Positions 1 through 64,000 of a stretch of 64,000 nucleotides of DNA are shown piece by piece (the first letter of the stretch is position 1; every line of letters starts with the position of its first letter). Location: contig CAJAHH010000057.1 of NCBI GenBank assembly GCA_903939515.1, forward strand, positions 1 to 64,000, given 5' to 3'. Under the pieces are notes generated by a model, which was given only the letters and a program-made list of their open reading frames with translations, was not told where the DNA came from and did no database searches. The position numbers and the translations under genes were made by a program. The DNA comes from an uncultured Verrucomicrobiota bacterium. GTDB lineage: Bacteria > Verrucomicrobiota > Verrucomicrobiia > Limisphaerales > UBA9464.

Positions 1-1091
1 GCCTGTGCTTCGGCTGTTTCCGGAGGGAAACCACGATTGGCCCCATATCCCCATATTTTCTCATACTTCAAATTTCCAAGTTCTAGAAATTTTATAGTCA
101 TGCCAGCACCAAAGATAACTGTCGTTTGGACGTTGTTTGAGTACTTTTTTACAACTTCACGACCTACGTTCGAAATAGACACTTCAGCAACGACTGTCGG
201 AGGAGGCAATTGGAAAATCTTCTCTGCTGGCCCATTTGCCGACAGCTTACTTTTATCAGCAAAACTGACAGTCATCTGATTGAGTGTGCTATCACCATCG
301 ATGAGAGGAAGCACATTGATCCGAAAGTCTTCGACAAGCGACGCCGCGATTTTTTGGCTGAACTGCCGGCGAATTCGAACCGATTGGAACGGGTCATTTG
401 CTTCCAGTTCGTTTACTGAAGCCTCTTCAATTGTGGGCAGATTTACTTGGAGACGACCAAAATTTGCTTTAGGTTGAATTGGAATGTAGCCCATCTTGGT
501 TTTAACTCTTGATATTAAGTCTCTGTTGTCTTTTTGAGATGTATAAATAGCCTCCTCAAGTAATCGAGCTCGCTGTTCTGCCGACAATGATTCTTTTATT
601 GGATACCGGTCCCCAAATGGCACCATAGTGGAGACAATTGCACTCGAGACAACGACGCCTTGTTGAAAATCAAACACAACGATAGACGCAGCAACAACGA
701 GTTGACCATAATATTCGTTTCGATCTTTGAAGGTGAGCTTGAACTCTATTAAATCCTCATCATCAATTACGCAACCCATCACCAACCCATCTCCTGCCGT
801 GAAACTAAACTGTCCATCAACTAATAAATGGCAATCATTTCGATTAATATTGCGCGCAATACCCGAAAGTTGCTCTTGTAGTTTTTCTAGAGTCTTAGTT
901 TCACTCAACATTGGATACAGCCTAGAACGGTCCGTAGCTTTACCGCGAAACATCACGCCACCCCACTTCACGCGTGGCACCTCGGCCGCAACTTGGACTG
1001 CGGTTAGCCATACAATCATCAGCGCTATAATCTGTGATACGAATTTTGAAACGAAGCTACTAGCACTTTGATTTTTTGTGTATTTGATCAC
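1..1091 (-). CDS. Partial secreted protein of unknown function, 3' end beyond window
   Basis: An uninterrupted minus-strand frame of about 363 codons runs from a GTG at 1089-1091 off the left edge. I translated it line by line and found no stop. From this GTG the product has a lysine-containing N-region, a hydrophobic stretch (IIALMIVWLTAVQVAA) and a plausible signal-peptidase site after the final Ala, which fits export. An ATG at 1017-1019 would remove most of that signal peptide, so I prefer the GTG. The rest is a soluble mixed alpha/beta protein, with alternating hydrophobic segments such as QLVVAASIVVFDF and a glutamate-rich helix (SLSAEQRARLLEEA). No family is recognised. Base composition is clearly AT-richer than the genes to the right, suggesting a foreign origin or a different class of gene. 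No partner gene is visible. Confidence 0.7.
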   Translation of the reverse strand, partial: MIKYTKNQSASSFVSKFVSQIIALMIVWLTAVQVAAEVPRVKWGGVMFRGKATDRSRLYPMLSETKTLEKLQEQLSGIARNINRNDCHLLVDGQFSFTAGDGLVMGCVIDDEDLIEFKLTFKDRNEYYGQLVVAASIVVFDFQQGVVVSSAIVSTMVPFGDRYPIKESLSAEQRARLLEEAIYTSQKDNRDLISRVKTKMGYIPIQPKANFGRLQVNLPTIEEASVNELEANDPFQSVRIRRQFSQKIAASLVEDFRINVLPLIDGDSTLNQMTVSFADKSKLSANGPAEKIFQLPPPTVVAEVSISNVGREVVKKYSNNVQTTVIFGAGMTIKFLELGNLKYEKIWGYGANRGFPPETAEAQ

Positions 1092-1331
1092 GTTTATGGT
1101 TGGCTTTACTTTTACAAAAAATAACGCCTTAGAAAATTTGCAACTCAACTTTTGGCGACTTAAATAAGTCCATGAGTTTAATTAGTTCCTAACATTAATT
1201 CATCAGTAATAGAGGGGCATCTCTTCGCCCATTTTTGGCCGCTGCGACTACTAACTAAGCGAAGTGCCCCACTCCAATTTGACATGTTCAGTTATTTCCG
1301 TTAACACCATAAAAATCAAGCGTTTTTTCTT

Positions 1332-2070
1332 TCAACCGAGAAAAATATTTTGTAACAGGGGAAGCTGCCGTATGGGAGGTCGAGGTGGCCTAGCCGGACT
1401 TTCGCAACTGGGCAGCGGTTTTCGCTGATTTGGGCTGCTCAACCTGCGGTTTTCCGAGGAAAAAGCGACTCTTTGAACCGCCTCGGTCAGTGATTTTCTC
1501 TGTCGTGCAGACCTGGCCCCTTGTCTCGGCTCCGGGATTTTCGGATAGGATGTCGGCCTCTGTTCCTGCGCTGCCATCGACGCAAGAAGGTCGGGAATCT
1601 CTTCGTCGCCGCCCCCTTGCGGGCTGTCGGCGAACGCCATAAAAGTTGTTCGGACTTCATTGTTCTCATTTTCATGATCGCCTTTGCTCACCGGGCTTTC
1701 ACCCGCTTCAACGCTACTACGGAATCATCCGACTTCTCTCTCGACTTCGCACAGGTGTCGTTGCCTTCACTCCGAGCTACCTTGTCACCAAGGATCGAAA
1801 GAGATCTCTTGGAGTAAGACGATGCACTTTCCTGTCTTCCTGTCCTCAATACCGAATGAACCCCTCGGAAAATTGGGCGTCGTGTTTCGAAGCACACAAA
1901 CCCGGTTCATCCTGCCTTACGAGATTTCACTTTCGTTCAGGAATCCATTTCGTTTCCAACTTCCTCCCCAAAGAACCTCGCGGTCCTGCAGTTGTCTTCA
2001 ACTCGTGGTTACCTTCCGAAGGCCCCACAGCGGACTTTCACCGCCAAGCTCATCATCATGTCCAACGCAC
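1332..2070 (-). mobile_element. Group II intron remnant (5' domain I region), maturase lost
   Basis: Read on the minus strand, this gene-poor stretch begins at GTGCG (2070-2066), the GUGYG start of group II introns. It continues with features I recognise from bacterial intron domain I: GTGAAAGTCCGCTGTGGGG, then GGAAGGTAACCACGAG, AAGGCAGGATGAACCGGGT, TTCATTCGGTATTGAGGACAG and, just before the expected ORF, GTAGTAGCGTTGAAGCGGG followed by GTGAGCAAAGG. A short frame (1691-1332, 119 codons) starts where an intron-encoded protein would start but has no reverse transcriptase motifs, and no domain V-like hairpin follows. I therefore call a truncated, immobile copy. It starts 69 bp after the stop of the SUMF1-like gene. 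The left boundary is approximate. Identification rests on recalled intron sequences, not on a covariance-model search. Confidence 0.6.
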
Positions 2071-2139
2071 TCCGCTCGCTCCACTCGCTACCGACTCCGG
2101 CTCCGCAGCCGCTATGCTTCCTTCCTGACTGCTTTGAGC

Positions 2140-3339
2140 TCACCGAACTGAACTGAGGACGGGGCGAAAGCCCACATCGTCGTCTCGAAAGCCCGGGTCG
2201 AGCCCGAACCGATCGGCTGAGCGAACGCGCCTGGCGCCGCCGTTCCAACCGCCCCCGCGGAACACGTGGTCGGAGCCCGAACTCGGACCCGTCGGGTCCG
2301 TCACACTCCCAGTCGGGTAATTCCCATACCAATCACCACACCACTCCGACACGTTCCCCATCATGTCATGCAAACCCCAAGCATTGGCTGCCTTCTGCTT
2401 CACAGGATGCGTCTGGTTTCCAGAGTTTCCACCATGCCACGCAATCGCATCCAACTCCCCATATCGCGCTCCTGTCGTCCCCGCCCGCACCGCGTATTCC
2501 CACTCCGCTTCCGTCGGCAACCGATACGCCTGCTGGGCCGTAATCCGTCCCCCCGCTCGTTCCCGCTCCGTCAGCTTCTGGCAGTAGGCCACCGCATCGT
2601 TCCAACTCACCGTCTCCACCGGAAGGCTCTCTCCTTTCCGAAACGAAGGATTGCTCCCCATCACCAATTGATACTCCGCCTGTGTGGTCTCGTGGTCGCT
2701 AATCCAAAAACCCTGTGTCAACGTCAACGTGTGTTGGACCTCGTCACTGTCGCGGTCGGCTTCGCTCAAAGGACTTCCCATCACGAAGGTCCCGGGCACG
2801 ATCCACACGAAGCCGGTAGGACCTACAGGACGTTGCTCCGCCACCGCCCGGTAAAATCTGGCCGCTGATCCCGGTGACAAATCTACCAGAACCGTGCCCT
2901 CGGCTCCCACCGTCACGTTCGTCCATATCGTCCATGGCCCACTCAGACTGGCCGCAGACTCCACCCGAGCATTGCTACCTGCAGGACCCTCTACAGTCAG
3001 CTTGGGCACCAATTCCAACCGCACACCCAGCGCCTTCGGCGGTGCCTCAACTACCACCGTGGGTACCGTTGAATAACCGTTCCCAGCCGTTAGCACCAAA
3101 ATCACCGCTACCTTGTCACCAGCCAAAATTGCTTTCGCACTGGCTCCACTACCACCGCCACCGCTGAAGGTGACCGCTGGCTCACTGGTGTACCCCGATC
3201 CTCCAGAGGTCACCGTGATGGCGCTCACGAAGCCTGCAGTGATCGTGGCAACCGCCGTCGCCGTTTCACCGGCCAAGGCTCGACCTATCGAAAGCGACAA
3301 CAACACCGCAAAGGTCATCAGCCATCCGGGAACTTTCAT
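2140..3339 (-). CDS. Secreted SUMF1/formylglycine-generating-enzyme-like protein, probably non-catalytic
   Basis: 399 residues. An N-terminal signal peptide (to about residue 23) is followed by a Gly/Ser-rich module (ITVTSGGSGYTSEPAVTFSG) of a kind common in Verrucomicrobia surface proteins. An FGE-sulfatase (SUMF1) domain spans about residues 170-399, with hallmarks FVMGSP, YRLPTEAEWEYA, GNVSEWC and C-terminal VGFR. In true formylglycine-generating enzymes the sequence after RGGS carries the catalytic cysteine pair. Here it reads RGGGWNGGARRVRSADRF with no cysteine, so sulfatase activation is unlikely and a binding role in the C-type-lectin-like fold is more plausible. The same C-terminal stretch is where diversity-generating retroelements vary this fold, but no template repeat or retroelement reverse transcriptase is visible. 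The start is supported by a purine-rich GGAGAGG about 15 nt upstream. Confidence 0.88.
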   Translation of the reverse strand: MKVPGWLMTFAVLLSLSIGRALAGETATAVATITAGFVSAITVTSGGSGYTSEPAVTFSGGGGSGASAKAILAGDKVAVILVLTAGNGYSTVPTVVVEAPPKALGVRLELVPKLTVEGPAGSNARVESAASLSGPWTIWTNVTVGAEGTVLVDLSPGSAARFYRAVAEQRPVGPTGFVWIVPGTFVMGSPLSEADRDSDEVQHTLTLTQGFWISDHETTQAEYQLVMGSNPSFRKGESLPVETVSWNDAVAYCQKLTERERAGGRITAQQAYRLPTEAEWEYAVRAGTTGARYGELDAIAWHGGNSGNQTHPVKQKAANAWGLHDMMGNVSEWCGDWYGNYPTGSVTDPTGPSSGSDHVFRGGGWNGGARRVRSADRFGLDPGFRDDDVGFRPVLSSVR

Positions 3340-3494
3340 AACCGGTAAGCTACCTCTCCTACTCGGTTTTCATCAACAGATTGCCGCCTGTAACGGGCAT
3401 TTAATGGCCGAATTTTAGCCGGGCGGTTGGACTAAGGTTCAAGACGTAGGTTTCGAGCCTACAAGCCACCGGGACAATATCAGAATTTAATCAC

Positions 3495-4766
3495 CTACCT
3501 CACCCGCACGCGCCAGAACTTGGCTTGGACGTTGAGGTCAGGCTGCAGGATAACTTTCACCGGGGTGGTGTCGCCTTGACCGGTGATGCGTTGGGTTTCG
3601 ATCCATGTATTCAGATCACGGGTAGTCTCCAATGCCATGTTAACCCCTACCGGGGCTCGGATCTCTAGCGTCAACGATCCGTCGGCCGCCGCGGGCTGGA
3701 GGGAGATCTGCGGGCGATTGTCTTTCTGGACCGCCAGAGTAAAAGATCGTTCCTCCGCAACACCTGGGCCCGTGAGGGCAACCACGACCGCGAACGTCTG
3801 GCCGCCCTGCGCCTCGGAAGGCGTCCAGGCTAGGAGTCCGGCCGGGTTAGCCTGCAGGCCCTCGGGGCCCGACTTCAATGCCCAGTGAAATCCTAGGGTT
3901 ACCGCTTGGGCGGACACGGGCGACAGCGCCAGTTCGGTCCGCGTTCCCTTAGGGACCGGGACGCCATTGGTCAACCTCATCGACCACCCCGGAGCGAAGA
4001 CGGCCTCGATCACCTTGTTAGTGTCGAGGGTCAGATCTCGGGCTGCTGCGGTCCCGGACAGATCTTTCTGCCATCGGAACAGAGTCCAGCCCGGCTGGGG
4101 AACAGCCTGAGCCTGAATCGTCGTCCCCGCGGAATATTCGGCCAACGATGGCTTTAGGTCGATCGATCCGCCACCAATGACGGATTTGGTGACCTTGAAA
4201 TACCGTCCCGAAAAGGTGATCTGGAATGGTACCAGACTGGTTGCCACCCCCCACGGGTTTTGGACGCGTATGGGTCCGGTGACGGCACCCAGTGGAACCC
4301 GGGCTGTCATTCGGCCATCATCGATCACATCGAACGTCGCCTGTACACCTCCAAAGAACACGTCGGTAGCATCGGTGAAGGCTGACCCGGTCAGCGTCAC
4401 TACCATTCCCGCACCGCCCTGCCCTGGGGAGAACGCCATCAGCTTCGGCGAAAACCCTGAGCCGGGGTCCCCTCCAAGCGACCGCAACGGCTGAATCCAA
4501 AGCTCGGCCATCTGCCCCCCAGAGATGAGATACACTGGGTCTGACAAGAGCTCGAACGTCACCGACTCCCAGCCGTCATCCACTGTATCCGCCACCGGGG
4601 TGACAGTCAGCTGGACCGACTCGGCACCGGCCGGGAACGTCACCGTCCGATCGACCGGCAGAACCTGTCCTAACCCCAACGGGATCATTCCTAAACACAG
4701 CAAAGCGAGGGAAACCCAGCGGAGCGGGGCTGACAGGTGTCTTGCGTCAGGATACCAGAAGTTCAT
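3495..4766 (-). CDS. Secreted IPT/TIG and bacterial-repeat protein starting with half a Calx-beta domain
   Basis: 423 residues with a signal peptide (about 1-34). The mature N-terminus is only the second half of a Calx-beta domain (VTFPAGAESVQLTVTPVADT, then VTFELL). An IPT/TIG-like domain (about 100-190, FSPGQGGAGMVVTLTGSAF) follows, then a divergent InlB-type bacterial repeat (about 190-260, YFKVTKSVIGGGSIDLKPS). Ig-like segments lead to the tail AKFWRVRVR. The gene starts 23 nt after the stop of the 968-residue paralogous gene on the same strand, which ends with the first half of a Calx-beta domain. The two genes look like one ancestral reading frame split inside that fold. Function is unknown; a cell-surface or extracellular structural or adhesive role is inferred from the domains. 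Confidence 0.85.
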   Translation of the reverse strand: MNFWYPDARHLSAPLRWVSLALLCLGMIPLGLGQVLPVDRTVTFPAGAESVQLTVTPVADTVDDGWESVTFELLSDPVYLISGGQMAELWIQPLRSLGGDPGSGFSPKLMAFSPGQGGAGMVVTLTGSAFTDATDVFFGGVQATFDVIDDGRMTARVPLGAVTGPIRVQNPWGVATSLVPFQITFSGRYFKVTKSVIGGGSIDLKPSLAEYSAGTTIQAQAVPQPGWTLFRWQKDLSGTAAARDLTLDTNKVIEAVFAPGWSMRLTNGVPVPKGTRTELALSPVSAQAVTLGFHWALKSGPEGLQANPAGLLAWTPSEAQGGQTFAVVVALTGPGVAEERSFTLAVQKDNRPQISLQPAAADGSLTLEIRAPVGVNMALETTRDLNTWIETQRITGQGDTTPVKVILQPDLNVQAKFWRVRVR

Positions 4767-4789
4767 CGTGAGATCGATCTGGTGTTCGC

Positions 4790-7696
4790 TTAGCGAAGAA
4801 TCGGTCCAGTGATTACGTAGTCATCGGGCTCCACCGCAGTTCCACCGATCCTGACACGGATTGTCAGAGGTTTGCTGAGGTCACCCGATCGGCGGAGAAT
4901 GAAGGTCCCAGCGCGAGGGCCTACCTCGCTGGCGGTCCCTTCGCCCAGCTGCAGCGAAACGGCAGGTAGGCTCGGCAGGTACTCAGAACTCTGGAGGATT
5001 GTGGCATATTCACCGACCAGCCATGCGGATCGTTCCCCTACCCAGAGGGCGTTGAAGGTGCGTTTGCGATCGTAGATGGAGGTGAAATCCCGATGCCGGC
5101 TCCAAGGTTCCCAAGTCCGGCCATCGGCCGACTGGAACAGGGCGCTGCCATCGCCCGCGATGAACCGATTCTCGGCAAACTCTAGGAGTAGGAAAGTCTT
5201 CCCGCTCGAGGACCGAAGGCGCCATCCCGTGCCTGTCTCGGAGGCCAGCACGACGCCACCATCGCCAACGGCAACAAACGTGCCGTTGCCAAACGCAATG
5301 GCACGGAGGGGCGCCGTAAACCCTGTCTGCACCTTCTCCCAAGCAACGCCATCGACCGACCCCACAATTACCCCCGATTCACCGACTGCAATGTACCGCC
5401 CCGCCCCGTAGGCTCCATCCAGAAGAGCCGTGGAGACGCCAGAAGTTCTGGATGCCCAAGTGATGCCGTCTGACGACATCCACAAGGCGCCTCCGGCACC
5501 CAAGGCCATGAACTGTCCATTCAGGAATCGGACCTTAGTGAAATCGTTGGTCGCCTCTGGAGTTGAACGCCTCCAGATCTTGAGATCGGAGGACGAAAGG
5601 ACGGTCTTTGACCCCACGATCACATAACGCCCGGCCCCGCTGGCCACCGACCGGAAGTCGCCAGCCAGCTGGTTGTCGGGATATTCGATGAAGTACCCGC
5701 CCTTGTCGGTCGCCTTGCGGTCCTCGGCCGCCTTGCCGTTCCACCAAAGATTGTTTTCAACGGCTGCGCCATCCGGCTGCTGGAGAGCCCAAGGAATATT
5801 CGAAATAATGTTGGTCGTGCCATCCCACCGCCAAGTTCCGTCCGTGCCCTGATCGGTGCCGGCAAGCCAGCCAGCAGCCAATCCTGAGGTGCCGTCGGCA
5901 GCTGGAAAAACACGAGCGACCCGCCCTCCACGTTGAACCGAATCAGTCTTGGCTTCGCTGTAGGTAAATGAACCTGAAATAAACTCAGATCCGCCCGCTC
6001 GCAAAGGTTGGGCCCATTGGCCCCCGCCGGCCGCTTTAAGGACCGTCTGATTAGCACCAACAGCAATCAATCCCATTGGGCCCGATGCAACTCCTGTTAG
6101 AGTCGAACGACTCCAATAGTTAAACGGTAATACTGACGGTCTGGCGATGGCCCACTCAACACCCGACTTAGAGGTCACTACGACGCCTTTTCGTCCCACA
6201 GCGAGAAACTGGCCGCCGCCATACACCACACTTCGAAGACGCTCGACAGTGGGAGCCTGGAAGGACTGCCAGAACTGGCCATCCAATGTCAGGCGGATGG
6301 CTCCACCATTCCCGACTGCGACAAAGGTATCGTCTCCGTAGACCAAACCAAAAAGGCCCACTTCGTCTGGCTTTGAACGCTCTAACCAAGAGATGCCATC
6401 CGGAGAAAAATGAGCCCATCTTCCTCCTGGATGGCTGAGCCCGGGGTCCTGTTGCCAGAAATGCGATGCGTAGTAGCAGTCGTCATTCGGCTCGCAGAAT
6501 GTGCCTGTACTTCCCGGTCCGAAGTCATTCGAGTGATGTCCAACTGTCAAAAATCCCGCGGACGGCCCGAAGCAGATGGCTCCATATCGGTACCACCATT
6601 CGCCGGCACGATCCATCTTCCGTTCCCATTTTACGCCGTCCGTTGATGTAAAGACAAGTCGATAGCCTCGACCGTCGTTATGTGCAAGGGCAGTGGTCAT
6701 GGCAAATAGTCCATTACCATATGCCAAGGCCACGGCAGTTTCACGCCATACATCTTGTCGGGGAGTTTCCCGTTTCGCCCATGTCGTAAGGTCCGAAGAC
6801 TGAAAGAGTCTGAACAGTCCACCAGCCAGGAACGAATTGTTACCGAAGGTCACGCAGAAGAGCGGACGATCCACCTTGAATAGCTCCCAGTTGAGTCCAT
6901 CCATCGATTTCAAAATCACCCCACCCGCCTCCCGTGTGGCTCCGCCACCCACCGCCACAAACCAATTCACGCCGTTAATTTTCCCGGCGGCGACTCCATA
7001 AAGATCTCCCAAGTATCCGCTCTCCTGCATCGTCCACTTCTGCCCGTCCGGTGAGGTTCGGATGATTCCGAATTCACCCACCGCCACGTAAAGTCCATCG
7101 GCATGGGTCACACTGTTCAAATCGAAACCATAGTCCGAGCGCTGACGGTCGCTCCAATTCCGGTCCACCCAGCCGTCCGACCATTTGCCGTCCTCCAACA
7201 CAGTGAAGGTTCCTGTGGAGGTAATTGCCCCGAGGGGCGTGGCTAGCCCGATCGGGCCACTGATGGCTTTGGGGGGCACCGTGACGGTCACCTGATATGG
7301 GGAATCCACCGTAAAGACGGCTGGTACACCGTTGAAGGTCACCACCGTGGTTTGATCTAGGGAGTGCCCTCGGAGGGTTACCAAGGTCCCCGGTAGACCC
7401 GTCGCCGGGGCAAACCCCAGCAGGTCTGGCGGAGGCGTCAGATCACCCAAGCCCATCCGGGCCGCGCGCTGAGGAGCCAACACGTAGTTGGGCGGATCGT
7501 CCACCAATTCGAGAGTGACAAATTCATCACCCTCCACAATGGCGTCCACCACCGGCAGCACCGAGAGTTGAACTTCACCGGCATCGGTCGCGAAGGTTAT
7601 GCCGCGGGTCTGAGCAATCCCAACGAACGGGCTCCCCAGCAACAGGGCCAAACCAACAAACCAACGGGCTACGTTGTTAGCACTGACAGGTGTCAT
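4790..7696 (-). CDS. Large secreted beta-propeller-like protein with split Calx-beta ends
   Basis: 968 residues. A signal peptide (about 1-29) precedes the second half of a Calx-beta domain (GEVQLSVLPVVDAIVEGDE), then an IPT/TIG-like domain (about 92-170). A long array of repeats with the pattern F-x-A-V-G-x-x-G-x(n)-S-x-D-G-x-x-W fills about residues 180-890 (examples: LYVAVGEFGIIRTSPDG, FVAVGDGGVVLASETG), consistent with one or more beta-propellers. The C-terminus is the first half of a Calx-beta domain (GGTAVEPDDYVITGPILR) and stops abruptly there. Order is therefore half domain, propeller, half domain, like a circular permutation. The downstream gene on the same strand supplies the matching second half. 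Likely extracellular or surface located; no catalytic motif was seen. Confidence 0.85.
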   Translation of the reverse strand: MTPVSANNVARWFVGLALLLGSPFVGIAQTRGITFATDAGEVQLSVLPVVDAIVEGDEFVTLELVDDPPNYVLAPQRAARMGLGDLTPPPDLLGFAPATGLPGTLVTLRGHSLDQTTVVTFNGVPAVFTVDSPYQVTVTVPPKAISGPIGLATPLGAITSTGTFTVLEDGKWSDGWVDRNWSDRQRSDYGFDLNSVTHADGLYVAVGEFGIIRTSPDGQKWTMQESGYLGDLYGVAAGKINGVNWFVAVGGGATREAGGVILKSMDGLNWELFKVDRPLFCVTFGNNSFLAGGLFRLFQSSDLTTWAKRETPRQDVWRETAVALAYGNGLFAMTTALAHNDGRGYRLVFTSTDGVKWERKMDRAGEWWYRYGAICFGPSAGFLTVGHHSNDFGPGSTGTFCEPNDDCYYASHFWQQDPGLSHPGGRWAHFSPDGISWLERSKPDEVGLFGLVYGDDTFVAVGNGGAIRLTLDGQFWQSFQAPTVERLRSVVYGGGQFLAVGRKGVVVTSKSGVEWAIARPSVLPFNYWSRSTLTGVASGPMGLIAVGANQTVLKAAGGGQWAQPLRAGGSEFISGSFTYSEAKTDSVQRGGRVARVFPAADGTSGLAAGWLAGTDQGTDGTWRWDGTTNIISNIPWALQQPDGAAVENNLWWNGKAAEDRKATDKGGYFIEYPDNQLAGDFRSVASGAGRYVIVGSKTVLSSSDLKIWRRSTPEATNDFTKVRFLNGQFMALGAGGALWMSSDGITWASRTSGVSTALLDGAYGAGRYIAVGESGVIVGSVDGVAWEKVQTGFTAPLRAIAFGNGTFVAVGDGGVVLASETGTGWRLRSSSGKTFLLLEFAENRFIAGDGSALFQSADGRTWEPWSRHRDFTSIYDRKRTFNALWVGERSAWLVGEYATILQSSEYLPSLPAVSLQLGEGTASEVGPRAGTFILRRSGDLSKPLTIRVRIGGTAVEPDDYVITGPILR

Positions 7697-7803
7697 AGTT
7701 TTGATGGTAAGAGGGATTTATAGAACTCGTGGAGGGACACTCGGGTTTTTGACTGTAGAATCAAAAGGGGCATGATTTCAAGATTGCAACTGAACCCACT
7801 GAA

Positions 7804-8010
7804 TTACCTCACCCGCACGCGCCAGAACTTGGCTTGTACATTGGGGTCGGGTTGAAAGGTAATCTTCACCGGAGAGCCAGCGCCTTGGCCGGTGATGCGT
7901 TGGGATTCGATCCACGTGCTCAGGTCGGAGGTTGCCCAAAGTCTGGCTTGCAGCCTCGGGATCCCCTTCGCGCAGGCAATCTCTGCCGACCTCGGCAGCC
8001 ATTGCGTGCA
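7804..8010 (-). pseudogene. 3' remnant of a third Calx-beta/IPT-family gene
   Basis: The minus-strand frame ending at TAA 7804-7806 reads LSTWIESQRITGQG, then PVKITFQPDPNVQAKFWRVR and VR. This closely matches the end of the 423-residue protein (LNTWIETQRITGQG...NVQAKFWRVRVR), and the nucleotide sequence around the stop is also strongly alike. Clear similarity fades upstream of about 7940 (frame open to about 8010), and the IS66-like element begins soon after. No 5' part of the gene is found on the far side of the element. I interpret this as a paralogue destroyed by the insertion followed by deletion. The right boundary of the fragment is approximate. Confidence 0.75.
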
Positions 8011-8033
8011 AAGTTCAACCAGTCAGTCTAGTG

Positions 8034-9372
8034 TAGTGTCTCACAAATAACTATCCACTTTGGGCCGATGTTGGCCGTGGGCGCTTAAGGGCAGCGCATC
8101 CGGGTTCGATTGGGTCGAAGCGGCGGCGGCAACGGTCCACCTTCTCCAAGATCTTTTCCACGCTGGCGCGGCTTGGCTTCGGCCTGGGAAGCCCGCTGTT
8201 GGTCAAAATCGGGGAAGACATCCGGAAGAAGCTCGCCAAGTTGCCTGTTCAATACGAAGTCCAGCAGTACGTCTATCCCAAGTGCGTCTGCAAGAAGTGT
8301 CACCGGCGAGTGGTCATGCCGGAGGCACCCGACGACAGCCTGAAGGCCGATATCACAGTGGTAGCCGACGTGGTGGTTCAGAAGTATGGGGAGCACAAGC
8401 CGCTCTATCGTCAGCAGCAAGCCTTTGATCGGATCGGCATTCCGCTGACGCGTCAGACTCTTTGCGACTGGGTAGGTTGGTGCTCGGATCAGCTAGAGCC
8501 GGTGGTCCGGGCTATGGCCGACCACATCCGCTTACAACCACTAATCCAGTCCGACGAGACACCGGTCCGGATGCAGTTGCAAAATGGCCAAATGCAAACG
8601 GCGCGCTTGTGGGCGTATGGGTTGCCTTGGGCCGAGGTGGTCTTCGACTTCCGCACCGATCGCTCACAACACGGGCCTGCCGAGTTCCTGACAGGAGCCA
8701 AGGCCCTACTCTGTCAAAGCCGACGGGGTTAGCTCGTCCACGCCGGTGCTCAGCAAGTTGTCGATGTCGCACATCGTCTGCATGGCCCATGTCCGGCGCA
8801 AGTTCTACGACGCGAGAGAGGATGCGACGGTGGCCAGCAAACAGTTGTTGGCAGCGATCCAGACGCTGTATCGGATCGAGGCACGGTCCAAGGCTGGTAG
8901 TCTCGACTTGCCCGCCTTGTTGGAGCTGAGAAGCAAGGAATCGCGACCGGCCTTCGAGAACGTGGGTGAGTTGCTCAAGAGCTTCGATAAAATGAGGCCG
9001 CCGAAGACACCCTTTGGCAAAGCAATCTCCTGCGCCCTCAACCAGTGGGAGGCGATAGAGCGATATCTGGGAGTGCCCGAGGCGGAGATCGACAACAACT
9101 CGATCGAGCACGCGCTACGAGTAGTCGTGATGGGCCGGCGCAACTGGTTGCACGTGGGAGGAGAAGTTGGCGGAGAACGTGCGGCCAACCTGTTTTCACT
9201 GACCATCAGTTGCCACCGGTTGAAGGTGGAACCGCACGCCTACCTGTGTGACATCGTGCCACGGCTATCGAGCCATCGACAGCGGGAGATCTGGAAACTG
9301 ACCCCGCGCGGATGGCGTGACAATCGAGCCCAAGCGGCGGCCGAAGCGGCCTCGCACACGTGTACCGGGTGA
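8034..9372 (+). mobile_element. Degenerate IS66-family insertion sequence
   Basis: This segment carries a frameshifted IS66-type transposase and lies against a truncated host gene. The left border is placed near the sequence AGTGTAGTGTCTCACAAATA (about 8032-8051), which resembles a transposon end. I found no reverse complement of it to the right of 9372, so the right inverted repeat appears lost. The accessory genes tnpA and tnpB that accompany many IS66 elements are not visible. The element marks the left edge of the accessory island. Boundaries are approximate. Confidence 0.7.
8199..9372 (+). pseudogene. IS66-family transposase (tnpC-like), frameshifted
   Basis: Two overlapping-function frames together encode an IS66 DDE transposase. 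The first (TTG at 8199 to 8732) contains the zinc-binding region (CVCKKCHRR), HKPLYRQQQAFDRIGIPLTR and the first catalytic Asp in QSDETPV. The second (8746-9372) contains AHVRRKFYDA and the DNNSIEHALR motif with the catalytic Glu. In the second frame, reading back to about 8700 gives AYSVKADGVSSSTPVLSKL, where the second catalytic Asp is expected. A single-base insertion around 8700-8712 therefore separates the halves. The usual N-terminal helix-turn-helix and leucine-zipper part is not recognisable upstream of 8199. The element is probably inactive. Confidence 0.82.
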
Positions 9373-10056
9373 CCTCGCCCTTGCGTTGAAAATCGGCCAA
9401 ACCGTCCGGATAGCGATTAGCCTCAACGTTCCAACAACTTCCCAGTCAAGGCCATTTGGGCCCCAACAATGCGGTAGGGCCGGACGGCTACCACCCGACA
9501 GCCTCGAGATATTCTAAAGACGCCAGCGGTCCGATTGGGACTCGGTGCTGAACCATCTCGATGCCAGTCGGGAGTTGTTCTTTTTCCGTCGCCTGACTTC
9601 ATCCCGCTCCGCAAGGGGGAACTGAACTTCAAACCAACCCGGAAGGCCTTAGTATGTATAATTCAAGCGACCGGCAGCCACGATATCCCAGAGGGTTGAA
9701 AAATCCTTCGAGAGGTCCAGCGAAAGGTTTCCGACGATGGTCCGGAAGAGATGGATCGAATCCAAAGCCTTTGTACAAGTCTGATTTCGCTTGGGAGGCA
9801 AGTATTCGAAATTACTCAAGAGATTCCATCACCAAAGCCACCAAGGTACCCCTTGCCAAAACCGCAGATCTAGAATCGGTGCGATGGGCTGGGCATGGTA
9901 GGTAGAAAACCGTGAGATAGATTGGCGTCTTCGGCTCGTTTCAATCGTTACGGCAGCGAGCGACAAGGAACCGGGACAAAGTTCTCAACCATCACTCGCC
10001 TGTACCCGGTTCAGTGATTGGTAGGGTCCTGTGGTTCGTTTGAAATCTCCGGGGCG
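9373..10056. other. Gene-free stretch between IS66 remnant and copy A operon
   Basis: About 680 bases with no reading frame that looks coding; the short frames have no recognisable motifs or paired start signals. It probably holds the lost right end of the IS66 element and the promoter of the copy A operon. Its right end runs directly into the TGACA-N5-TGTCA palindrome. No RNA gene was recognised. Confidence 0.5.
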
Positions 10057-10071
10057 TGACATGGTTTGTCA
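10057..10071. promoter_or_regulatory. Palindromic operator TGACA-N5-TGTCA before copy A
   Basis: The sequence TGACA TGGTT TGTCA is a perfect inverted repeat with 5-bp arms and 5-nt spacer, ending 23 nt before the preferred ATG (10095) of the first copy A gene. The same palindrome occurs at 18916-18930 upstream of the glycohydrolase gene, and a one-mismatch form at 27749-27763 upstream of copy B. A GTG start at 10056 would place the site inside the coding region, which argues for the later start. The binding protein is unknown; the WYL or the winged-helix protein of the island are candidates. Confidence 0.6.
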
Positions 10072-10094
10072 TCCTTGTCGCATACAAAAAGGGC

Positions 10095-12245
10095 ATGACG
10101 CTCGGTCACGCCATTGATTCCACCCGGTTCAGTAACCCCATTTTCAAACCTGATCCTTCTCTCCCGCTCCGCCGCCTCAAGGAGATGGGATTTTCAATCT
10201 CCGTCCAGCCTGCTGAAGGCTGGTTGCCGGCCAATCAACTCTTCCCCTGGCACTCGATCTTCGTCGTCAACTCGCCAGATCGCACGGCCTCTGGCGGAAG
10301 TGAGCATCTAGGGCTCGCGCTCATGCGTCGTCGCTATGGCCTGGTCTTCGACATCGAGAACAACGCTCGACCAGCCCATATCTTGAGTTGCAATTTGCCG
10401 GTAGGAACCCCGGACGAATCCGCCCAACTTCTATGCGATGAGGCACTAGAGTTCAAAGGGAATCGCCGTGAACCCCTGAAAGTCGCAGTACTCCATGGTC
10501 TTGCTCATCTGGAGTTCCGCGCTCGTTTCGAGCAACCGGTGCAGCGGGGGCGGTTTCTTCGGGTGCTCAACGGTCTGGATATCAAAGCCGAAGATGACGC
10601 GACTCGGGCGGCACTCCACTTGATCGCCCGTCATCGTTTGACGGAGGCCATCGATTTCGTCACCCGGGTGACCTATTCAGACAATTCAGAACTGCAATTG
10701 TCGGCCATCGATACACTCCTTTGGCTGGGCGAGCCCGGGATGACCGCGTTCCAATCGACAATCAGCAAGGGTCGCGGCGAGGCTCTCAAAACCCTCAAAG
10801 CGGTTGAGTCAGGCCTAGCCAATGATTTGGACCCCATGCACCGCCTGCTCACCTCCGAGGATTGGACCGAGCGGAACGGAGCCACTCGAGTCCTACGGTC
10901 CCTCGTGGTCGAGAAAGGCATCCCATCCGAAGGTCCGTTGGAGATCATTTTGAGTCGCTTCCGCGACGATACCGACAAGGACAATCGCAACTGCATCGGC
11001 TTTTGTCTGGGAGACCTGATTCCCCATATCGGCCCCGCCGCAGTGGAGCCGATCTTGGCCCTCGTCGCCGAACTTCAGGGTGATTCAGAACCTCTGCTCA
11101 ACGGGATTATCTTTGGCGGAGCCCCGGGTATGTCGGTGGGAAAGATCCAAGATCTGTGCACCTCCATCCCGCGCATCAGCACCCGGTTTCAGTCCGCTAT
11201 CCACCGTCTCTTCGCTGTGGCCAGCCCGGATTATCCGGCACGCATTGAGGATTGGCTCGAGAACGAATCAATTCAGGCCATTCAATGGGGGGGCGCACCC
11301 CCTGCCCCGGTTCGAGCCTGGTTCGACGATGCTACCAAGGTGCCAGCATGGCAGGTCCTCGATGCACTATTGCGGGGTACCCGAAAGGTCCACGACGGCT
11401 CTCTTGGGAGCGCTGCGATCTCCGCATCTCCATCATTGGCCAAAGCCCTAGAATGTCTGGCACCTCGTTTAATGAACAAGGGTGATGACACCACTTGGGC
11501 CGGTGTCGTGAGTTTGCTGGCGTCGAGCTCGACCCTTAATGGCATTCCAACAGCGTGGATGCGAGTGGCTCTCGGGGGGCTCAAAGCAGGCCCATCGTTG
11601 ACGGACACCCCTGAGAATATCGGGCGCCTCTTGGCCGTTTCTGCCAGTGCTCTGCAAGGCTGCGCTGATAATGCACTTGAACTTTTGGCAGCCATGCCAG
11701 AGCAAACTAGGAATCTCGCGGCTCACCTCCTCCAGACCATGCCGGTGGGTGTCGCTAATCTCCAAGGAGACGCCTGCAACCCACCTGATAATGGCTTTGG
11801 TCCGCGCGGCAAAGAGTTTCCCGGCCTAGGAACTGTGCAGCGCCAACCCTCCACCGCGTTGCTGGAAGGGCAGTTCCAGCAGTTCTTCGTGGCTCGCCAT
11901 CCGCGTTGGATGAGCACCGAGGAAGTTGTTCAGCAACTGATCCAGACGGCAAAGAAAGCCACCGACGACTACACAACCCACCTGTGGCCTTGGGATGAAC
12001 AGGATACCCGACGCCTCATCGAGGAAATTCCGACGATCCTGATCCAACAGGCCATCGTATCGATGCACGTGGTTCGGACTGCCAAACCGATCGCCAGCCG
12101 TCTTGCCCAAGCTTTGGGACCCAAGGCGGTCGAGGGGGATCTTGGTCCGCTGGTGACCGCTGCGACCCAGAACGTGCCCGAGGAAGCGCACGACACGGAC
12201 GGCGACCCTGACGACTTTGACGATTTCCTCAACGGACTTTGCTGA
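10095..12245 (+). CDS. HEAT-repeat-like protein, first gene of twin AAA/VWA operon, copy A
   Basis: 716 residues from ATG 10095. This start is chosen because the N-terminus then aligns without gaps with the copy B paralogue: both have exactly 33 residues up to RLK-x-MGF. A GTG at 10056 is the alternative. The N-terminal about 150 residues form an uncharacterised domain with conserved FPW, HLGL, RR-[YF]-GL and SC-x-LP-x-G. The middle is alpha-helical with HEAT/ARM-like repeats (for example DTLLWLGEPGMTAFQSTISK and WTERNGATRVLRSLV). The tail is acidic (DDFDDFLNGL). There is no signal peptide or membrane segment, so it is cytoplasmic. It is followed after 36 nt by the AAA ATPase gene. By analogy with helical-repeat adaptors it may present substrates to the ATPase/VWA pair; this is inference. 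I do not know a named family for it. Confidence 0.85.
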   Translation: MTLGHAIDSTRFSNPIFKPDPSLPLRRLKEMGFSISVQPAEGWLPANQLFPWHSIFVVNSPDRTASGGSEHLGLALMRRRYGLVFDIENNARPAHILSCNLPVGTPDESAQLLCDEALEFKGNRREPLKVAVLHGLAHLEFRARFEQPVQRGRFLRVLNGLDIKAEDDATRAALHLIARHRLTEAIDFVTRVTYSDNSELQLSAIDTLLWLGEPGMTAFQSTISKGRGEALKTLKAVESGLANDLDPMHRLLTSEDWTERNGATRVLRSLVVEKGIPSEGPLEIILSRFRDDTDKDNRNCIGFCLGDLIPHIGPAAVEPILALVAELQGDSEPLLNGIIFGGAPGMSVGKIQDLCTSIPRISTRFQSAIHRLFAVASPDYPARIEDWLENESIQAIQWGGAPPAPVRAWFDDATKVPAWQVLDALLRGTRKVHDGSLGSAAISASPSLAKALECLAPRLMNKGDDTTWAGVVSLLASSSTLNGIPTAWMRVALGGLKAGPSLTDTPENIGRLLAVSASALQGCADNALELLAAMPEQTRNLAAHLLQTMPVGVANLQGDACNPPDNGFGPRGKEFPGLGTVQRQPSTALLEGQFQQFFVARHPRWMSTEEVVQQLIQTAKKATDDYTTHLWPWDEQDTRRLIEEIPTILIQQAIVSMHVVRTAKPIASRLAQALGPKAVEGDLGPLVTAATQNVPEEAHDTDGDPDDFDDFLNGLC

Positions 12246-12281
12246 CACCGCCCACCGGACAACCAATCGAACACCCAACCC

Positions 12282-13721
12282 ATGAAGAATAAGAAAGTGC
12301 TGCTACGAGGCTTCGACAAGGCTTCACAACCTCTCGCTGAACAAACTCTCACCCGTGCCGGCTACACCCTGGCCTCGACCTTGACCACCGCCGAGGTGGT
12401 CGTCGTCGGACCGCTGGGTTTCGATACCGATGCGCTTGGACCCGATCCGAAAAAGGCTGTGCTGATTTGGGAGAATCTTCGAAAGAATCTCGAATCTCCG
12501 ACCACCGGGGCACAGCAAGACCTTCCTCGCCGCCCCGTCATCGAACGCGGCAATTCCTCCATTCGGATCGTCGGAATCGATGTGCCTCTTAGTGGCGCAA
12601 CCGGGGGACAGGTTCCTCCCGCCGAACGGTTTCATCGTATTTGCCTCGACGCTCCGTTCCTCAACGCGGCCCGGGCTGTCGCCTTAGGTGCGGCCCAGGG
12701 TCTTCCGACCAGCCTTGAGGGCGTCACCGCTGCAGCCAAAACCACCGTAGTCCTTTGGGTCGCCCACCTGCTCAACCAGCCGGTCGCACGACTGAATCTG
12801 AATGGGCAAAGCGATGTGACTGAACTGATCGGACGATACGTTCCAGCCGGACAGGGTGACGAAGACTGGAACCTGCCGGCGCTGGCACGTTTGGGGCATC
12901 TCCTGAAGCCGGAATGCCTCGCGATCATCCAGCAAGCGTTGTCGGAAAATCGATCATTGGACTGGGCGGAATCGACCCTCATCCAGGCACACACCGGTTT
13001 GACCCGTTCGCGTTGGCGATTCCAGGAGGGGATCGTTCCTCAGGCGATGCGCAAAGGTGGGTGGGTTCTGCTGGATGAAATGAACTTGGCTGAACCGCAG
13101 ATTCTGGAGCGACTCAACCCGGTCTTGGAATGCCCTCCCAGCCTTCTCCTCACGGAGGGTGATGGTGCTTGGTTGGGTCAGGGTGGCATCCCTGTTCATC
13201 CGGGTTTCCGGGTGTTCGCAGCGATGAACCCTTCCGATTACGCCGGACGATCCAACCTCAGCCCAGCCTTCAAGGATCGGTTTTTGAACTGGTTCCAGGC
13301 TCAACCGCCTGGCGAGGCCGAGTACCGCAGCCAACTTCAATTCCTCATCCATGGACAGCATCCCGAGGTCATCATCAATCGCTGCATCTATCAGGGAGAT
13401 CGGAGCGAACCGGTCCACGGTGAGCTTGCTTCGGTCGAAGGCATCGACGGGTGGATCGATGGTTTGGCGTCCTGTCAGGCGTCTCTCTCGATCGGAGTGG
13501 CCGGCAAACGCGATGGCATCCTGTTTACTCGACGCAGCCTGAACGCCCTTCTCGATCTTTGGGTGGCCCGAATCCGTGAGAGTGGCCCATCGGCGGCCCG
13601 TACTGCTCTTGGTGCCTCACTTAAAGACCTCTACTGGAATCGCATCGCCAATACGGCCGATCGGAATGCATCCATGGGTGTTGCAGAAGCTGCCGGCCTG
13701 CCCGTGGAGGACGCCCCGTGA
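12282..13721 (+). CDS. BRCT-like domain fused to midasin-like AAA ATPase, copy A
   Basis: 479 residues. Residues about 1-70 resemble a BRCT domain (KVLLRGF, then the AEVVVVGP strand), more clearly seen in the copy B paralogue. The AAA module (about 120-400) resembles midasin/dynein-type AAA_5 or MoxR ATPases: Walker A at 146-155 reads EGVTAAAKTT (Lys153), where the usual Gly before Lys is Ala; the following strand is RLNLNGQSD; Walker B is WVLLDE (265-266) followed by MNLAEPQ; sensor 1 is AAMNPSDYAGR (Asn316); a candidate arginine finger is in AFKDRF (Arg333). MoxR/midasin ATPases typically act with VWA proteins as remodelling chaperones. The stop overlaps the start of the VWA gene by 4 nt (GTGA), so the two are translationally coupled. 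Confidence 0.88.
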   Translation: MKNKKVLLRGFDKASQPLAEQTLTRAGYTLASTLTTAEVVVVGPLGFDTDALGPDPKKAVLIWENLRKNLESPTTGAQQDLPRRPVIERGNSSIRIVGIDVPLSGATGGQVPPAERFHRICLDAPFLNAARAVALGAAQGLPTSLEGVTAAAKTTVVLWVAHLLNQPVARLNLNGQSDVTELIGRYVPAGQGDEDWNLPALARLGHLLKPECLAIIQQALSENRSLDWAESTLIQAHTGLTRSRWRFQEGIVPQAMRKGGWVLLDEMNLAEPQILERLNPVLECPPSLLLTEGDGAWLGQGGIPVHPGFRVFAAMNPSDYAGRSNLSPAFKDRFLNWFQAQPPGEAEYRSQLQFLIHGQHPEVIINRCIYQGDRSEPVHGELASVEGIDGWIDGLASCQASLSIGVAGKRDGILFTRRSLNALLDLWVARIRESGPSAARTALGASLKDLYWNRIANTADRNASMGVAEAAGLPVEDAP

Positions 13722-15403
13722 ACCCGGTCCCTTCCATCAAAGGATTTCTGGACGAGTTGGAGCGTCTGGCACAACTCGTCTCCCACATGCCTGATCTCGT
13801 CTTGCGCGAGGGAGACGCCGGGACCGGCTGGTCCTTCAACCGTCGTGACCGCGTCATCACAATGGACGGCAGCAAACTCCGGTCCGAATCCCGCAACTTC
13901 AACCGAGGACTGGTCCTTCATGAAATGGCGCACGCCGTTCTCACGCGTATCTCTCCGTATCTCCAGGGCGATTATCTCTCGAGGCGCGATATCTACAGTG
14001 CGATCAATGCTTTAGAGGACATCCGCATTGAAAGCTGGTTGATGCGGCGCTTCGTCGGAGGACGAGAGTGGATCACCGAATACAACGGTAAACTGCTCCT
14101 GAACACGGTTCCGGAGTTCAAGAAACTCGAGTGGACCCAATTACCTCCCCTCCAGGCTTTCCTGGCAGCCGTTATGGCACGTTGGTGGCATGGCCCCGAA
14201 CAGGTGGACATCCCCAAGACTCTCAAGCCGCTCGTGGACGAGGCATGGCCTCATATCGAACGGATCTGCAAAGCAATCCCCGGAACTTGCCATGACTCCA
14301 CCTCACGCTGCCGTGCTGTCGATGAATATCGTCGATCGACCGCTCGCGGCCTCTACCTCCTGCATGACAGCGTCCGCGCCCCGGATGAGTTCGAGATGGA
14401 GGTACGCTTCAAGCAGGATGAATTCTGGAGCATCTTCGAGGAAGGTATCTTGCCGATTATCCAGCGACTCGCTCCACATGATCTGGACTCAACGCGAAAG
14501 AGCAACCGCGCCATGGATCATGCCTTGTTCAATCGGTGGGCAAGGGCTCAATCGGATGAAACTCTGGAATCGCTGTCGGCTGACAGAGCAACAGCAAAAT
14601 TCAATTCCAACCTGAGTAACTGCGGTCAAATTCGCGGACCAGGCGATTCACTTCCGTGGGATTCGAATCTCGGCGCCTACCTGAAAAGCGCCCAAATTCA
14701 GACCCATTCGATTGAGAAGCTCTCCGCTATCCTCCAGTCGCTCTTTCCGCCCAAGTGGTCCAGGTCATGGGAAGGACCCCGGAATTCCGGGATCCGAATC
14801 CGCATGCGGTCTGTTACTGAAGCGGAGGCAAATCCCCGTAACATCTTGAAGATCTGGGAGCGTCGATCACCACCGACCCGGTCGATTCCCCACGTGACCG
14901 CACTCATCGATCGTTCAGGCTCGATGGACGGTGAACGAATGGTGGCCGCCTTCGCAGGATGTGTTCTCGTTTCAGAGGTATGCCACAAGGCGGGAATTCC
15001 GTTCAGCTTGTTCACCTTCTCCAACCGCTGTGAAGAAGTTATCGGTTGGCAAACCGCCTTGGATGAAACCCAGCGTGGCCGGATGGGTGGATTGGCAAAA
15101 GCTGCGTCCGGGGGTACCAACATGGCAGAGGCCTTAAGGAAAGTGGGGCAACATTTGATGCACTCCCCGCATCAACATCGGGTGCTCGTGGTCTTGGGCG
15201 ATGGCGACGACGGTGACCATCAGGTGGCTGCGTTGGCGCGCCGCCTTTCCCAATCGGGTGTGCACCTAGTCGGTCTGGGAGTCGGTCCCGACACCGCTGC
15301 CATGGGCGATTGCATTCCAAACTCACGCACCTGCCTCATCCCTGGAGCGATTCCTGGAGCCTTGGCAAGCGTGTTGGAGCAGGTCGTCCGAGGCGATGAG
15401 TGA
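13718..15403 (+). CDS. HExxH metallopeptidase-like plus von Willebrand A protein, copy A
   Basis: 561 residues starting at a GTG that overlaps the ATPase stop. The N-terminal module has HEMAH (68-72) and, about 28 residues on, NALEDIRIE (Glu100, Asp101, Glu105), a gluzincin-like or CobT/NorD-like arrangement that suggests a metal site. The C-terminal VWA domain has a complete MIDAS: Asp398-x-Ser400-x-Ser402 (DRSGSM), Thr467 (GGTNM) and Asp495 (LGDGD). No signal peptide or membrane segment is present. The order ATPase then VWA matches MoxR/VWA and cobaltochelatase-type pairs, in which the VWA MIDAS contacts the AAA ring or its client. Whether the HExxH site cleaves peptides is unknown. The gene ends the copy A operon; a strong hairpin follows. 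Confidence 0.88.
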   Translation: MNPVPSIKGFLDELERLAQLVSHMPDLVLREGDAGTGWSFNRRDRVITMDGSKLRSESRNFNRGLVLHEMAHAVLTRISPYLQGDYLSRRDIYSAINALEDIRIESWLMRRFVGGREWITEYNGKLLLNTVPEFKKLEWTQLPPLQAFLAAVMARWWHGPEQVDIPKTLKPLVDEAWPHIERICKAIPGTCHDSTSRCRAVDEYRRSTARGLYLLHDSVRAPDEFEMEVRFKQDEFWSIFEEGILPIIQRLAPHDLDSTRKSNRAMDHALFNRWARAQSDETLESLSADRATAKFNSNLSNCGQIRGPGDSLPWDSNLGAYLKSAQIQTHSIEKLSAILQSLFPPKWSRSWEGPRNSGIRIRMRSVTEAEANPRNILKIWERRSPPTRSIPHVTALIDRSGSMDGERMVAAFAGCVLVSEVCHKAGIPFSLFTFSNRCEEVIGWQTALDETQRGRMGGLAKAASGGTNMAEALRKVGQHLMHSPHQHRVLVVLGDGDDGDHQVAALARRLSQSGVHLVGLGVGPDTAAMGDCIPNSRTCLIPGAIPGALASVLEQVVRGDE

Positions 15404-15416
15404 TCTTGAAATTGAA

Positions 15417-15454
15417 CCGGCAAACCACGCCCCATTGATTGCGCGGTTTGCCGG
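15417..15454. terminator. Hairpin between copy A operon and convergent gene
   Basis: CCGGCAAACC (15417-15426) and GGTTTGCCGG (15445-15454) form a perfect 10-bp stem, with a further CGC/GCG pairing inside. It lies 14 nt after the VWA stop and 60 nt before the stop of the convergent gene, where a bidirectional terminator would be expected. There is no good T-run on either side, so factor-independent termination is not certain. Confidence 0.55.
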
Positions 15455-15514
15455 CCAAGTTATACAGGCTCCTTCTCCGAATAGGTCGTGCTCTCAGAGC
15501 TCCGAAGCTCTTGA

Positions 15515-16687
15515 TCAATTCTTCGGACCGAGCAGGTTAATTGGGATGCCTGGCAGCGCTGGGTAGGCCTCGAAGACTTGAATGACATCCGGTCGAACCC
15601 ATGGCGAAAGGGTTTTCCATGGGAGCATCACCACATAGTCGCCTTCAACGTAACATCCGGCCTCGTATTCCTCGAAGTGAACGAAGACGCCATCGGAGGA
15701 TAAGGTGAACTTGAGTTCCGCGAGGTCCTCTTCAGTGAATCTCAGAACTGGTCCTTGGATCTCTTCAATGCTGGAAGGCGGACCCCCAGGTTGAGCGAAC
15801 GAGGCTCCCTGACGACGAAGATCTTCCAACAACAAACGGCGGACCTCGTCCTGCCATCCGAATGGATGTTGAAAAAGAGCGGCAAAATCCAACCACTCTA
15901 CCCCAGCGGGACCATCGATGAAATTCGAATGTGCAATATGGGTATTCCCGTGAACTCCTCCCACGTTCCTGTAGCAGACATGGAGAACACTGACGGCCTT
16001 GGCGCTGCGATGATAAATCACCTTCCAACGCTCGCAGGGGCAGAATTCACATAGGGTTTCGCTGTCGAAAATCTTAAGCCCCAAGCGATTTCCGAATATT
16101 AACCGAACGCCATCGAAGAATTCATCCCATGACTCCTTTTCCATTCGTTGCGAATCCTGCTCCACCATCTCATCCAAAGCAGTCGGCTTCGCCCAACGAG
16201 GACGATGGGAGGACCATTCCACCGCGACACCGCGGTCACGGATATTGAAGCCGGATTTTGAAGCCGTTTCCACCATTCCGGTGATCACCCGAGGTACTAG
16301 TCGGATTTTGTTGGTCTGACCATCACTGGGTTGGAGGAGGAAGGCGTATCCGTCCCACTCCAACCTGGCTTCGATCGAATCCGAATCTGGATTCGGATTC
16401 GGCGGATGGTAACGGTGGACTGACCACCACCGAACTTGGCCGAATTCCGGATAAATCCGAATCTCCGGATGGAGCGCGTGAACTCTGAGCACAGGCCGCC
16501 CTTGATCTTGATTAACGTTCCCCATTTCAACCCAAGCAGGTCCGATGCCGGGGATCTCAACCAGCCCAAGAGTTGAACCGACGCGCAGGCTCGGAAGCTC
16601 AGTTGGCAACGGTTGCAGCAATGGAATTGCTAGGCCGATCAAAGTCAGGGCGAGTGCCGCGAGGATCCAGCGGCACCGTCGGATCAT
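15515..16687 (-). CDS. Membrane-anchored or secreted protein with RsiV/DUF3298-like C-terminus
   Basis: About 390 residues from the ATG at 16687. That start places a basic N-region (MIRRCRW) directly before a hydrophobic segment (ILAALALTLIGLAIPLL), as expected for a signal peptide or anchor. ATG 16753 and TTG 16807 are possible earlier starts. The C-terminal half resembles the DUF3298/RsiV fold: GGVHGNTHIAHSNF followed by AELKFTLSSDGVFVHFEEYE and YVVMLPWKTLSPWV. In characterised proteins this fold is the extracytoplasmic, lysozyme-sensing part of an anti-sigma factor, but no cytoplasmic anti-sigma domain is evident here. It converges on the copy A operon. Any link to the AAA/VWA system is only positional. 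Confidence 0.72.
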   Translation of the reverse strand: MIRRCRWILAALALTLIGLAIPLLQPLPTELPSLRVGSTLGLVEIPGIGPAWVEMGNVNQDQGRPVLRVHALHPEIRIYPEFGQVRWWSVHRYHPPNPNPDSDSIEARLEWDGYAFLLQPSDGQTNKIRLVPRVITGMVETASKSGFNIRDRGVAVEWSSHRPRWAKPTALDEMVEQDSQRMEKESWDEFFDGVRLIFGNRLGLKIFDSETLCEFCPCERWKVIYHRSAKAVSVLHVCYRNVGGVHGNTHIAHSNFIDGPAGVEWLDFAALFQHPFGWQDEVRRLLLEDLRRQGASFAQPGGPPSSIEEIQGPVLRFTEEDLAELKFTLSSDGVFVHFEEYEAGCYVEGDYVVMLPWKTLSPWVRPDVIQVFEAYPALPGIPINLLGPKN

Positions 16688-16916
16688 AGACTGAATCTTC
16701 TGTACCCCGCTGAGGAGCGAAGTTGAATTCACTAAGTTTGTTTTTGAATCCATGGAAAAAGCAGAGCTGGACTTTGTTCGAATCCAGATGGGGAAAGACG
16801 CTTTCAAAGCTGAACCACCTGCCTCCGGCTATCGAAGCCGATTTGTCAGGTGAATTCTTTTGGAACTGATTAGGGGTACACGAGAGGAATATTTATTCCG
16901 AACGCCAACCTTGGCC

Positions 16917-17882
16917 TCAGCAGGACATCCAGTTCTCGTGGAGAAAGACTCCCAGTTGGTCATCTGAGCTTCCGAAGTAGGTGGCACGATGCCCAGCCGC
17001 GCGGCGGACCTCGAGTCGAATCCGCGGAGCGATATGCTGCCGCTCAATTAGTTCTCCAGCGGTCGCTGCCTCGAGCCAAGCCGCGATTTGATCCGGATGT
17101 TGCTCCCCATCCGTCGTTTCCACCTGACGCGCGTCTTTGGCCTGGTAGGCGGCATCCACCAAGGCGGCCTCCAGGTGTTTGTCGAAATAAGTCCGCGCCA
17201 ACTGGTTGGACGCAAAGACGTCGGCCGTACTAATCCGCCCGTTGGTTAAAAAAACGAAGCCGACGGCATCCGGATAGCCCGAAATCAGTTTTGAAAAGTG
17301 ATCTTTAACCTCCAAGACCCGAGCCCGCATCCGGGGATGCTCCATCATCAACTGGTAGGAACTCGGCGAAACGGGCGAAGCCACGTCTCCTTCCAGATAT
17401 TTGGAAAGGTGTCCGTGGGACTTCGAAATGCTCGACCAGACACCGCTCTGGGATTTGCCCAACTTCGCCTGCATCAGCGCCTCCTTGGTCAGCATGCTAT
17501 CTGAACCCGAGAAACGGGAGACGTCTTCACCGCGCCGCTGAGCCCAACGCTGGCGCTCAACACAATACGCAGGGATCGGGAGACGTGAACCGGCGGGCAC
17601 GACAAGGTCTACCCCAAGTGTTCGATCCTGACGTCCTCCTTTGACGATTTCACCGGCCACAACCAGCAAGTCCTTGTCTGGCGACAGATTCTCAATCTCT
17701 AACCGGCCCACCGATCCGGTTTCGTGAACCACCACCACCTTTCTGGAGAGGGCCTCTGCGAGGGTCTCGAATTGACTGGGATCACACCGATCGGGGCCGT
17801 GCACGAGGTACACGGTGAGATCAGCTGAGTGATGCGGTCCGGTGATAGACTTGAAGGAGCGGGAAGAGGCTTCAGTGTTCAT
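16917..17882 (-). CDS. ARPP-1 (DUF6569) domain protein
   Basis: 321 residues from ATG 17882; a GTG at 17903 is an alternative start. The central core is typical of the ARPP-1 family: DLLVVAGEIVKGGRQDRTLG, then LVVPAGSRLPIPAYCVE and a following RW. ARPP-1 was named from genomic association with ADP-ribosylglycohydrolase and phosphatase-like genes and is predicted to act in NAD/ADP-ribose metabolism; its biochemistry is not established to my knowledge. Here it lies 49 nt downstream of a PARG-type glycohydrolase on the same strand, matching that reported association. It has no signal peptide, so it is cytoplasmic. The pair probably forms one operon. Confidence 0.87.
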   Translation of the reverse strand: MNTEASSRSFKSITGPHHSADLTVYLVHGPDRCDPSQFETLAEALSRKVVVVHETGSVGRLEIENLSPDKDLLVVAGEIVKGGRQDRTLGVDLVVPAGSRLPIPAYCVERQRWAQRRGEDVSRFSGSDSMLTKEALMQAKLGKSQSGVWSSISKSHGHLSKYLEGDVASPVSPSSYQLMMEHPRMRARVLEVKDHFSKLISGYPDAVGFVFLTNGRISTADVFASNQLARTYFDKHLEAALVDAAYQAKDARQVETTDGEQHPDQIAAWLEAATAGELIERQHIAPRIRLEVRRAAGHRATYFGSSDDQLGVFLHENWMSC

Positions 17883-17910
17883 GATCGATGAGCACCATCG
17901 CACAGCCTCA

Positions 17911-17925
17911 TGTCATTTGCTGTCA
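17911..17925. promoter_or_regulatory. Two direct TGTCA half-sites with operator spacing
   Basis: TGTCA TTTGC TGTCA lies in the gap between the glycohydrolase stop and the ARPP-1 start. The half-site and the 5-nt spacing equal those of the TGACA-N5-TGTCA palindromes of this island, but the arms are in direct orientation. It may be a weak secondary site or coincidence. Confidence 0.25.
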
Positions 17926-17931
17926 CCCCGC

Positions 17932-18819
17932 TTACCCAGCTTCTTCGATTTCAGAAAATGTGTCGCGGAATGGCCCAAGGGACCGTCGGTTTTCGGACCA
18001 ATCGGTAATGGCGAAAACCACTTCTTCAAAGACCCCACCGAAACGCCATTGAAGTGCCTCCCGAAAGTCGTGCGCCGTTCGGAAAGGATCGTTGCCAAAT
18101 GCCCCGCAGCCCCAGGCTCCAAGGACCAAACTGCGATATCCGAACGCGGCGGCAATCTCGAGCACCCGTTCAATTCGGAGTTGCAGTAGTTGGGCAGAGC
18201 GCTGCTCCCCTACCCGAGGCGCGTACGGAGCGGCACAGGTGAGGATGTCCAATGGCCACCACGGTATAGACACCCCTGCGTCAGTCCGAAAGACAGGAAC
18301 TCGCCGAGAAAGTATGGCCCAACTGGAGAATTCCGGCACCGGTTGCTGTCGATGAGACTCATACATGGGATCGTTTTCCAAGGTGGCGTGCAATGCACTG
18401 GACCGGCAGAGCACCTCCTCCTGCGCGCGCGCCCCGATCAGAAATCCCCCGCCCGGTTGGATTCCGTTGGCGAAATTCAGAGCCAAGGGACGGCGACCAG
18501 TCTGATGCAGGAGACGAGCGGCGACCAAGGTCGTCTGATTGGCAACTCGAACCCGAGTTAACTGAGATAACTGTCCAAAAGAAGGCGCAGGCAGTTTGGC
18601 GGTCGCGGGCAGGCTGAGCACGGATGCCTTGCAGGCAGCCACGGCATCACTCCAATCGGTGCGGGTTCCATCATTAAGCAGGTAGTATCCATTCCGAACG
18701 GCCTTTATCGCACTGCGACCCAACTCGGCAGCAAGAGGGCTGCCCAGACACAAGGTGGCACGATTTTCGTAAGCGAGTTGTTCAGAGTCGAGGCACTCGA
18801 CACAATTGATGAGTTTCAT
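17932..18819 (-). CDS. Bacterial-type poly(ADP-ribose) glycohydrolase (TIGR02452 family)
   Basis: 295 residues, close to the family's usual size. The catalytic signature of bacterial PARG macrodomains is intact: PGGGFLIGARAQEEVLCRSS, with Gly123-Gly124-Gly125, Gln133, Glu134 and Glu135. The preceding PLALNFAN strand and the later VLGAWGCGAFGNDP loop, typical of macrodomains, are also present. Such enzymes hydrolyse the ribose-ribose bonds of poly(ADP-ribose) and may act on related ADP-ribose adducts. No signal peptide is present. It is the first gene of a probable operon with ARPP-1. A perfect TGACA-N5-TGTCA palindrome lies 96 nt before the start, the same element as before both AAA/VWA operons, which suggests co-regulation. 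Confidence 0.92.
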   Translation of the reverse strand: MKLINCVECLDSEQLAYENRATLCLGSPLAAELGRSAIKAVRNGYYLLNDGTRTDWSDAVAACKASVLSLPATAKLPAPSFGQLSQLTRVRVANQTTLVAARLLHQTGRRPLALNFANGIQPGGGFLIGARAQEEVLCRSSALHATLENDPMYESHRQQPVPEFSSWAILSRRVPVFRTDAGVSIPWWPLDILTCAAPYAPRVGEQRSAQLLQLRIERVLEIAAAFGYRSLVLGAWGCGAFGNDPFRTAHDFREALQWRFGGVFEEVVFAITDWSENRRSLGPFRDTFSEIEEAG

Positions 18820-18915
18820 GGAGGGTTGTCGTTAGGACTCGGGAAACGTATTCCATTCGCACTGGAGCACCGGTACAGCCGTTTCCCCTGCCCGCTTCAG
18901 TTTGACAGGAAGCCG

Positions 18916-18930
18916 TGACATCCACTGTCA
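18916..18930. promoter_or_regulatory. Palindromic operator TGACA-N5-TGTCA before glycohydrolase gene
   Basis: TGACA TCCAC TGTCA, extended by three further pairs to CCGTGACA...TGTCACGG (18913-18933), is a perfect 8-bp-arm inverted repeat. Core and spacing match the site before copy A exactly and the site before copy B with one mismatch. Confidence 0.6.
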
Positions 18931-19010
18931 CGGTGCCATGTGCCTGTTCTCGGGGCGGTGATCAGAACCTCAGATTCGCCTCTCACAGACCAATTCTTAA
19001 TCAGCCGAAG

Positions 19011-19029
19011 GTCACAGGTTTTCTGTGAC
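19011..19029. promoter_or_regulatory. Inverted repeat GTCACAG-N5-CTGTGAC
   Basis: A perfect 7-bp-arm inverted repeat with a 5-nt spacer lies about 190 nt upstream of the glycohydrolase start. Its arms are the reverse orientation of the GTGAC element in the other operators. It may be a second binding site or an unrelated hairpin; no T-run follows. Confidence 0.35.
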
Positions 19030-19491
19030 TTGATGATACGGTTTGTCGCCATGAACCGTTACATTTCAGCCGTCGGGATCTCTGGGGGCGCAACAGTTTA
19101 CCCTTACCCGCGGGCAACCAGCGTCGCATCTGGCGTTCTTAAAAAATCGAGAATTGCCCCGGAAAGGGACTTTGCAGGGATCAAAAGCGACGGATATGCC
19201 CCGGCAATCCACACCGATGCAAACTCCGATCTTGTAGCCAATCTGGGGGAACCAGCAAATCAACCCGATAAGGCCGGCTCGATCACTCGAAGTACTCGCC
19301 AGTCATGCTGGCTCCGATCGCAACCAACCCCTGTGCAGGGCGCCCGGTGACACGGATTACGAAGCCGTGAGATCGACTCTCATCGCAAGAGGCAGGCTGG
19401 TTACCGGCCGAGGCCGTGGGTGGAGCGTCGCCTTTCCGACCGCGTAAGGGCCACTCGGGACATTGAGGGCGCTTTGCAGACGGGTAGAAAA

Positions 19492-19528
19492 AAGCCTCGG
19501 AGAACCGCTGTGCGGAACTCCGAGGCTT
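19492..19528 (-). terminator. Rho-independent terminator of the WYL regulator gene
   Basis: On the minus strand, AAGCCTCGGAG and CTCCGAGGCTT form a perfect 11-bp stem around a loop that itself contains CCGC/GCGG, followed by a run of six T residues. It ends 16 nt after the WYL gene stop. The pattern is a textbook intrinsic terminator. Confidence 0.85.
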
Positions 19529-19544
19529 GGCTTCGGCAGAAAAC

Positions 19545-20096
19545 TTAGACAGCAAACGCGATCGACTCCTTGCCCATCATCACCTTGGCGATCCGGTCAT
19601 TGGAGGTGGGCTTCGTCGGCTTCATCGACCGCTTCGAGGGGCCGAGGCACTCGACCTTGTCCAAGCGGAATGCCCTCAAGACCTGGCGATCCTCGATCGC
19701 CACATCTGCAATGAGAGTAGAACCGACGTAGTCCTGGAACTGACCGGTGAGTACCAACGGGCGTGCCTCGAGGATGCGGCGGCTGTTGAACGGGCGGATA
19801 AGCACCCAAGCACCCACATTGAGTGCCTTCAGCAGAAATTCCGTGTTAGGCGATTTCGAGGGTGACGCTACAAAAAAATCCCGGAGATCCGTCTCAGGGA
19901 GGGTTTTAAGCATCAACCCTTCCGGGCTGGCTTCGATATTTCGGTCGTACCCACGCAAAATACTGACGTAGCGTCGGACGGTTCGGGTAGAAATTTCAAG
20001 GTTTTCGGCAAGTTCACGGGCTTTCACGACCCGTGCGACATGTGATTTCAGGTATTGGTCAAGCTGGGACAAGCGGAGGAGGATTGGTTGCATCGG
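19545..20096 (-). CDS. Small helix-turn-helix/WYL-domain transcriptional regulator
   Basis: 183 residues from ATG 20096 (MQPILLRLSQLDQYL). A longer form from 20150 is possible but adds a sequence without similarity to regulators. Residues about 5-55 are an HTH_11/DeoR-type winged helix (ARELAENLEISTRTVRRYVS). The C-terminal part is a short WYL-like domain with the strand pattern WVLIRPFNSRRILEARPLVL and ending RAFRLDKVE. WYL domains bind nucleic acid or nucleotide ligands and WYL regulators often sit in defence or stress islands. The gene is monocistronic, with its own strong terminator. It is a candidate for the protein that reads the shared TGACA-N5-TGTCA sites; this is inference. Confidence 0.8.
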   Translation of the reverse strand, partial: PMQPILLRLSQLDQYLKSHVARVVKARELAENLEISTRTVRRYVSILRGYDRNIEASPEGLMLKTLPETDLRDFFVASPSKSPNTEFLLKALNVGAWVLIRPFNSRRILEARPLVLTGQFQDYVGSTLIADVAIEDRQVLRAFRLDKVECLGPSKRSMKPTKPTSNDRIAKVMMGKESIAFAV

Positions 20097-20527
20097 CGGA
20101 GGAAGTCGGATCGGGGACGGCCCGCTTCGTAGGAGGTACCTGCTCCGCACCGAATCAAGCTGTAGCGATCACGAACTTCACCAAGACCCTAGCATCGCTT
20201 TTCTTTTCTGGCAAGTTGTTTTGTGGTGTTTTTTTGATTTAACCATGATGCCAACCTGTTTCCAACACCATCTAAGCTCGACGCCCAAGCACGGGGCAGA
20301 CCAGTGGAGTTTCAAAAAACTAAGCATTTTGGGGAATTTTACCCCGGTTTAGCGCTGCTAGTAGACTGGATCCGCTTCCTAAATCAGCAACTCCCAGCAA
20401 ACGCCAAAAAAGCGGGCTAGCTCTGCAACGCACCAAGATTCCGTCTGAAATCAGTTGGCTCTCCTCTCAACGCCCACGGACATTCCCAGAGATTGAAGCC
20501 CTCTCTCCGGAAAATTTGACCGCCTCA
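20097..20527. other. Intergenic region between WYL gene and winged-helix gene
   Basis: About 430 bases with no supported gene. Composition shifts toward AT, with poly-T tracts near 20195-20240. This should contain the WYL promoter and the end of the copy B transcript. No hairpin with a T-run after the 20528 stop was found. Confidence 0.45.
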
Positions 20528-22171
20528 TCAAGCCGATATCTCAGAACTCTCTTGACCAAGGAGATCGCTACGCCGTTTCTTCTCAAAATCATAAAAATTT
20601 TGTTCAAGCGATTTATTCTCGCTCCTGAACCTATTTATTATTGATATCAATCCATCTATAGTGCGTCGCAATTCATCATTTTCTTGTTTCAGTTTCTTAT
20701 ATATGTATGAATGCCCCCCGAAGGATTTTAATTTTTCCTCATCCAATGCTCGACTACTTCTTCGGAAAGAATCCTTAGGATGTGATGGGTTCGCAACACC
20801 TCCTACGGCAGGGTGATTTGAAACAGTGTTCCACATATCCATTGAATCTGAAGTCCAGCCATCTTTTTGCTGGGTTGATTGTATTATATGAAAATCACTT
20901 TTACGCAACTTCATCAACCTTTCCGACACATCAACAGAGTCGTTATCATGCTGATTTCGATCAACTAAATCTTTTGACTGAGAGAGGAAATATTTCTCTT
21001 CAACATCGTTACAAGTGTTATTATTGACAAAAAATCGACCCGCAGAACATGATATTTGTTTATGAATTGAAACTCCAATCCTAATCAAATCTTCAGGGAC
21101 CACTTTCAATAGATCGTCCGCCATTGATAGGTACTCCCGCCATAACCTTTCGGCACAACGGTAACCTTGCTCGCTGACCCGCGCCGCCTTGCTGCGACCA
21201 CCCCAAGAACGCACTTGAACTAAGCCCAAGTTACCGTCGCCATCACCCAAGTGCTTGATGCATCGCGAAAAAACGGAGGTATTGACTCGGTGAGAATGGA
21301 CTAGATACCGGCTGATCTGATTAAAAGAGTAACATCCAAATTTGTCGTTTTCTATGTAAGAGTCTTTCGCATCAGAACAACTCGTAATACTCTCACTCAA
21401 GTATAACGCAAGAATAACTAATATGTCGGCCTCGTTGAGACTCAACTGATGGCGGATAGCGAGATCCTCACATGGCTGAGACAACTGTCTTCCTATTCGC
21501 AATACCGCAACCACTACGTCTAACGCTGACAACTCAACGGCACCATTCTGAAACTCAGTCAAATCTGATTTGTTTAATAAATTAACTGGACGACCGCTCC
21601 GAGAAATGTGTTGCGATTGAAGCACTCTTCTTAAATCCAACAAAACATTTTTATGAATTAACAACTGATTGTCTTTGCGATTTAAATCGCCTCCAAACGC
21701 CCAAGATTCACAGATAGAAGATAAATCAAATAGCAACCGATTCCATTGAATCAATCCTTGTTCACTGAATTGAATACAAGCGACCCGTTTGGGATCCTCA
21801 AGCCACTTGGAATCAGAGCATAAGAATCGAACTCTTCGATGGACGGTAGCCACCGAGATTCCCAATTCTTGTTGCAAACGCGATACTGTCACCTCTCCAG
21901 CAGTCTCTCGACTCAACGCATCAACTGCCAAAAGGAACTCAAAATCTTCGGTATCGAGAGCGTATCGATTCGATGTAAGGATGCCTGAGTCCAATGCCAG
22001 CAAGATCTCTCGACGCGCCTCAAAAAGGCTCACCAAAAAGTCAACACGGTGCGACTCGGGCAACGGTTCCAAAGATCCGATGAATTCTCCGCTCAACGTT
22101 GAGTTTGCCGTTTGCATTCGATGTAACGTACTTGCCAATTGAGAGCGAATCAACCCTTTGTCATTCAGCAT
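20528..22171 (-). CDS. Large AT-rich protein with two winged-helix regions and a coiled coil
   Basis: 547 residues. A probable winged helix lies at about 70-145 (TVSRLQQELGISVATVHRRV). A second MarR-like region spans about 245-345 (SLNEADILVILALYL, then YSFNQISRYL and a WGGRSKAARVSEQG wing). A polar, probably disordered linker follows at about 375-480, and the C-terminus (about 485-535) is a coiled coil (IYKKLKQENDELRRTIDGLI). There is no membrane segment. The gene begins 85 nt after the copy B VWA stop on the same strand, so it is probably the operon's last gene; copy A has no equivalent. Its composition is far more AT-rich than the three upstream genes, pointing to separate acquisition. It could regulate the island or tether the complex to DNA. 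Family unrecognised. Confidence 0.8.
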   Translation of the reverse strand: MLNDKGLIRSQLASTLHRMQTANSTLSGEFIGSLEPLPESHRVDFLVSLFEARREILLALDSGILTSNRYALDTEDFEFLLAVDALSRETAGEVTVSRLQQELGISVATVHRRVRFLCSDSKWLEDPKRVACIQFSEQGLIQWNRLLFDLSSICESWAFGGDLNRKDNQLLIHKNVLLDLRRVLQSQHISRSGRPVNLLNKSDLTEFQNGAVELSALDVVVAVLRIGRQLSQPCEDLAIRHQLSLNEADILVILALYLSESITSCSDAKDSYIENDKFGCYSFNQISRYLVHSHRVNTSVFSRCIKHLGDGDGNLGLVQVRSWGGRSKAARVSEQGYRCAERLWREYLSMADDLLKVVPEDLIRIGVSIHKQISCSAGRFFVNNNTCNDVEEKYFLSQSKDLVDRNQHDNDSVDVSERLMKLRKSDFHIIQSTQQKDGWTSDSMDMWNTVSNHPAVGGVANPSHPKDSFRRSSRALDEEKLKSFGGHSYIYKKLKQENDELRRTIDGLISIINRFRSENKSLEQNFYDFEKKRRSDLLGQESSEISA

Positions 22172-22256
22172 TCATAAACCATCTTGCGGGCTGTTTCCAG
22201 CGCAACGACGAGCAACCCTTCCGGAAAACGGGCGCGATGGTGGTGGGAAAGGTGCT

Positions 22257-23987
22257 CTAAGTCGCGACCTGTGACCCTCGGTCAAAATTCTGGATCGATG
22301 TTCGCGAGGCCTGGAACAGGATGCGGGTGAAGGCTCCGGCGATGTCTCGGGGGTGCAGGTTGGTCTGGCAGTGGGTGATGAAGTGGGCGAGTTTCTCCGA
22401 ACCGGGGCCCAGGCCCAGGCCGAGGACGTTGATCCCGTCGCGCTCCATCTCATCGACGCGGGCCTTGGGATCATCGTCATCCGAGGGGATGCCGTCGCTG
22501 AGCACCACGACGAACGGATCGGTGGTACCGAGGTGGAGCACCTGTTGGTGGACCTTGGACAGGGCCGCTGCCAGCAGGGTTCCACCCGACGCCGCCTGAG
22601 GTAGGCCGCCGATGCGTCCCTGAATCTCCTCGTCCAAGGGTTCATCGACGTCTAACAGCAGGCGGCAGCCTTCCGAGAAGGTGAAGATTGCCAAAGGGAT
22701 GCCGACCCGGTGACACACCTCGGCCAACAACACCGTCGCCCACTGCGCAGCATCGATGCCCTCACCCTTCATGGATCCTGAGACGTCCAGCAGCAGGGTG
22801 ATCGAAGCGTCATTGCGGACGGGCGGTTGCCGACGCTCCCATACTTGGTCGAGTCGTTCTGGATCGGCCTCGGCACTCAGGGCGGCACGGAGGTCCAACC
22901 GGGTTCCGGATCGCCTCGGGCCAATCCACACACGGTCGATGCGAGGATGCAGCAACCGCAGTACCTCGTCGCCCAATGGTTCGATGACCGAGGCCTGCGC
23001 CCTCTCGCAGGCACGGTAGGCCTCAGGATCGGATGGCCACCGGTCAGAAACCGACTCCTGAGAAGGAGTGGAATGGGAACTCCGACCCGGGCCGCGGATC
23101 CCTCTCCGTCCGAGGATCCAGGCCCGACTGCCGGCCCCGCCGAAGGCAGACTCGTCGGGCCCGAGATGCCCTTGATTCAACCAACGCTCCAGCCATTGCA
23201 TGAGCCGTCGCCCGCAAACGATGACCTGACCCGGCGGCTCGAATTCGTGGAGGACCGGGAGGAAGGCGGTCGTGAACTGATCCCACATCCGGAGCTGGCA
23301 GAGGCGCGTCTCCAACTCCCAGGTCTCGCGTCCCGCTGGCAATGGCATCTCGTCATAGACCGACGACATAGGGTGGTTCGAGAAGGCTTGCTGGATCGCT
23401 TCAAGCGACGTTTCTCCCCGCGGATAGGCTTGGCAGATGGCCTCTAAATGGGGCCAGACTCGGTCGACCAACGCCCGAATTTGTTCGTTGGCTGCCACGC
23501 CGGCCTCCCGGAACCACCATCGGTTCAACACCGCCGATATGAAGTAGGGCAGGCGATGGTGGTCGCGCACGACGCGGCTTTCGGAGGAGTACGGCACGCG
23601 CAGCAAGATATCGTTGTATTCAGTGATCAACGGCCGCGAGCCAGGGAATCGGGACTGGAGCCAGGTCTCGATGCGGCAGTCCTCCAACGCGTTGATCAAG
23701 GCGAAGATTGGGGGTTCCCGAAGGTAGGAATCCCGCAACAGCGGATGCAGTCGCGTGATCGCCGCATGGGCGCACTCATGCAGCACCAGGCCCTTATTGA
23801 AATTCCAGGACTGGGCGCGGAGCCGGTGCGCATCCATCGAAATCCGACGATCGCCGTGGGCATAGCTCCAACCGGAGCCCGCCGGGCCTTCGACCAACCG
23901 AAGGTCGGATTCCCGGGACACCAGACAGGCTAGTTGCCGCAGTTCCTCCAGCCTCTCCGGGTCGAGGGGATGCAGTCGCGAACTCAC
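22257..23987 (-). CDS. HExxH metallopeptidase-like plus von Willebrand A protein, copy B
   Basis: 576 residues, homologous over the full length to the copy A protein. The putative metal site is conserved: HECAH (70-74) and NALEDCRIE (Glu102, Asp103, Glu107), with the flanking GLVLHE and LITEYND also shared. The VWA domain near the C-terminus has MIDAS residues in LLLDVSGSMKGEG, SGGTLLAA and VVLSDGIPSD. The start overlaps the stop of the ATPase gene by 4 nt. Both putative active sites persist despite extensive divergence between copies, which argues that both are functional. It is followed by the AT-rich winged-helix gene rather than by a terminator. Confidence 0.88.
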   Translation of the reverse strand: MSSRLHPLDPERLEELRQLACLVSRESDLRLVEGPAGSGWSYAHGDRRISMDAHRLRAQSWNFNKGLVLHECAHAAITRLHPLLRDSYLREPPIFALINALEDCRIETWLQSRFPGSRPLITEYNDILLRVPYSSESRVVRDHHRLPYFISAVLNRWWFREAGVAANEQIRALVDRVWPHLEAICQAYPRGETSLEAIQQAFSNHPMSSVYDEMPLPAGRETWELETRLCQLRMWDQFTTAFLPVLHEFEPPGQVIVCGRRLMQWLERWLNQGHLGPDESAFGGAGSRAWILGRRGIRGPGRSSHSTPSQESVSDRWPSDPEAYRACERAQASVIEPLGDEVLRLLHPRIDRVWIGPRRSGTRLDLRAALSAEADPERLDQVWERRQPPVRNDASITLLLDVSGSMKGEGIDAAQWATVLLAEVCHRVGIPLAIFTFSEGCRLLLDVDEPLDEEIQGRIGGLPQAASGGTLLAAALSKVHQQVLHLGTTDPFVVVLSDGIPSDDDDPKARVDEMERDGINVLGLGLGPGSEKLAHFITHCQTNLHPRDIAGAFTRILFQASRTSIQNFDRGSQVAT

Positions 23988-25510
23988 TCTCCTTCCTCCA
24001 GCGGCAGTCCAGCGACCTCAGCGAGGCCGATTGCAGCTTTCCGGTCGGCGCCGGGCGAGAGCCTGTTGAGGTAAACTGTGGTTAGCACCGAGGCGAGCTG
24101 ACTCCGGGGACAGGCCTCGGGGAAACGGCGACGCATCGAGGCCCACAGGCGGGCGCAGGCTTCGAGGCTCCGTCGGGTGAAGACGTAGCGTTCGCGGCGC
24201 CCCCGACCGAGCGACGAGGCCCGCCCCCCTTCCCCGCCCGCCGAAGCCATGGCGAAGTGGAAACAGGCAATCATCGACAGGTAGTCCTCGATGCGCGGGA
24301 CCTCGGCCAACTCGGGCAGCAGCGGCTTGCCGGGCATCGCCTGATAGCAGACACGGCCCACCTGGAACTTGGGGTGGACTCCCTCGATGAGGAACCTCAG
24401 CTGAGCGACATACTCGGCCTCGCCAGGAGCATGGGCGAAATACCACTGGAGCCAGCGATCCCGGAACGCCGGGCTGAGGATAGACCGCCCCGAGTACTCC
24501 GCCGGGTTGAGCGTCGCGAACAGACGGAACTCCGGGTGCACCGGCAGACCGCCGGGACCCCACCGGGTGTGATCGCCTTCAGACATCAGGAGAGTGGACG
24601 GCGTCTCGAGAACGGGGTTGAGCCGTTCGATCACCTGCGGTTCCGCCAGGTTCAATTCATCAAGCAGCACCCAGGCTCCGGACCGCAGGGCCTGCGGAAT
24701 CACCCCCTCGGCGAAGCGCCAGGTGCGCTCCTGGAACCGCTCACGGGCGGCGATGAAGGTGCGCTCGGCCCACGTCAGCGGCCGCTGCGCAGCGAGCGCT
24801 TCGTCGAGGAGGGCTCGGGTCTCCTTGCGCAGCCGAGGACCGAGGGCGGCCAGTGAGGCGAGATCCCAATCCTCCCCGCCACGGGTGGGCACGTAACGAC
24901 CGATAAGTTCTCCAGTGTCGGTCTGGCCATTGAGGTTCAGACGCAGGACCGGCTGGCCCAGAAGGTGTGCCAACCAGAGCACCGCGGTGGTCTTCGAAGC
25001 CGCCGTGGTGCCCTCGAGGGCCGTCGGCATCCGCTCGACAACGCCTAGGGCAACCGCGCGGGCCGCTCTGAGGAAAGGCTCGTCTAGGCAAAGGTTGGCG
25101 AAGCGGTCGGCTTCCGGGCCGTCCGACGGCATGTCGCCGGTGCGGGGAACAACGACATCGAGGATTCGCACGAAGTCGGGGGTGATCTCGATGGCACTGC
25201 GCTCTGCGAGGGGCGATGAGGCGGTGACACTCTCAGCCGCTCCCGGAGACTCGAGGTCGGACCAATCCACGACCCTGAGCTGCCGCTGACGGGCCAGGGT
25301 GGCCACCTTGTCGGCCCCCGACGGACCGATGATGACGAGATCGGCGGCCTGCAGGCTCTGGACGAGTTGACCCCCGGCGCTGTTTACGAAGGCAATGGCG
25401 GGCGATTCATCGGCCTCGGTGAAGCCGCGCAACAAGATGCGACGGCCGTTAATGGTCTTGTTCACGGTGGGATCGGGGGTCTTCAAAATCGGGAGGTCAG
25501 AACTATCCAT
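23984..25510 (-). CDS. BRCT-like domain fused to midasin-like AAA ATPase, copy B
   Basis: 508 residues. Residues about 21-88 read like a BRCT domain: RRILLRGFTEADESPAIAFV, then GGQLVQSL, ADLVIIGPSGADKVA and LRVVDWSDLE. The AAA module is strongly similar to copy A: Walker A EGTTAASKTT (166-175, Lys173; Ser in place of the usual Gly), RLNLNGQTDTGELIGRYVP, Walker B WVLLDELNLAEPQ, sensor 1 ATLNPAEYSGR and AFRDRW as likely arginine finger. The Walker A and LDELNLA motifs are nearer to midasin than to ordinary MoxR. A BRCT domain on a bacterial MoxR/midasin-type ATPase is unusual; BRCT domains elsewhere bind phosphopeptides, DNA or poly(ADP-ribose). Confidence 0.88.
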   Translation of the reverse strand: MDSSDLPILKTPDPTVNKTINGRRILLRGFTEADESPAIAFVNSAGGQLVQSLQAADLVIIGPSGADKVATLARQRQLRVVDWSDLESPGAAESVTASSPLAERSAIEITPDFVRILDVVVPRTGDMPSDGPEADRFANLCLDEPFLRAARAVALGVVERMPTALEGTTAASKTTAVLWLAHLLGQPVLRLNLNGQTDTGELIGRYVPTRGGEDWDLASLAALGPRLRKETRALLDEALAAQRPLTWAERTFIAARERFQERTWRFAEGVIPQALRSGAWVLLDELNLAEPQVIERLNPVLETPSTLLMSEGDHTRWGPGGLPVHPEFRLFATLNPAEYSGRSILSPAFRDRWLQWYFAHAPGEAEYVAQLRFLIEGVHPKFQVGRVCYQAMPGKPLLPELAEVPRIEDYLSMIACFHFAMASAGGEGGRASSLGRGRRERYVFTRRSLEACARLWASMRRRFPEACPRSQLASVLTTVYLNRLSPGADRKAAIGLAEVAGLPLEEGE

Positions 25511-25515
25511 GGGTT

Positions 25516-27720
25516 TCAGAGCAATTCATCGAGATCGAGACGGTTCTTTATGGCTTCGTAGTCGCTCGAGCCTCTGTTCGTGGAACTCGGGGCTGAAGCT
25601 GGGTGTTCTCCCCGCTTGAATTCGTGGCGCGCGCGGGCGAGGAGCACCAGCGGGGTCAACGGGCAATCCGGGGGTGGCGGATCCACCAGCGACGCAATCC
25701 ACTCCCCTATCGTCACCAACTCCGAAACTCCGCTGCAGACACAGGCAACGATGGCCTCAAAGACCTCGACCTGAGGCGTTGATCGGATCCATGTGGTCGC
25801 AGATTCGGACCGGGTGGAGTCGAGGATTAGATGGCCCCAAGCGGCCCGATGCTGGCTTGAGATGATCAGACCCAGGAAGGGTTTCCTGTCGAACCGCCAA
25901 GCCTCCGGCTTCATCCCGAAGATCGGCTGATACTCAAGTGGAAGGCTCTCAGGAAAGCCGCGAAGCAATCGGTCCGCTCCCAGGGGAGCGGCGTCGTTGC
26001 GACGCGGCCCGACCCCACGGGCAGGCGGCAGGGCGCCGACATCGGTCGCGCACCCTGCCCCGACAGGGATTCCTGCAAGGAAGCTGCGCGCAATCTCACG
26101 GACCACGGGGTTCGTTTGGGAGAGCATGCGGATGGCCACTTTGGACGCGTCTAGCCGGGACGCGGCAATCGCGAGCAGGCGCCCCACGCCGGCGGGCGTT
26201 GGATCCGGAACCGCCGGCCCGCCGAAGCCGACCGCGCACCGCAACTCCTCGGACAGCACGTTCGTGGGTACACGGGAAGCGGCGATCACACCGCCCATCA
26301 TAGACCAGACACCCTCTCTTCCAATGTTGGCGGCCCGGGTGAGCAACTGCTCCCAGATCGGCATCGTTTCCGGGTGGGCGTTGAGATGCTGGATGCCCAG
26401 GCAAGCCACTTGGGACCGGAGGCGCTCCTGGTGCATGGCTGCCACCACGAGGTGCCCAGGCATGTTGCCGCCATCGAGGAACCAGGGGGCGACCGAGGCA
26501 GGCACCGTGAGTCGACCCCATTGAAGGGATTTGACGACCTGAGGACACAACCAGTCGGCAGGGCTCGGAGCCACCCCATCAATCCAGGTCAGGCAGCGGT
26601 TCAGGGCGGCCGAAGCGACCGGCTTTCCGTCGGTGAAGAGGTCCCGCATCTCTTCAAAGATCCGCGCGTCGACATGGGTTCCCACCCCAAACGACAGGGC
26701 GTCCATCAATTCGCCGCTGGGATCGTCACCGCACAGTTCGCAGACCTGGCTAAATATGCGGTCGATACCCTCCATTGGGTCGGCGGCGACCGCCTTACCG
26801 AGACTCTTGGAAAGCACCCAGCGGCAGTCCCGGTCCGTCTCCACCTTCATCCGTGCCAGGAGGACCTCGAGGGCCAGGCTTGGGTCGATGGATTTGGTGT
26901 CAATGAGATCACCCAGCACGCGGGAGGCCTCCGACCGGTTGAACCATTGCTGGTCATTGAGGAAGGGATCCAACGCGTCGAGTGTTCCTCCCTCGATGCT
27001 TTCAAGGACTGCGACGACCGGCTCCTGAACAACCTTCCGATCAACCTTGGCGAGGCGTTCGAGCTCCAGCCGTCCAGGTTCGCCCAACCGGGCGAGGCAC
27101 CCCGCGGCCCTCAATGCGAACTTACCGTCACCCAAGGTCAAGATGCGGCGGATGGTCTCGACCATCCCCGCCGGTGCGTGCACCGAGGTGAGCTGGAAGA
27201 TGGCCTTGAAGGCTTCCTGAAACATCCATCCCCGATCCACCAAGGCCCGAGTGGCGTCAGCGAACCGTCCCTCCTTTGATCCCAGCGCGACCTCGAGGTG
27301 GGCCAGACCGCAGAGCATCGCGCTGACCACCTCGTCGTCACCTTCCTCGCCACGGCCGATCTCCAACAACAGCAGACGGTAAAAAATCTCGGCCTGTGCT
27401 TCGGCCCTGCCCAGAGGAAGGCCGCAACTGATGGCCGCGAGGGTCCGGGTCTCGAGGTCTTCGCTGTCCTGCAGACCAAATCGCCGACTTGCCACCGACA
27501 AGCCCAAATGGGCGTGCGCCGTTCGGCGACGGTCCGGATCTAGGACCACCACCAACCACCAAGGAAACACATCGGCCAGGCTTGGCAGGCCGACCTCCGC
27601 TTCGGGCCCCTCTGCATGCCAGAATCCCATCGCCTTGAGGCGGGAGGAGAGAATTCCCTGCGGAAGGATTCCGGGGTGGTTGGGAATGGGTTGACCGGAG
27701 CCGATCGTGATCAAGTGCAT
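25516..27720 (-). CDS. HEAT-repeat-like protein, first gene of twin AAA/VWA operon, copy B
   Basis: 734 residues from ATG 27720; ATG 27732 is the alternative. The later start gives a gapless N-terminal alignment with copy A. Shared features are FPW near residue 59, HLGL-x(5)-RR-[FY]-GL, SC-x-LP-x-G, CGLAHLE, the helical repeats (RAAGCLARLGEPGRLELERL; WFNRSEASRVLGDLI) and a tract containing LLAIAASRLDASK versus LLAVSASALQGCA. The C-terminus again ends acidic and hydrophobic (RLDLDELL). It is separated from the ATPase gene by only 5 nt, so the three genes form one operon. A near-perfect copy of the island operator lies 28 nt before the start. Confidence 0.85.
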   Translation of the reverse strand: MHLITIGSGQPIPNHPGILPQGILSSRLKAMGFWHAEGPEAEVGLPSLADVFPWWLVVVLDPDRRRTAHAHLGLSVASRRFGLQDSEDLETRTLAAISCGLPLGRAEAQAEIFYRLLLLEIGRGEEGDDEVVSAMLCGLAHLEVALGSKEGRFADATRALVDRGWMFQEAFKAIFQLTSVHAPAGMVETIRRILTLGDGKFALRAAGCLARLGEPGRLELERLAKVDRKVVQEPVVAVLESIEGGTLDALDPFLNDQQWFNRSEASRVLGDLIDTKSIDPSLALEVLLARMKVETDRDCRWVLSKSLGKAVAADPMEGIDRIFSQVCELCGDDPSGELMDALSFGVGTHVDARIFEEMRDLFTDGKPVASAALNRCLTWIDGVAPSPADWLCPQVVKSLQWGRLTVPASVAPWFLDGGNMPGHLVVAAMHQERLRSQVACLGIQHLNAHPETMPIWEQLLTRAANIGREGVWSMMGGVIAASRVPTNVLSEELRCAVGFGGPAVPDPTPAGVGRLLAIAASRLDASKVAIRMLSQTNPVVREIARSFLAGIPVGAGCATDVGALPPARGVGPRRNDAAPLGADRLLRGFPESLPLEYQPIFGMKPEAWRFDRKPFLGLIISSQHRAAWGHLILDSTRSESATTWIRSTPQVEVFEAIVACVCSGVSELVTIGEWIASLVDPPPPDCPLTPLVLLARARHEFKRGEHPASAPSSTNRGSSDYEAIKNRLDLDELL

Positions 27721-27748
27721 CGTCGACCCCATGAATACCGGAGATGGG

Positions 27749-27763
27749 TGACATTCTTCGTCA
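27749..27763. promoter_or_regulatory. Palindromic operator before copy B (one mismatch)
   Basis: TGACA TTCTT CGTCA, embedded in the perfect inverted repeat GGTGAC-N7-GTCACC (27747-27765), lies 28 nt upstream of the preferred start of the copy B operon. Position and sequence parallel the copy A site, which lies 23 nt upstream. Confidence 0.55.
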
Positions 27764-27924
27764 CCTCCCCCAGATTTCGACGATTTATCTACAGGCGACT
27801 AAACCATCAGAAGGACTCTGGAGCCTCACCCCCGGGGTCGCTTGAATCGCCACAGATGGAACTTGAGCCGATCCGATGCGCTGGCTGGGCCAGACATCCC
27901 ACCCACCCGCTTCCGCCCCCCGAC

Positions 27925-29157
27925 CTAAACTTTCAGCGAAGCGATGCCTTGAGCCCAGGCGGTACGCATGCGGTCGGCGATCTCGCCGGCCCGTGGATCC
28001 AGTTCGGTCATGTCTTTCAGGTCGTGGGAGACTTGGGCCACCGCTTCGATCACCTCGGCCACGATTTCCCTCGCGGCTTTTTCGGTGAGCAGGCAACGCT
28101 GACGGGCAAATCGCACCAGGCGCTTTGCGTCGGGCCACCGCTTGGTGCCATCCAACATCAACGCCAGGGTGTCGTTGGGCAGATAGGCGGCGGTGGTGAC
28201 AATATCGAAGGTCGGGGCCAAGGAAACCCACCCCGTCGCGTCGTCATAAACTACCCCAAAATTTTTCCGGTGGGCATCCCCGTTGCGCACTGCCACCGAG
28301 AGGACCAAGGCTCGAAAGAATTGAGCCAATTGGGTCGCCGTCCCGTCAGGCCCCCGCAACGTCCCGGTCAGGGTGGACGCCAGTTGTTCGTAGCTTCCCA
28401 CATACTTTTCGCGGGACAATCGACCGTCCAGAGCGCACCCGTCTTCGAAGGCGAGGTAAGAACCGTCGGGTTTCAAGTCGAAGCGCTCGACGATCAGCAG
28501 ATGCCCTCCAGAGGCGATTTCGACCGGTGGAACCGGCAGGCCAGCACGCCGCGCCGCCTTCAGACACAAGAACTCATTGGAGACGAGCCCGGGATGCCTC
28601 ACCGCATCGAAGGACTTGACGATATGTGTGGTTCCACGGGCCGTCAGCCGATCACCGACCGGCACCCGACTGAACTTGCTCGTGCCCAGGGTCCCATCAT
28701 CGCGGATTAACAACTTGGGTTGAACCCCCGCCACGCCAGAATACCGCGCATACCGTCGCAGCAGATCGGCAAACAATCCATCGGTCCCTCGACTGGACAG
28801 GAGTTCGCGCAAATTCTGGGAAGGCACCTCGTCCAGATGCTCTGCCGAGGCTCCAAACCGCAACCGCCCAATGAGTGAGCGCCCAACGATCTCGAGCAAC
28901 GCAAGGTCATCGAACACGGGCAACGCTTTGGCGAACAGTTGGTTCAACGCCTCGCGGAGAGCACCCTCCGGCAAGTTCATATCGAACACCGGGTGCAGCA
29001 CCGTGAGACGCTCAGCCGGGTAGGACGAACCGGCCACAGGCATCAGCAGGGAGACAGCCAAGCTTTCCGGCACCCCAACTTCATAGGCAAAGCGGTGGGT
29101 CGGTTCACCCCGTGAAAGAGTTCCAACCCGGCGTCGATGGACAAAGACTTCAGACAT
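27925..29157 (-). CDS. hipA: HipA-family serine/threonine kinase toxin
   Basis: 410 residues, typical HipA length. Motifs in order: SGVAGVQPKLL (about 140-150, the HipA autophosphorylation and P-loop region), nucleotide-binding Lys181 in HIVK, Asn-Glu at 194-195 (SNEFLCLKAARRAGLPV), catalytic NGDAHRKN (Asn292, Asp294, His296, Lys298) and metal-binding PTFDIV (Asp318). HipA proteins phosphorylate aminoacyl-tRNA synthetases such as GltX and cause growth arrest. The start overlaps the hipB stop by 8 nt, giving the classic antitoxin-toxin order. All catalytic residues are present, so the toxin looks intact. The pair lies 204 nt upstream of the copy B operon on the same strand. Confidence 0.93.
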   Translation of the reverse strand: MSEVFVHRRRVGTLSRGEPTHRFAYEVGVPESLAVSLLMPVAGSSYPAERLTVLHPVFDMNLPEGALREALNQLFAKALPVFDDLALLEIVGRSLIGRLRFGASAEHLDEVPSQNLRELLSSRGTDGLFADLLRRYARYSGVAGVQPKLLIRDDGTLGTSKFSRVPVGDRLTARGTTHIVKSFDAVRHPGLVSNEFLCLKAARRAGLPVPPVEIASGGHLLIVERFDLKPDGSYLAFEDGCALDGRLSREKYVGSYEQLASTLTGTLRGPDGTATQLAQFFRALVLSVAVRNGDAHRKNFGVVYDDATGWVSLAPTFDIVTTAAYLPNDTLALMLDGTKRWPDAKRLVRFARQRCLLTEKAAREIVAEVIEAVAQVSHDLKDMTELDPRAGEIADRMRTAWAQGIASLKV

Positions 29158-29464
29158 CAGATGGGCTGGGCTTCAAATTCGCCAAGAGGCTGTCGGTCTC
29201 CTTAAACGCAGCCTGACGCTCCTCGCGATTCCGCGAATAGGCTTCTTGCAAGGTCAAGGCGCGGCGAGGTCGAACGAGGATTTCCAAGCCGAGGCGATCA
29301 CAAATCAAGGCGACCTTGCGGATTCCAAGGTCACCGATCACACCGTTCTCCAGTTGGGAAAGGGTGGCGCGGCTCATCGCTAAGCGACGGGCCAACTCAG
29401 CCTGGGTCAGACCGGCCGTTCGGCGAGCGCTTCGAAGGATCTCTCCTGTCTCGGTCAGATTCAT
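29150..29464 (-). CDS. hipB: HipB-like Xre-family antitoxin
   Basis: 104 residues. An Xre-type helix-turn-helix fills about residues 6-62 (LRSARRTAGLTQAELARRLA, MSRATLSQLENG). A short basic and Gln/Glu-rich tail follows, of the kind that contacts HipA. It is expected to bind its own promoter and to neutralise HipA. The leader region is AT-rich and contains a small palindrome just upstream of the start, suited to autoregulation. The first-gene position and the overlap with hipA support a coupled toxin-antitoxin operon. Confidence 0.92.
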   Translation of the reverse strand: MNLTETGEILRSARRTAGLTQAELARRLAMSRATLSQLENGVIGDLGIRKVALICDRLGLEILVRPRRALTLQEAYSRNREERQAAFKETDSLLANLKPSPSDV

Positions 29465-29476
29465 GTTTTATCTTTG

Positions 29477-29489
29477 ATTCATTTTGAAT
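29477..29489. promoter_or_regulatory. Palindrome ATTCA-N3-TGAAT before hipB
   Basis: A 5-bp-arm inverted repeat lies 13 nt upstream of the hipB start within an AT-rich promoter-like region that also contains TATATAAAA on the minus strand. It is a plausible HipB operator, by analogy with autoregulated hipBA operons. The site is short and unproven. Confidence 0.35.
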
Positions 29490-29719
29490 GTTTTAGAGGG
29501 CTTATCAATATTTTTGTTTTATATACAATACATTTTCCAGAGTAACCCCAGTCCATCGAAGCCCGAACGCGGTTGTCACCGAATGCCGCAAGATTAGCCC
29601 GCAGCGGCAACGGCGACTCCGTTGGGCGACTGGGAATCCAAGCCCTGAAAGAAACGGCGTCTACCTCGCCCATCACCCCGCCCCTTCCCAAGGATCGGGC
29701 CTGGGTCCACTCTCGTGGC

Positions 29720-30481
29720 ATGAAGCTGATCGGTGTCATTCCTGCTCGATATGCCTCCACACGGTTTCCGGGCAAGCCGCTGCACCCCATCGCCGGGATC
29801 CCTCTCATTCAACGGGTGGTCGAGCGGTGCCGATTATCCCCCGCCCTGTCCGAGGTCATCGTGGCCACCGATGACGAGCGCATCGCCGCGTTCGCCCGCG
29901 GATTCTGCCGCGTGGAAATGACCCGCGACGATCACCCGAGCGGCACCGACCGGATCGCTGAAGTCGCCTCCCGGGTCCCGGCCGACGGCTACATTAATAT
30001 CCAGGGCGATGAACCCCTCATGGATCCGGCCGTCATTAATGCCGTGGCCGAGGCGCTGCGCGACAGCGACATGAGCACGGCGTCCACACCTATCCGGGAC
30101 CTCGCCGAGTTCGACAATCCCAACGTGGTGAAGGTGGTGACCACTGCCGGGGGACGTGCCCTGTATTTCTCACGGCGGACGATCCCCTACCTCCGGGACG
30201 CCGCTCAGAAATCGCTGGCTGAACAATGGGCCAGCTACCCGTTCCAGAAGCACCTCGGCATCTACGGTTACCGGCGCGACACCCTGCTGCGCTTGGTGGG
30301 ATTCCCGGTGTCGCCACTCGAAGCCGCGGAGAAACTCGAACAACTGCGCGCTCTCGAAAACGGCTTCAGCATCGCCGTGGCTCGGGTGGAGCATGACAGC
30401 GTGGGGGTGGATGTCCCCACCGATGTGGCACGCGTCGAAGCCTTGCTGGCGAGCACCGCGTCGGTGACCCACTGCGCATGA
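29720..30481 (+). CDS. kdsB: 3-deoxy-manno-octulosonate cytidylyltransferase
   Basis: 253 residues from ATG 29720, the usual size. The frame is open further upstream (29573), but that extension has no similarity to KdsB, whose N-terminus is the nucleotide-binding MKLIGVIPARYASTRFPGKP. Other hallmarks are VATDDERI, DHPSGTDRIAEV and NIQGDEPL. The enzyme makes CMP-Kdo from CTP and Kdo for lipopolysaccharide inner core synthesis in the cytoplasm, which implies a Gram-negative envelope with LPS. The stop overlaps the start of the ABC exporter gene by 4 nt (ATGA). Confidence 0.95.
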   Translation: MKLIGVIPARYASTRFPGKPLHPIAGIPLIQRVVERCRLSPALSEVIVATDDERIAAFARGFCRVEMTRDDHPSGTDRIAEVASRVPADGYINIQGDEPLMDPAVINAVAEALRDSDMSTASTPIRDLAEFDNPNVVKVVTTAGGRALYFSRRTIPYLRDAAQKSLAEQWASYPFQKHLGIYGYRRDTLLRLVGFPVSPLEAAEKLEQLRALENGFSIAVARVEHDSVGVDVPTDVARVEALLASTASVTHCA

Positions 30482-32151
30482 AGTGGCTGATCCCGACGCT
30501 GCGAATCTACCGACCCGACGCACCTCGCTGCGCCGCTGCGCTCGGCTTGGTCGGATTGACGACCGCCGCCGCGGTGATTAAGCCGTGGCCCTTGGCGTGG
30601 ATCCTGGATGCCTTGTCGGGCCGCTCCGGAGAAACCCACTCCATCACTCGCTGGACGCTGGCTATCCTAGGGGCCTACTTGTTGCACGGTCTCCTCGGGG
30701 CCGCCCAACAAAACCTGGTGATTAGCCTCGGGCTGCGAGGCCTTCAACGCATCCGCCATCAAGTCTTCGAGCGCCTGCTGCGACTGTCGCCACGCGAAGT
30801 CCAGGGAACCGCGGCCGGTGACTGGATTTACCGGGCCACCTGGGACACCTACGCCTTTCAGACTCTCTTCACTCACGGCATTTTCACCGGCCTGACCGCG
30901 GGCGCCGGTGTGATCGCCATGACGGTGGTGATGGCACGCATCCACCTGCCACTGACGGCCGTGGCGCTGGCCACCGTGCCACCCCTGCTCATCGTCATGC
31001 GGGTGTTCGGTCCTCGCCTCCAACGGGCGGCTGCACACGCCCAGACGGCCGATGCCGGGATCGCCACCGCCGTCCAACAAGGGGTGGCCAACCTGTCCCT
31101 GATTCAGGCGTTCACCCGCGAATCGACCCTGACGGCCGCCTTCGACCAACAGGCCGGTGAAGCCTTCCGCGCTCGGCAGCACCAACATTGTTCCGAGATT
31201 CTGTATTTGGCCGCGGTGGCCGCGATCCTGGCCGCCGGGACCGCCGGAATCGTGGCCCTCGGATCCCGGGAGGTCACCGCCGGACGCCTCACACTCGGCG
31301 AGTTGCTGGTTTTTTTGGCGTATCTGGCGCAGCTCTATGAGCCCTTGAACCAATTGTCGCACCTCGGCGGCACCCTCTCCACGGCCCAGGCCAGTGCCCA
31401 ACGGGTGCTCGAATGGCTCGACACGCCGGACCATTCCGCCAGCGGCACCACGCCGGCGCCCCGCCCCGCCACCGGAGTAGACCTGGAGTTCACTGGCGTG
31501 GGCTTCGCCTACGATGCCAGCAGACCGGTGCTCCAAGGACTCCATCTCCGCCTCAAGCCCGGGGAGATCGTCGCCATCGTCGGACCCAGCGGTGCAGGCA
31601 AGACCACCTTGCTGCAATTAATCCCCCGATTCCTGGAACCCGCCTCGGGGATGGTCCGCTGGTGCGGCCTCGACCTGAAGAGCCTGGATCGGGAAAGCCT
31701 CCGCCAGCAGGTGTCGTGGGTCTTGCAGGAACCCCTGCTTCTGTCGGCGACGGTCGCCGAAAACATCGGATTTGGCCGCGACGGGGCCACTCGCGCCGAG
31801 ATCGAGGCCGCGGCCCACGCCGCCCAGGCCCATGCGTTCATCGTGCGCCTGCCTCAGGGTTACGACACCCGCGTGGGCGATGGATCTGCTCGCTTGAGCG
31901 TCGGCGAAAAACAGCGCATTCACCTGGCCCGAGCCTTCCTCAAAGATGCCCCGGTGCTGCTGCTCGACGAGCCCACCAGCGCCCTCGATGGCGAGAGCGA
32001 GTTGGCCGTGATGGCGGCCGTGCAACGCCTCACCCAGGGCCGCACCACACTCATGGTCGCGCACCGTCCCGAAACCCTTCACATCGCCCACCGCATCGTG
32101 CGCTTGGAGGGCGGAGCACTTATCGAAGAACCCGCCCGCGGGCCTCGGTGA
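30478..32151 (+). CDS. MsbA-like ABC exporter, fused permease and ATPase
   Basis: 557 residues, a half-transporter. An ABC type-1 membrane domain with about six helices covers residues 1-310. The ATPase domain has Walker A GPSGAGKTTLL (from residue 369), Q-loop WVLQEPLLLSATVAENIGFG, a variant signature LSVGE (from 473; LSGGQ is usual), Walker B VLLLDEPTSALD and H-loop MVAHRPET. Translational coupling to kdsB suggests a role in lipid A-core or another envelope lipid flip, as for MsbA, but sequence alone does not fix the substrate; multidrug export is the alternative. Confidence 0.88.
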   Translation: MKWLIPTLRIYRPDAPRCAAALGLVGLTTAAAVIKPWPLAWILDALSGRSGETHSITRWTLAILGAYLLHGLLGAAQQNLVISLGLRGLQRIRHQVFERLLRLSPREVQGTAAGDWIYRATWDTYAFQTLFTHGIFTGLTAGAGVIAMTVVMARIHLPLTAVALATVPPLLIVMRVFGPRLQRAAAHAQTADAGIATAVQQGVANLSLIQAFTRESTLTAAFDQQAGEAFRARQHQHCSEILYLAAVAAILAAGTAGIVALGSREVTAGRLTLGELLVFLAYLAQLYEPLNQLSHLGGTLSTAQASAQRVLEWLDTPDHSASGTTPAPRPATGVDLEFTGVGFAYDASRPVLQGLHLRLKPGEIVAIVGPSGAGKTTLLQLIPRFLEPASGMVRWCGLDLKSLDRESLRQQVSWVLQEPLLLSATVAENIGFGRDGATRAEIEAAAHAAQAHAFIVRLPQGYDTRVGDGSARLSVGEKQRIHLARAFLKDAPVLLLDEPTSALDGESELAVMAAVQRLTQGRTTLMVAHRPETLHIAHRIVRLEGGALIEEPARGPR

Positions 32152-32178
32152 TCAGGTCTAAAAACCCCGCATCACCGA

Positions 32179-32200
32179 TCGAACTCGGGCTCGGGTTCGA
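32179..32200. terminator. Possible hairpin between convergent genes
   Basis: TCGAAC (32179-32184) and GTTCGA (32195-32200) can pair in the 63-bp gap between the ABC exporter and the convergent isochorismatase-like gene. The stem is short and no T-run follows, so this is a weak terminator candidate. Confidence 0.3.
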
Positions 32201-32214
32201 GCTCGGCTCGTCGA

Positions 32215-33792
32215 TCACCGCTGAATCACGAATCCGGCCTCAGCCCAGTCGGCGAAATCCTCGCGAGATCCGTTGCCGGCATCCATGGCCACCAAACTCA
32301 ATCGTCGGGCCCCAGCTGGGATGGGCACATCGAAGTGCCAAGCGGTGGTCTTCACCCGCATCACCGGGCTGACCGCGGCCTCCTTGCCGTCAATCAGCAC
32401 CTTGAACACCACGCTCGGAAACTGGGCCAGATTGGACCCATTGCTCACCTCCAGCAGGTTCTCGTCAGCCCCGGCCAAGGCCACGAAGCGTCGGAACTCC
32501 GGCTTCAGCGCATACTCCACGGCACACGGTGCATGCACGCCGAGGCCGCGGGTGTAGGTGGTGCGATTGACCCGCAGCGGACCACCCAAATTAGATCGAT
32601 CGGTCTGGGGCGGCCGAGTGTTGCCCGAGTAGCGCACATCGCCTCCGTACGTGTGCCCGAAACCCACGCTGCGAGTGGGCTTGAGGGTCGAGAGCCGCAC
32701 ATCGGGTTGCGGCGGCAGAGGTCCATTCTTGGCGAAGGAGCCCTCCGATTCGAGGCACACTGCGCGGCCATGCTGAAACGCCCCAACCCGCAGGCGAGTT
32801 GTCTCCGATACGGCCATTGGTTTAGTGTACTTCATCGACTTGGGCGTGGGGGCAGAGCCATCCAGCGTGTAGCGGATTTCCGCTCCGGGCTGCAGCGGTG
32901 CCGACAATGTCACGGTGATGGGCTTCTCGAAGAGGTGGGGACGCAATCGGGTGCCCCAAGGCGTGATGCGCACCGGGTCTACCACCCAGTCCTTGCGCCA
33001 GCGGCCGAGCCGCGACAGTTCCTCCTGGAAATGGATTGTCGGAGCCAGGTGCTTCTCGAAATGAGCCACCACCTGCTCGGTGTTGAGGTCGGGTGTGAAA
33101 TTGCGGGCCGGATCGTAGCCGGGGTGCGCATCGGTCATGTCGCGGGCCAGCACACACTGGAGACCGGCCGACTTCATCGCGCGCAGGCCCATGGGCTTGC
33201 CCAACAGGCAGACCTGGGTGTGGAACCCGACATAAATGAGATGGGTCAGGCCGTACTTTTGGCATAGCGCGTACACCTCGGCCTGCGTGTCCGGCATCCA
33301 ATCGTCGCGGCCAATGACTAGGTCCGGGTGCATCCCATCCCAACCATAATTGCCGCCGCAGCGTTCGGCCCCGCAGGCACAACCTCCGGCATCGGGCACC
33401 GGCGGGCAGGTGACATTCACGGCGGCCGGTACCGTTATTTTCGGCAGGTTGAACACCGCCTCCCGCTGCGGATATCCGACGTAATTGTCCACCACATCGC
33501 TCGGGCAAAGGAAGACAGGCATTCCCATATCGCGGGCAGCAGCCAGAGCCTTATTAATGCGGGGTACGAAGGCATCCACCCGCATGGTGGCCGTCTTGCA
33601 CCAGTGGTAGTTCCAGATATCCACCGCAACCACGCCGATGCGCGACGAATCCACCTGCTCGTGGGTGATGACGATTTTGCCCGTTTGGGGGTCGCGGGTT
33701 TGGAGGCTCCAGCGAACGGGCACCGCGGAAATCCGCGGCAGGAATCCCAGGCACAAGAGGAGGGCGAACCACGGTCGGGTAAAGGTGTTCAT
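32215..33792 (-). CDS. Secreted isochorismatase-like cysteine hydrolase with NPCBM domain
   Basis: 525 residues. A signal peptide (about 1-23) is followed by an isochorismatase-like hydrolase domain (about 50-260) with the candidate catalytic Asp58 (VAVDIWNYHW) and nucleophile Cys195 (GFHTQVCLLG). A chitobiase-type CHB_HEX_C segment (about 300-345, EIRYTLDGSAPTPKSMKYTK) and a C-terminal NPCBM carbohydrate-binding domain (about 380-525, GLGVHAPCAVEYALKPEFRR) follow. A Cys-rich loop (GGCACGAERCGG, about 136-147) is inserted before the nucleophile region and is not usual for the family. It probably acts outside the cytoplasm on an amide or ester attached to a polysaccharide. The exact substrate is unknown. 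Confidence 0.85.
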   Translation of the reverse strand: MNTFTRPWFALLLCLGFLPRISAVPVRWSLQTRDPQTGKIVITHEQVDSSRIGVVAVDIWNYHWCKTATMRVDAFVPRINKALAAARDMGMPVFLCPSDVVDNYVGYPQREAVFNLPKITVPAAVNVTCPPVPDAGGCACGAERCGGNYGWDGMHPDLVIGRDDWMPDTQAEVYALCQKYGLTHLIYVGFHTQVCLLGKPMGLRAMKSAGLQCVLARDMTDAHPGYDPARNFTPDLNTEQVVAHFEKHLAPTIHFQEELSRLGRWRKDWVVDPVRITPWGTRLRPHLFEKPITVTLSAPLQPGAEIRYTLDGSAPTPKSMKYTKPMAVSETTRLRVGAFQHGRAVCLESEGSFAKNGPLPPQPDVRLSTLKPTRSVGFGHTYGGDVRYSGNTRPPQTDRSNLGGPLRVNRTTYTRGLGVHAPCAVEYALKPEFRRFVALAGADENLLEVSNGSNLAQFPSVVFKVLIDGKEAAVSPVMRVKTTAWHFDVPIPAGARRLSLVAMDAGNGSREDFADWAEAGFVIQR

Positions 33793-33864
33793 GGAAGCAG
33801 AGGGGACTGCCGTTCATACAACCGTCAAACGGCCGCCCTCGCAAGCCACTCCTCAAACCACTGC

Positions 33865-34212
33865 TCACGGATCCCGCAAGATCGGCGGCGTGGTTTTTCG
33901 GAGATCCCGAAAAATTTGTAATGAGGTCACCAGCGACCAGAGCCAGGCCGCCCCGAACAAGGCTCCGCCCACGATCAACCCTTGCGAGGGGGGCCAGGAG
34001 ACCGAGTCGCCGGCCTGTAGGCCTTCCCATGCCCCTAGGACCAACTCCCAAAACCAAAACAGGATAGCGATAAAGCCTGAAACGGACAAACCCATCTGCA
34101 AAAGGCCCACCCCTCGGTGACCCGCCAAGTAAGACCCCAACCCGGGCGTGGCTCCCAGGTTGATCGCCAACGCCGTCCAACCCATCGATCGACTACGAGG
34201 CTTTTCGGCCAT
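33865..34212 (-). CDS. Small integral membrane protein
   Basis: About 115 residues from ATG 34212 (MAEKPRSRS); ATG 34233 would add seven residues. Three hydrophobic helices are predicted (AINLGATPGLGSYLAG; GFIAILFWFWELVLGA; LIVGGALFGAAWLWSLV). The PGLGSYLAGHRGVGLLQMG segment resembles TM2/DUF-type small membrane proteins. The start lies inside the end of the upstream membrane-protein gene, so translation is coupled. Function is unknown. Confidence 0.7.
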   Translation of the reverse strand: MAEKPRSRSMGWTALAINLGATPGLGSYLAGHRGVGLLQMGLSVSGFIAILFWFWELVLGAWEGLQAGDSVSWPPSQGLIVGGALFGAAWLWSLVTSLQIFRDLRKTTPPILRDP

Positions 34213-35160
34213 GAATGACCGTCTCATAGGCATACATCGTCGCCAAGATTGAGATGGGCATCGTCACCAGCAATCCCACCAGACAACACAACATTCCGAA
34301 TAAGTTTAAAATCGATATCACCACCGACAGAGCCAGGCACGACCACCAGTGCCGACTCACCTGCCGCCAACTCCGCTTCATGGCTGTCCAGAAGTCCACG
34401 CGTTGATCCAGGATCATTGGCAACGAGAACATCCAATTGACCGTCAGGAAAACGGTGACCGGAAGGCCGAGGAGAATCAGCCCCAACCCCGGTACCAACG
34501 CTGCAAAAGCCGGCCAACTGGCCGAGCCCTTTGCGAAGCCCATGATAACGGTCAGTCCCACACTGAAGAACAGGACGATGAATCCCGCCAACAGGGGCAA
34601 AAACGTCAAAATTGCCTGCACCCACTGTCCCAGGAACAAATTACCAAACATTCTCCGGAACCCATCGAACAGGGATCCTAAAGGGGGCGTCTCTCCACGG
34701 ATCACCCTCAGATAAAGGACATAGAGACCGGCCATGAGCGGCGCTCCAATGACAAAACTACACAGGCTGAAAAGCACTCCGATGTAAGGCAGAGCTCCTA
34801 AAATTCCCAGACCGAAGAGGATGAGCACGTACATCACCGTGGGCCCAAAGAGGGTTGAGAACTGCTGTTGGAACAGCCTCCAAGCGGACGTCAGGCAGGC
34901 GACGACATCCAAGTCGTAATCCCCGTCGAAATCAGACGGAATAGAAAGGGCTTCCGCTGAAGAGACCGGCGTCGGCGAAAGCAGGACCGGCGGTTGAAGC
35001 AAGACTACCAATTCAGGCATCTCGCGCAGGAAGCGCCAGACACCGTCGTCACCCTGAACGCGGGTCTCGCCTTGACGCGCTTTTCGGCGATCCACTGCCG
35101 CAACTGTTCGGCTGATACCGGACCGTACTCATTTCCGTCGCTGCCTAAAATTCGATACAT
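34193..35160 (-). CDS. GYF_2-domain multi-helix membrane protein, apparent frameshift
   Basis: The N-terminus from ATG 35160 is a GYF_2 domain (MYRILGSDGNEYGPVSAEQL, RQWIAEKRV). Its natural continuation (ETRVQGDDGVWRFLREMPEL) lies in another frame that remains open to 34193. Joining them needs a one-base shift near 35065-35072, where AAGGCGAGACC should read AAG GC(x) GAG ACC. Downstream are a hydrophilic linker and five to six transmembrane helices (for example YVLILFGLGILGALPYIGVL), resembling DUF975/DUF4013-type membrane proteins. Without the shift, only a 300-residue product from an internal start at 35095 would be made. The defect may be a true mutation, programmed shifting or a sequencing error. 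Function is unknown. Confidence 0.72.
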
Positions 35161-35371
35161 GGTATGGGTTTGAAGGTGAGCTGAATCAGTAAAATCTGGC
35201 AAACTGGGACTTGATCAATCCGCGCAAAATTAATCTGAAGACTGTCATTGAACCTATCAATCCGGGCCTCGGTCATCGATTGGAAACGTCCGGAAGACAG
35301 CACGTCGAGACCTCAGATTCGAATCACGATTCGACAGGGACCTCAACGTAGCGTTGAGTGATCACATATTT

Positions 35372-38300
35372 ATGCGAAGCACCCGCGCCATCCCGTTGCT
35401 CTGCCTGCTGGGCGTCGTTGTGTCGTTGGCCGCGGACACCCCGGTGGACTTCAATCGCGAGGTGCGCCCCATCCTCTCCGACCGTTGCTTCGCTTGCCAC
35501 GGTCCCGACGCCGCCAAGGGCCGCAAGGCCGGCCTGCGCCTCGACGAATACGCCGGCGCGACAACAAAACTGAAAAGTGGCAACACCGCGGTCGTACCGG
35601 GCGACGTAGAAAAGAGCGCGCTGGTGCAACGAATCCTCAGCGAGGAGGAGGAGGACGTGATGCCACCGCCGGAGCTGCACCGGCCCCTGTCTCAGGCGGA
35701 GAAGGAAATCCTGATCCGATGGGTGAAGCAGGGAGCAAAGTACGACCCTCACTGGGCGTTCGTCAGCCCGCAGGCCCACTCGGTGCCGAACGTGTCCGAC
35801 TCATCTTGGCCCAAGGATCCGCTCGACGCGTTCATCGCGCACGCCGCTTCCCAGAAAGGCCTAAGCCCTTCCCCGCCTGCCGACCGCGCCACGCTCCTCC
35901 GCCGCGCTTCGTACGCACTGACTGGCTTGCCACCGACGACCGCCGAGACCGACGCCTTCGTGGCAGACACCTCCGCTAACGCCTATGAGCAGAGGATCGA
36001 CACCCTGCTGGCCTCGCCGCGCTTCGGCGAACATCTGGCAGTGGCTTGGCTCGACCTTTCGCGCTATGCCGACACCTGGGGCTACACGGGCGACATGGCT
36101 ATGTTTGCCTGGCCCTGGCGCGATTGGGTGCTGAAGGCGTTGAATGACAACAAGCCCTACGATCAGTTCCTGACCGAACAAATCGCTGGCGATCTGCTGC
36201 CTCATCCGACCCAAGACCAACGCGTGGCCACGGCCTACAACCGGATCCACCGGATGACCTTCGAAGGGGGATCCATCGCGGAAGAATTCCGGCAGGACGG
36301 CATCAACGACCGCGTGATGACCGCCGGCTACGGATTCATGGGGCTGACCCTGGAGTGCTCGCGCTGCCACGACCATAAATACGACCCGATCTCGCAGAAG
36401 GACTACTTCTCGATGGCGGCCATGTTCGGCGACCTGAACGAGAACGGGCTGCTGTCCATGCATGGCGAAGTGCCACCCCCGTTCGTGCGCCTGTTCAAGT
36501 CCGACGAAGATCGTCGCAAGGAAACCGATCTGAGCGCAGCCGTCACGGCCGCAGAGCACGCCTTGGCTGCAGTACCGCCTGCATCTCCGTCGCTGGTCGC
36601 CGCCGTAGCCGTGCCCGCGCCCGCGGCGCACTTCCCGCTCGAAGCCTTCACGAAGACGGGCGTCGACGCCGCGCTCACCAACACCAAGCCTGCCAAGTTC
36701 GAGCGTCGCGAATCGCTGGAAGACCTCCAACTCGTCCCCGGCGTCCAGGGCCAGGCGGTGAAGTTCAACGGCGATGCGGGCTTCGTCCTACCGGACTTCA
36801 AGCAACTAGGGCGCTTTGATGCATTCACGTTCTCGAGCTTCCTCCGCCTCGGTGAAAAGAACGTCCGTGCGACGATCCTTCACTCGACCGGTTTCTACAC
36901 GGGCGATGGCGACGCGACCGGCGTCGAACTGCTGGTGAACCAAGGGAAGCTCCGCTGGAGTATGATCCACCTTTGGCCCAACAGCGCCGCCTCCATCGAG
37001 ACGGTTGAGGAGCTTCCGGTGAGCCAATGGCATCGAGTGACGGTCACCTACGATGGTTCCTCCAAAGCGGCTGGGTTGCACGTGTACCTCGACGGACGCG
37101 AGGTGAAGACGGTGGTCGTGCGCGACACGCTCCATGCCAAGCCGCGAGACAATGCCCTGGAGATCGGCTCCCGTTCCCGCGACGCAGGCTTCCGCAACGG
37201 CTCGCTCGACGAGGTCCAACTCTGGCGCACCGCACTGACGGCCGCCGAAGTCGCGGTCCTTCACGGGCTGGATGCCGCTACCATGCCTCCGTCCGTGAAG
37301 GCCGAACAGGCTCGCCTCCGTGCCGACCCCGCCTTCGCCCAAGCCTGGGAACGCGTCCAGCAAGCCCGTCGCGCCCTCGCCGCACATCAGGAGACGGCCC
37401 CTGCCTTCCCGGCGATGGAACATTCGCCGATCGCTCCCAAGACCTACGTGCTCACCCGCGGCGAATACAATAAGCCAGAGCTCTCCAAGCCCTGTGAACC
37501 CGGCGTGCCGTCTCGCATCTTCCCGTGGAACGACTCCTTGCCGAACAACCGTCTCGGCCTCGCCCAGTGGCTGACGGACCCGAAGCATCCCCTGACCTCG
37601 CGCGTGGTTATTAATCGTCTCTGGGCTCAAGTCTTTGGCGCGGGACTCGTCGCCTCCAGCGAGAACCTGGGCTTGCAAGGTGACCTGCCCTCTCACCCGG
37701 AACTGCTGGACACACTGGCCGTGGACTTCGTCCGCAGCGAATGGAACACGAAGGCCATGCTAAGACGCATGGTCCTCAGCGCAACCTTCCGACAGGCCTC
37801 GACGCCGACGCCGGAAGGTCGCGAGAAGGACCCATCCAATCGCTACCTCGCTCGTGGACCCATCCTCCGCCTCACGGCCGAGATGGTGCGCGACCAGGCC
37901 CTGCTGGCCTCCGGCCAGCTTGTCGAGAGGGTCGGCGGCGCCAGCGTTCAGGAGTCCGCCAAACGGCGCAGCGTGTATACCTACCGCAAGCGCACGGCAC
38001 CACCCGACGACATGCTCATCTTCGACGCAGGATCGCGCGAGGTCTGCCAACCGAAGCGACTCAACACCAATACGCCGCTGCAAGCCCTGGTTTTGCTGAA
38101 CAACTCCGGCTTCTTCGAGTCTGCCAAGCAACTGGCCCTGCGCGTCCGCAAGACCTCCGGTGACCCCGCGGCCCAAATCACCGAGGCCTTCCGACACGTC
38201 TGCACCCGCGCACCGCGGCCTGCCGAGCTCGCGGCACTGACGGAGCTTTACGCGATGCAGAACCTCGATGGAACGCAGCTCGCATCAACGCCCGCGTCAG

Positions 38301-38401
38301 ACTTGGTGCAGCCAAAGATTTCGTCCGATCCCGCCTTGGCCGCTCTCACCCTCGTCTGCTCCACCATCCTGGCAAGCGACTCCGCCGTTACCTCCCGCTG
38401 A
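35372..38401 (+). CDS. PSCyt1/PSCyt2/PSD1 protein with LamG-like insert
   Basis: 1009 residues from ATG 35372, which gives a clean signal peptide (MRSTRAIPLLCLLGVVVSLA); a TTG at 35354 is the alternative. Domains in order: planctomycete cytochrome C (PSCyt1) with haem motif CFACHG and a distal MPP; DUF1549 (PSCyt2), including HWMDL-equivalent AVAWLDLSRYADTWGY and CSRCHDHKYDP; a LamG/concanavalin-like domain (about 430-620, WHRVTVTYDGSSKAAGLHVY); and DUF1553 (PSD1) with NRLWAQVFGAGLV and NTNTPLQALVLLN. The next gene encodes the usual DUF1501 partner. Such pairs are abundant in Planctomycetes and Verrucomicrobia and are thought to serve extracytoplasmic carbohydrate or sulfated-glycan use; the exact reaction is unknown. 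Confidence 0.92.
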   Translation: MRSTRAIPLLCLLGVVVSLAADTPVDFNREVRPILSDRCFACHGPDAAKGRKAGLRLDEYAGATTKLKSGNTAVVPGDVEKSALVQRILSEEEEDVMPPPELHRPLSQAEKEILIRWVKQGAKYDPHWAFVSPQAHSVPNVSDSSWPKDPLDAFIAHAASQKGLSPSPPADRATLLRRASYALTGLPPTTAETDAFVADTSANAYEQRIDTLLASPRFGEHLAVAWLDLSRYADTWGYTGDMAMFAWPWRDWVLKALNDNKPYDQFLTEQIAGDLLPHPTQDQRVATAYNRIHRMTFEGGSIAEEFRQDGINDRVMTAGYGFMGLTLECSRCHDHKYDPISQKDYFSMAAMFGDLNENGLLSMHGEVPPPFVRLFKSDEDRRKETDLSAAVTAAEHALAAVPPASPSLVAAVAVPAPAAHFPLEAFTKTGVDAALTNTKPAKFERRESLEDLQLVPGVQGQAVKFNGDAGFVLPDFKQLGRFDAFTFSSFLRLGEKNVRATILHSTGFYTGDGDATGVELLVNQGKLRWSMIHLWPNSAASIETVEELPVSQWHRVTVTYDGSSKAAGLHVYLDGREVKTVVVRDTLHAKPRDNALEIGSRSRDAGFRNGSLDEVQLWRTALTAAEVAVLHGLDAATMPPSVKAEQARLRADPAFAQAWERVQQARRALAAHQETAPAFPAMEHSPIAPKTYVLTRGEYNKPELSKPCEPGVPSRIFPWNDSLPNNRLGLAQWLTDPKHPLTSRVVINRLWAQVFGAGLVASSENLGLQGDLPSHPELLDTLAVDFVRSEWNTKAMLRRMVLSATFRQASTPTPEGREKDPSNRYLARGPILRLTAEMVRDQALLASGQLVERVGGASVQESAKRRSVYTYRKRTAPPDDMLIFDAGSREVCQPKRLNTNTPLQALVLLNNSGFFESAKQLALRVRKTSGDPAAQITEAFRHVCTRAPRPAELAALTELYAMQNLDGTQLASTPASDLVQPKISSDPALAALTLVCSTILASDSAVTSR

Positions 38402-38403
38402 CC

Positions 38404-39840
38404 ATGTTCGCCCAACTTCCTTCCTACGACCATCTGATGCGCTCCACGCGTCGGCATTTCTTTGGAACCTCGGCCTTGGGTCTCGGTGCCCTCGCGATGC
38501 GCGGGATCGTCGGCGAGGCCCACGCTGCGCCGCTGCCGCAGGGCACGCACTTCCCGGCCAAGGCCAAGCGCGTCATCTACCTGTTCCAAGCGGGCGGGCC
38601 TTCGCAGTTCGAGACGCTCGACCCGAAGCCGCTCCTCCGCGAGAGGCACCTGCAACCACTGCCCGACTCGGTCCGCCAGGGACAGCGTCTGACCGGCATG
38701 AGCGGGTACCAAGCCACGCTCTCGCTGGCGGGCTCGTTCGTTGATTTCAAGAGGTACGGCCAGAGCGGCATCGAATACAGCGACATCATGAGCCATACCG
38801 GCCGTTTGGCTGATGAGCTCTGTGTCATCCGCTCGATGCACACGGAAGCGATCAACCACGACCCCGGCATCACGTTCTTCTGCACCGGCAACCAAGTGGC
38901 CGGTCGGCCCTCGATGGGTGCCTGGGCTTCCTATGGTCTGGGCAGCATGAACGAAAACCTGCCGGCCTTCATCGTTCTGGTCTCGCAAGACGCCAACAAG
39001 GATCAACCGCTCTACTCGCGCCTCTGGGGTTCGGGCTTCCTGCCTTCCGAACACCAGGGGGTCAAGTTCAAGGCCGGCACAGAACCGGTGCTCTTCCTGA
39101 CGAACCCGGAAGGCGTCTCGTCCCACGCCCGCCGTGGCATGCTCGACGCGCTCGGCAAGCTCAACGCCGACCAGCGCAACACCGAACTCGATCCCGAAAT
39201 CGACGCACGCCTTGCGCAAGCTGAGATGGCCTACCGGATGCAGACCAGCGTGCCGGAGGTGGCCGACCTTTCCCAAGAATCGCCAGCGACCCTCGCGATG
39301 TATGGCGACAGCGTGAAGACACCGGGTTCTTTCGCCGCGAACTGCCTCCAGGCCCGCCGACTTGTCGAGAAAGGTGTGCGCTTCGTGCAACTCTTCCACC
39401 AGGGCTGGGACAACCACGGCGGCCTTCCGGGCGGCATCACGCACCAATGCCAGCAGACCGACCAGGCGTCGGCGGGGCTCATCCAGGATCTCAAGCAGCG
39501 CGGGTTGCTCGAAGACACGCTCGTCATCTGGGGCGGCGAGTTCGGTCGCACCGCCTACGGTCAGGGTCGGATTAGCAAAGACTCCTACGGGCGCGACCAT
39601 CACCCCCGCTGCTTCAGCCTCTGGATGGCTGGTGGTGGTGTCCGAGGTGGTCATGTCCACGGCCAGACCGACGAGTTCGGCTACAACATCGTTCGGGATC
39701 CGGTCCATGTGCATGATTTGCACGCCACGATGCAGCACCTCCTCGGTGTCGATCACGAACGCCAGACCTTTAAGTTCCAAGGGCGCTACTACCGCCTCAC
39801 CGACGTGGCGGGCAGCGTGGTCAAATCCGTGATTGCCTAG
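38404..39840 (+). CDS. DUF1501 (sulfatase-like) Tat-exported protein
   Basis: 478 residues. The Tat-type leader has STRRHFFGTSALGLGALAM; the actual start could be ATG 38404 or ATG 38437. The DUF1501 domain, related to alkaline phosphatase/sulfatase folds, shows YLFQAGGPSQFETLDPKP, NHDPGITFFCTGN, LFHQGWDNHGG, VIWGGEFGRTAYGQG and GRDHHPRCFSLWMAGGGV. It follows the PSD1-type gene after 2 nt, the standard two-gene unit, so a shared periplasmic process is likely. A similar pair with different detail occurs at 46803-51573. Confidence 0.92.
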   Translation: MFAQLPSYDHLMRSTRRHFFGTSALGLGALAMRGIVGEAHAAPLPQGTHFPAKAKRVIYLFQAGGPSQFETLDPKPLLRERHLQPLPDSVRQGQRLTGMSGYQATLSLAGSFVDFKRYGQSGIEYSDIMSHTGRLADELCVIRSMHTEAINHDPGITFFCTGNQVAGRPSMGAWASYGLGSMNENLPAFIVLVSQDANKDQPLYSRLWGSGFLPSEHQGVKFKAGTEPVLFLTNPEGVSSHARRGMLDALGKLNADQRNTELDPEIDARLAQAEMAYRMQTSVPEVADLSQESPATLAMYGDSVKTPGSFAANCLQARRLVEKGVRFVQLFHQGWDNHGGLPGGITHQCQQTDQASAGLIQDLKQRGLLEDTLVIWGGEFGRTAYGQGRISKDSYGRDHHPRCFSLWMAGGGVRGGHVHGQTDEFGYNIVRDPVHVHDLHATMQHLLGVDHERQTFKFQGRYYRLTDVAGSVVKSVIA

Positions 39841-39933
39841 GTGGAAAGCGTTTGGCGATCCGCCTCAGTTTTTTGTTGATCAGTCCTCCAAGGCGACGAG
39901 CTTCTGTAAATCATCCCTTCGCTTCCCAATTCC

Positions 39934-42900
39934 TTGGACCGTACAAACCTCGCCCCAGGCCGACTAATCCGTCTCTTGCGTATTGGGGTCGCCCTCATTG
40001 TCGGCTTCGGTCTTGCCAGCCGCTCGATCGCTCTGGAGATCGTCCGCCCGCCCGCCTCCCAAACGATCTTCCTGGGCGACCCGGTGAGCTTCCGTGTCGA
40101 AGCCCAGGGCGAACCGCCCCTCCAATACCGTTGGCTGCGCAACGGCAAGCCAATCGACGGAGTATCCGGCCCCGATTGGACCTTCGTCACTTCAGCCGCG
40201 GATCACGACGCGACGATCACCGTTGAGGTCATCGGCCGTGCCCTCCAACTCACCAGCCCAGCCGCCCGGTTGACCATCGATCCTGGACTTCCGGGTGCCT
40301 ATCGGACCAATCGTCTGGTCGAGGTCGTCCACCCGTGGCAATACCGGGTGGATGGCGTGCTGCCCCACCCGCAGTGGCCAGCATGGAGCGATGCCAGCAC
40401 CGGGTGGACCAACGGCGGCGGCGTGCTGTACGTCGAGGATTCCGAGCTTCCAGGCCCCAAGACGACCCTGCTACCGGCGACCGCTGGAAAGCTGCCCACG
40501 ACGGCCTTCTTCCGGACCACCGTTGTCAACCCGATCACCAACGCCCACTCCATCGAACTGGTCGCGAGCGTGTTGGTCGACGACGGAGCGCTGGTATTCC
40601 TCAACGGTTCCGAGGTCCAGCGCCTTGGCCTGGACGAAGGCACGGTGCTTCCGACCACCCAAGCCAGCCGGGGTGTCGGAAATGCCGCCTGGGAGGGACC
40701 GTTCCCCTGGGCGGCCACCGGCCTGAAGCCGGGAACCAACACGCTGTCTGTCGAGGTGCACCAGTCGGGCTCCACCAGTTCCGATCTGGTGTGGGGACTC
40801 ATCCTCGATGCGGTCTGGCAGGAGCGGGTGCGCGACACGCTGGCCCCGAGGGTCGTCTCCGTCACACCGCCGCTCGGGTCCGCCGTCGGGGCGGCGCCTC
40901 GACTTGAGGTCTTGTTCACCGAACCGGTCCAGGGCGTCACGGCCTCCGCCCTCCGACTCAACGGCGTGCCGGCCACGGTCGTGACTGAATTGAGCGCCAA
41001 CCGCTACGCCTTCGATTTCGCCTCTGCTCCGGCAGGCACCGTTGCGCTGGCTTGGTCGACAGAACCCGGAATCACCGACCGTTCGGCCGGCGCAAACCGC
41101 CTCGATACTCGAAGCTTCTCGAACCCGGTCGAACCGGCGATCGCAGCCACCCGACTGGCCTTCGCCTCGGTAGGCCAGTCCAGCGACGCCTCTGCCGACA
41201 CCGCCGCGGCGTTGGCCATCGACAATCGGGAGACCAGCAGCAGCCGGACAGCCGACCTGCCTGGCAGCCACTGGTGGGGACACCTGTCGCGCATCCACCG
41301 CTTGCAGCGCGTCGAGGGCGTCCAACCGGCCGCACCCGACGACGCCCTCGGCCGGGGCTACGTGCTGCGCCTCCTCCGCATGGACGACCAGGTGGTCTTC
41401 GAGCAAGACCTGCCCGACGTCGGCCCGGGCGGCACTTGGACCATCGACCTGCCGGCCGGGATCATGGCCCGCACCGTCTGGATCGGACTCCCCGGCGATC
41501 GAACCAATGGACGCGGCACCCGCCAGGTCTCACTGGCCGAAGTGCGCGTGTCCGGGGTGTCAGACATCCCGTTCGGCCCGCCGCCCCCAGTAGCCGGTAC
41601 GCTTCTGGACCGGCTCGTGGTCTCGAACAACCTGGCGTCCTTCAAACGCAGCACAATGCTGCGCCTCACCGATGGACTTGCCCCGGCCGCCCGGGCCAAC
41701 GACGACAAGGCCTCCACCGAGACCAAAACCACGGAACGGACGGTCGACGGCTACTGGGAGGTCGATCTTGGGGGTACCTTCGCCCTTCATGGCATCCGTA
41801 CCATCGCCGCTTCCGGCATCGGCGGACGTCTCACCAACGCCACGGTCCGGCTCTTCGACGAACAGCATGACTCGGTCTTTTCCCGGAGGATCTCCGGCCG
41901 CCCCGACACCTTCGACACCGACTTCGGCGGGCCGGTCTTCGCGAGGTATGTCCGTGTCGGGCTCGAGGACAAACGGCGGACGGACCCGGGCGGCGGTATC
42001 GAGTGGTACATCGGCTTCCGCGAGGTGGCTGTGTTCGGTCAACCCACCAACGAGGTCGGCATCCTCAAGTTTGATGCGAATCCCGCCGCGACCGGCTCGG
42101 CGGAGGCAACGCTGTCCTGGGAAGTCGAGGATGTGATCCGGTTGGAGTTGCATCCCGGCGTGGGCTCGGTGGGGTCGCTCACCTCGGCCGACGGAAAGGG
42201 TTTGGTCCGGCTGATGCCCGCGCGATCCACCGAGTACCTGCTCGTGGCCTCCAACACCGCCGGGGTCTTCGTGCGCGCCGCCTCGGTGGAGGTCCCGGGC
42301 TCGTCCCTGCCGGTGCGCCTCGACGAGTTGGTCGCGGCCAACCGCTTCTCGCTGGCCACCGCCTCGGGCGATGCCACCGACTGGATCGAACTGCGCAATC
42401 CAGGCAACCAGCCCGTGGACCTCGCAGGATGGAGCCTGAGCGACGATCCGACCAAACCGCGCAAGTGGACCTTCCCCCGTTGGCTGCTCGAACCGCACCA
42501 GTCGCGGGTTGTTTTTGCCTCGGGCAGCGACCGAGGCCTCGACGCGTCAGGCGACCTGCACGTGGGCTTCAGGCTGTCCCGGGCCGGCGGCGCCTTGTTG
42601 CTCGTCCCGCCGGCCGCCTCGGGCGAAACGCTGCAGCGGGTGGACTATCCCGCGCTCAGCGATGACCTTGCCTACGGCCGCGATTTGGCCGGCAATTGGC
42701 GGATGCTCGATCCGACTCCGGGCCGCCCGAACGTGGCTGCAGCCCACCAGGGATGGGTCCGCCAGCCCGACTGGAGCCACGAGCGGGGATTCCACGAGAG
42801 TCCCTTCCGCTTGTTGCTCACCGCCCCCGATCCCGGTTCGACCATCCTCTATTCGACCAACGGGACCGAGCCGAGCCTCGTCTACTCCAACGGCCTCGAT

Positions 42901-45201
42901 GTGGCGCGAACGATGTCCGTCCGCGCCCGTGCGATCCGCCCCGGCGCCCGTCCCTCCCCGGTGCAGACGCGCACCTTCGTGTTCATCGAGAGTGTCGTCG
43001 CCTCGCCGTCGATGAACCGCACGATCACCCAGAATGCCGCGCTGGCCGCACGACTCCGAACCGGCCTGCGAGCGATCCCCACCATCGCACTGTCGCTGCC
43101 CGGGCAGCCCGATTACCAAGAGAAGCCGGGGTCCTTCGAGATCCTCTGGCCCGACGGTCGGCCGTCGGTGCACGTCAACTGCGGTCTCTCGCGCTTCGGC
43201 AACGCCTGGACCTCGTTCGACAAGCGCAGCTTCCGGGTCAAATGCCGCAACCGATACGGCGACGACGCCATCCGAGCGCCACTGTTCGACGGTTTCGACC
43301 ACGGGACGACTCCGGTCCGCTCCTTCGACCAGCTCGACCTGCGATCCGGCTCTCACGACATGTCCGAGCGCGGCTTCTACATGGCCGGCCGCTTCGTCGA
43401 GGACAGCATGCTCGATATGGGCAGCCTCAATCCCCATGGCCGCTTCGTGCACATGTACGTCAACGGGGCCTACTGGGGGCAGTACGACTGCCGGGAACTG
43501 CTCTCGGAGCGCTTCCTCGCCGACTACCTGGGTGGATCTCGCAACGACTACGGGGCGGTCATGGGCAACGACAACGTGACCGACGACTTTGTCATCGGTG
43601 CCCCGGAGCCGCCCAACCTCGACCCCTGGGAACGGGCCCGCGCCGACCGGAACAGCTATCAGCGGGTCCGCACCCGGCTCGACGTGGCCCACCTCATCGA
43701 CTTCATGCTCCTCTGGACCTACGGCGACTGCGAGTCGGAGTTCCGGAGCTGCGGCCCGCTCGAGCCCGGCACCGGCTTCAAGTTCTGGATCGCCGACGCC
43801 GACGGCTTCTTGCGCACCAGCGCGCTCAACCTCAACCGCACCGACCGCGAGGGGCCCGGCGGATTCTTCGGGGCGCTGGTCCGCGAAGGGAATCCAGACT
43901 TCCGCACGCTCTTGGCCGATCGAATCTATCGCCACTTCTTCAACGACGGCGCGATGACCCCGGCGGCCCTGGAGAACCGACTCAATCTTCGCATTCGCGA
44001 GATCGCCGACAGCCTTGTGGCCGAGTCGGCCCGGTGGAACCAGCGCACACCGGCCTCCTGGGAAGGAGCTGCCGCCACGATCCGCACGCAGTTGTTCCCG
44101 CGGCGCACGGCCTCCCTGCTGGGCCAACTGCGCGCCCGGGGCCTGTACCCCAGCTTCGATCCGCCGAAATTCGATGTGCGGGGAGGCACCGTCGCGTCGG
44201 GGTTCCGCCCACAGCTCAGCGCCCCGTCGGGCACCATTTTCTACACGCTCGACGGCAGCGATCCGCGGCTGCCCGGCGGGGCCGTCTCAACGGCCGCCAA
44301 ACTCTGGGCTGCCGACGCGCTGACGGTGGAGTCGGACCTGACCGTCACCACTCGCGTCCGTTCCACGTCCGGCGCTTGGTCTGCAGTGGACGCCGCGACG
44401 TTCCGAATGCGCGCGCCGCGCCGACCAGGACCCGGTGACCTATTGCCCGTCGAGATCCACTACAACCCCTCGACCGGCGGCGAGTCCGAGTTCATCGAGT
44501 TGCGCAATACGACCGCCGACCCGCTCGACCTCTCTCGTTGCACCTTATCCGGCGGTATCAGCTTGGTGTTCCCGAACGCGACCGTGGTGGCCCCCGGCGG
44601 ATCCCTGGTCGCGGTGCGCGACCCGATCGGCTTCGCCTCCCGCTACCTGGCACCCGGCTCGGCAGGCGCCCGGGCGGGTGTCCGCACGGTGGGACCGTGG
44701 GTGGGGGCGCTGGACAACTCCGGCGAACGCATCGCCCTGCTCGGAGCCGACGGCTTGGAACTCTGGTCGGTGACCTACGGCACCCAGACCCCCTGGCCGG
44801 TGCGCGCCGATGGGGACGGTCGCTCGTTGGTACTGGCCGAGCCCTCCACCCCACCCACCACTCGGGATGCAATGAATGCCTACCTGGCCGACGGTCGACG
44901 ATGGTTCCCGAGCCTCGCCGACCACGGCACTCCGGGTTGGACGGACCCGTTCCGGGCCTCGGTGACGGTGACCCCGGACGGACCCGAGCTCCAGTGGCCC
45001 GCCATCTTGGGCGAGAGCTACCGCATCGAGTCCACGGAGCGCCTGGCCGACCCCATCTGGACGGTGCTCGAACAGGGACCGGCACTCCGCGACGAGATCC
45101 GTCGCCGCCCCTTGCTGCTGACCCCATCACCCGGCTTGCCCGCCGGAGCCGACCCGTTGGCCGATCCAGCGCGCTTTTATCGGGTGCTTTGGATTCGGTG
45201 A
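39934..45201 (+). CDS. Giant secreted CotH-kinase and lamin-tail-domain protein
   Basis: 1755 residues starting at TTG 39934, the only start-type codon after the upstream stop. It leads into a signal peptide (RLIRLLRIGVALIVGFGLA). Order: Ig-like domain (about 40-110); beta-rich regions including discoidin-like segments (about 400-720); lamin-tail domain 1 (about 793-910, DWIELRNPGNQPVDLAGWSL); CHB_HEX_C segment (about 960-1000); CotH kinase domain (about 1060-1330, GLSRFGNAWTSFDKRSFRVK, LDLRSGSHDM, WGQYDCRELL, WIADADGF); a second CHB_HEX_C (about 1425-1480); and lamin-tail domain 2 (about 1500-1620). CotH kinases phosphorylate secreted proteins, as in Bacillus spore coats. Proteins of this architecture are common in Verrucomicrobia; their targets are unknown. 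Confidence 0.9.
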   Translation: MDRTNLAPGRLIRLLRIGVALIVGFGLASRSIALEIVRPPASQTIFLGDPVSFRVEAQGEPPLQYRWLRNGKPIDGVSGPDWTFVTSAADHDATITVEVIGRALQLTSPAARLTIDPGLPGAYRTNRLVEVVHPWQYRVDGVLPHPQWPAWSDASTGWTNGGGVLYVEDSELPGPKTTLLPATAGKLPTTAFFRTTVVNPITNAHSIELVASVLVDDGALVFLNGSEVQRLGLDEGTVLPTTQASRGVGNAAWEGPFPWAATGLKPGTNTLSVEVHQSGSTSSDLVWGLILDAVWQERVRDTLAPRVVSVTPPLGSAVGAAPRLEVLFTEPVQGVTASALRLNGVPATVVTELSANRYAFDFASAPAGTVALAWSTEPGITDRSAGANRLDTRSFSNPVEPAIAATRLAFASVGQSSDASADTAAALAIDNRETSSSRTADLPGSHWWGHLSRIHRLQRVEGVQPAAPDDALGRGYVLRLLRMDDQVVFEQDLPDVGPGGTWTIDLPAGIMARTVWIGLPGDRTNGRGTRQVSLAEVRVSGVSDIPFGPPPPVAGTLLDRLVVSNNLASFKRSTMLRLTDGLAPAARANDDKASTETKTTERTVDGYWEVDLGGTFALHGIRTIAASGIGGRLTNATVRLFDEQHDSVFSRRISGRPDTFDTDFGGPVFARYVRVGLEDKRRTDPGGGIEWYIGFREVAVFGQPTNEVGILKFDANPAATGSAEATLSWEVEDVIRLELHPGVGSVGSLTSADGKGLVRLMPARSTEYLLVASNTAGVFVRAASVEVPGSSLPVRLDELVAANRFSLATASGDATDWIELRNPGNQPVDLAGWSLSDDPTKPRKWTFPRWLLEPHQSRVVFASGSDRGLDASGDLHVGFRLSRAGGALLLVPPAASGETLQRVDYPALSDDLAYGRDLAGNWRMLDPTPGRPNVAAAHQGWVRQPDWSHERGFHESPFRLLLTAPDPGSTILYSTNGTEPSLVYSNGLDVARTMSVRARAIRPGARPSPVQTRTFVFIESVVASPSMNRTITQNAALAARLRTGLRAIPTIALSLPGQPDYQEKPGSFEILWPDGRPSVHVNCGLSRFGNAWTSFDKRSFRVKCRNRYGDDAIRAPLFDGFDHGTTPVRSFDQLDLRSGSHDMSERGFYMAGRFVEDSMLDMGSLNPHGRFVHMYVNGAYWGQYDCRELLSERFLADYLGGSRNDYGAVMGNDNVTDDFVIGAPEPPNLDPWERARADRNSYQRVRTRLDVAHLIDFMLLWTYGDCESEFRSCGPLEPGTGFKFWIADADGFLRTSALNLNRTDREGPGGFFGALVREGNPDFRTLLADRIYRHFFNDGAMTPAALENRLNLRIREIADSLVAESARWNQRTPASWEGAAATIRTQLFPRRTASLLGQLRARGLYPSFDPPKFDVRGGTVASGFRPQLSAPSGTIFYTLDGSDPRLPGGAVSTAAKLWAADALTVESDLTVTTRVRSTSGAWSAVDAATFRMRAPRRPGPGDLLPVEIHYNPSTGGESEFIELRNTTADPLDLSRCTLSGGISLVFPNATVVAPGGSLVAVRDPIGFASRYLAPGSAGARAGVRTVGPWVGALDNSGERIALLGADGLELWSVTYGTQTPWPVRADGDGRSLVLAEPSTPPTTRDAMNAYLADGRRWFPSLADHGTPGWTDPFRASVTVTPDGPELQWPAILGESYRIESTERLADPIWTVLEQGPALRDEIRRRPLLLTPSPGLPAGADPLADPARFYRVLWIR

Positions 45202-45297
45202 CCCGGCGAAAAATTGTCCCAAAATAGCAACGGCTCACTCAGGCCGCTGCGGATCTGGAGGATGGGGCCGGCACCGAAATACGGCCCTACGAGCTGC

Positions 45298-46650
45298 CTA
45301 AACCGAATCCGGTATCCGATAGCCTTTGCGGTAGGCGGGCTTCAGCAACCTATTGGCCGAAGAGTTGTTGGTGAAGCGTTCGTGCACCGGATCGAAGTAC
45401 AACTGCTTCTGTCCGACCCGGTAGGAGATGTTCGCCATGTGGACCAAACAGGCGCTCGGATGAACCTTGGCGATTTCAGCATTGGGAGCCTGCCGGGAGC
45501 GGATGCAGTCGATGAAGTTGGGCTGATGCCACTTGTCTGGAAAGTACCCCTTGTCTTGGTCAATCACTCGCCCGCCCTCGACGACGACTTGCCAACCACA
45601 CCCATGCCGACCGAGGTACATCATCGCCTTGGTGCCGTAGATCTCGACCCGTGTGGCCGAGGTTGCCCAGTGAGGCCACTGGTCACCGTAGCGCACCTCG
45701 CTCGAGAACTTGCGCAAGTAGGGAGTGGCATTGCCGCTTTCGCAGGTCATTGAAAAGTCCCCGTAATCGTAGGTGATGCATTGGAACTCGGGCACCTCGC
45801 GCTTCGACTGGAAGGCATAATTGCCACCCGTGCAAAGAACGGAACGAGGGTGACCCGGATCGCCCAGCACCATTCGGGTGAGGTCGATTTGATGACTGGC
45901 GTCGTCCGCTAGCGTTCCGCCTTTGTAGTCCCACCAAGGATGCCAGTTCATGTGACGCCCCGCGTTGTAAGGCACCTTGGGCGCCGGCCCGAGCCAGGCA
46001 TCCCAATCGAGACCTGCGGGCGCCGGTCCATCGGGCACCGGTTCCCATCGTGAGCCATCGAGCATGTTGTACACCTTGACGTGAACAATGCGGCCCAACT
46101 TGCCGCTGGCGATGTAGTCGCGTGCCGAGGCCGCATACGGGCCGCTCCGGTTCTGGAACCCCACCTGCACGATGCGGCCATACTTGCGTGCCGCCTCGAT
46201 CATCTTACGCCCCTCCCAAATCGCATTGCAGGGGTTCTTCTCCACATACACGTCCTTGCCCGCCTGACAGGCCATGACGGTGGCCAGGGCATGCCAGTGT
46301 TCGGGCGTTGCAATGACCACGGCATCCACCTCGCGGTCCTCGAGGGCCACCCGCATGTCGGAGATTCGCTGGGGCGCCCGCTTTTGAACACCGGTCAGGT
46401 CCTTCATAATCCCGTCGCCACGATCCTTCCAAATATCGCAGACATACTTGAACTCCACCCCGGGCAAACGGGACATCCCGGCTGAATGATTGGAACCGCG
46501 GCCACCGGCTCCAATGAGCGCAAGCACCACCCGTTGAGAGGGGGCCGAGGCAGCCGTGGCACGATCATTGGAAGCACGGGTCGAAACCGCGGCGACGCTA
46601 ACCGCCGAGCCAGCCAGAAAATGGCGCCGAGAAAGTAAGGGAGAGCTCAT
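45298..46650 (-). CDS. Gfo/Idh/MocA-family oxidoreductase, Tat-exported
   Basis: 450 residues from ATG 46650, where the product begins with a twin-arginine leader (LSRRHFLAGSAVSVAAVS); a longer frame from 46710 adds an unlikely extension. The Rossmann fold shows LIGAGGRGSNHS and VVIATPEHWHA, then the family Lys in VEKNPCNAIWEGRKM. The C-terminal substrate domain contains GGTLADDASHQIDLTRMV. It is likely an NAD(P)-dependent sugar oxidoreductase or glycosidase-like enzyme acting outside the cytoplasm with a bound cofactor. It is convergent with the CotH gene and divergent from the second PSD1 gene. The substrate is unknown. Confidence 0.9.
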   Translation of the reverse strand: MSSPLLSRRHFLAGSAVSVAAVSTRASNDRATAASAPSQRVVLALIGAGGRGSNHSAGMSRLPGVEFKYVCDIWKDRGDGIMKDLTGVQKRAPQRISDMRVALEDREVDAVVIATPEHWHALATVMACQAGKDVYVEKNPCNAIWEGRKMIEAARKYGRIVQVGFQNRSGPYAASARDYIASGKLGRIVHVKVYNMLDGSRWEPVPDGPAPAGLDWDAWLGPAPKVPYNAGRHMNWHPWWDYKGGTLADDASHQIDLTRMVLGDPGHPRSVLCTGGNYAFQSKREVPEFQCITYDYGDFSMTCESGNATPYLRKFSSEVRYGDQWPHWATSATRVEIYGTKAMMYLGRHGCGWQVVVEGGRVIDQDKGYFPDKWHQPNFIDCIRSRQAPNAEIAKVHPSACLVHMANISYRVGQKQLYFDPVHERFTNNSSANRLLKPAYRKGYRIPDSV

Positions 46651-46802
46651 GGGAGATTTAAAAAGATGACAAACCCAACGACGCAAATCCATCCCCCTTT
46701 CGATCCACATTCTTAATAGATCCGATTCTTCCTCCGCCGATTTGCGCGACTACCCGGTTTTGTGGCTGACGCGGATTCACTGGCTCAGGTAGAAAGTGGT
46801 CC

Positions 46803-49800
46803 ATGCCCCACCCCTTGAGATCCCGTTTGGGACCCAACCTGCTCCTCAAGGGGCCGTGGCGGGCGTTGTTCATTCTGTGGTTGCTGGTGAGGCAAATCCC
46901 CCTTCTCACGGCCCAATCGGGGGATGCCTCGATCGAGTTTTTTGAATCACGAATCCGCCCTTTCCTCATCACCGATTGTCAGGAATGCCACGGTCCTAAG
47001 CACCAGCGGGGCGGACTGAGGGTCGATTCTCGCGAGGCCCTGCTCCGTGGTGGCGACTCCGGCCCGGCCGTGATTCCAAACAAGGCCCAGGAAAGCCGCC
47101 TGCTCCGGGCCATTCAGCACTTAGAGCCCGACCTGCAAATGCCTAAGGAACGCCCGCGCTTGCCGGAGACGGTGATCCGCGATGTCGCACGCTGGATCGA
47201 TGCCGGAGCGGTTTTCCCGGTGGCTTCCGGCTCTTCGGCGAACTCAACCAATAACTCTTCGGCATGGCCTCGTGTTTTTGAAGCCCGCCGGCAGTGGTGG
47301 AGTTTTCAAGCCCCCGTCCACCCCGCCATTCCGCCGGTCAACCACCCCAACTGGTCAGTCCACCCTGTGGATCGATTCATCTTGGCTCGCCTAGAGGCTG
47401 AGGGATTGCAACCGGCTGCTCCAGCCGAACCTCAAGTCTGGTTGCGGCGGGTGCATTGGACCCTCACCGGACTCCCCCCGGAACCGGCGAATGTCGTCGC
47501 CTTTCTTGCCAATCCCTCTCTCGAAGCCCGAGCCCGGGTGGTGGATGCCTTGCTGGCCTCCCCGCGGTTCGGCGAGCGGTGGGCACGCCACTGGATGGAT
47601 CTAGTGCGCTTCGCCGACTCCTATGGTCACGAGCAGGACTACACCATCCCGTATGCCTGGCGCTACCGCGACTACCTCATCCGCGCCTTCAATGCCGACG
47701 TGCCCTACGACGTGTTCGTCCAAGAACACATGGCCGGCGACCTCCTCCCGAACCCGCGACGCCATCCCGGAATGGGTTTCAATGAATCAGTGCTCGCGAC
47801 CGGGTTCTGGTACTTGCACCAGGCGACTCACGCTCCGGTCGATCCACTGCAAGATGAGGCAGATCGCATCGACAATCAGGTCGATGTCTTTTCCAAGACC
47901 TTCTTGGGTCTCACGGTAGCCTGCGCGCGCTGCCACGATCACAAGTTCGATGCCATCTCCACCCAGGATTACTACAGCCTCAGTGGATTCCTCCGCGCCT
48001 CAAGACAGGACATCGCTAGCCTCGATCCGGATGGAACGCTGGAACCCCGCCTCAATTCCAGAATCCAAGACGACCCATCCATCTCCAAAAAACTTCGCAC
48101 CATCCTGCGAGGGGCCTTGAAAGACGCCACTCCTCGCGTGGCCCCCTACCTGATTCAGGCGCAGGAACTCCTCCGCTCGAACATCGCGTCGAATGCATGG
48201 CCCGGGGAGGTGCTGGCCTCCGCACGACGCCACGGACTCGATGCAGGCATCTTAGATCGCTGGGTCGCAGAAGTCCGGACCGCAACCCCGGCGGCCTCGA
48301 ACCATCCGCTGCGGCCTTGGCTGGATGCGGCAGACAAACCGGCCTCTACGGTCGCACGCTCCAACGGATCCGAGTCTATCCCGGCCACCACCAACCCTCC
48401 CCCGTGGACCCTCCGCCCCGATCCCGCCACCTGGAAGGCCAGTGGACAGGCGTTCCGGACAGCGGAACCCCCCGTCGACACTTGGCGGGTCGGTTCGCTG
48501 GGAATGGAATTCTTGCCCGGAAATATTGCCCACAGCGGCCGATGGGCCCCGAATCTTCAAGGAACCCTCCGCTCTCCGACCTTCACTCTAACCCACAATC
48601 ATCTCCACCTGCGGGTGGCCGGACGCAGCTCAAAGATCCGGCTCATCATCGCCCGCTATGGGCTCCGCGAGTTCAACCCCCTGCTCTTCGAATCCACCCA
48701 AATTGACGTGGATGCTGGCGCGGACTTCGTGTGGCGGTCTCTGTCTTCAGGGCTTCATCGCCATCGAGGACGTCTGGCCTACTTGGAGTTCCTGGACGAT
48801 GGGGACGGATTCGTCGCGCTCGATCAGGTGATTTCCTCCGACGATCCGAAACCTCCACAGCCTCCCGAAACACTCGGGAATCCCGAGGTCAAAACCTCCT
48901 CGTCCGCCAAGGCCCAGGCACTCGAAAAAACCATTCATGCAGGCCTCGATTCGTGGGCTCAAGGAACACCGAATTTCCCCGATCTTCACCTCGCATCGAC
49001 CCTCTGGCACCGCGGCTTGTTGGATTGGGGAAGCTCCGGAAACGCGCTTTCTGCCCTCGTTGCTCCCGTCCGAGCCGCAGCCCAGCAACTGCCCCACCCG
49101 ATGCGTTCTCTGGCCATGACCGATGGTTCTGCCGAACCCACCCGCGTCTTCCTTCGGGGCGAGCCCAAGAATCCCGGCGCCCTCGTTCAGCGTCGCTTCC
49201 TGGAAGCCATTTCTGGTCCCGAACCGATGGCGATTCCACAGGGCAGCGGGCGCTTGGAATGGGCGAAGGCGCTCACCTCGCCCTCCAACCCCTTTCTGCA
49301 TCGGGTGATCGTGAACCGTGTTTGGGCGCATTTATTCGGGCGCGGTCTGGTCGAGACCGTGGACAACTTCGGAGCGCTCGGTTCCCGCCCATCGCATCCG
49401 GAACTGCTCGACCGTCTGGCCCTCGATTTCGGCAGCGAGGGCGGTTCGCTCAAGCGGTTGATTCGCACGCTGTGCCTGACCGAAACCTTCGCCCAATCGA
49501 GCGAACCGCGGGATCCGGTGGCGGAGAGCCGGGATCCCTCCAACCGACTACTGCACCGACAAAACCTGCGTCGTCTGGAAGCAGAGGCTTTGCGCGACGC
49601 GCTCCTGGCCACCGCAGGCACCTTGAATGACCTCCAATTCGGCCCACCGGTCCTCACTCACATCACCCCCTTCATGGGAGACCGCATGTGGGTCCGCAAT
49701 GCCAATGGCCCTCTAGACGGAGAACGACGGCGCTCGGTCTATCAGGAGACGCGCCGCAACTTCCTCTCGCCCCTGATGGTGACCTTCGACGTGCCCATCC

Positions 49801-50135
49801 CCGACACAACCGTGGGTCGGCGAAACCAGTCCAATGTGCCCGCACAGGCGTTGACCTTAATGAATGACCCCTTCGTCCGAAACCAGTCCTCGGCTTGGGC
49901 TAGACGTTTGGTGGCGGAAGGCGGAACTGCCACGACCGACCGCATCCTCAGCCTGTACTTACAGGCCTTCGGACGAACTCCCACACCGGCAGAAATTCAG
50001 ACGCTGCAAGACCTGCTGGCCATGGGAACCCGGGAGCTAGATTCGTCGCCCGCAAAGCCAGATCGGGAGATCCGCCTCTGGACCGAAGTTTGCCACGCCC
50101 TGTTCATGACCCAGGAGTTCACCCATGTCCCCTGA
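46803..50135 (+). CDS. PSCyt1/PSCyt2/PSD1 protein, second copy
   Basis: 1110 residues with a signal peptide (hydrophobic ALFILWLLV). PSCyt1 contains CQECHGPKHQRGGLRVDSRE. The DUF1549 domain has HWMDLVRFADSYGHEQDY, NQVDVFSKTFLGLTVACARC and a following HDHKFD. A beta-rich insert (about 530-680) takes the place occupied by LamG in the other copy but lacks LamG motifs. DUF1553 contains VIVNRVWAHLFGRGLVETVD and the conserved SNVPAQALTLMND. The gene overlaps the DUF1501 partner by 11 nt, indicating translational coupling. The two PSD1-type units in this window are divergent in sequence, so they are old paralogues rather than a recent duplication. Confidence 0.92.
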   Translation: MPHPLRSRLGPNLLLKGPWRALFILWLLVRQIPLLTAQSGDASIEFFESRIRPFLITDCQECHGPKHQRGGLRVDSREALLRGGDSGPAVIPNKAQESRLLRAIQHLEPDLQMPKERPRLPETVIRDVARWIDAGAVFPVASGSSANSTNNSSAWPRVFEARRQWWSFQAPVHPAIPPVNHPNWSVHPVDRFILARLEAEGLQPAAPAEPQVWLRRVHWTLTGLPPEPANVVAFLANPSLEARARVVDALLASPRFGERWARHWMDLVRFADSYGHEQDYTIPYAWRYRDYLIRAFNADVPYDVFVQEHMAGDLLPNPRRHPGMGFNESVLATGFWYLHQATHAPVDPLQDEADRIDNQVDVFSKTFLGLTVACARCHDHKFDAISTQDYYSLSGFLRASRQDIASLDPDGTLEPRLNSRIQDDPSISKKLRTILRGALKDATPRVAPYLIQAQELLRSNIASNAWPGEVLASARRHGLDAGILDRWVAEVRTATPAASNHPLRPWLDAADKPASTVARSNGSESIPATTNPPPWTLRPDPATWKASGQAFRTAEPPVDTWRVGSLGMEFLPGNIAHSGRWAPNLQGTLRSPTFTLTHNHLHLRVAGRSSKIRLIIARYGLREFNPLLFESTQIDVDAGADFVWRSLSSGLHRHRGRLAYLEFLDDGDGFVALDQVISSDDPKPPQPPETLGNPEVKTSSSAKAQALEKTIHAGLDSWAQGTPNFPDLHLASTLWHRGLLDWGSSGNALSALVAPVRAAAQQLPHPMRSLAMTDGSAEPTRVFLRGEPKNPGALVQRRFLEAISGPEPMAIPQGSGRLEWAKALTSPSNPFLHRVIVNRVWAHLFGRGLVETVDNFGALGSRPSHPELLDRLALDFGSEGGSLKRLIRTLCLTETFAQSSEPRDPVAESRDPSNRLLHRQNLRRLEAEALRDALLATAGTLNDLQFGPPVLTHITPFMGDRMWVRNANGPLDGERRRSVYQETRRNFLSPLMVTFDVPIPDTTVGRRNQSNVPAQALTLMNDPFVRNQSSAWARRLVAEGGTATTDRILSLYLQAFGRTPTPAEIQTLQDLLAMGTRELDSSPAKPDREIRLWTEVCHALFMTQEFTHVP

Positions 50136-51573
50136 CTTCCGTTCCCATCGACCGTCTGCCATCCCCACCTTGAGCCGACGACGACTGCTCATGGACAGCG
50201 CCTTGGGTTTTGGCGCACTGGCCATGAATGCGCTGCTGGGTGGAACCGCCCACGCGGCTGCTTCGGCCAACCCGGGGACCTCGGGCCAACGCGGCAAGCC
50301 CCACCACCGGCCCAAGGCTAGGAATGTCATCTTCCTCTACATGGATGGAGGCGTCTCGCAGGTGGATACCTTTGACCCGAAACCGCGCCTCACCCGCGAA
50401 GACGGAAAGCCCTTCGGTCTGCGCATGGAACCCACCCAGTTCGAGGACAACGGAGCAACGTTGGGCAGTCCCTGGGCGTTCCGTCCCCGAGGCCAAAGCG
50501 GCCTACCGGTCAGCGAACTCTTTCCCCAGGTGGGTTCCCGCGCCGACGACTTGTGCGTGATCCGCTCCATGGTGTCGCGGTTCTCTGAACACAATGCCGC
50601 CAACTACTTCCTGCACTCGGGCAGCGGGATGGCCGGACGGCCGAGCATGGGGGCCTGGACCACTTACGGCCTCGGAACCGAAAACCGAGACCTCCCCGGG
50701 TACGTGGTCCTCGACGGGGGGCTCATTCCCTCGGGCGGCGTGGACTGTTTCGGACCCGGCTTCCTTCCGGCCAGCCATCAGGCATCGCTCTTGCGCAACG
50801 ACCTACCCGCCCTGGCCAACATCCAACCCTTGGAGACAGCGCCCGGCCTTCAACGCGACAAACTCACCTCAGTGCGCGCGCTCGATGCAGCCGCGCTCAC
50901 GCGACTGGGCTCCCACGACGCCCTCGAAGCGGCCATCGCCAACGCCGAACTGGCTTATCGGATGCAAATGTCGGTGCCCGAGGCGACCTCGATTACGGGT
51001 GAATCGGAAGCCACCCGACGCCTCTATGGCTTAGACTCCACCTCCGAACACACCCGCTCTTATGGCAGGCAATGCCTGGTGGCCCGGCGACTCATTGAGC
51101 GCGGCGTCCGCTTTGTTGAACTCACATGCACCCGGGCCCACGGCAACTCCCGTTGGGATGCCCATGGAGATTTGCGCAACAACCACTCGATTAACGCCCG
51201 TGCCATCGACCAGCCCATCGCCGGTTTACTGACCGACCTGAAGGCGCGCGGCCTGCTGGATGAAACCGTGGTCCTCTGGTCCGGCGAGTTCGGTCGCACC
51301 CCCTTCGCTCAAGGTCGGGATGGCCGAGACCACAATCCCCACGGATTCAGTCTTTGGATGGCCGGTGGCGGCGTTCGGGGAGGCATGGCCTATGGATCGA
51401 CCGACGAGTACGGCTACAAGGCGGCCGAGAACCCCGTCGAAATCCACGACTTGCATGCCACCCTGCTGCACCTGCTGGGAATCGATCACGAGCGATTGAC
51501 CCACCGCTTCGGCGGCCGCGACTACCGCCTCACCGATGTCCACGGCCGCGTGATTCAGGAAGTGCTGGCGTGA
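50125..51573 (+). CDS. DUF1501 (sulfatase-like) Tat-exported protein, second copy
   Basis: 482 residues. The leader carries LSRRRLLMDSALGFGALAMN, a Tat-like signal. The DUF1501 core shows FLYMDGGVSQVDTFDPKP, GRPSMGAWTTYGLGTENRDL, VVLWSGEFGRTPFAQGRDGR and DHNPHGFSLWMAGGGVRGG. It partners the preceding PSD1-type protein, whose stop codon it overlaps. As for the first copy, an extracytoplasmic role in degrading or modifying complex glycans is suggested by association studies, but the reaction is not established. Confidence 0.92.
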   Translation: MSPDFRSHRPSAIPTLSRRRLLMDSALGFGALAMNALLGGTAHAAASANPGTSGQRGKPHHRPKARNVIFLYMDGGVSQVDTFDPKPRLTREDGKPFGLRMEPTQFEDNGATLGSPWAFRPRGQSGLPVSELFPQVGSRADDLCVIRSMVSRFSEHNAANYFLHSGSGMAGRPSMGAWTTYGLGTENRDLPGYVVLDGGLIPSGGVDCFGPGFLPASHQASLLRNDLPALANIQPLETAPGLQRDKLTSVRALDAAALTRLGSHDALEAAIANAELAYRMQMSVPEATSITGESEATRRLYGLDSTSEHTRSYGRQCLVARRLIERGVRFVELTCTRAHGNSRWDAHGDLRNNHSINARAIDQPIAGLLTDLKARGLLDETVVLWSGEFGRTPFAQGRDGRDHNPHGFSLWMAGGGVRGGMAYGSTDEYGYKAAENPVEIHDLHATLLHLLGIDHERLTHRFGGRDYRLTDVHGRVIQEVLA

Positions 51574-51659
51574 TGCTGATCCAGCACGGGCTAGCTTGCC
51601 GACACGACCCACAATTCCATCGGGCGACGTTGAACCGCGCGTCCGACAACGCAACACCT

Positions 51660-53846
51660 CTACCGGGTAATGCCGACTTGGGTCATTAACCACGCGTACT
51701 CGAAGGAAACCTCCTTCAGCCGGTCGTAGCGTCCGCTGGCCCCGCCGTGTCCGGCGCCCATGTTGCACTTCAACAGCAGCGGCCAGGCATCCGTCTTAAG
51801 GGTGCGGAGTTTGGCCACGTACTTCGCCGGCTCCCAGTACATCACCTGGCTGTCGTTGAGGCCGGTGGTCACCAACATCGCCGGATACGCTCCCGGCTTC
51901 AGGTTGTCATACGGACTGTACGAACGCATGTAGTCGAAGGCGGGCTTCTCGTTGGGATTTCCCCATTCCAAGTACTCACCCACGGTCAGGGGGAGGCTCG
52001 CGTCCATCATGGTGTTTATCACGTCCACGAACGGCACCGCCGAGTGGACCGCCCGGAACAAGTCGGGGCGCAAATTGACCACCGCACCCATGAGTAATCC
52101 CCCGGCACTGCCGCCTTCGATCACCAGACGGTTCGGTGCTGAAATGCGGTTCTTCACCAACCATTCGGCGCAGTCCACGAAGTCGGTGAAGGTGTTCTTC
52201 TTGTGCATGAGCATGCCGTCGTCGTGCCAGGCCTCACCGAGTTCATCGCCGCCGCGGATGTGGGCGATGACAAACACCATGCCACGTTCCACCAGCGACA
52301 GCCGGGCGATGGAGAAGCTGGCATCCATGCCGAGGCCATAAGAGCCGTAGCCATAGAGGAAACACGGCGCGGAGCCATCGAGCTTCACGCCCTTCTTGTA
52401 GACCATCGACAAGGGCACGCGGGTGTTGTCGCGCGCCGTGACCCAGCGCCGCTCGGTGACATAGCCCGAGGGATCATACCCCCCGAGAACCGGGGTGCGT
52501 TTCAGCAACGTAAGACGACCGGTGGCCAGGTCGCAGTCGTAGACGCCCTGAGGCGTGGCCATCGATTGGTAGGTAAGCCGAAAAGCCTTGGCCCCCAGCT
52601 CCGGGGTGCCGGTCGGGTGGGCCGAATACACCGGTTCTCGAAAGGCGACCTCGACCCAATGGGTTGAGTTCTTATTCTGGATTCGCAGGTGGGTCAGCGC
52701 CTCCTTCTGTTCGGCCACCACCAGGTGATCGCGGAACACTTCCAGGCCCTTGAGCAGCACGTCGGCGCGATGCGCAATCACCTCGGTCCACCGCCCGGGT
52801 TCTGCAACCGGGGCACTCACCAGACGGAAGTTCTTGGCGTCCTTGTTGGTTCGCAACAAGAGCACGCCATCGCGATGTTCGAGGTCGTACTTGTGCCCCT
52901 TCTCCCGGGGCAAGACCGGACGGAAGGCCCCCTTCGGATCGGAGGCGGGCAAGATTCGCTGGTCCCAGGTGTCGGTGCTTTGCGAGGAGCAGACGAACCA
53001 CTGATGATCCTTGGTCCGCCCCAGGCCCAGGCCGAACAATTCGTCCTTCTCTTCCATCACCAATTGCGGCCGACCGCCTTCCAGGGACAGTCGCCACAGT
53101 TGGTTGCTCCGTTTGGTCACGGCATCCTCGGTGGTGTAGAGCACAAACGCGCCGTCGGCCGACCATTCGAAGCTGGTGACCCGCTCGGCCAAGGGAGCGG
53201 AAGTCTTCCCGGTAGCGAGGTCTTTGCGGTAGAGGGTGTACTGGCGGAAGCCCGTGACATCGGTGCTGTACAGCAGCGCGGTGCCCGAATCGCTGATCTC
53301 GAAGCCACCGAGTCCGAGGAACGAATGGCCCTGAGCCAAGAGGTTCAAATCAAGCAAAACCTCCTCTGTGGCCTTGGCATCCGAGGCCCCATCTGGCAAC
53401 GCCTTGCGACGGCAATGAATGGCATACTGACGACCCTCTTCGGTCCGAGAGTAGTAGTCATAGGCCCCGCGCCGAAGCGGAACGGTGAGGTCGGTTTGCT
53501 GGATGCGACCCAGCATTTCCTTGTAGAGCAACTCACCAAAGGCCTTGGCCTCTACGGTGCTGGCTTCCATGTAAGCATTCTCCGCTTCCAGGTAGCTAAT
53601 CACCTCCGGGTTGGTTTTTTCGCGGAGCCAGAACCAGGGGTCATTGACTGATTCGCCATGCCAAATCGAACGGTGTTCGTAGGTCTTAGCAACCGGCGGT
53701 TTCGGAGGTTGGAAGTTGGAAGTATCAGCCATGACAACAAGGGATGCGCTCATCCAGCCGGCTCTGAGCAACAGGACGAGACCGGCGGTCTGGGCGCGCA
53801 GCGATCGCCGACCCGGAGTCGCTCGCGCAGTGGAACAGCGCATCAT
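51660..53846 (-). CDS. Oligopeptidase B-like S9 serine peptidase
   Basis: 728 residues; ATG 53732 (MADTSNF) is a possible later start. If the longer form is real, its N-terminus (RRSLRAQTAGLVLLLRAGWM) may act as an export signal. A beta-propeller region precedes the alpha/beta-hydrolase domain, whose triad is visible: Ser in IEGGSAGGLLMG, Asp in TTGLNDSQVMYWEP and His in GAGHGGASGRYD. The order and the YLEAENAYMEA N-terminal motif match oligopeptidase B (protease II), which cleaves short peptides after basic residues. It is divergent from a second S9 peptidase gene. Confidence 0.9.
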   Translation of the reverse strand: MMRCSTARATPGRRSLRAQTAGLVLLLRAGWMSASLVVMADTSNFQPPKPPVAKTYEHRSIWHGESVNDPWFWLREKTNPEVISYLEAENAYMEASTVEAKAFGELLYKEMLGRIQQTDLTVPLRRGAYDYYSRTEEGRQYAIHCRRKALPDGASDAKATEEVLLDLNLLAQGHSFLGLGGFEISDSGTALLYSTDVTGFRQYTLYRKDLATGKTSAPLAERVTSFEWSADGAFVLYTTEDAVTKRSNQLWRLSLEGGRPQLVMEEKDELFGLGLGRTKDHQWFVCSSQSTDTWDQRILPASDPKGAFRPVLPREKGHKYDLEHRDGVLLLRTNKDAKNFRLVSAPVAEPGRWTEVIAHRADVLLKGLEVFRDHLVVAEQKEALTHLRIQNKNSTHWVEVAFREPVYSAHPTGTPELGAKAFRLTYQSMATPQGVYDCDLATGRLTLLKRTPVLGGYDPSGYVTERRWVTARDNTRVPLSMVYKKGVKLDGSAPCFLYGYGSYGLGMDASFSIARLSLVERGMVFVIAHIRGGDELGEAWHDDGMLMHKKNTFTDFVDCAEWLVKNRISAPNRLVIEGGSAGGLLMGAVVNLRPDLFRAVHSAVPFVDVINTMMDASLPLTVGEYLEWGNPNEKPAFDYMRSYSPYDNLKPGAYPAMLVTTGLNDSQVMYWEPAKYVAKLRTLKTDAWPLLLKCNMGAGHGGASGRYDRLKEVSFEYAWLMTQVGITR

Positions 53847-53989
53847 GAATTCAGCCTTGGCCCAGAACCGTCCGCGTGCAAGCCGCGAGGAACCAGAACC
53901 ACTTCCTTCGCCAAGGCCCGACCCATGCGGTCCCCGTGGATGGTGATCCGGGAGTTGCAGTCTCGGGGTTTTGGCACCATCAAATAGCC

Positions 53990-56122
53990 ATGTCGTTGCG
54001 CGTTGCTGCCGCCCTGATTTCCACGGCCCTTGTCGCCACCCTGACCCTGATGAGTGCTCCCCTCCATTACCCTGCCACGTCGAAGAGCAACATCGTGGAC
54101 ACCTACCACGGGGTCCGCGTCGAAGATCCCTACCGCTGGCTGGAGGACGACAACGCTCCGGCGACTCAAGACTGGGTGAAGCGCCAGAACGAGGTCACTT
54201 TCGGTTACCTTCAGGGCATCCCGCAGCGTGAGGGTATTCGCAAACGGATGGCGCAGATCTTCAACTTCGAGCGCTTCGGGGTGCCCTCCAAGCAAGGCAA
54301 CCGATACTTCTTCAGCCGCAATGACGGACTGCAAAATCAGAGTGTTTGGTACACCACCCCCCGTCTGGATGCCGAACCCACCGTCTTGCTCGACCCGAAC
54401 AAACTCAGCACCGACGGCACCGTCGCCATCGGCCGGTTGGAACCGTCCGAAGACGGCAGCAAGGTCGCCTATCAATTCTCAAAGAGCGGCAGCGACTGGC
54501 AGGAAATTCGCATCCGCGACGTGGCCACTGGCCAGGAACTGCCCGACCGCCTCGAATGGGTGAAGTTCTCGGGCATTTCGTGGGCCAAGGATGGCTCGGG
54601 CTTTTATTATTCCCGCTACGACGTCCCGAAACCCGGAGCCGCGCTGACCGCAGTGAATGAGTTTCAGAAAATCTATTTTCACACCGTCGGGATGGCACAA
54701 TCGACCGACCGTCTCGTGTACGAGCGCAAGGACCAAGCCAAGTGGGGATTGGGCGCGAGCGTGTCCGACGATGGCCACTACCTGCTGATCTCGGTCAGCC
54801 AAGGCACCGATACACGGAACCGTTTCTTCTATCAGGATTTGCAGAAGGCCGGCTCGCCGGTCGTCGAATTGCTGAACGACTTCGATGCCAGCTACAACTT
54901 CGTGGGCAATGACGGCCCGGTGTTCTGGTTCCTCACCGATCTGAAGGCCCCGCGCGGTCGCCTCATCGCCATCGACACCCGCACTCCCGAACGCACCGCC
55001 TGGAAAGAACTCATCCCGCAATCGGAGGCCACGCTCACTCAAGTCAGCGTGTTGGGTGAACGCTTTGTCTGCGACACCTTGCGCGACGCCCGGTCCGAAG
55101 TGCGCATCCACCAGCTCAACGGGGCCTTCGAAAAGGCGCTAGAACTCCCCGGCATTGGCAGCGCCTCGGGCTTCGGCGGAAAACGGGAAGACACCGAAAC
55201 CTTCTTCGGCTTCACCAGCTTCACCGTGCCGGGACGCATCTACCGCTACGACTTCAAGACCGGGCAAAGCACTCTCTGGAAGCAGCCCAAGGTGGCGTTC
55301 CAACCCGATGACTTCGAGACCCGACAAGTGTGGGTCACCAGCAAGGACGGCGTGAAGGTGCCCATGTTCATCACCCACAAAAAGGGTCTCAAGCCCAACG
55401 GTCACACACCCACGCTCTTGTACGGCTACGGCGGATTCAATATTTCGCTCACGCCGACCTTTAGCGTGGGCAACCTGGTCTGGCTCGAAATGGGCGGCAT
55501 TTACGCGGTGCCCAACTTGCGCGGCGGCGGCGAATATGGCGAAGAGTGGCACCAGGCCGGCACGAAGCTCCGCAAGCAGAACGTCTTCAACGACTTCATC
55601 GCCTCGGCCGAGTGGCTGATCCAACAGGGCTGGACCTCGCCGAAGCAGTTGGCCATCCAAGGCGGCTCCAATGGCGGCCTGCTCGTCGGGGCCTGCATGA
55701 CCCAGCGTCCGGAGTTGTACGGAGCGTGCCTGCCGGCCGTTGGAGTCATGGACATGCTCCGCTTCCATAAATTCACCATCGGCTGGGCTTGGACCAGCGA
55801 CTACGGATCGAGCGAAAGCGAAAACGAGTTCAAGGCACTGTACGCCTACTCGCCCTACCACAACCTCAAGCCGAAGACCGCCTACCCGCCCACGATGGTC
55901 ACCACCGGCGACCATGACGACCGCGTCGTGCCCGCCCACAGCTTCAAGTTCGCCGCGCGCCTCCAAGAGGTTCACACCGGGCCGAATCCGGTGCTCATCC
56001 GCATTGACGTCAAGGCGGGCCATGGCGCGGGCAAGCCCGTCTCCAAACAAATCGAAGAACGCGCCGATCAACTGGCCTTCCTCGCTCATCAATTCGATGT
56101 TCCGGCACCGAAAGCTCCCTGA
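53990..56122 (+). CDS. Prolyl oligopeptidase (S9A)
   Basis: 710 residues from ATG 53990, which starts a signal peptide-like segment (MSLRVAAALISTALVATLTL); an upstream frame from 53876 lacks family similarity. VEDPYRWLEDDNAPATQDWV is the family's N-terminal motif. The seven-bladed propeller covers about 70-420. The hydrolase domain has Ser in IQGGSNGGLLVGACM, Asp in TTGDHDDRVVPAHSFKF and His in KAGHGAGKPVSK. The enzyme cleaves short peptides after proline, probably in the periplasm. It is followed closely (38 nt) by mtnP. Confidence 0.92.
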   Translation: MSLRVAAALISTALVATLTLMSAPLHYPATSKSNIVDTYHGVRVEDPYRWLEDDNAPATQDWVKRQNEVTFGYLQGIPQREGIRKRMAQIFNFERFGVPSKQGNRYFFSRNDGLQNQSVWYTTPRLDAEPTVLLDPNKLSTDGTVAIGRLEPSEDGSKVAYQFSKSGSDWQEIRIRDVATGQELPDRLEWVKFSGISWAKDGSGFYYSRYDVPKPGAALTAVNEFQKIYFHTVGMAQSTDRLVYERKDQAKWGLGASVSDDGHYLLISVSQGTDTRNRFFYQDLQKAGSPVVELLNDFDASYNFVGNDGPVFWFLTDLKAPRGRLIAIDTRTPERTAWKELIPQSEATLTQVSVLGERFVCDTLRDARSEVRIHQLNGAFEKALELPGIGSASGFGGKREDTETFFGFTSFTVPGRIYRYDFKTGQSTLWKQPKVAFQPDDFETRQVWVTSKDGVKVPMFITHKKGLKPNGHTPTLLYGYGGFNISLTPTFSVGNLVWLEMGGIYAVPNLRGGGEYGEEWHQAGTKLRKQNVFNDFIASAEWLIQQGWTSPKQLAIQGGSNGGLLVGACMTQRPELYGACLPAVGVMDMLRFHKFTIGWAWTSDYGSSESENEFKALYAYSPYHNLKPKTAYPPTMVTTGDHDDRVVPAHSFKFAARLQEVHTGPNPVLIRIDVKAGHGAGKPVSKQIEERADQLAFLAHQFDVPAPKAP

Positions 56123-56160
56123 ATCGAACCTCTTTCCGGCCTGAATCCCTCTATTTTTCT

Positions 56161-57024
56161 ATGACTCCCCATCGCATCGGCATCATCGGCGGCAGCGGAC
56201 TCTACTCCATCGAAGGCTTTACCCGGCAGAAATGGGTGAAGGTGAAGACTCCCTTTGGCGATCCTTCCGACGCCTTTCTCACGGGCGAACTGGCTGGCCG
56301 TGAGGTGGTATTTTTGCCGCGCCACGCACGCGGCCACCGGATCCTGCCGGGAGAGCTGAACCACCGGGCCAACCTCTGGGCGATGAAGAAGCTCGGCGTG
56401 CAGTGGATCATTAGCGTCAGCGCCGTCGGCTCGCTGCAAGCCAAGCTCAAGCCGTGCGACATCGTACTCGTGGACCAGTTCATCGACCGCACCAAGCGCC
56501 CGGCCGAGCATTCCTTCTTCGGCCGTGGCATCGTGGCCCACATCGCCTTTGCTGATCCGATTTGCGAAGAATTGCGCCAGTTGCTGCACAAGGCAGCCAA
56601 GGCCGAGAAGGGCCGCGTCCACAATGGCGGCACCTATGTGAACATGGAGGGACCTGCCTTCAGCACCCGCGCCGAATCGCTGGCCAACCACCGTGACGGC
56701 TACGAGGTGATCGGCATGACCAACCTGGGTGAAGCCAAGTGCGCCCGCGAGGCCGAGATCGCCTACGCCACGATGGCCATGGTCACCGACTACGACTGCT
56801 GGAAGGTCGACGAGGCCCACGTGACCTTGGATATGGTCATCGCCAACCTCCACCGCAACGCCGGTCAGGCCAAGGCCATCTTGTCACGGGTCATACCCAC
56901 CCTGCCCACCGAACCGAACTGGCCCTGCCATGACGCCCTGCGCAATGCGATCATGACCGAGAAATCGCTCTGGCCGGCGGCGACCAGCAAGGCCCTGGGG
57001 CCGATACTTCAGAAATACCTCTGA
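56161..57024 (+). CDS. mtnP: S-methyl-5'-thioadenosine phosphorylase
   Basis: 287 residues. The purine nucleoside phosphorylase type-2 fold is shown by IGIIGGSGLYSIEGF, the phosphate-binding LPRHARGHRILPGELNHRAN, the substrate loop NMEGPAFSTRAES and the adenine-recognition region TDYDCWKVDEAHV. It splits methylthioadenosine into adenine and 5-methylthioribose-1-phosphate in the methionine salvage pathway. No other salvage gene is present in the window. Confidence 0.95.
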   Translation: MTPHRIGIIGGSGLYSIEGFTRQKWVKVKTPFGDPSDAFLTGELAGREVVFLPRHARGHRILPGELNHRANLWAMKKLGVQWIISVSAVGSLQAKLKPCDIVLVDQFIDRTKRPAEHSFFGRGIVAHIAFADPICEELRQLLHKAAKAEKGRVHNGGTYVNMEGPAFSTRAESLANHRDGYEVIGMTNLGEAKCAREAEIAYATMAMVTDYDCWKVDEAHVTLDMVIANLHRNAGQAKAILSRVIPTLPTEPNWPCHDALRNAIMTEKSLWPAATSKALGPILQKYL

Positions 57025-57155
57025 GCCCAGAGCCCGTTTAGCCTGACACCGCCTGAGCCTGACACCCACTGAGCACCCTGCCCCCTGATCCAGAAAAGGC
57101 CCTCGGAGGTGCTGCACCGGGAGCCGTCGCTCAGGCCACAGCCATCGCAAGCCCT

Positions 57156-59924
57156 GTGCTTCCGGTGATCCACGACTGGTTCGCTCGCCGGCACGGGCAG
57201 CCCACTCCGATCCAGGCGGCGGCTTGGCCCGTGATCGCGGAGGGGCGGCACCTGCTCATCGTGTCGCCCACGGGCACGGGCAAGACCCTCGCGGCATTCC
57301 TGGGGGTCCTGGATGCGTTGGCCCAAGAGCACGCCGAGGGTCGCCTCGGAGAATCGCTCCGCTGCCTTTACGTCTCACCGCTTCGGGCGCTGGGCTATGA
57401 CCTAGCCAAGAACCTCCAGGCGCCGTTGCAGGAAATCTATGGCGAGACCAGCCCGATCCGGATCGGCCTCCGCTCCGGCGACACGAGCACCACCGAACGC
57501 CAGCGCCAGTTCAACCACCCGCCCCACCTGCTGCTCACCACGCCTGAGAGCCTCTGCCTGATGCTCAGCCAGGAGAAGTGGCTACCAAAGCTTGCCACGG
57601 TGCGCTGGATCATCATCGATGAATTGCACGCGCTCGCAGAGAACAAGCGGGGCGCCCAACTGACCCTCACGCTGGAACGACTCGAACAGGTCATTGCCTC
57701 GTCCCTGTCTGCTTCTGGAGCTTCAAGCGGGACGTCTGACCCCAGCCATCGGGCTCCCCTCCTTCAGCGCATCGGACTTTCCGCCACCGTGCACCCGCGC
57801 GAAGACGCCGCCGCCTTCCTTGGAGGCACCGGTCGGGATGTCTCGATCATCGAAGCCCCGACGGCCAAACGGATGGATTTGCGAGTGTATTGCCCGCTTC
57901 AACGCGATCCGTATCCCAAGGCAGGATTTACCGGACAGCGCCTCATCCGCGAGTTGGCTAAACTCGTTACTTCGAACCGCACGACCTTGGTGTTCACCAA
58001 CACCCGCAGCGGTGCCGAATCGGCCACCTACTGGCTCAAGGAGCAAGTGCCTGAGCTTGCAGACCGCATCGAATGCCACCATGCCTCGCTCGACCGCGAA
58101 CTGCGCCTCGACGTCGAAGACCGGCTCAAGCGCGGCGAACTGCGGGCCGTGGTTTGTTCCACCTCCCTCGAACTGGGGATTGATATCGGGAGCATCGATC
58201 TGGTCGTACTGTTGGCCACGCCGAAGGGAGTCGCCCGAGCCTTGCAACGGGTGGGGCGCGCGGGGCACAGCATTCATGAGGTGAGCCGCGGATTGCTCAT
58301 GGCCACCAACGTCGGCGACTTGGTGGAATGCTGCGCCACCGCCTTGTTGGCTCGCGCGGGGCACCTCGACCGCATTCGCATCCCCGAAGCTCCGCTCGAC
58401 GTGCTGGCCCAGCACCTGATGGGTTTGGCCTGCGTTGCCACGTGGTCGCGCGACGACGCCTACCAACACGTTAAACAAGCCTACCCCTACCGAAACCTCA
58501 GCCGACCCGATTTCGATGCGGTGCTCGATTTCCTAGCCGGCGGCGGCGAGTCCCTCCGCCAGCAGTACACCGATCTCTTCGGCAAAATCCACCTCGAGGC
58601 CGATACCTTCGAAGTGCGCTCCGGACCCGCCCGGCGGGACTTCCTTCAAAATATTGGCACCATTTCCAGCGAGGGCGTGGTGCAGGTGCTCTTGCGCAAC
58701 ACGCGGATCGGCTCCATCGAAGAGGGCTTCTTCCGACGCCTGCGCATCGGAGATGTCTTCGCCCTGGCTGGCCGAGCCCTCCGCGTGGAACGGACCGGAG
58801 CCATGGAGTGCACCGTGACCCGGGCCGATGGTAGCACCCCCACGGTTCCACGCTGGGGCACCAACAAGTTCCCGTTGGCCAACCGCGTGGCCCGCGAAAT
58901 CCGGAGTTTCCGCCGTGAATTGCGCGAACGCTTCGAAGCAGGCCAAGCGGCCGGTTCACTTCAAGATTGGATCGCCCGACGCCTCGACTGCGGGCCCACC
59001 AACGCGGCCGTAATCCATCGGGTCCATGCGGCGCAACACGGGATCAGCGAAATTCCCACCGACCAATTTCTGCTGGTAGAAACCTTTCTCGAAATCACAG
59101 AACCGGCAGCAGCTCCCCCGCCCAAATCTCCGGCCCGACGACGACGCGAGGCCTCGCCCTCCACCACAGAACCTGGACAACTGGCCATGGCCAGCGTTTG
59201 GCTGGAGGCTCAGGCACGCTCCCCGGCTCGTCCCACCCAAACTCCTCCAAGACCGGTTTCACTGGGATCGGCTTCGACAACGACTCGCCGCCACCTCTTC
59301 TTCCACGCGCTCGTCGGGCGCGCGGCCAATGAGGCCCTGGGACGGGTGATCGGCCTGCGCCTGGGACGACTGCGCGGCGGCAACACCGTGACCACAGCTG
59401 ACGACTACGGCTTCGTGCTCACCGTGTCGGCCGACCAACCCCTCAGCGCGGACGATCTCCCCGCCCTGTTGTCCCCGGAAGGGTTCCATGAAGACCTCCT
59501 GGCCTCGCTGCACAAATCCGATCTCCTCAAATACCATTTCCGGAACGCCGCCCAAACCGGGCTCATGGTGTACCGCAACCATTTCGGCGCCGAAAAGTCC
59601 GTGAAGAAAGTTCAGTGGAGTGCCGAGGTAATTTTCAACGTGCTCGAACAACACGAACCCCAGCACGTGCTGCTGCGGGAAGCGCGTCGGGACGCCTTGC
59701 ATGGTTTCCTCGACGGCGAGCGGGCCGAAGCCTTCCTCACCGATTTGCGCGACCAACAGCGCCCCATCCGCCTGCGCGAAGTCCCGATGGTTTCTCCGCT
59801 GGCCTTCGGTATGTACGCCACGAAGATTCGTGAAGCACTCATGGTGGAAGATCCGCAGGAGACCCTGGAGCGGCTTTATCACCATTGGTGGGCCAAACTT
59901 GAAGGAGCTCAGACCGGCTCGTAG
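57156..59924 (+). CDS. Lhr-like ATP-dependent DEXH-box helicase
   Basis: 922 residues from GTG 57156. Helicase motifs: Q-motif PTPIQAAAWP, Walker A SPTGTGKTLAAF, Ia YVSPLRALGYDL, II IIIDELHALAENKRG, III SATVHP, then in the second RecA domain FTNTRSGAESATYWL, HHASLDRE, ELGIDIGSIDLV and QRVGRAGHS. Winged-helix and Lhr-core C-terminal regions follow, separated by a Pro/Ser/Arg-rich, probably disordered linker at about 650-705. Lhr family helicases translocate 3' to 5' on single-stranded DNA and act in DNA repair. No ligase or nuclease partner of the ligase-associated subfamily is adjacent. Confidence 0.9.
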   Translation: MLPVIHDWFARRHGQPTPIQAAAWPVIAEGRHLLIVSPTGTGKTLAAFLGVLDALAQEHAEGRLGESLRCLYVSPLRALGYDLAKNLQAPLQEIYGETSPIRIGLRSGDTSTTERQRQFNHPPHLLLTTPESLCLMLSQEKWLPKLATVRWIIIDELHALAENKRGAQLTLTLERLEQVIASSLSASGASSGTSDPSHRAPLLQRIGLSATVHPREDAAAFLGGTGRDVSIIEAPTAKRMDLRVYCPLQRDPYPKAGFTGQRLIRELAKLVTSNRTTLVFTNTRSGAESATYWLKEQVPELADRIECHHASLDRELRLDVEDRLKRGELRAVVCSTSLELGIDIGSIDLVVLLATPKGVARALQRVGRAGHSIHEVSRGLLMATNVGDLVECCATALLARAGHLDRIRIPEAPLDVLAQHLMGLACVATWSRDDAYQHVKQAYPYRNLSRPDFDAVLDFLAGGGESLRQQYTDLFGKIHLEADTFEVRSGPARRDFLQNIGTISSEGVVQVLLRNTRIGSIEEGFFRRLRIGDVFALAGRALRVERTGAMECTVTRADGSTPTVPRWGTNKFPLANRVAREIRSFRRELRERFEAGQAAGSLQDWIARRLDCGPTNAAVIHRVHAAQHGISEIPTDQFLLVETFLEITEPAAAPPPKSPARRRREASPSTTEPGQLAMASVWLEAQARSPARPTQTPPRPVSLGSASTTTRRHLFFHALVGRAANEALGRVIGLRLGRLRGGNTVTTADDYGFVLTVSADQPLSADDLPALLSPEGFHEDLLASLHKSDLLKYHFRNAAQTGLMVYRNHFGAEKSVKKVQWSAEVIFNVLEQHEPQHVLLREARRDALHGFLDGERAEAFLTDLRDQQRPIRLREVPMVSPLAFGMYATKIREALMVEDPQETLERLYHHWWAKLEGAQTGS

Positions 59925-59992
59925 ATTGGCCACCGGCGTCGATGTCGGGAGCTCAATCCGAGAATCCGCAACACCGTCCCCATGTCTCCACC

Positions 59993-60526
59993 ATGCCGAT
60001 TTACGAATTCGCCTGCCCCAAGTGCCGCAAGGTCTACAGCTTTCTCAGCAAGCGCGTCGCACCGTCGCACACACCGGCGTGTCCCAAGTGCGGCAGCAAA
60101 CGTTTGACCAAAGAAATCAGCCGGTTTGCTTTTCTCAACGGCGCACCAGAACCCGCAGCCACCGGCGACGGCGGCGAAGGCATTGACCCCTCGGGCGAAC
60201 CGGGGATGGAAGAAGCGGGCATGCCCAACATGGATGATCCGCGGATCGCGAGGGCCATGTCGGAGATGGAACGCGACATGGACCATCTCGACGAAAACAA
60301 CCCCAAGCACATGGCTCACTTGTTACGGAAGATGAAGGACATCCTCCCCTCGGGATCTGTGCCCAAGGATTTCGAAGTGGCCCTCAAACGCCTCGAAGCC
60401 GGCGAAGACCCCGAAAAAATCGAAGCCGACATGGGCGACGTGCTCGGCGACCTCATGGGCGGCGAAGACGGCCCCGGCGGCGGCGGCGGCAGTTACTCCA
60501 AAGACCCAGGCCTGTACGATTACTAG
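59993..60526 (+). CDS. FmdB-type zinc-ribbon protein
   Basis: 177 residues from ATG 59993, where the product begins MPIYEFACPKC, the canonical FmdB start; an upstream frame from 59942 is not conserved. Two CPKC pairs (CPKCRKVYSF and CPKCGSKRL) form a single zinc ribbon. The rest is acidic and helical, with a segment (about 75-130) rich in Met, Glu and Asp (MSEMERDMDHLDENN), and a Gly-rich tail before LYDY. The C-terminal extension is longer than in minimal FmdB proteins. Its precise role is unknown; nucleic-acid or protein binding is likely. Confidence 0.85.
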   Translation: MPIYEFACPKCRKVYSFLSKRVAPSHTPACPKCGSKRLTKEISRFAFLNGAPEPAATGDGGEGIDPSGEPGMEEAGMPNMDDPRIARAMSEMERDMDHLDENNPKHMAHLLRKMKDILPSGSVPKDFEVALKRLEAGEDPEKIEADMGDVLGDLMGGEDGPGGGGGSYSKDPGLYDY

Positions 60527-60792
60527 AGCCTGCGAGATCGCTGACTGATGACGAGGAGCTAAACCATCGGCCAGCCGGATCGCAGTCATGGCCTGCCGGG
60601 ACGTGAGCAGTACTCAGCGTGCGGATTCGAGACGGTTCGCGCAGGCGATGCAGGCGGAGGCCAGAGAAAGGCCGCTCTGGATGCGCGGCGATCCGGGTTG
60701 CGAAGGGTCCACTGGGTGGGCGGGAGGGTCGGTCGCCGAATCGTTCGAATTTCGGCTCGCGATCAGTAGGGCTCGCTTTCCAAGCTGGGGCT

Positions 60793-63525
60793 ATGCAACT
60801 CGCTCTCAACCCCGAGGGCCGGCTGACCGGGATCGCGGACGGGGATGCCGATCAAGATCTGATCACGGCCTTCGCTCAGGGCTCGGCGCAAGGGTTGCTG
60901 GCCATCGCGGCCGTGCGCGACACTTCGAAGCAGGACGCCGTATGGATGTACTGGCAGGGCTTCGTGGACGCCTGCCTGACGGCACTCGCGCATTCGCCGA
61001 CCGTTTCTGATCCTGGCTCGATGCCTCCGGTGGAGGCCAACGCTTCGTGGCTGGTGGAGCAGACACTTCGAGCTCCCGCCATGGCCGGCGGCGAGTACCT
61101 ATCGCCCGAACTACTTTCGGGTTTGTGGCGACAGCTCGAGACGCTGGCCCGGTCCGAAGCCACCGCGGCAGGAGGGCTCCGGGAGTGGCTCCACCGCATC
61201 AATCCCGCCATGCAGTTGCTGGGTCGGGTGACCTTCCATCTCGCCGAAAACAAACGCTCGGAAGCCACTCCGTTCGCGTTCATGGCGACCTTCACGCACC
61301 GGATCTCCTCGTCCGACCGACCGGTGCACCTGCCCCTCGGCCGCGCTCTGCAGGAGTTTGCCGGGGCCGGCAGCATCGGTGCCCTCCAGTCGCTGCTCGA
61401 ACCCGTCCGCAAGGCCTCTGAATCGTCGGCTTGGGCCCGGCAACAGCTCGAGAGCCGAGCCCTCTTCCAACCCCAGGCGTGGACACCCGTGCAGGCTCAC
61501 GCCTTCCTGCAGGAGATCCCCGTATTCGAGCAGTCCGGGATCGTTGTGCGTATTCCCGATTGGTGGAAGCAACGCCACAGCTCGCGGCCCAAGGTGACCG
61601 TGCAAGTGGGCAACAGCCGTGGGCCTGGGCTGGGTTTGGGCGCGTTGCTCGATTTCTCGGTGGTCCCAACCCTCGACGGTGAGCCTATCAGCCCTGAGGA
61701 ATGGGACGCCTTGCTCAAAGGCTCTGGCGGGTTAATTCCGCTCCGTGGCCGATGGGTCGAGGTGGATCCAGAGAAACTCCAAAGCGTGCTAGACCACTGG
61801 AAGGTTGCCCAGCGGCAGTCGCGACAGGGTGGCGTGAGTTTTCTCGAGGCCATGCGCCTGGTGTCCGGGGTCCGCATCGCCGGCGACACCACTGCCCTGC
61901 CCTCCGCTCAAGATGCCGATTGGGGTGAAGTGGTCGCCGGCGACTGGCTCGCTCAAACCCTCGAAACGCTGCGGAAACCCGGTACGCCCAGCTCCGATGA
62001 GACGCCACCGACTGAACGCAACCCCGGGTTGCAAGCCCGACTACGGCCTTATCAGGAAGCCGGAGTCGACTGGCTGTGGCTGCTGCAAGGGCTGGGCATG
62101 GGCGCATGCCTGGCCGACGACATGGGACTCGGAAAAACAATCCAGGTCATCGCGGTGCTTCTCCGATTGCAGCGAGCCACGGCCCAGGCCGGTCACGACC
62201 CGCGGTCACGGGTTCAGGTGGATGGTCCTTCGCTGCTCATCGCACCCGCCTCCCTAATCGCCAACTGGAAGGGCGAGATCCAACGCTTCGCCCCCGGCCT
62301 CCGGGTGGCCTTCGCTCATCCTTCTGAGCCTGGCCCTTCCAGCTGGCGCCAGGCGAAAACCTCGGAGGAATTCCTCGACGGACAAGATCTGGTCATCACC
62401 ACCTACGGCCAGGCAGCCCGCCTCGAGTGGATGACGACTAAGATATGGAACTTACTCGTCCTCGACGAGGCACAGGCCATCAAGAACGCAGGATCGAAGC
62501 AGACGCAGGCAATCAAGGTGCTTCGAGCGCGGGCGCGCATCGCCCTCACCGGCACCCCCGTCGAAAACCGACTCGGCGAATTGTGGTCGATCTTCGATTT
62601 CCTCAATCCCGGACTCCTCGGAAACCTCACGGAGTTTGGCCGCTACGTGAAGCGCCTGGAGGGGGCCGAGACTCCGGACTTCGCTCCTCTGCGCCAATTG
62701 GTCACTCCCTACCTGCTGCGCCGACTCAAGACCGATCGCCGCATCTTGCCGGACCTGCCCGATAAGACCGAACTCACCGCCTGGTGCCCGCTGGCAAAAC
62801 CGCAGGCCGCCCTCTACGAGCGCGCCGTTGAAGAACTGGCCGAGCGCCTCAAGGAACCTGCCGAAAGCCCCATCCAGCGGCGTGGGCTGGTGCTGGCCTT
62901 CATGATGCGCCTCAAACAAATTTGCAACCACCCGGCTCATTGGTTGGGGAATGGGGCGTTCCATCCGTCGGACAGCGGCAAGTTCTTGCGATTGACCGAA
63001 CTGGCCGAAGAAATTGCATCCCGTCAGGAGCGGGTGCTGGTGTTCACCCAATTTCGCGAGATGACCGTGCCGCTGGCAGAGCACCTTCGAAGCGTCTTCG
63101 GTCGACCGGGTCTCATCCTCGATGGATCGACTCCTGTGGCCCAACGCCAACGTTTGGTGTCCGAATTTCAGCGCGAGGACGGTCCGCCCTTCTTCGTGCT
63201 TTCGCTCAAGGCGGGTGGCACGGGCCTCAACCTCACAGCGGCGAGCCATGTCCTCCATTTCGATCGATGGTGGAACCCGGCCGTCGAGAATCAGGCCACC
63301 GACCGCGCGTTCCGCATCGGGCAGAAGCGCAATGTGCTGGTCCACAAGTTCGCCTGTCGCGGGACGATCGAGGAGCGCATCGACCAACTTCTCCGATCCA
63401 AACGAGATCTAGCCGACTCCGTGCTTGGAACGAGCAACGGGGCTGAAACACTCATCACCGAAATGTCCAACTCGGAAATTCTCGAATTCGTCTCGCTCAA
63501 CCTGAATTCGATCGGGCACGAATAA
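60793..63525 (+). CDS. SNF2/HepA-family ATP-dependent helicase
   Basis: 910 residues from ATG 60793, preceded by GGGG at about 6 nt; the reading frame continues upstream to 60619 without family similarity. The N-terminal about 400 residues match bacterial SNF2 helicases only loosely. The SNF2 ATPase starts near residue 415 (LRPYQEAGVDWLWLLQGLGM), with Walker A DDMGLGKTIQ, II VLDEAQAIKN, III LTGTPVENRLGELWSIFDFL, and in lobe 2 VFTQFREMTVPLAEHL, SLKAGGTGLNLTAASHVLHF, then DRWWNPAVENQATDRAFRIG. A SWIM zinc-finger gene follows 29 nt downstream, the association usual for this helicase group. It probably remodels protein-DNA complexes. Confidence 0.93.
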   Translation: MQLALNPEGRLTGIADGDADQDLITAFAQGSAQGLLAIAAVRDTSKQDAVWMYWQGFVDACLTALAHSPTVSDPGSMPPVEANASWLVEQTLRAPAMAGGEYLSPELLSGLWRQLETLARSEATAAGGLREWLHRINPAMQLLGRVTFHLAENKRSEATPFAFMATFTHRISSSDRPVHLPLGRALQEFAGAGSIGALQSLLEPVRKASESSAWARQQLESRALFQPQAWTPVQAHAFLQEIPVFEQSGIVVRIPDWWKQRHSSRPKVTVQVGNSRGPGLGLGALLDFSVVPTLDGEPISPEEWDALLKGSGGLIPLRGRWVEVDPEKLQSVLDHWKVAQRQSRQGGVSFLEAMRLVSGVRIAGDTTALPSAQDADWGEVVAGDWLAQTLETLRKPGTPSSDETPPTERNPGLQARLRPYQEAGVDWLWLLQGLGMGACLADDMGLGKTIQVIAVLLRLQRATAQAGHDPRSRVQVDGPSLLIAPASLIANWKGEIQRFAPGLRVAFAHPSEPGPSSWRQAKTSEEFLDGQDLVITTYGQAARLEWMTTKIWNLLVLDEAQAIKNAGSKQTQAIKVLRARARIALTGTPVENRLGELWSIFDFLNPGLLGNLTEFGRYVKRLEGAETPDFAPLRQLVTPYLLRRLKTDRRILPDLPDKTELTAWCPLAKPQAALYERAVEELAERLKEPAESPIQRRGLVLAFMMRLKQICNHPAHWLGNGAFHPSDSGKFLRLTELAEEIASRQERVLVFTQFREMTVPLAEHLRSVFGRPGLILDGSTPVAQRQRLVSEFQREDGPPFFVLSLKAGGTGLNLTAASHVLHFDRWWNPAVENQATDRAFRIGQKRNVLVHKFACRGTIEERIDQLLRSKRDLADSVLGTSNGAETLITEMSNSEILEFVSLNLNSIGHE

Positions 63526-63554
63526 GCGACGTTTCATCCCCCTCCCCGAACCCT

Positions 63555-64000
63555 ATGCGAGACTTCAGCAGCCCCTACGTGTCGGTCGACGAACGCCTGA
63601 TTCTTGGGCGGGAAGCCGCTGCCAAGCTCTCCAAAAAATCCGGGCGGGCCGCGGCTCCAGTCGTCATCGAAGGCCGCGCCATCGCCAAGAGCTTTTGGGG
63701 ATGTGCCTGGTGCAACCATCTCGAGGCCTTCAGCGACTTCGCGAACCGCCTGCCCCGGGGGCGCACCTACGCTCGCAATGGGTCGATCGTTGATTTGTTC
63801 GTCACGCCCGGGCAGGTCACAGCTCTGGTCCAGGGCAGCGTGCTCTACAAAATCGACATCCGCTTTCAACCCATGGAGGCGGAGCGGTGGCAGGCCTTCA
63901 AGCAGCGCAGCGCTGGACACGTCACCAACCTCATTGACCTGCTCCAGGGCAAACTATCGAAGGAGATTTTGGCCGATGTGACCCGCCTGGAGACTGGGCT
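63555..64000 (+). CDS. SWIM zinc-finger family protein, partial at window end
   Basis: The first 148 codons from ATG 63555 are visible. The N-terminal domain of SWIM-associated proteins is recognisable: SFWGCAWCNHLEAFSDFANR, then LPRGRTYARNGSIVDLFVTP and VQGSVLYKIDIRF. The SWIM motif itself (CxCx(n)CxH) lies beyond the window. It directly follows an SNF2-family helicase gene, a well-known pairing, and the two are probably co-transcribed and act together on DNA. Confidence 0.9.
   Translation, partial: MRDFSSPYVSVDERLILGREAAAKLSKKSGRAAAPVVIEGRAIAKSFWGCAWCNHLEAFSDFANRLPRGRTYARNGSIVDLFVTPGQVTALVQGSVLYKIDIRFQPMEAERWQAFKQRSAGHVTNLIDLLQGKLSKEILADVTRLETG

Follow-up and report, generated by a model that had tools for sequence, protein, structure and literature searches.

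A patchily distributed operon for a MoxR-type ATPase with a predicted BRCT domain, an HExxH-VWA protein and a variable third component in Verrucomicrobiota

An uncultured Verrucomicrobiota bacterium (UBA9464; GCA_903939515.1, here genome G000) carries divergent copies of an operon for an AAA ATPase with a predicted BRCT domain and a zincin (HExxH)-VWA protein, and we propose that this operon may well code for an accessory, horizontally exchanged protein-remodelling machine, probably proteolytic, of the MoxR AAA+/VWA co-chaperone kind. Two of the copies, A and B, lie in the 64,000 nt of contig CAJAHH010000057.1 that we analysed (the window). The operon has a recurrent set of domains, a variable third part and a patchy presence among genomes, and its chromosomal site was found both occupied and empty.

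In copy A, a HEAT-like scaffold protein is encoded on the forward strand at 10095–12245 (716 aa from the ATG at 10095, a GTG at 10056 being another possible start), followed by the predicted BRCT-AAA ATPase of the AAA_5/MoxR-midasin type (12282–13721, 479 aa, PF07728 E 5.9e-15) and the zincin-VWA protein (13718–15403, 561 aa, PF00092 E 4.4e-10). Copy B, on the reverse strand, codes for the HEAT-like protein at 25516–27732 (738 aa, with an ATG at 27720 as an alternative start), the ATPase at 23984–25510 (508 aa) and the zincin-VWA protein at 22257–23987 (576 aa). The two inward-facing operons have the same gene order and a 4 nt overlap between the ATPase and VWA genes, and the gap between the HEAT and ATPase genes is 36 nt in copy A and 5 nt in copy B. 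BLASTP comparison of A with B gave 29% identity over 571 aa for the HEAT-like proteins (E 8e-49), 47% over 489 aa for the ATPases (E 6e-150) and 37% over 564 aa for the VWA proteins (E 1e-107), a likeness that, judged from these alignments, far exceeds chance for all three. The original prediction that the same three genes occur twice with conserved spacing was confirmed by the coordinates, the 4 nt overlaps and the BLASTP results, while its claim of full-length homology held for the ATPase and the VWA protein but not for the HEAT-like protein, whose alignment spans about 80% of the length and leaves the C-terminal part unaligned. Common to both copies are the HExxH motif, an EDxRIE helix, the MIDAS (DxSGSM, SGGT and DG), the Walker B motif (LLDE) and the arginine of SPAF[RK]DR, so that the active-site residues are retained as had been predicted, except that the P-loop is non-canonical in both.

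The AAA_5 domain of the ATPase was recognised in both copies (PF07728, E about 1e-14), and a profile search against the PDB matched midasin best, then dynein, NorQ, CobS and CbbQ. The P-loop reads EGVTAAAKT or EGTTAASKT in the two window copies, with no Gly before the Lys, and EGxTA[AST][SA]KT in nine aligned ATPases and in a further copy, C, none of which matches the canonical GxxxxGK[ST]. This canonical form is usual for MoxR AAA+ ATPases, although it does not strictly define them; because the usual Gly is missing in all members, ATP hydrolysis is uncertain. The Walker B motif (LDE), the sensor 1 NP and the SPAF[RK]DR arginine are retained in nearly all of these ATPases.

The N-terminal domain of the ATPase aligns across the class-wide relatives, and its 90 residues, which are very divergent, gave no match to a BRCT profile by sequence. 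In an AlphaFold2 model of the copy B ATPase, poor as a whole (pLDDT 51.4), residues 20–85 reached a pLDDT of mostly 71–86. When compared by fold, these residues matched the BRCT domain of LigA (Z 9.3, 72 aa, rmsd 2.7), followed by Rad4 (9.1), TopBP1 (8.7) and RFC1 (8.6), and ranks 1–18 were occupied throughout by BRCT-bearing chains (Z 8.1–9.3). The modelled fold therefore supports assignment of the N-terminal domain as a BRCT domain, and the BRCT-fused AAA protein of the original prediction finds its backing in fold matches with Z up to 9.3, not in sequence profiles.

The VWA domain of the third gene product has an intact MIDAS and matches midasin, CobT and NorD in profile searches. Its AlphaFold model was of moderate quality (pLDDT 62.8), and the list of PDB matches to it, which was filled by VWA domains, included NorD (Z 20.7, 164 aa, rmsd 1.9) and, lower down, the midasin MIDAS domain (Z 19.2, 207 aa); taken whole, the protein resembles by fold the CobT-like VWA proteins of phages (best E 7e-17). 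Its first 205 residues contain HExxH and N..ED.R.E, invariant in 11 aligned members. All 11 VWA proteins matched phrog_459, annotated as 'peptidase', and phrog_249 was also matched. The SprT-like family PF10263 was matched by six of the 11 at E 1 or better (best 4e-5), the window copies falling under the Pfam cut-off, and hhalign of the zincin domain with Escherichia coli SprT gave a weak match (probability 14%). The HExxH motif is no proof of proteolysis, as there are related VWA proteins with a role in metal insertion.

HEAT repeats in the first gene product are weakly supported (PF13646, E 5e-5 and 9e-4, under the Pfam cut-off); its profile gave only weak matches in the PDB, to artificial alphaRep proteins and gasdermin-B, and PADLOC gave a marginal OloA match. 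The HEAT gene precedes the ATPase gene in copies A, B and C and in genomes G464 and G485, which form the HEAT group, while in seven other genomes of the class (G158, G804, G788, G890, G757, G767 and G853) it is replaced by a gene for a small protein of about 130–160 aa, unrelated to the HEAT-like protein and without a match in the PDB. Genome G788 carries a second copy of this small protein, and the two kinds of third gene were never found together at the loci read. The ATPase and VWA genes were adjacent at nearly every locus read, as drawn by a simple custom gene caller; at loci L044 and L046 the ATPase or VWA gene was found by search only. The ATPase-VWA pair is thus the core and the third gene is variable, so that the predicted three-part operon stands for its two constant members but not for the HEAT gene.

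At a threshold of E 1e-20 or better, the VWA protein was found in at least eight of 384 genomes of the class and at least five of 320 of the order, these tallies being lower bounds because few candidates were scored per genome; the ATPase search gave at least two of 388 genomes of the phylum, and a scan of genome contigs with two narrow peptide patterns gave two loci. Viral contigs contained no relatives, phages gave no VWA relative and only remote CobS/MoxR matches to the ATPase, and plasmids gave only remote AAA matches, such as a CobT-type pair in Paraburkholderia. In that plasmid (locus L031, 4530–7480), the genes for the AAA ATPase and the 'CobT' VWA protein have glycolytic neighbours, namely eno, tpiA and a gene for an aldolase, which is another kind of MoxR-VWA context. 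Across the loci, the homologues form a conserved operon that is inherited together, not a scatter of housekeeping genes.

A third operon, copy C, lies elsewhere in genome G000 and is split over contigs C151 and C141, which meet within a few bases when aligned to the same operon in G394. In a tree of the VWA protein, A, B, C and the G464 protein group together (support 100/99), and the protein of G464, a genome of a different family of the order, falls with B and C and not with A (86/89, moderate). Therefore, A and B are old lineages whose split predates the split from another family, so that the 'twin' copies of the original prediction are not recent ones. Comparison of the A-type genes of G000 and G397 gave a dN/dS of about 0.1–0.2 where dS was informative, and copies A and C are under purifying selection where measured. 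The maintenance of three old sublineages side by side, with purifying selection on A and C, suggests that they were retained for different targets rather than for dosage.

To the right of copy B, the hipBA-kdsB-msbA-like genes are syntenic with G401 (96% identity) and G394 (87%) up to 27919–27920, and in both relatives the sequence then runs straight into smc, which leaves the site empty there. Next to the same smc and UDP-glucose-dehydrogenase-like genes, G397 has an operon of the A type and thus an occupied site. The right boundary of the variable segment can be placed at 27920–27925, at the 3' end of hipA, where relatives without A and B cease to be syntenic, while the left boundary is undefined in G000 because smc is on another contig. 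The hipBA genes (27925–29464), directly adjoining copy B, are probably older than the insertion, since they are also present in relatives without the island. Upstream of copy A, at 8060–9372, there are IS66-like transposase remnants, with similar sequences elsewhere in the genus (88% in G404). No convincing direct repeats bounding the island were found. For the C operon, dS between G000 and G394 was 0.02–0.18, as against 0.54–0.82 for kdsB, the msbA-like gene and smc, so that by sequence divergence the operon looks recently exchanged; it is part of a longer segment of similarity between the two genomes, and transfer of a larger piece is therefore likely. Taken together, the patchy presence, the multiple copies, the occupied and empty site and the dS values pointing to exchange support an accessory distribution.

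Between copies A and B, all on the reverse strand, are genes for a DUF3298-like protein with an N-terminal hydrophobic segment (15515–16807), an ARPP-1 family protein (16917–17903, PF20208 E 1e-46), a microbial PARG/macro-type enzyme (17932–18819, PF10021 E 6.7e-33, TIGR02452 E 1.4e-49), an HTH_11 regulator weakly similar to WYL-type regulators (19545–20150) and a winged-HTH protein of 547 aa with no clear family (20528–22171), which starts 86 bp past the copy B VWA gene. The winged-HTH gene is AT-rich and lies in a stretch (20001–22000) with a GC content of 0.447, compared with 0.55–0.65 around it. The original prediction had taken the regulators and ADP-ribose enzymes around the copies as a hint of a specialised machine, but the comparison does not support them as parts of the system, since beside the other copies compared we found no homologues of the ARPP-1 gene, the PARG-type gene or the regulators, and ARPP-1 is present in one of 19 genomes of the genus. 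The ARPP-1 and PARG-type genes are better regarded as an adjacent module that is not conserved with the system; ARPP-1 belongs to a module known from ADP-ribose conflict systems, in which vWA chaperones and WYL regulators may also occur (PMC9503650). The exception is the DUF3298-like gene, a homologue of which (46% identity) directly follows the VWA gene at one locus, L025, making its product a possible fourth component.

DNA-processing genes neighbour the system at three of about 12 loci. At L049, genes for the small protein, the ATPase, the VWA protein and a 117 aa protein are followed by recC, recB and recD, all on the same strand and either closely spaced or overlapping, in what is apparently one operon; at L027, recD and recB lie convergently next to the homologues, and at L026 the HEAT gene is preceded, at a distance of 57 bp, by an OGG-like gene (PF21790). 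These neighbours are not conserved within a genus, L048 being without them. A start of an SbcD-like gene noticed by eye after the VWA gene at L005 comprised 53 aa on the contig, gave no match in searches and was not counted. Other neighbours include, in G158, a second MoxR-like ATPase followed by what by eye is a DUF2201-like metallopeptidase/VWA-like protein (L028, 15642–18033), adjoining the ATPase-VWA pair, accompanied by an LRV/HEAT protein (L028, 13718–15784). In G804, the copy lies among small genes that by eye look like an accessory island of DUF433/PIN, BrnTA and Vsr types (L044, 1082–7065), while a gene that by eye is RpoD-like adjoins the VWA gene in G757 (L046, 7737–9287) and a sigma-70 gene recognised by Pfam lies near the copy in G788 (L045, 14895–16370).

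From the domains we infer how such a machine might be assembled and act. The ATPase would form a MoxR-type hexamer, on which the VWA protein would dock through its MIDAS-bearing domain, like NorD on NorQ or CobT on CobS, and ATP-driven movement would then offer substrate to the N-terminal HExxH zincin domain or open it. The BRCT domain and the exchangeable third protein, either the HEAT scaffold or the small protein, would choose the site of action, which would most likely be nucleoprotein, either host proteins bound to DNA where it is broken or cross-linked, or the complexes with which a phage replicates or packages its genome. Because an invariant zincin motif is found on the VWA protein and a predicted BRCT domain on the ATPase, a remodelling protease aimed at nucleoprotein is the most economical reading. 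In its boldest form, which we consider improbable as it stands, this would be a BRCT-guided AAA+/zincin-VWA machine stripping or cleaving DNA-bound proteins, a bacterial machine functionally equivalent on nucleoprotein to p97-SPRTN or midasin, with exchangeable targeting subunits, carried on a mobile defence or repair island.

As to its role, defence is favoured by the distribution and mobility, and DNA processing by the neighbours. An anti-phage conflict system, possible though doubtful, would be activated by infection through the third protein as a sensor, the zincin then cleaving host or phage proteins as proposed for MoxR-vWA ternary systems, whose peptidase effectors have been published (PMC7159879, PMC12839542). 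The multi-copy, accessory and exchanged state of the operon, its occupied and empty site and its exchangeable third component agree with this, as do the hipBA genes close to copy B, a PADLOC candidate of DUF4143 type next to L025 and the toxin-antitoxin-like genes seen by eye around L044. However, PADLOC matched no core protein beyond the marginal OloA hit, no VMAP, iSTAND or beta-propeller partner was recognised (the VMAP profiles lying outside the searches), and the zincin forms the N-terminal part of a fusion, an arrangement shared with the phage assembly pairs. Less probably, the operon may serve DNA repair or act on DNA-protein crosslinks, in which case the BRCT domain would recruit an unfoldase and a SprT-like protease to nucleoprotein that is damaged, much as p97-SPRTN or Wss1 work. 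The predicted BRCT fold, the SprT-like similarity, the recBCD and OGG-like neighbours and the presence of smc at the insertion site would fit, but the SprT similarity is weak, repair genes occur at a minority of loci, smc is a neighbour of the site only, and a repair pathway would not usually be so patchily distributed.

A CobST-like chelatase or a NorQD-like metal-insertion chaperone is very unlikely. The closest cellular structures do include NorQD and CobST, and an alternative reading makes the cobST pairs of phages parts of a cobaltochelatase (PMC8651126); a chelatase is nevertheless disfavoured because only two of 12 carriers have CobN (PF02514), and G000, a draft that is 96% complete, is among the 10 that lack it, while for both roles no metalloenzyme gene is a conserved neighbour and the BRCT and HEAT parts are foreign to CobST and NorQD systems. 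Least probable of all is a domesticated virion-assembly module like the metallopeptidase-VWA and MoxR pair proposed for group 2.2 jumbo phages (PMC7824862), to which the whole-length fold similarity to phage CobT-like proteins and the phrog_249 and phrog_459 matches would point, but which the genomic context disfavours, as no phage structural genes were recognised near any copy, no relative was found in viral contigs and phages yielded remote AAA matches only.

For the proposed remodelling machine, an ATPase with a predicted BRCT domain and a VWA protein with an invariant zincin motif provide a handle on where it works and whether it cuts. MoxR-VWA pairs are widespread, and the substrate is known for few of them. 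The core stays constant while the HEAT gene is swapped for the small-protein gene, which amounts to a natural experiment on the role of the third component, and the three sublineages in one genome are an internal test of target specificity.

By the broad definition of a MoxR AAA+/VWA pair, the operon belongs with the known systems, having an AAA_5-type ATPase adjacent to a MIDAS-bearing VWA protein. In NorQD and related pairs, the AAA+ ring pulls or twists the VWA partner to remodel the target (PMC13036017). Metallopeptidase-VWA/MoxR pairs are already published, while for the BRCT-AAA ATPase with a HEAT or small partner we found no description in the open-access literature and no PADLOC model, in line with the original prediction, which recognised no known system in this three-part combination. 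The jumbo-phage pair shares a MoxR AAA+ ATPase and a vWA protein with an N-terminal metallopeptidase domain, the HExxH-VWA feature found here, but no BRCT or HEAT partner is described there, and the system in the window is chromosomal, in Verrucomicrobiota. Cellular and phage CobS-CobT have in common with it the split AAA+/VWA pair and the similarity of the CobT C-terminal VWA domain, and differ in that here the genome has no CobN, the HExxH motif is invariant, the ATPase bears the BRCT domain and there is a HEAT or small third protein. NorQ-NorD resembles it in the MoxR-type partner and in NorD being among the closest solved VWA folds, whereas no nor genes were recognised near the copies and the BRCT and zincin domains are additional here. 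Midasin (Rea1) gave the best PDB sequence matches for the AAA and MIDAS-VWA parts, yet it is one giant multi-AAA chain acting in ribosome assembly, as opposed to a split pair with BRCT and zincin domains. Finally, the MoxR-vWA ternary conflict systems (PMC7159879) share the MoxR ATPase, the vWA protein, a variable third component and an accessory distribution, while the operon described here is set apart by its HEAT-like or small third protein, the N-terminal zincin on the VWA protein and the predicted BRCT domain on the ATPase.
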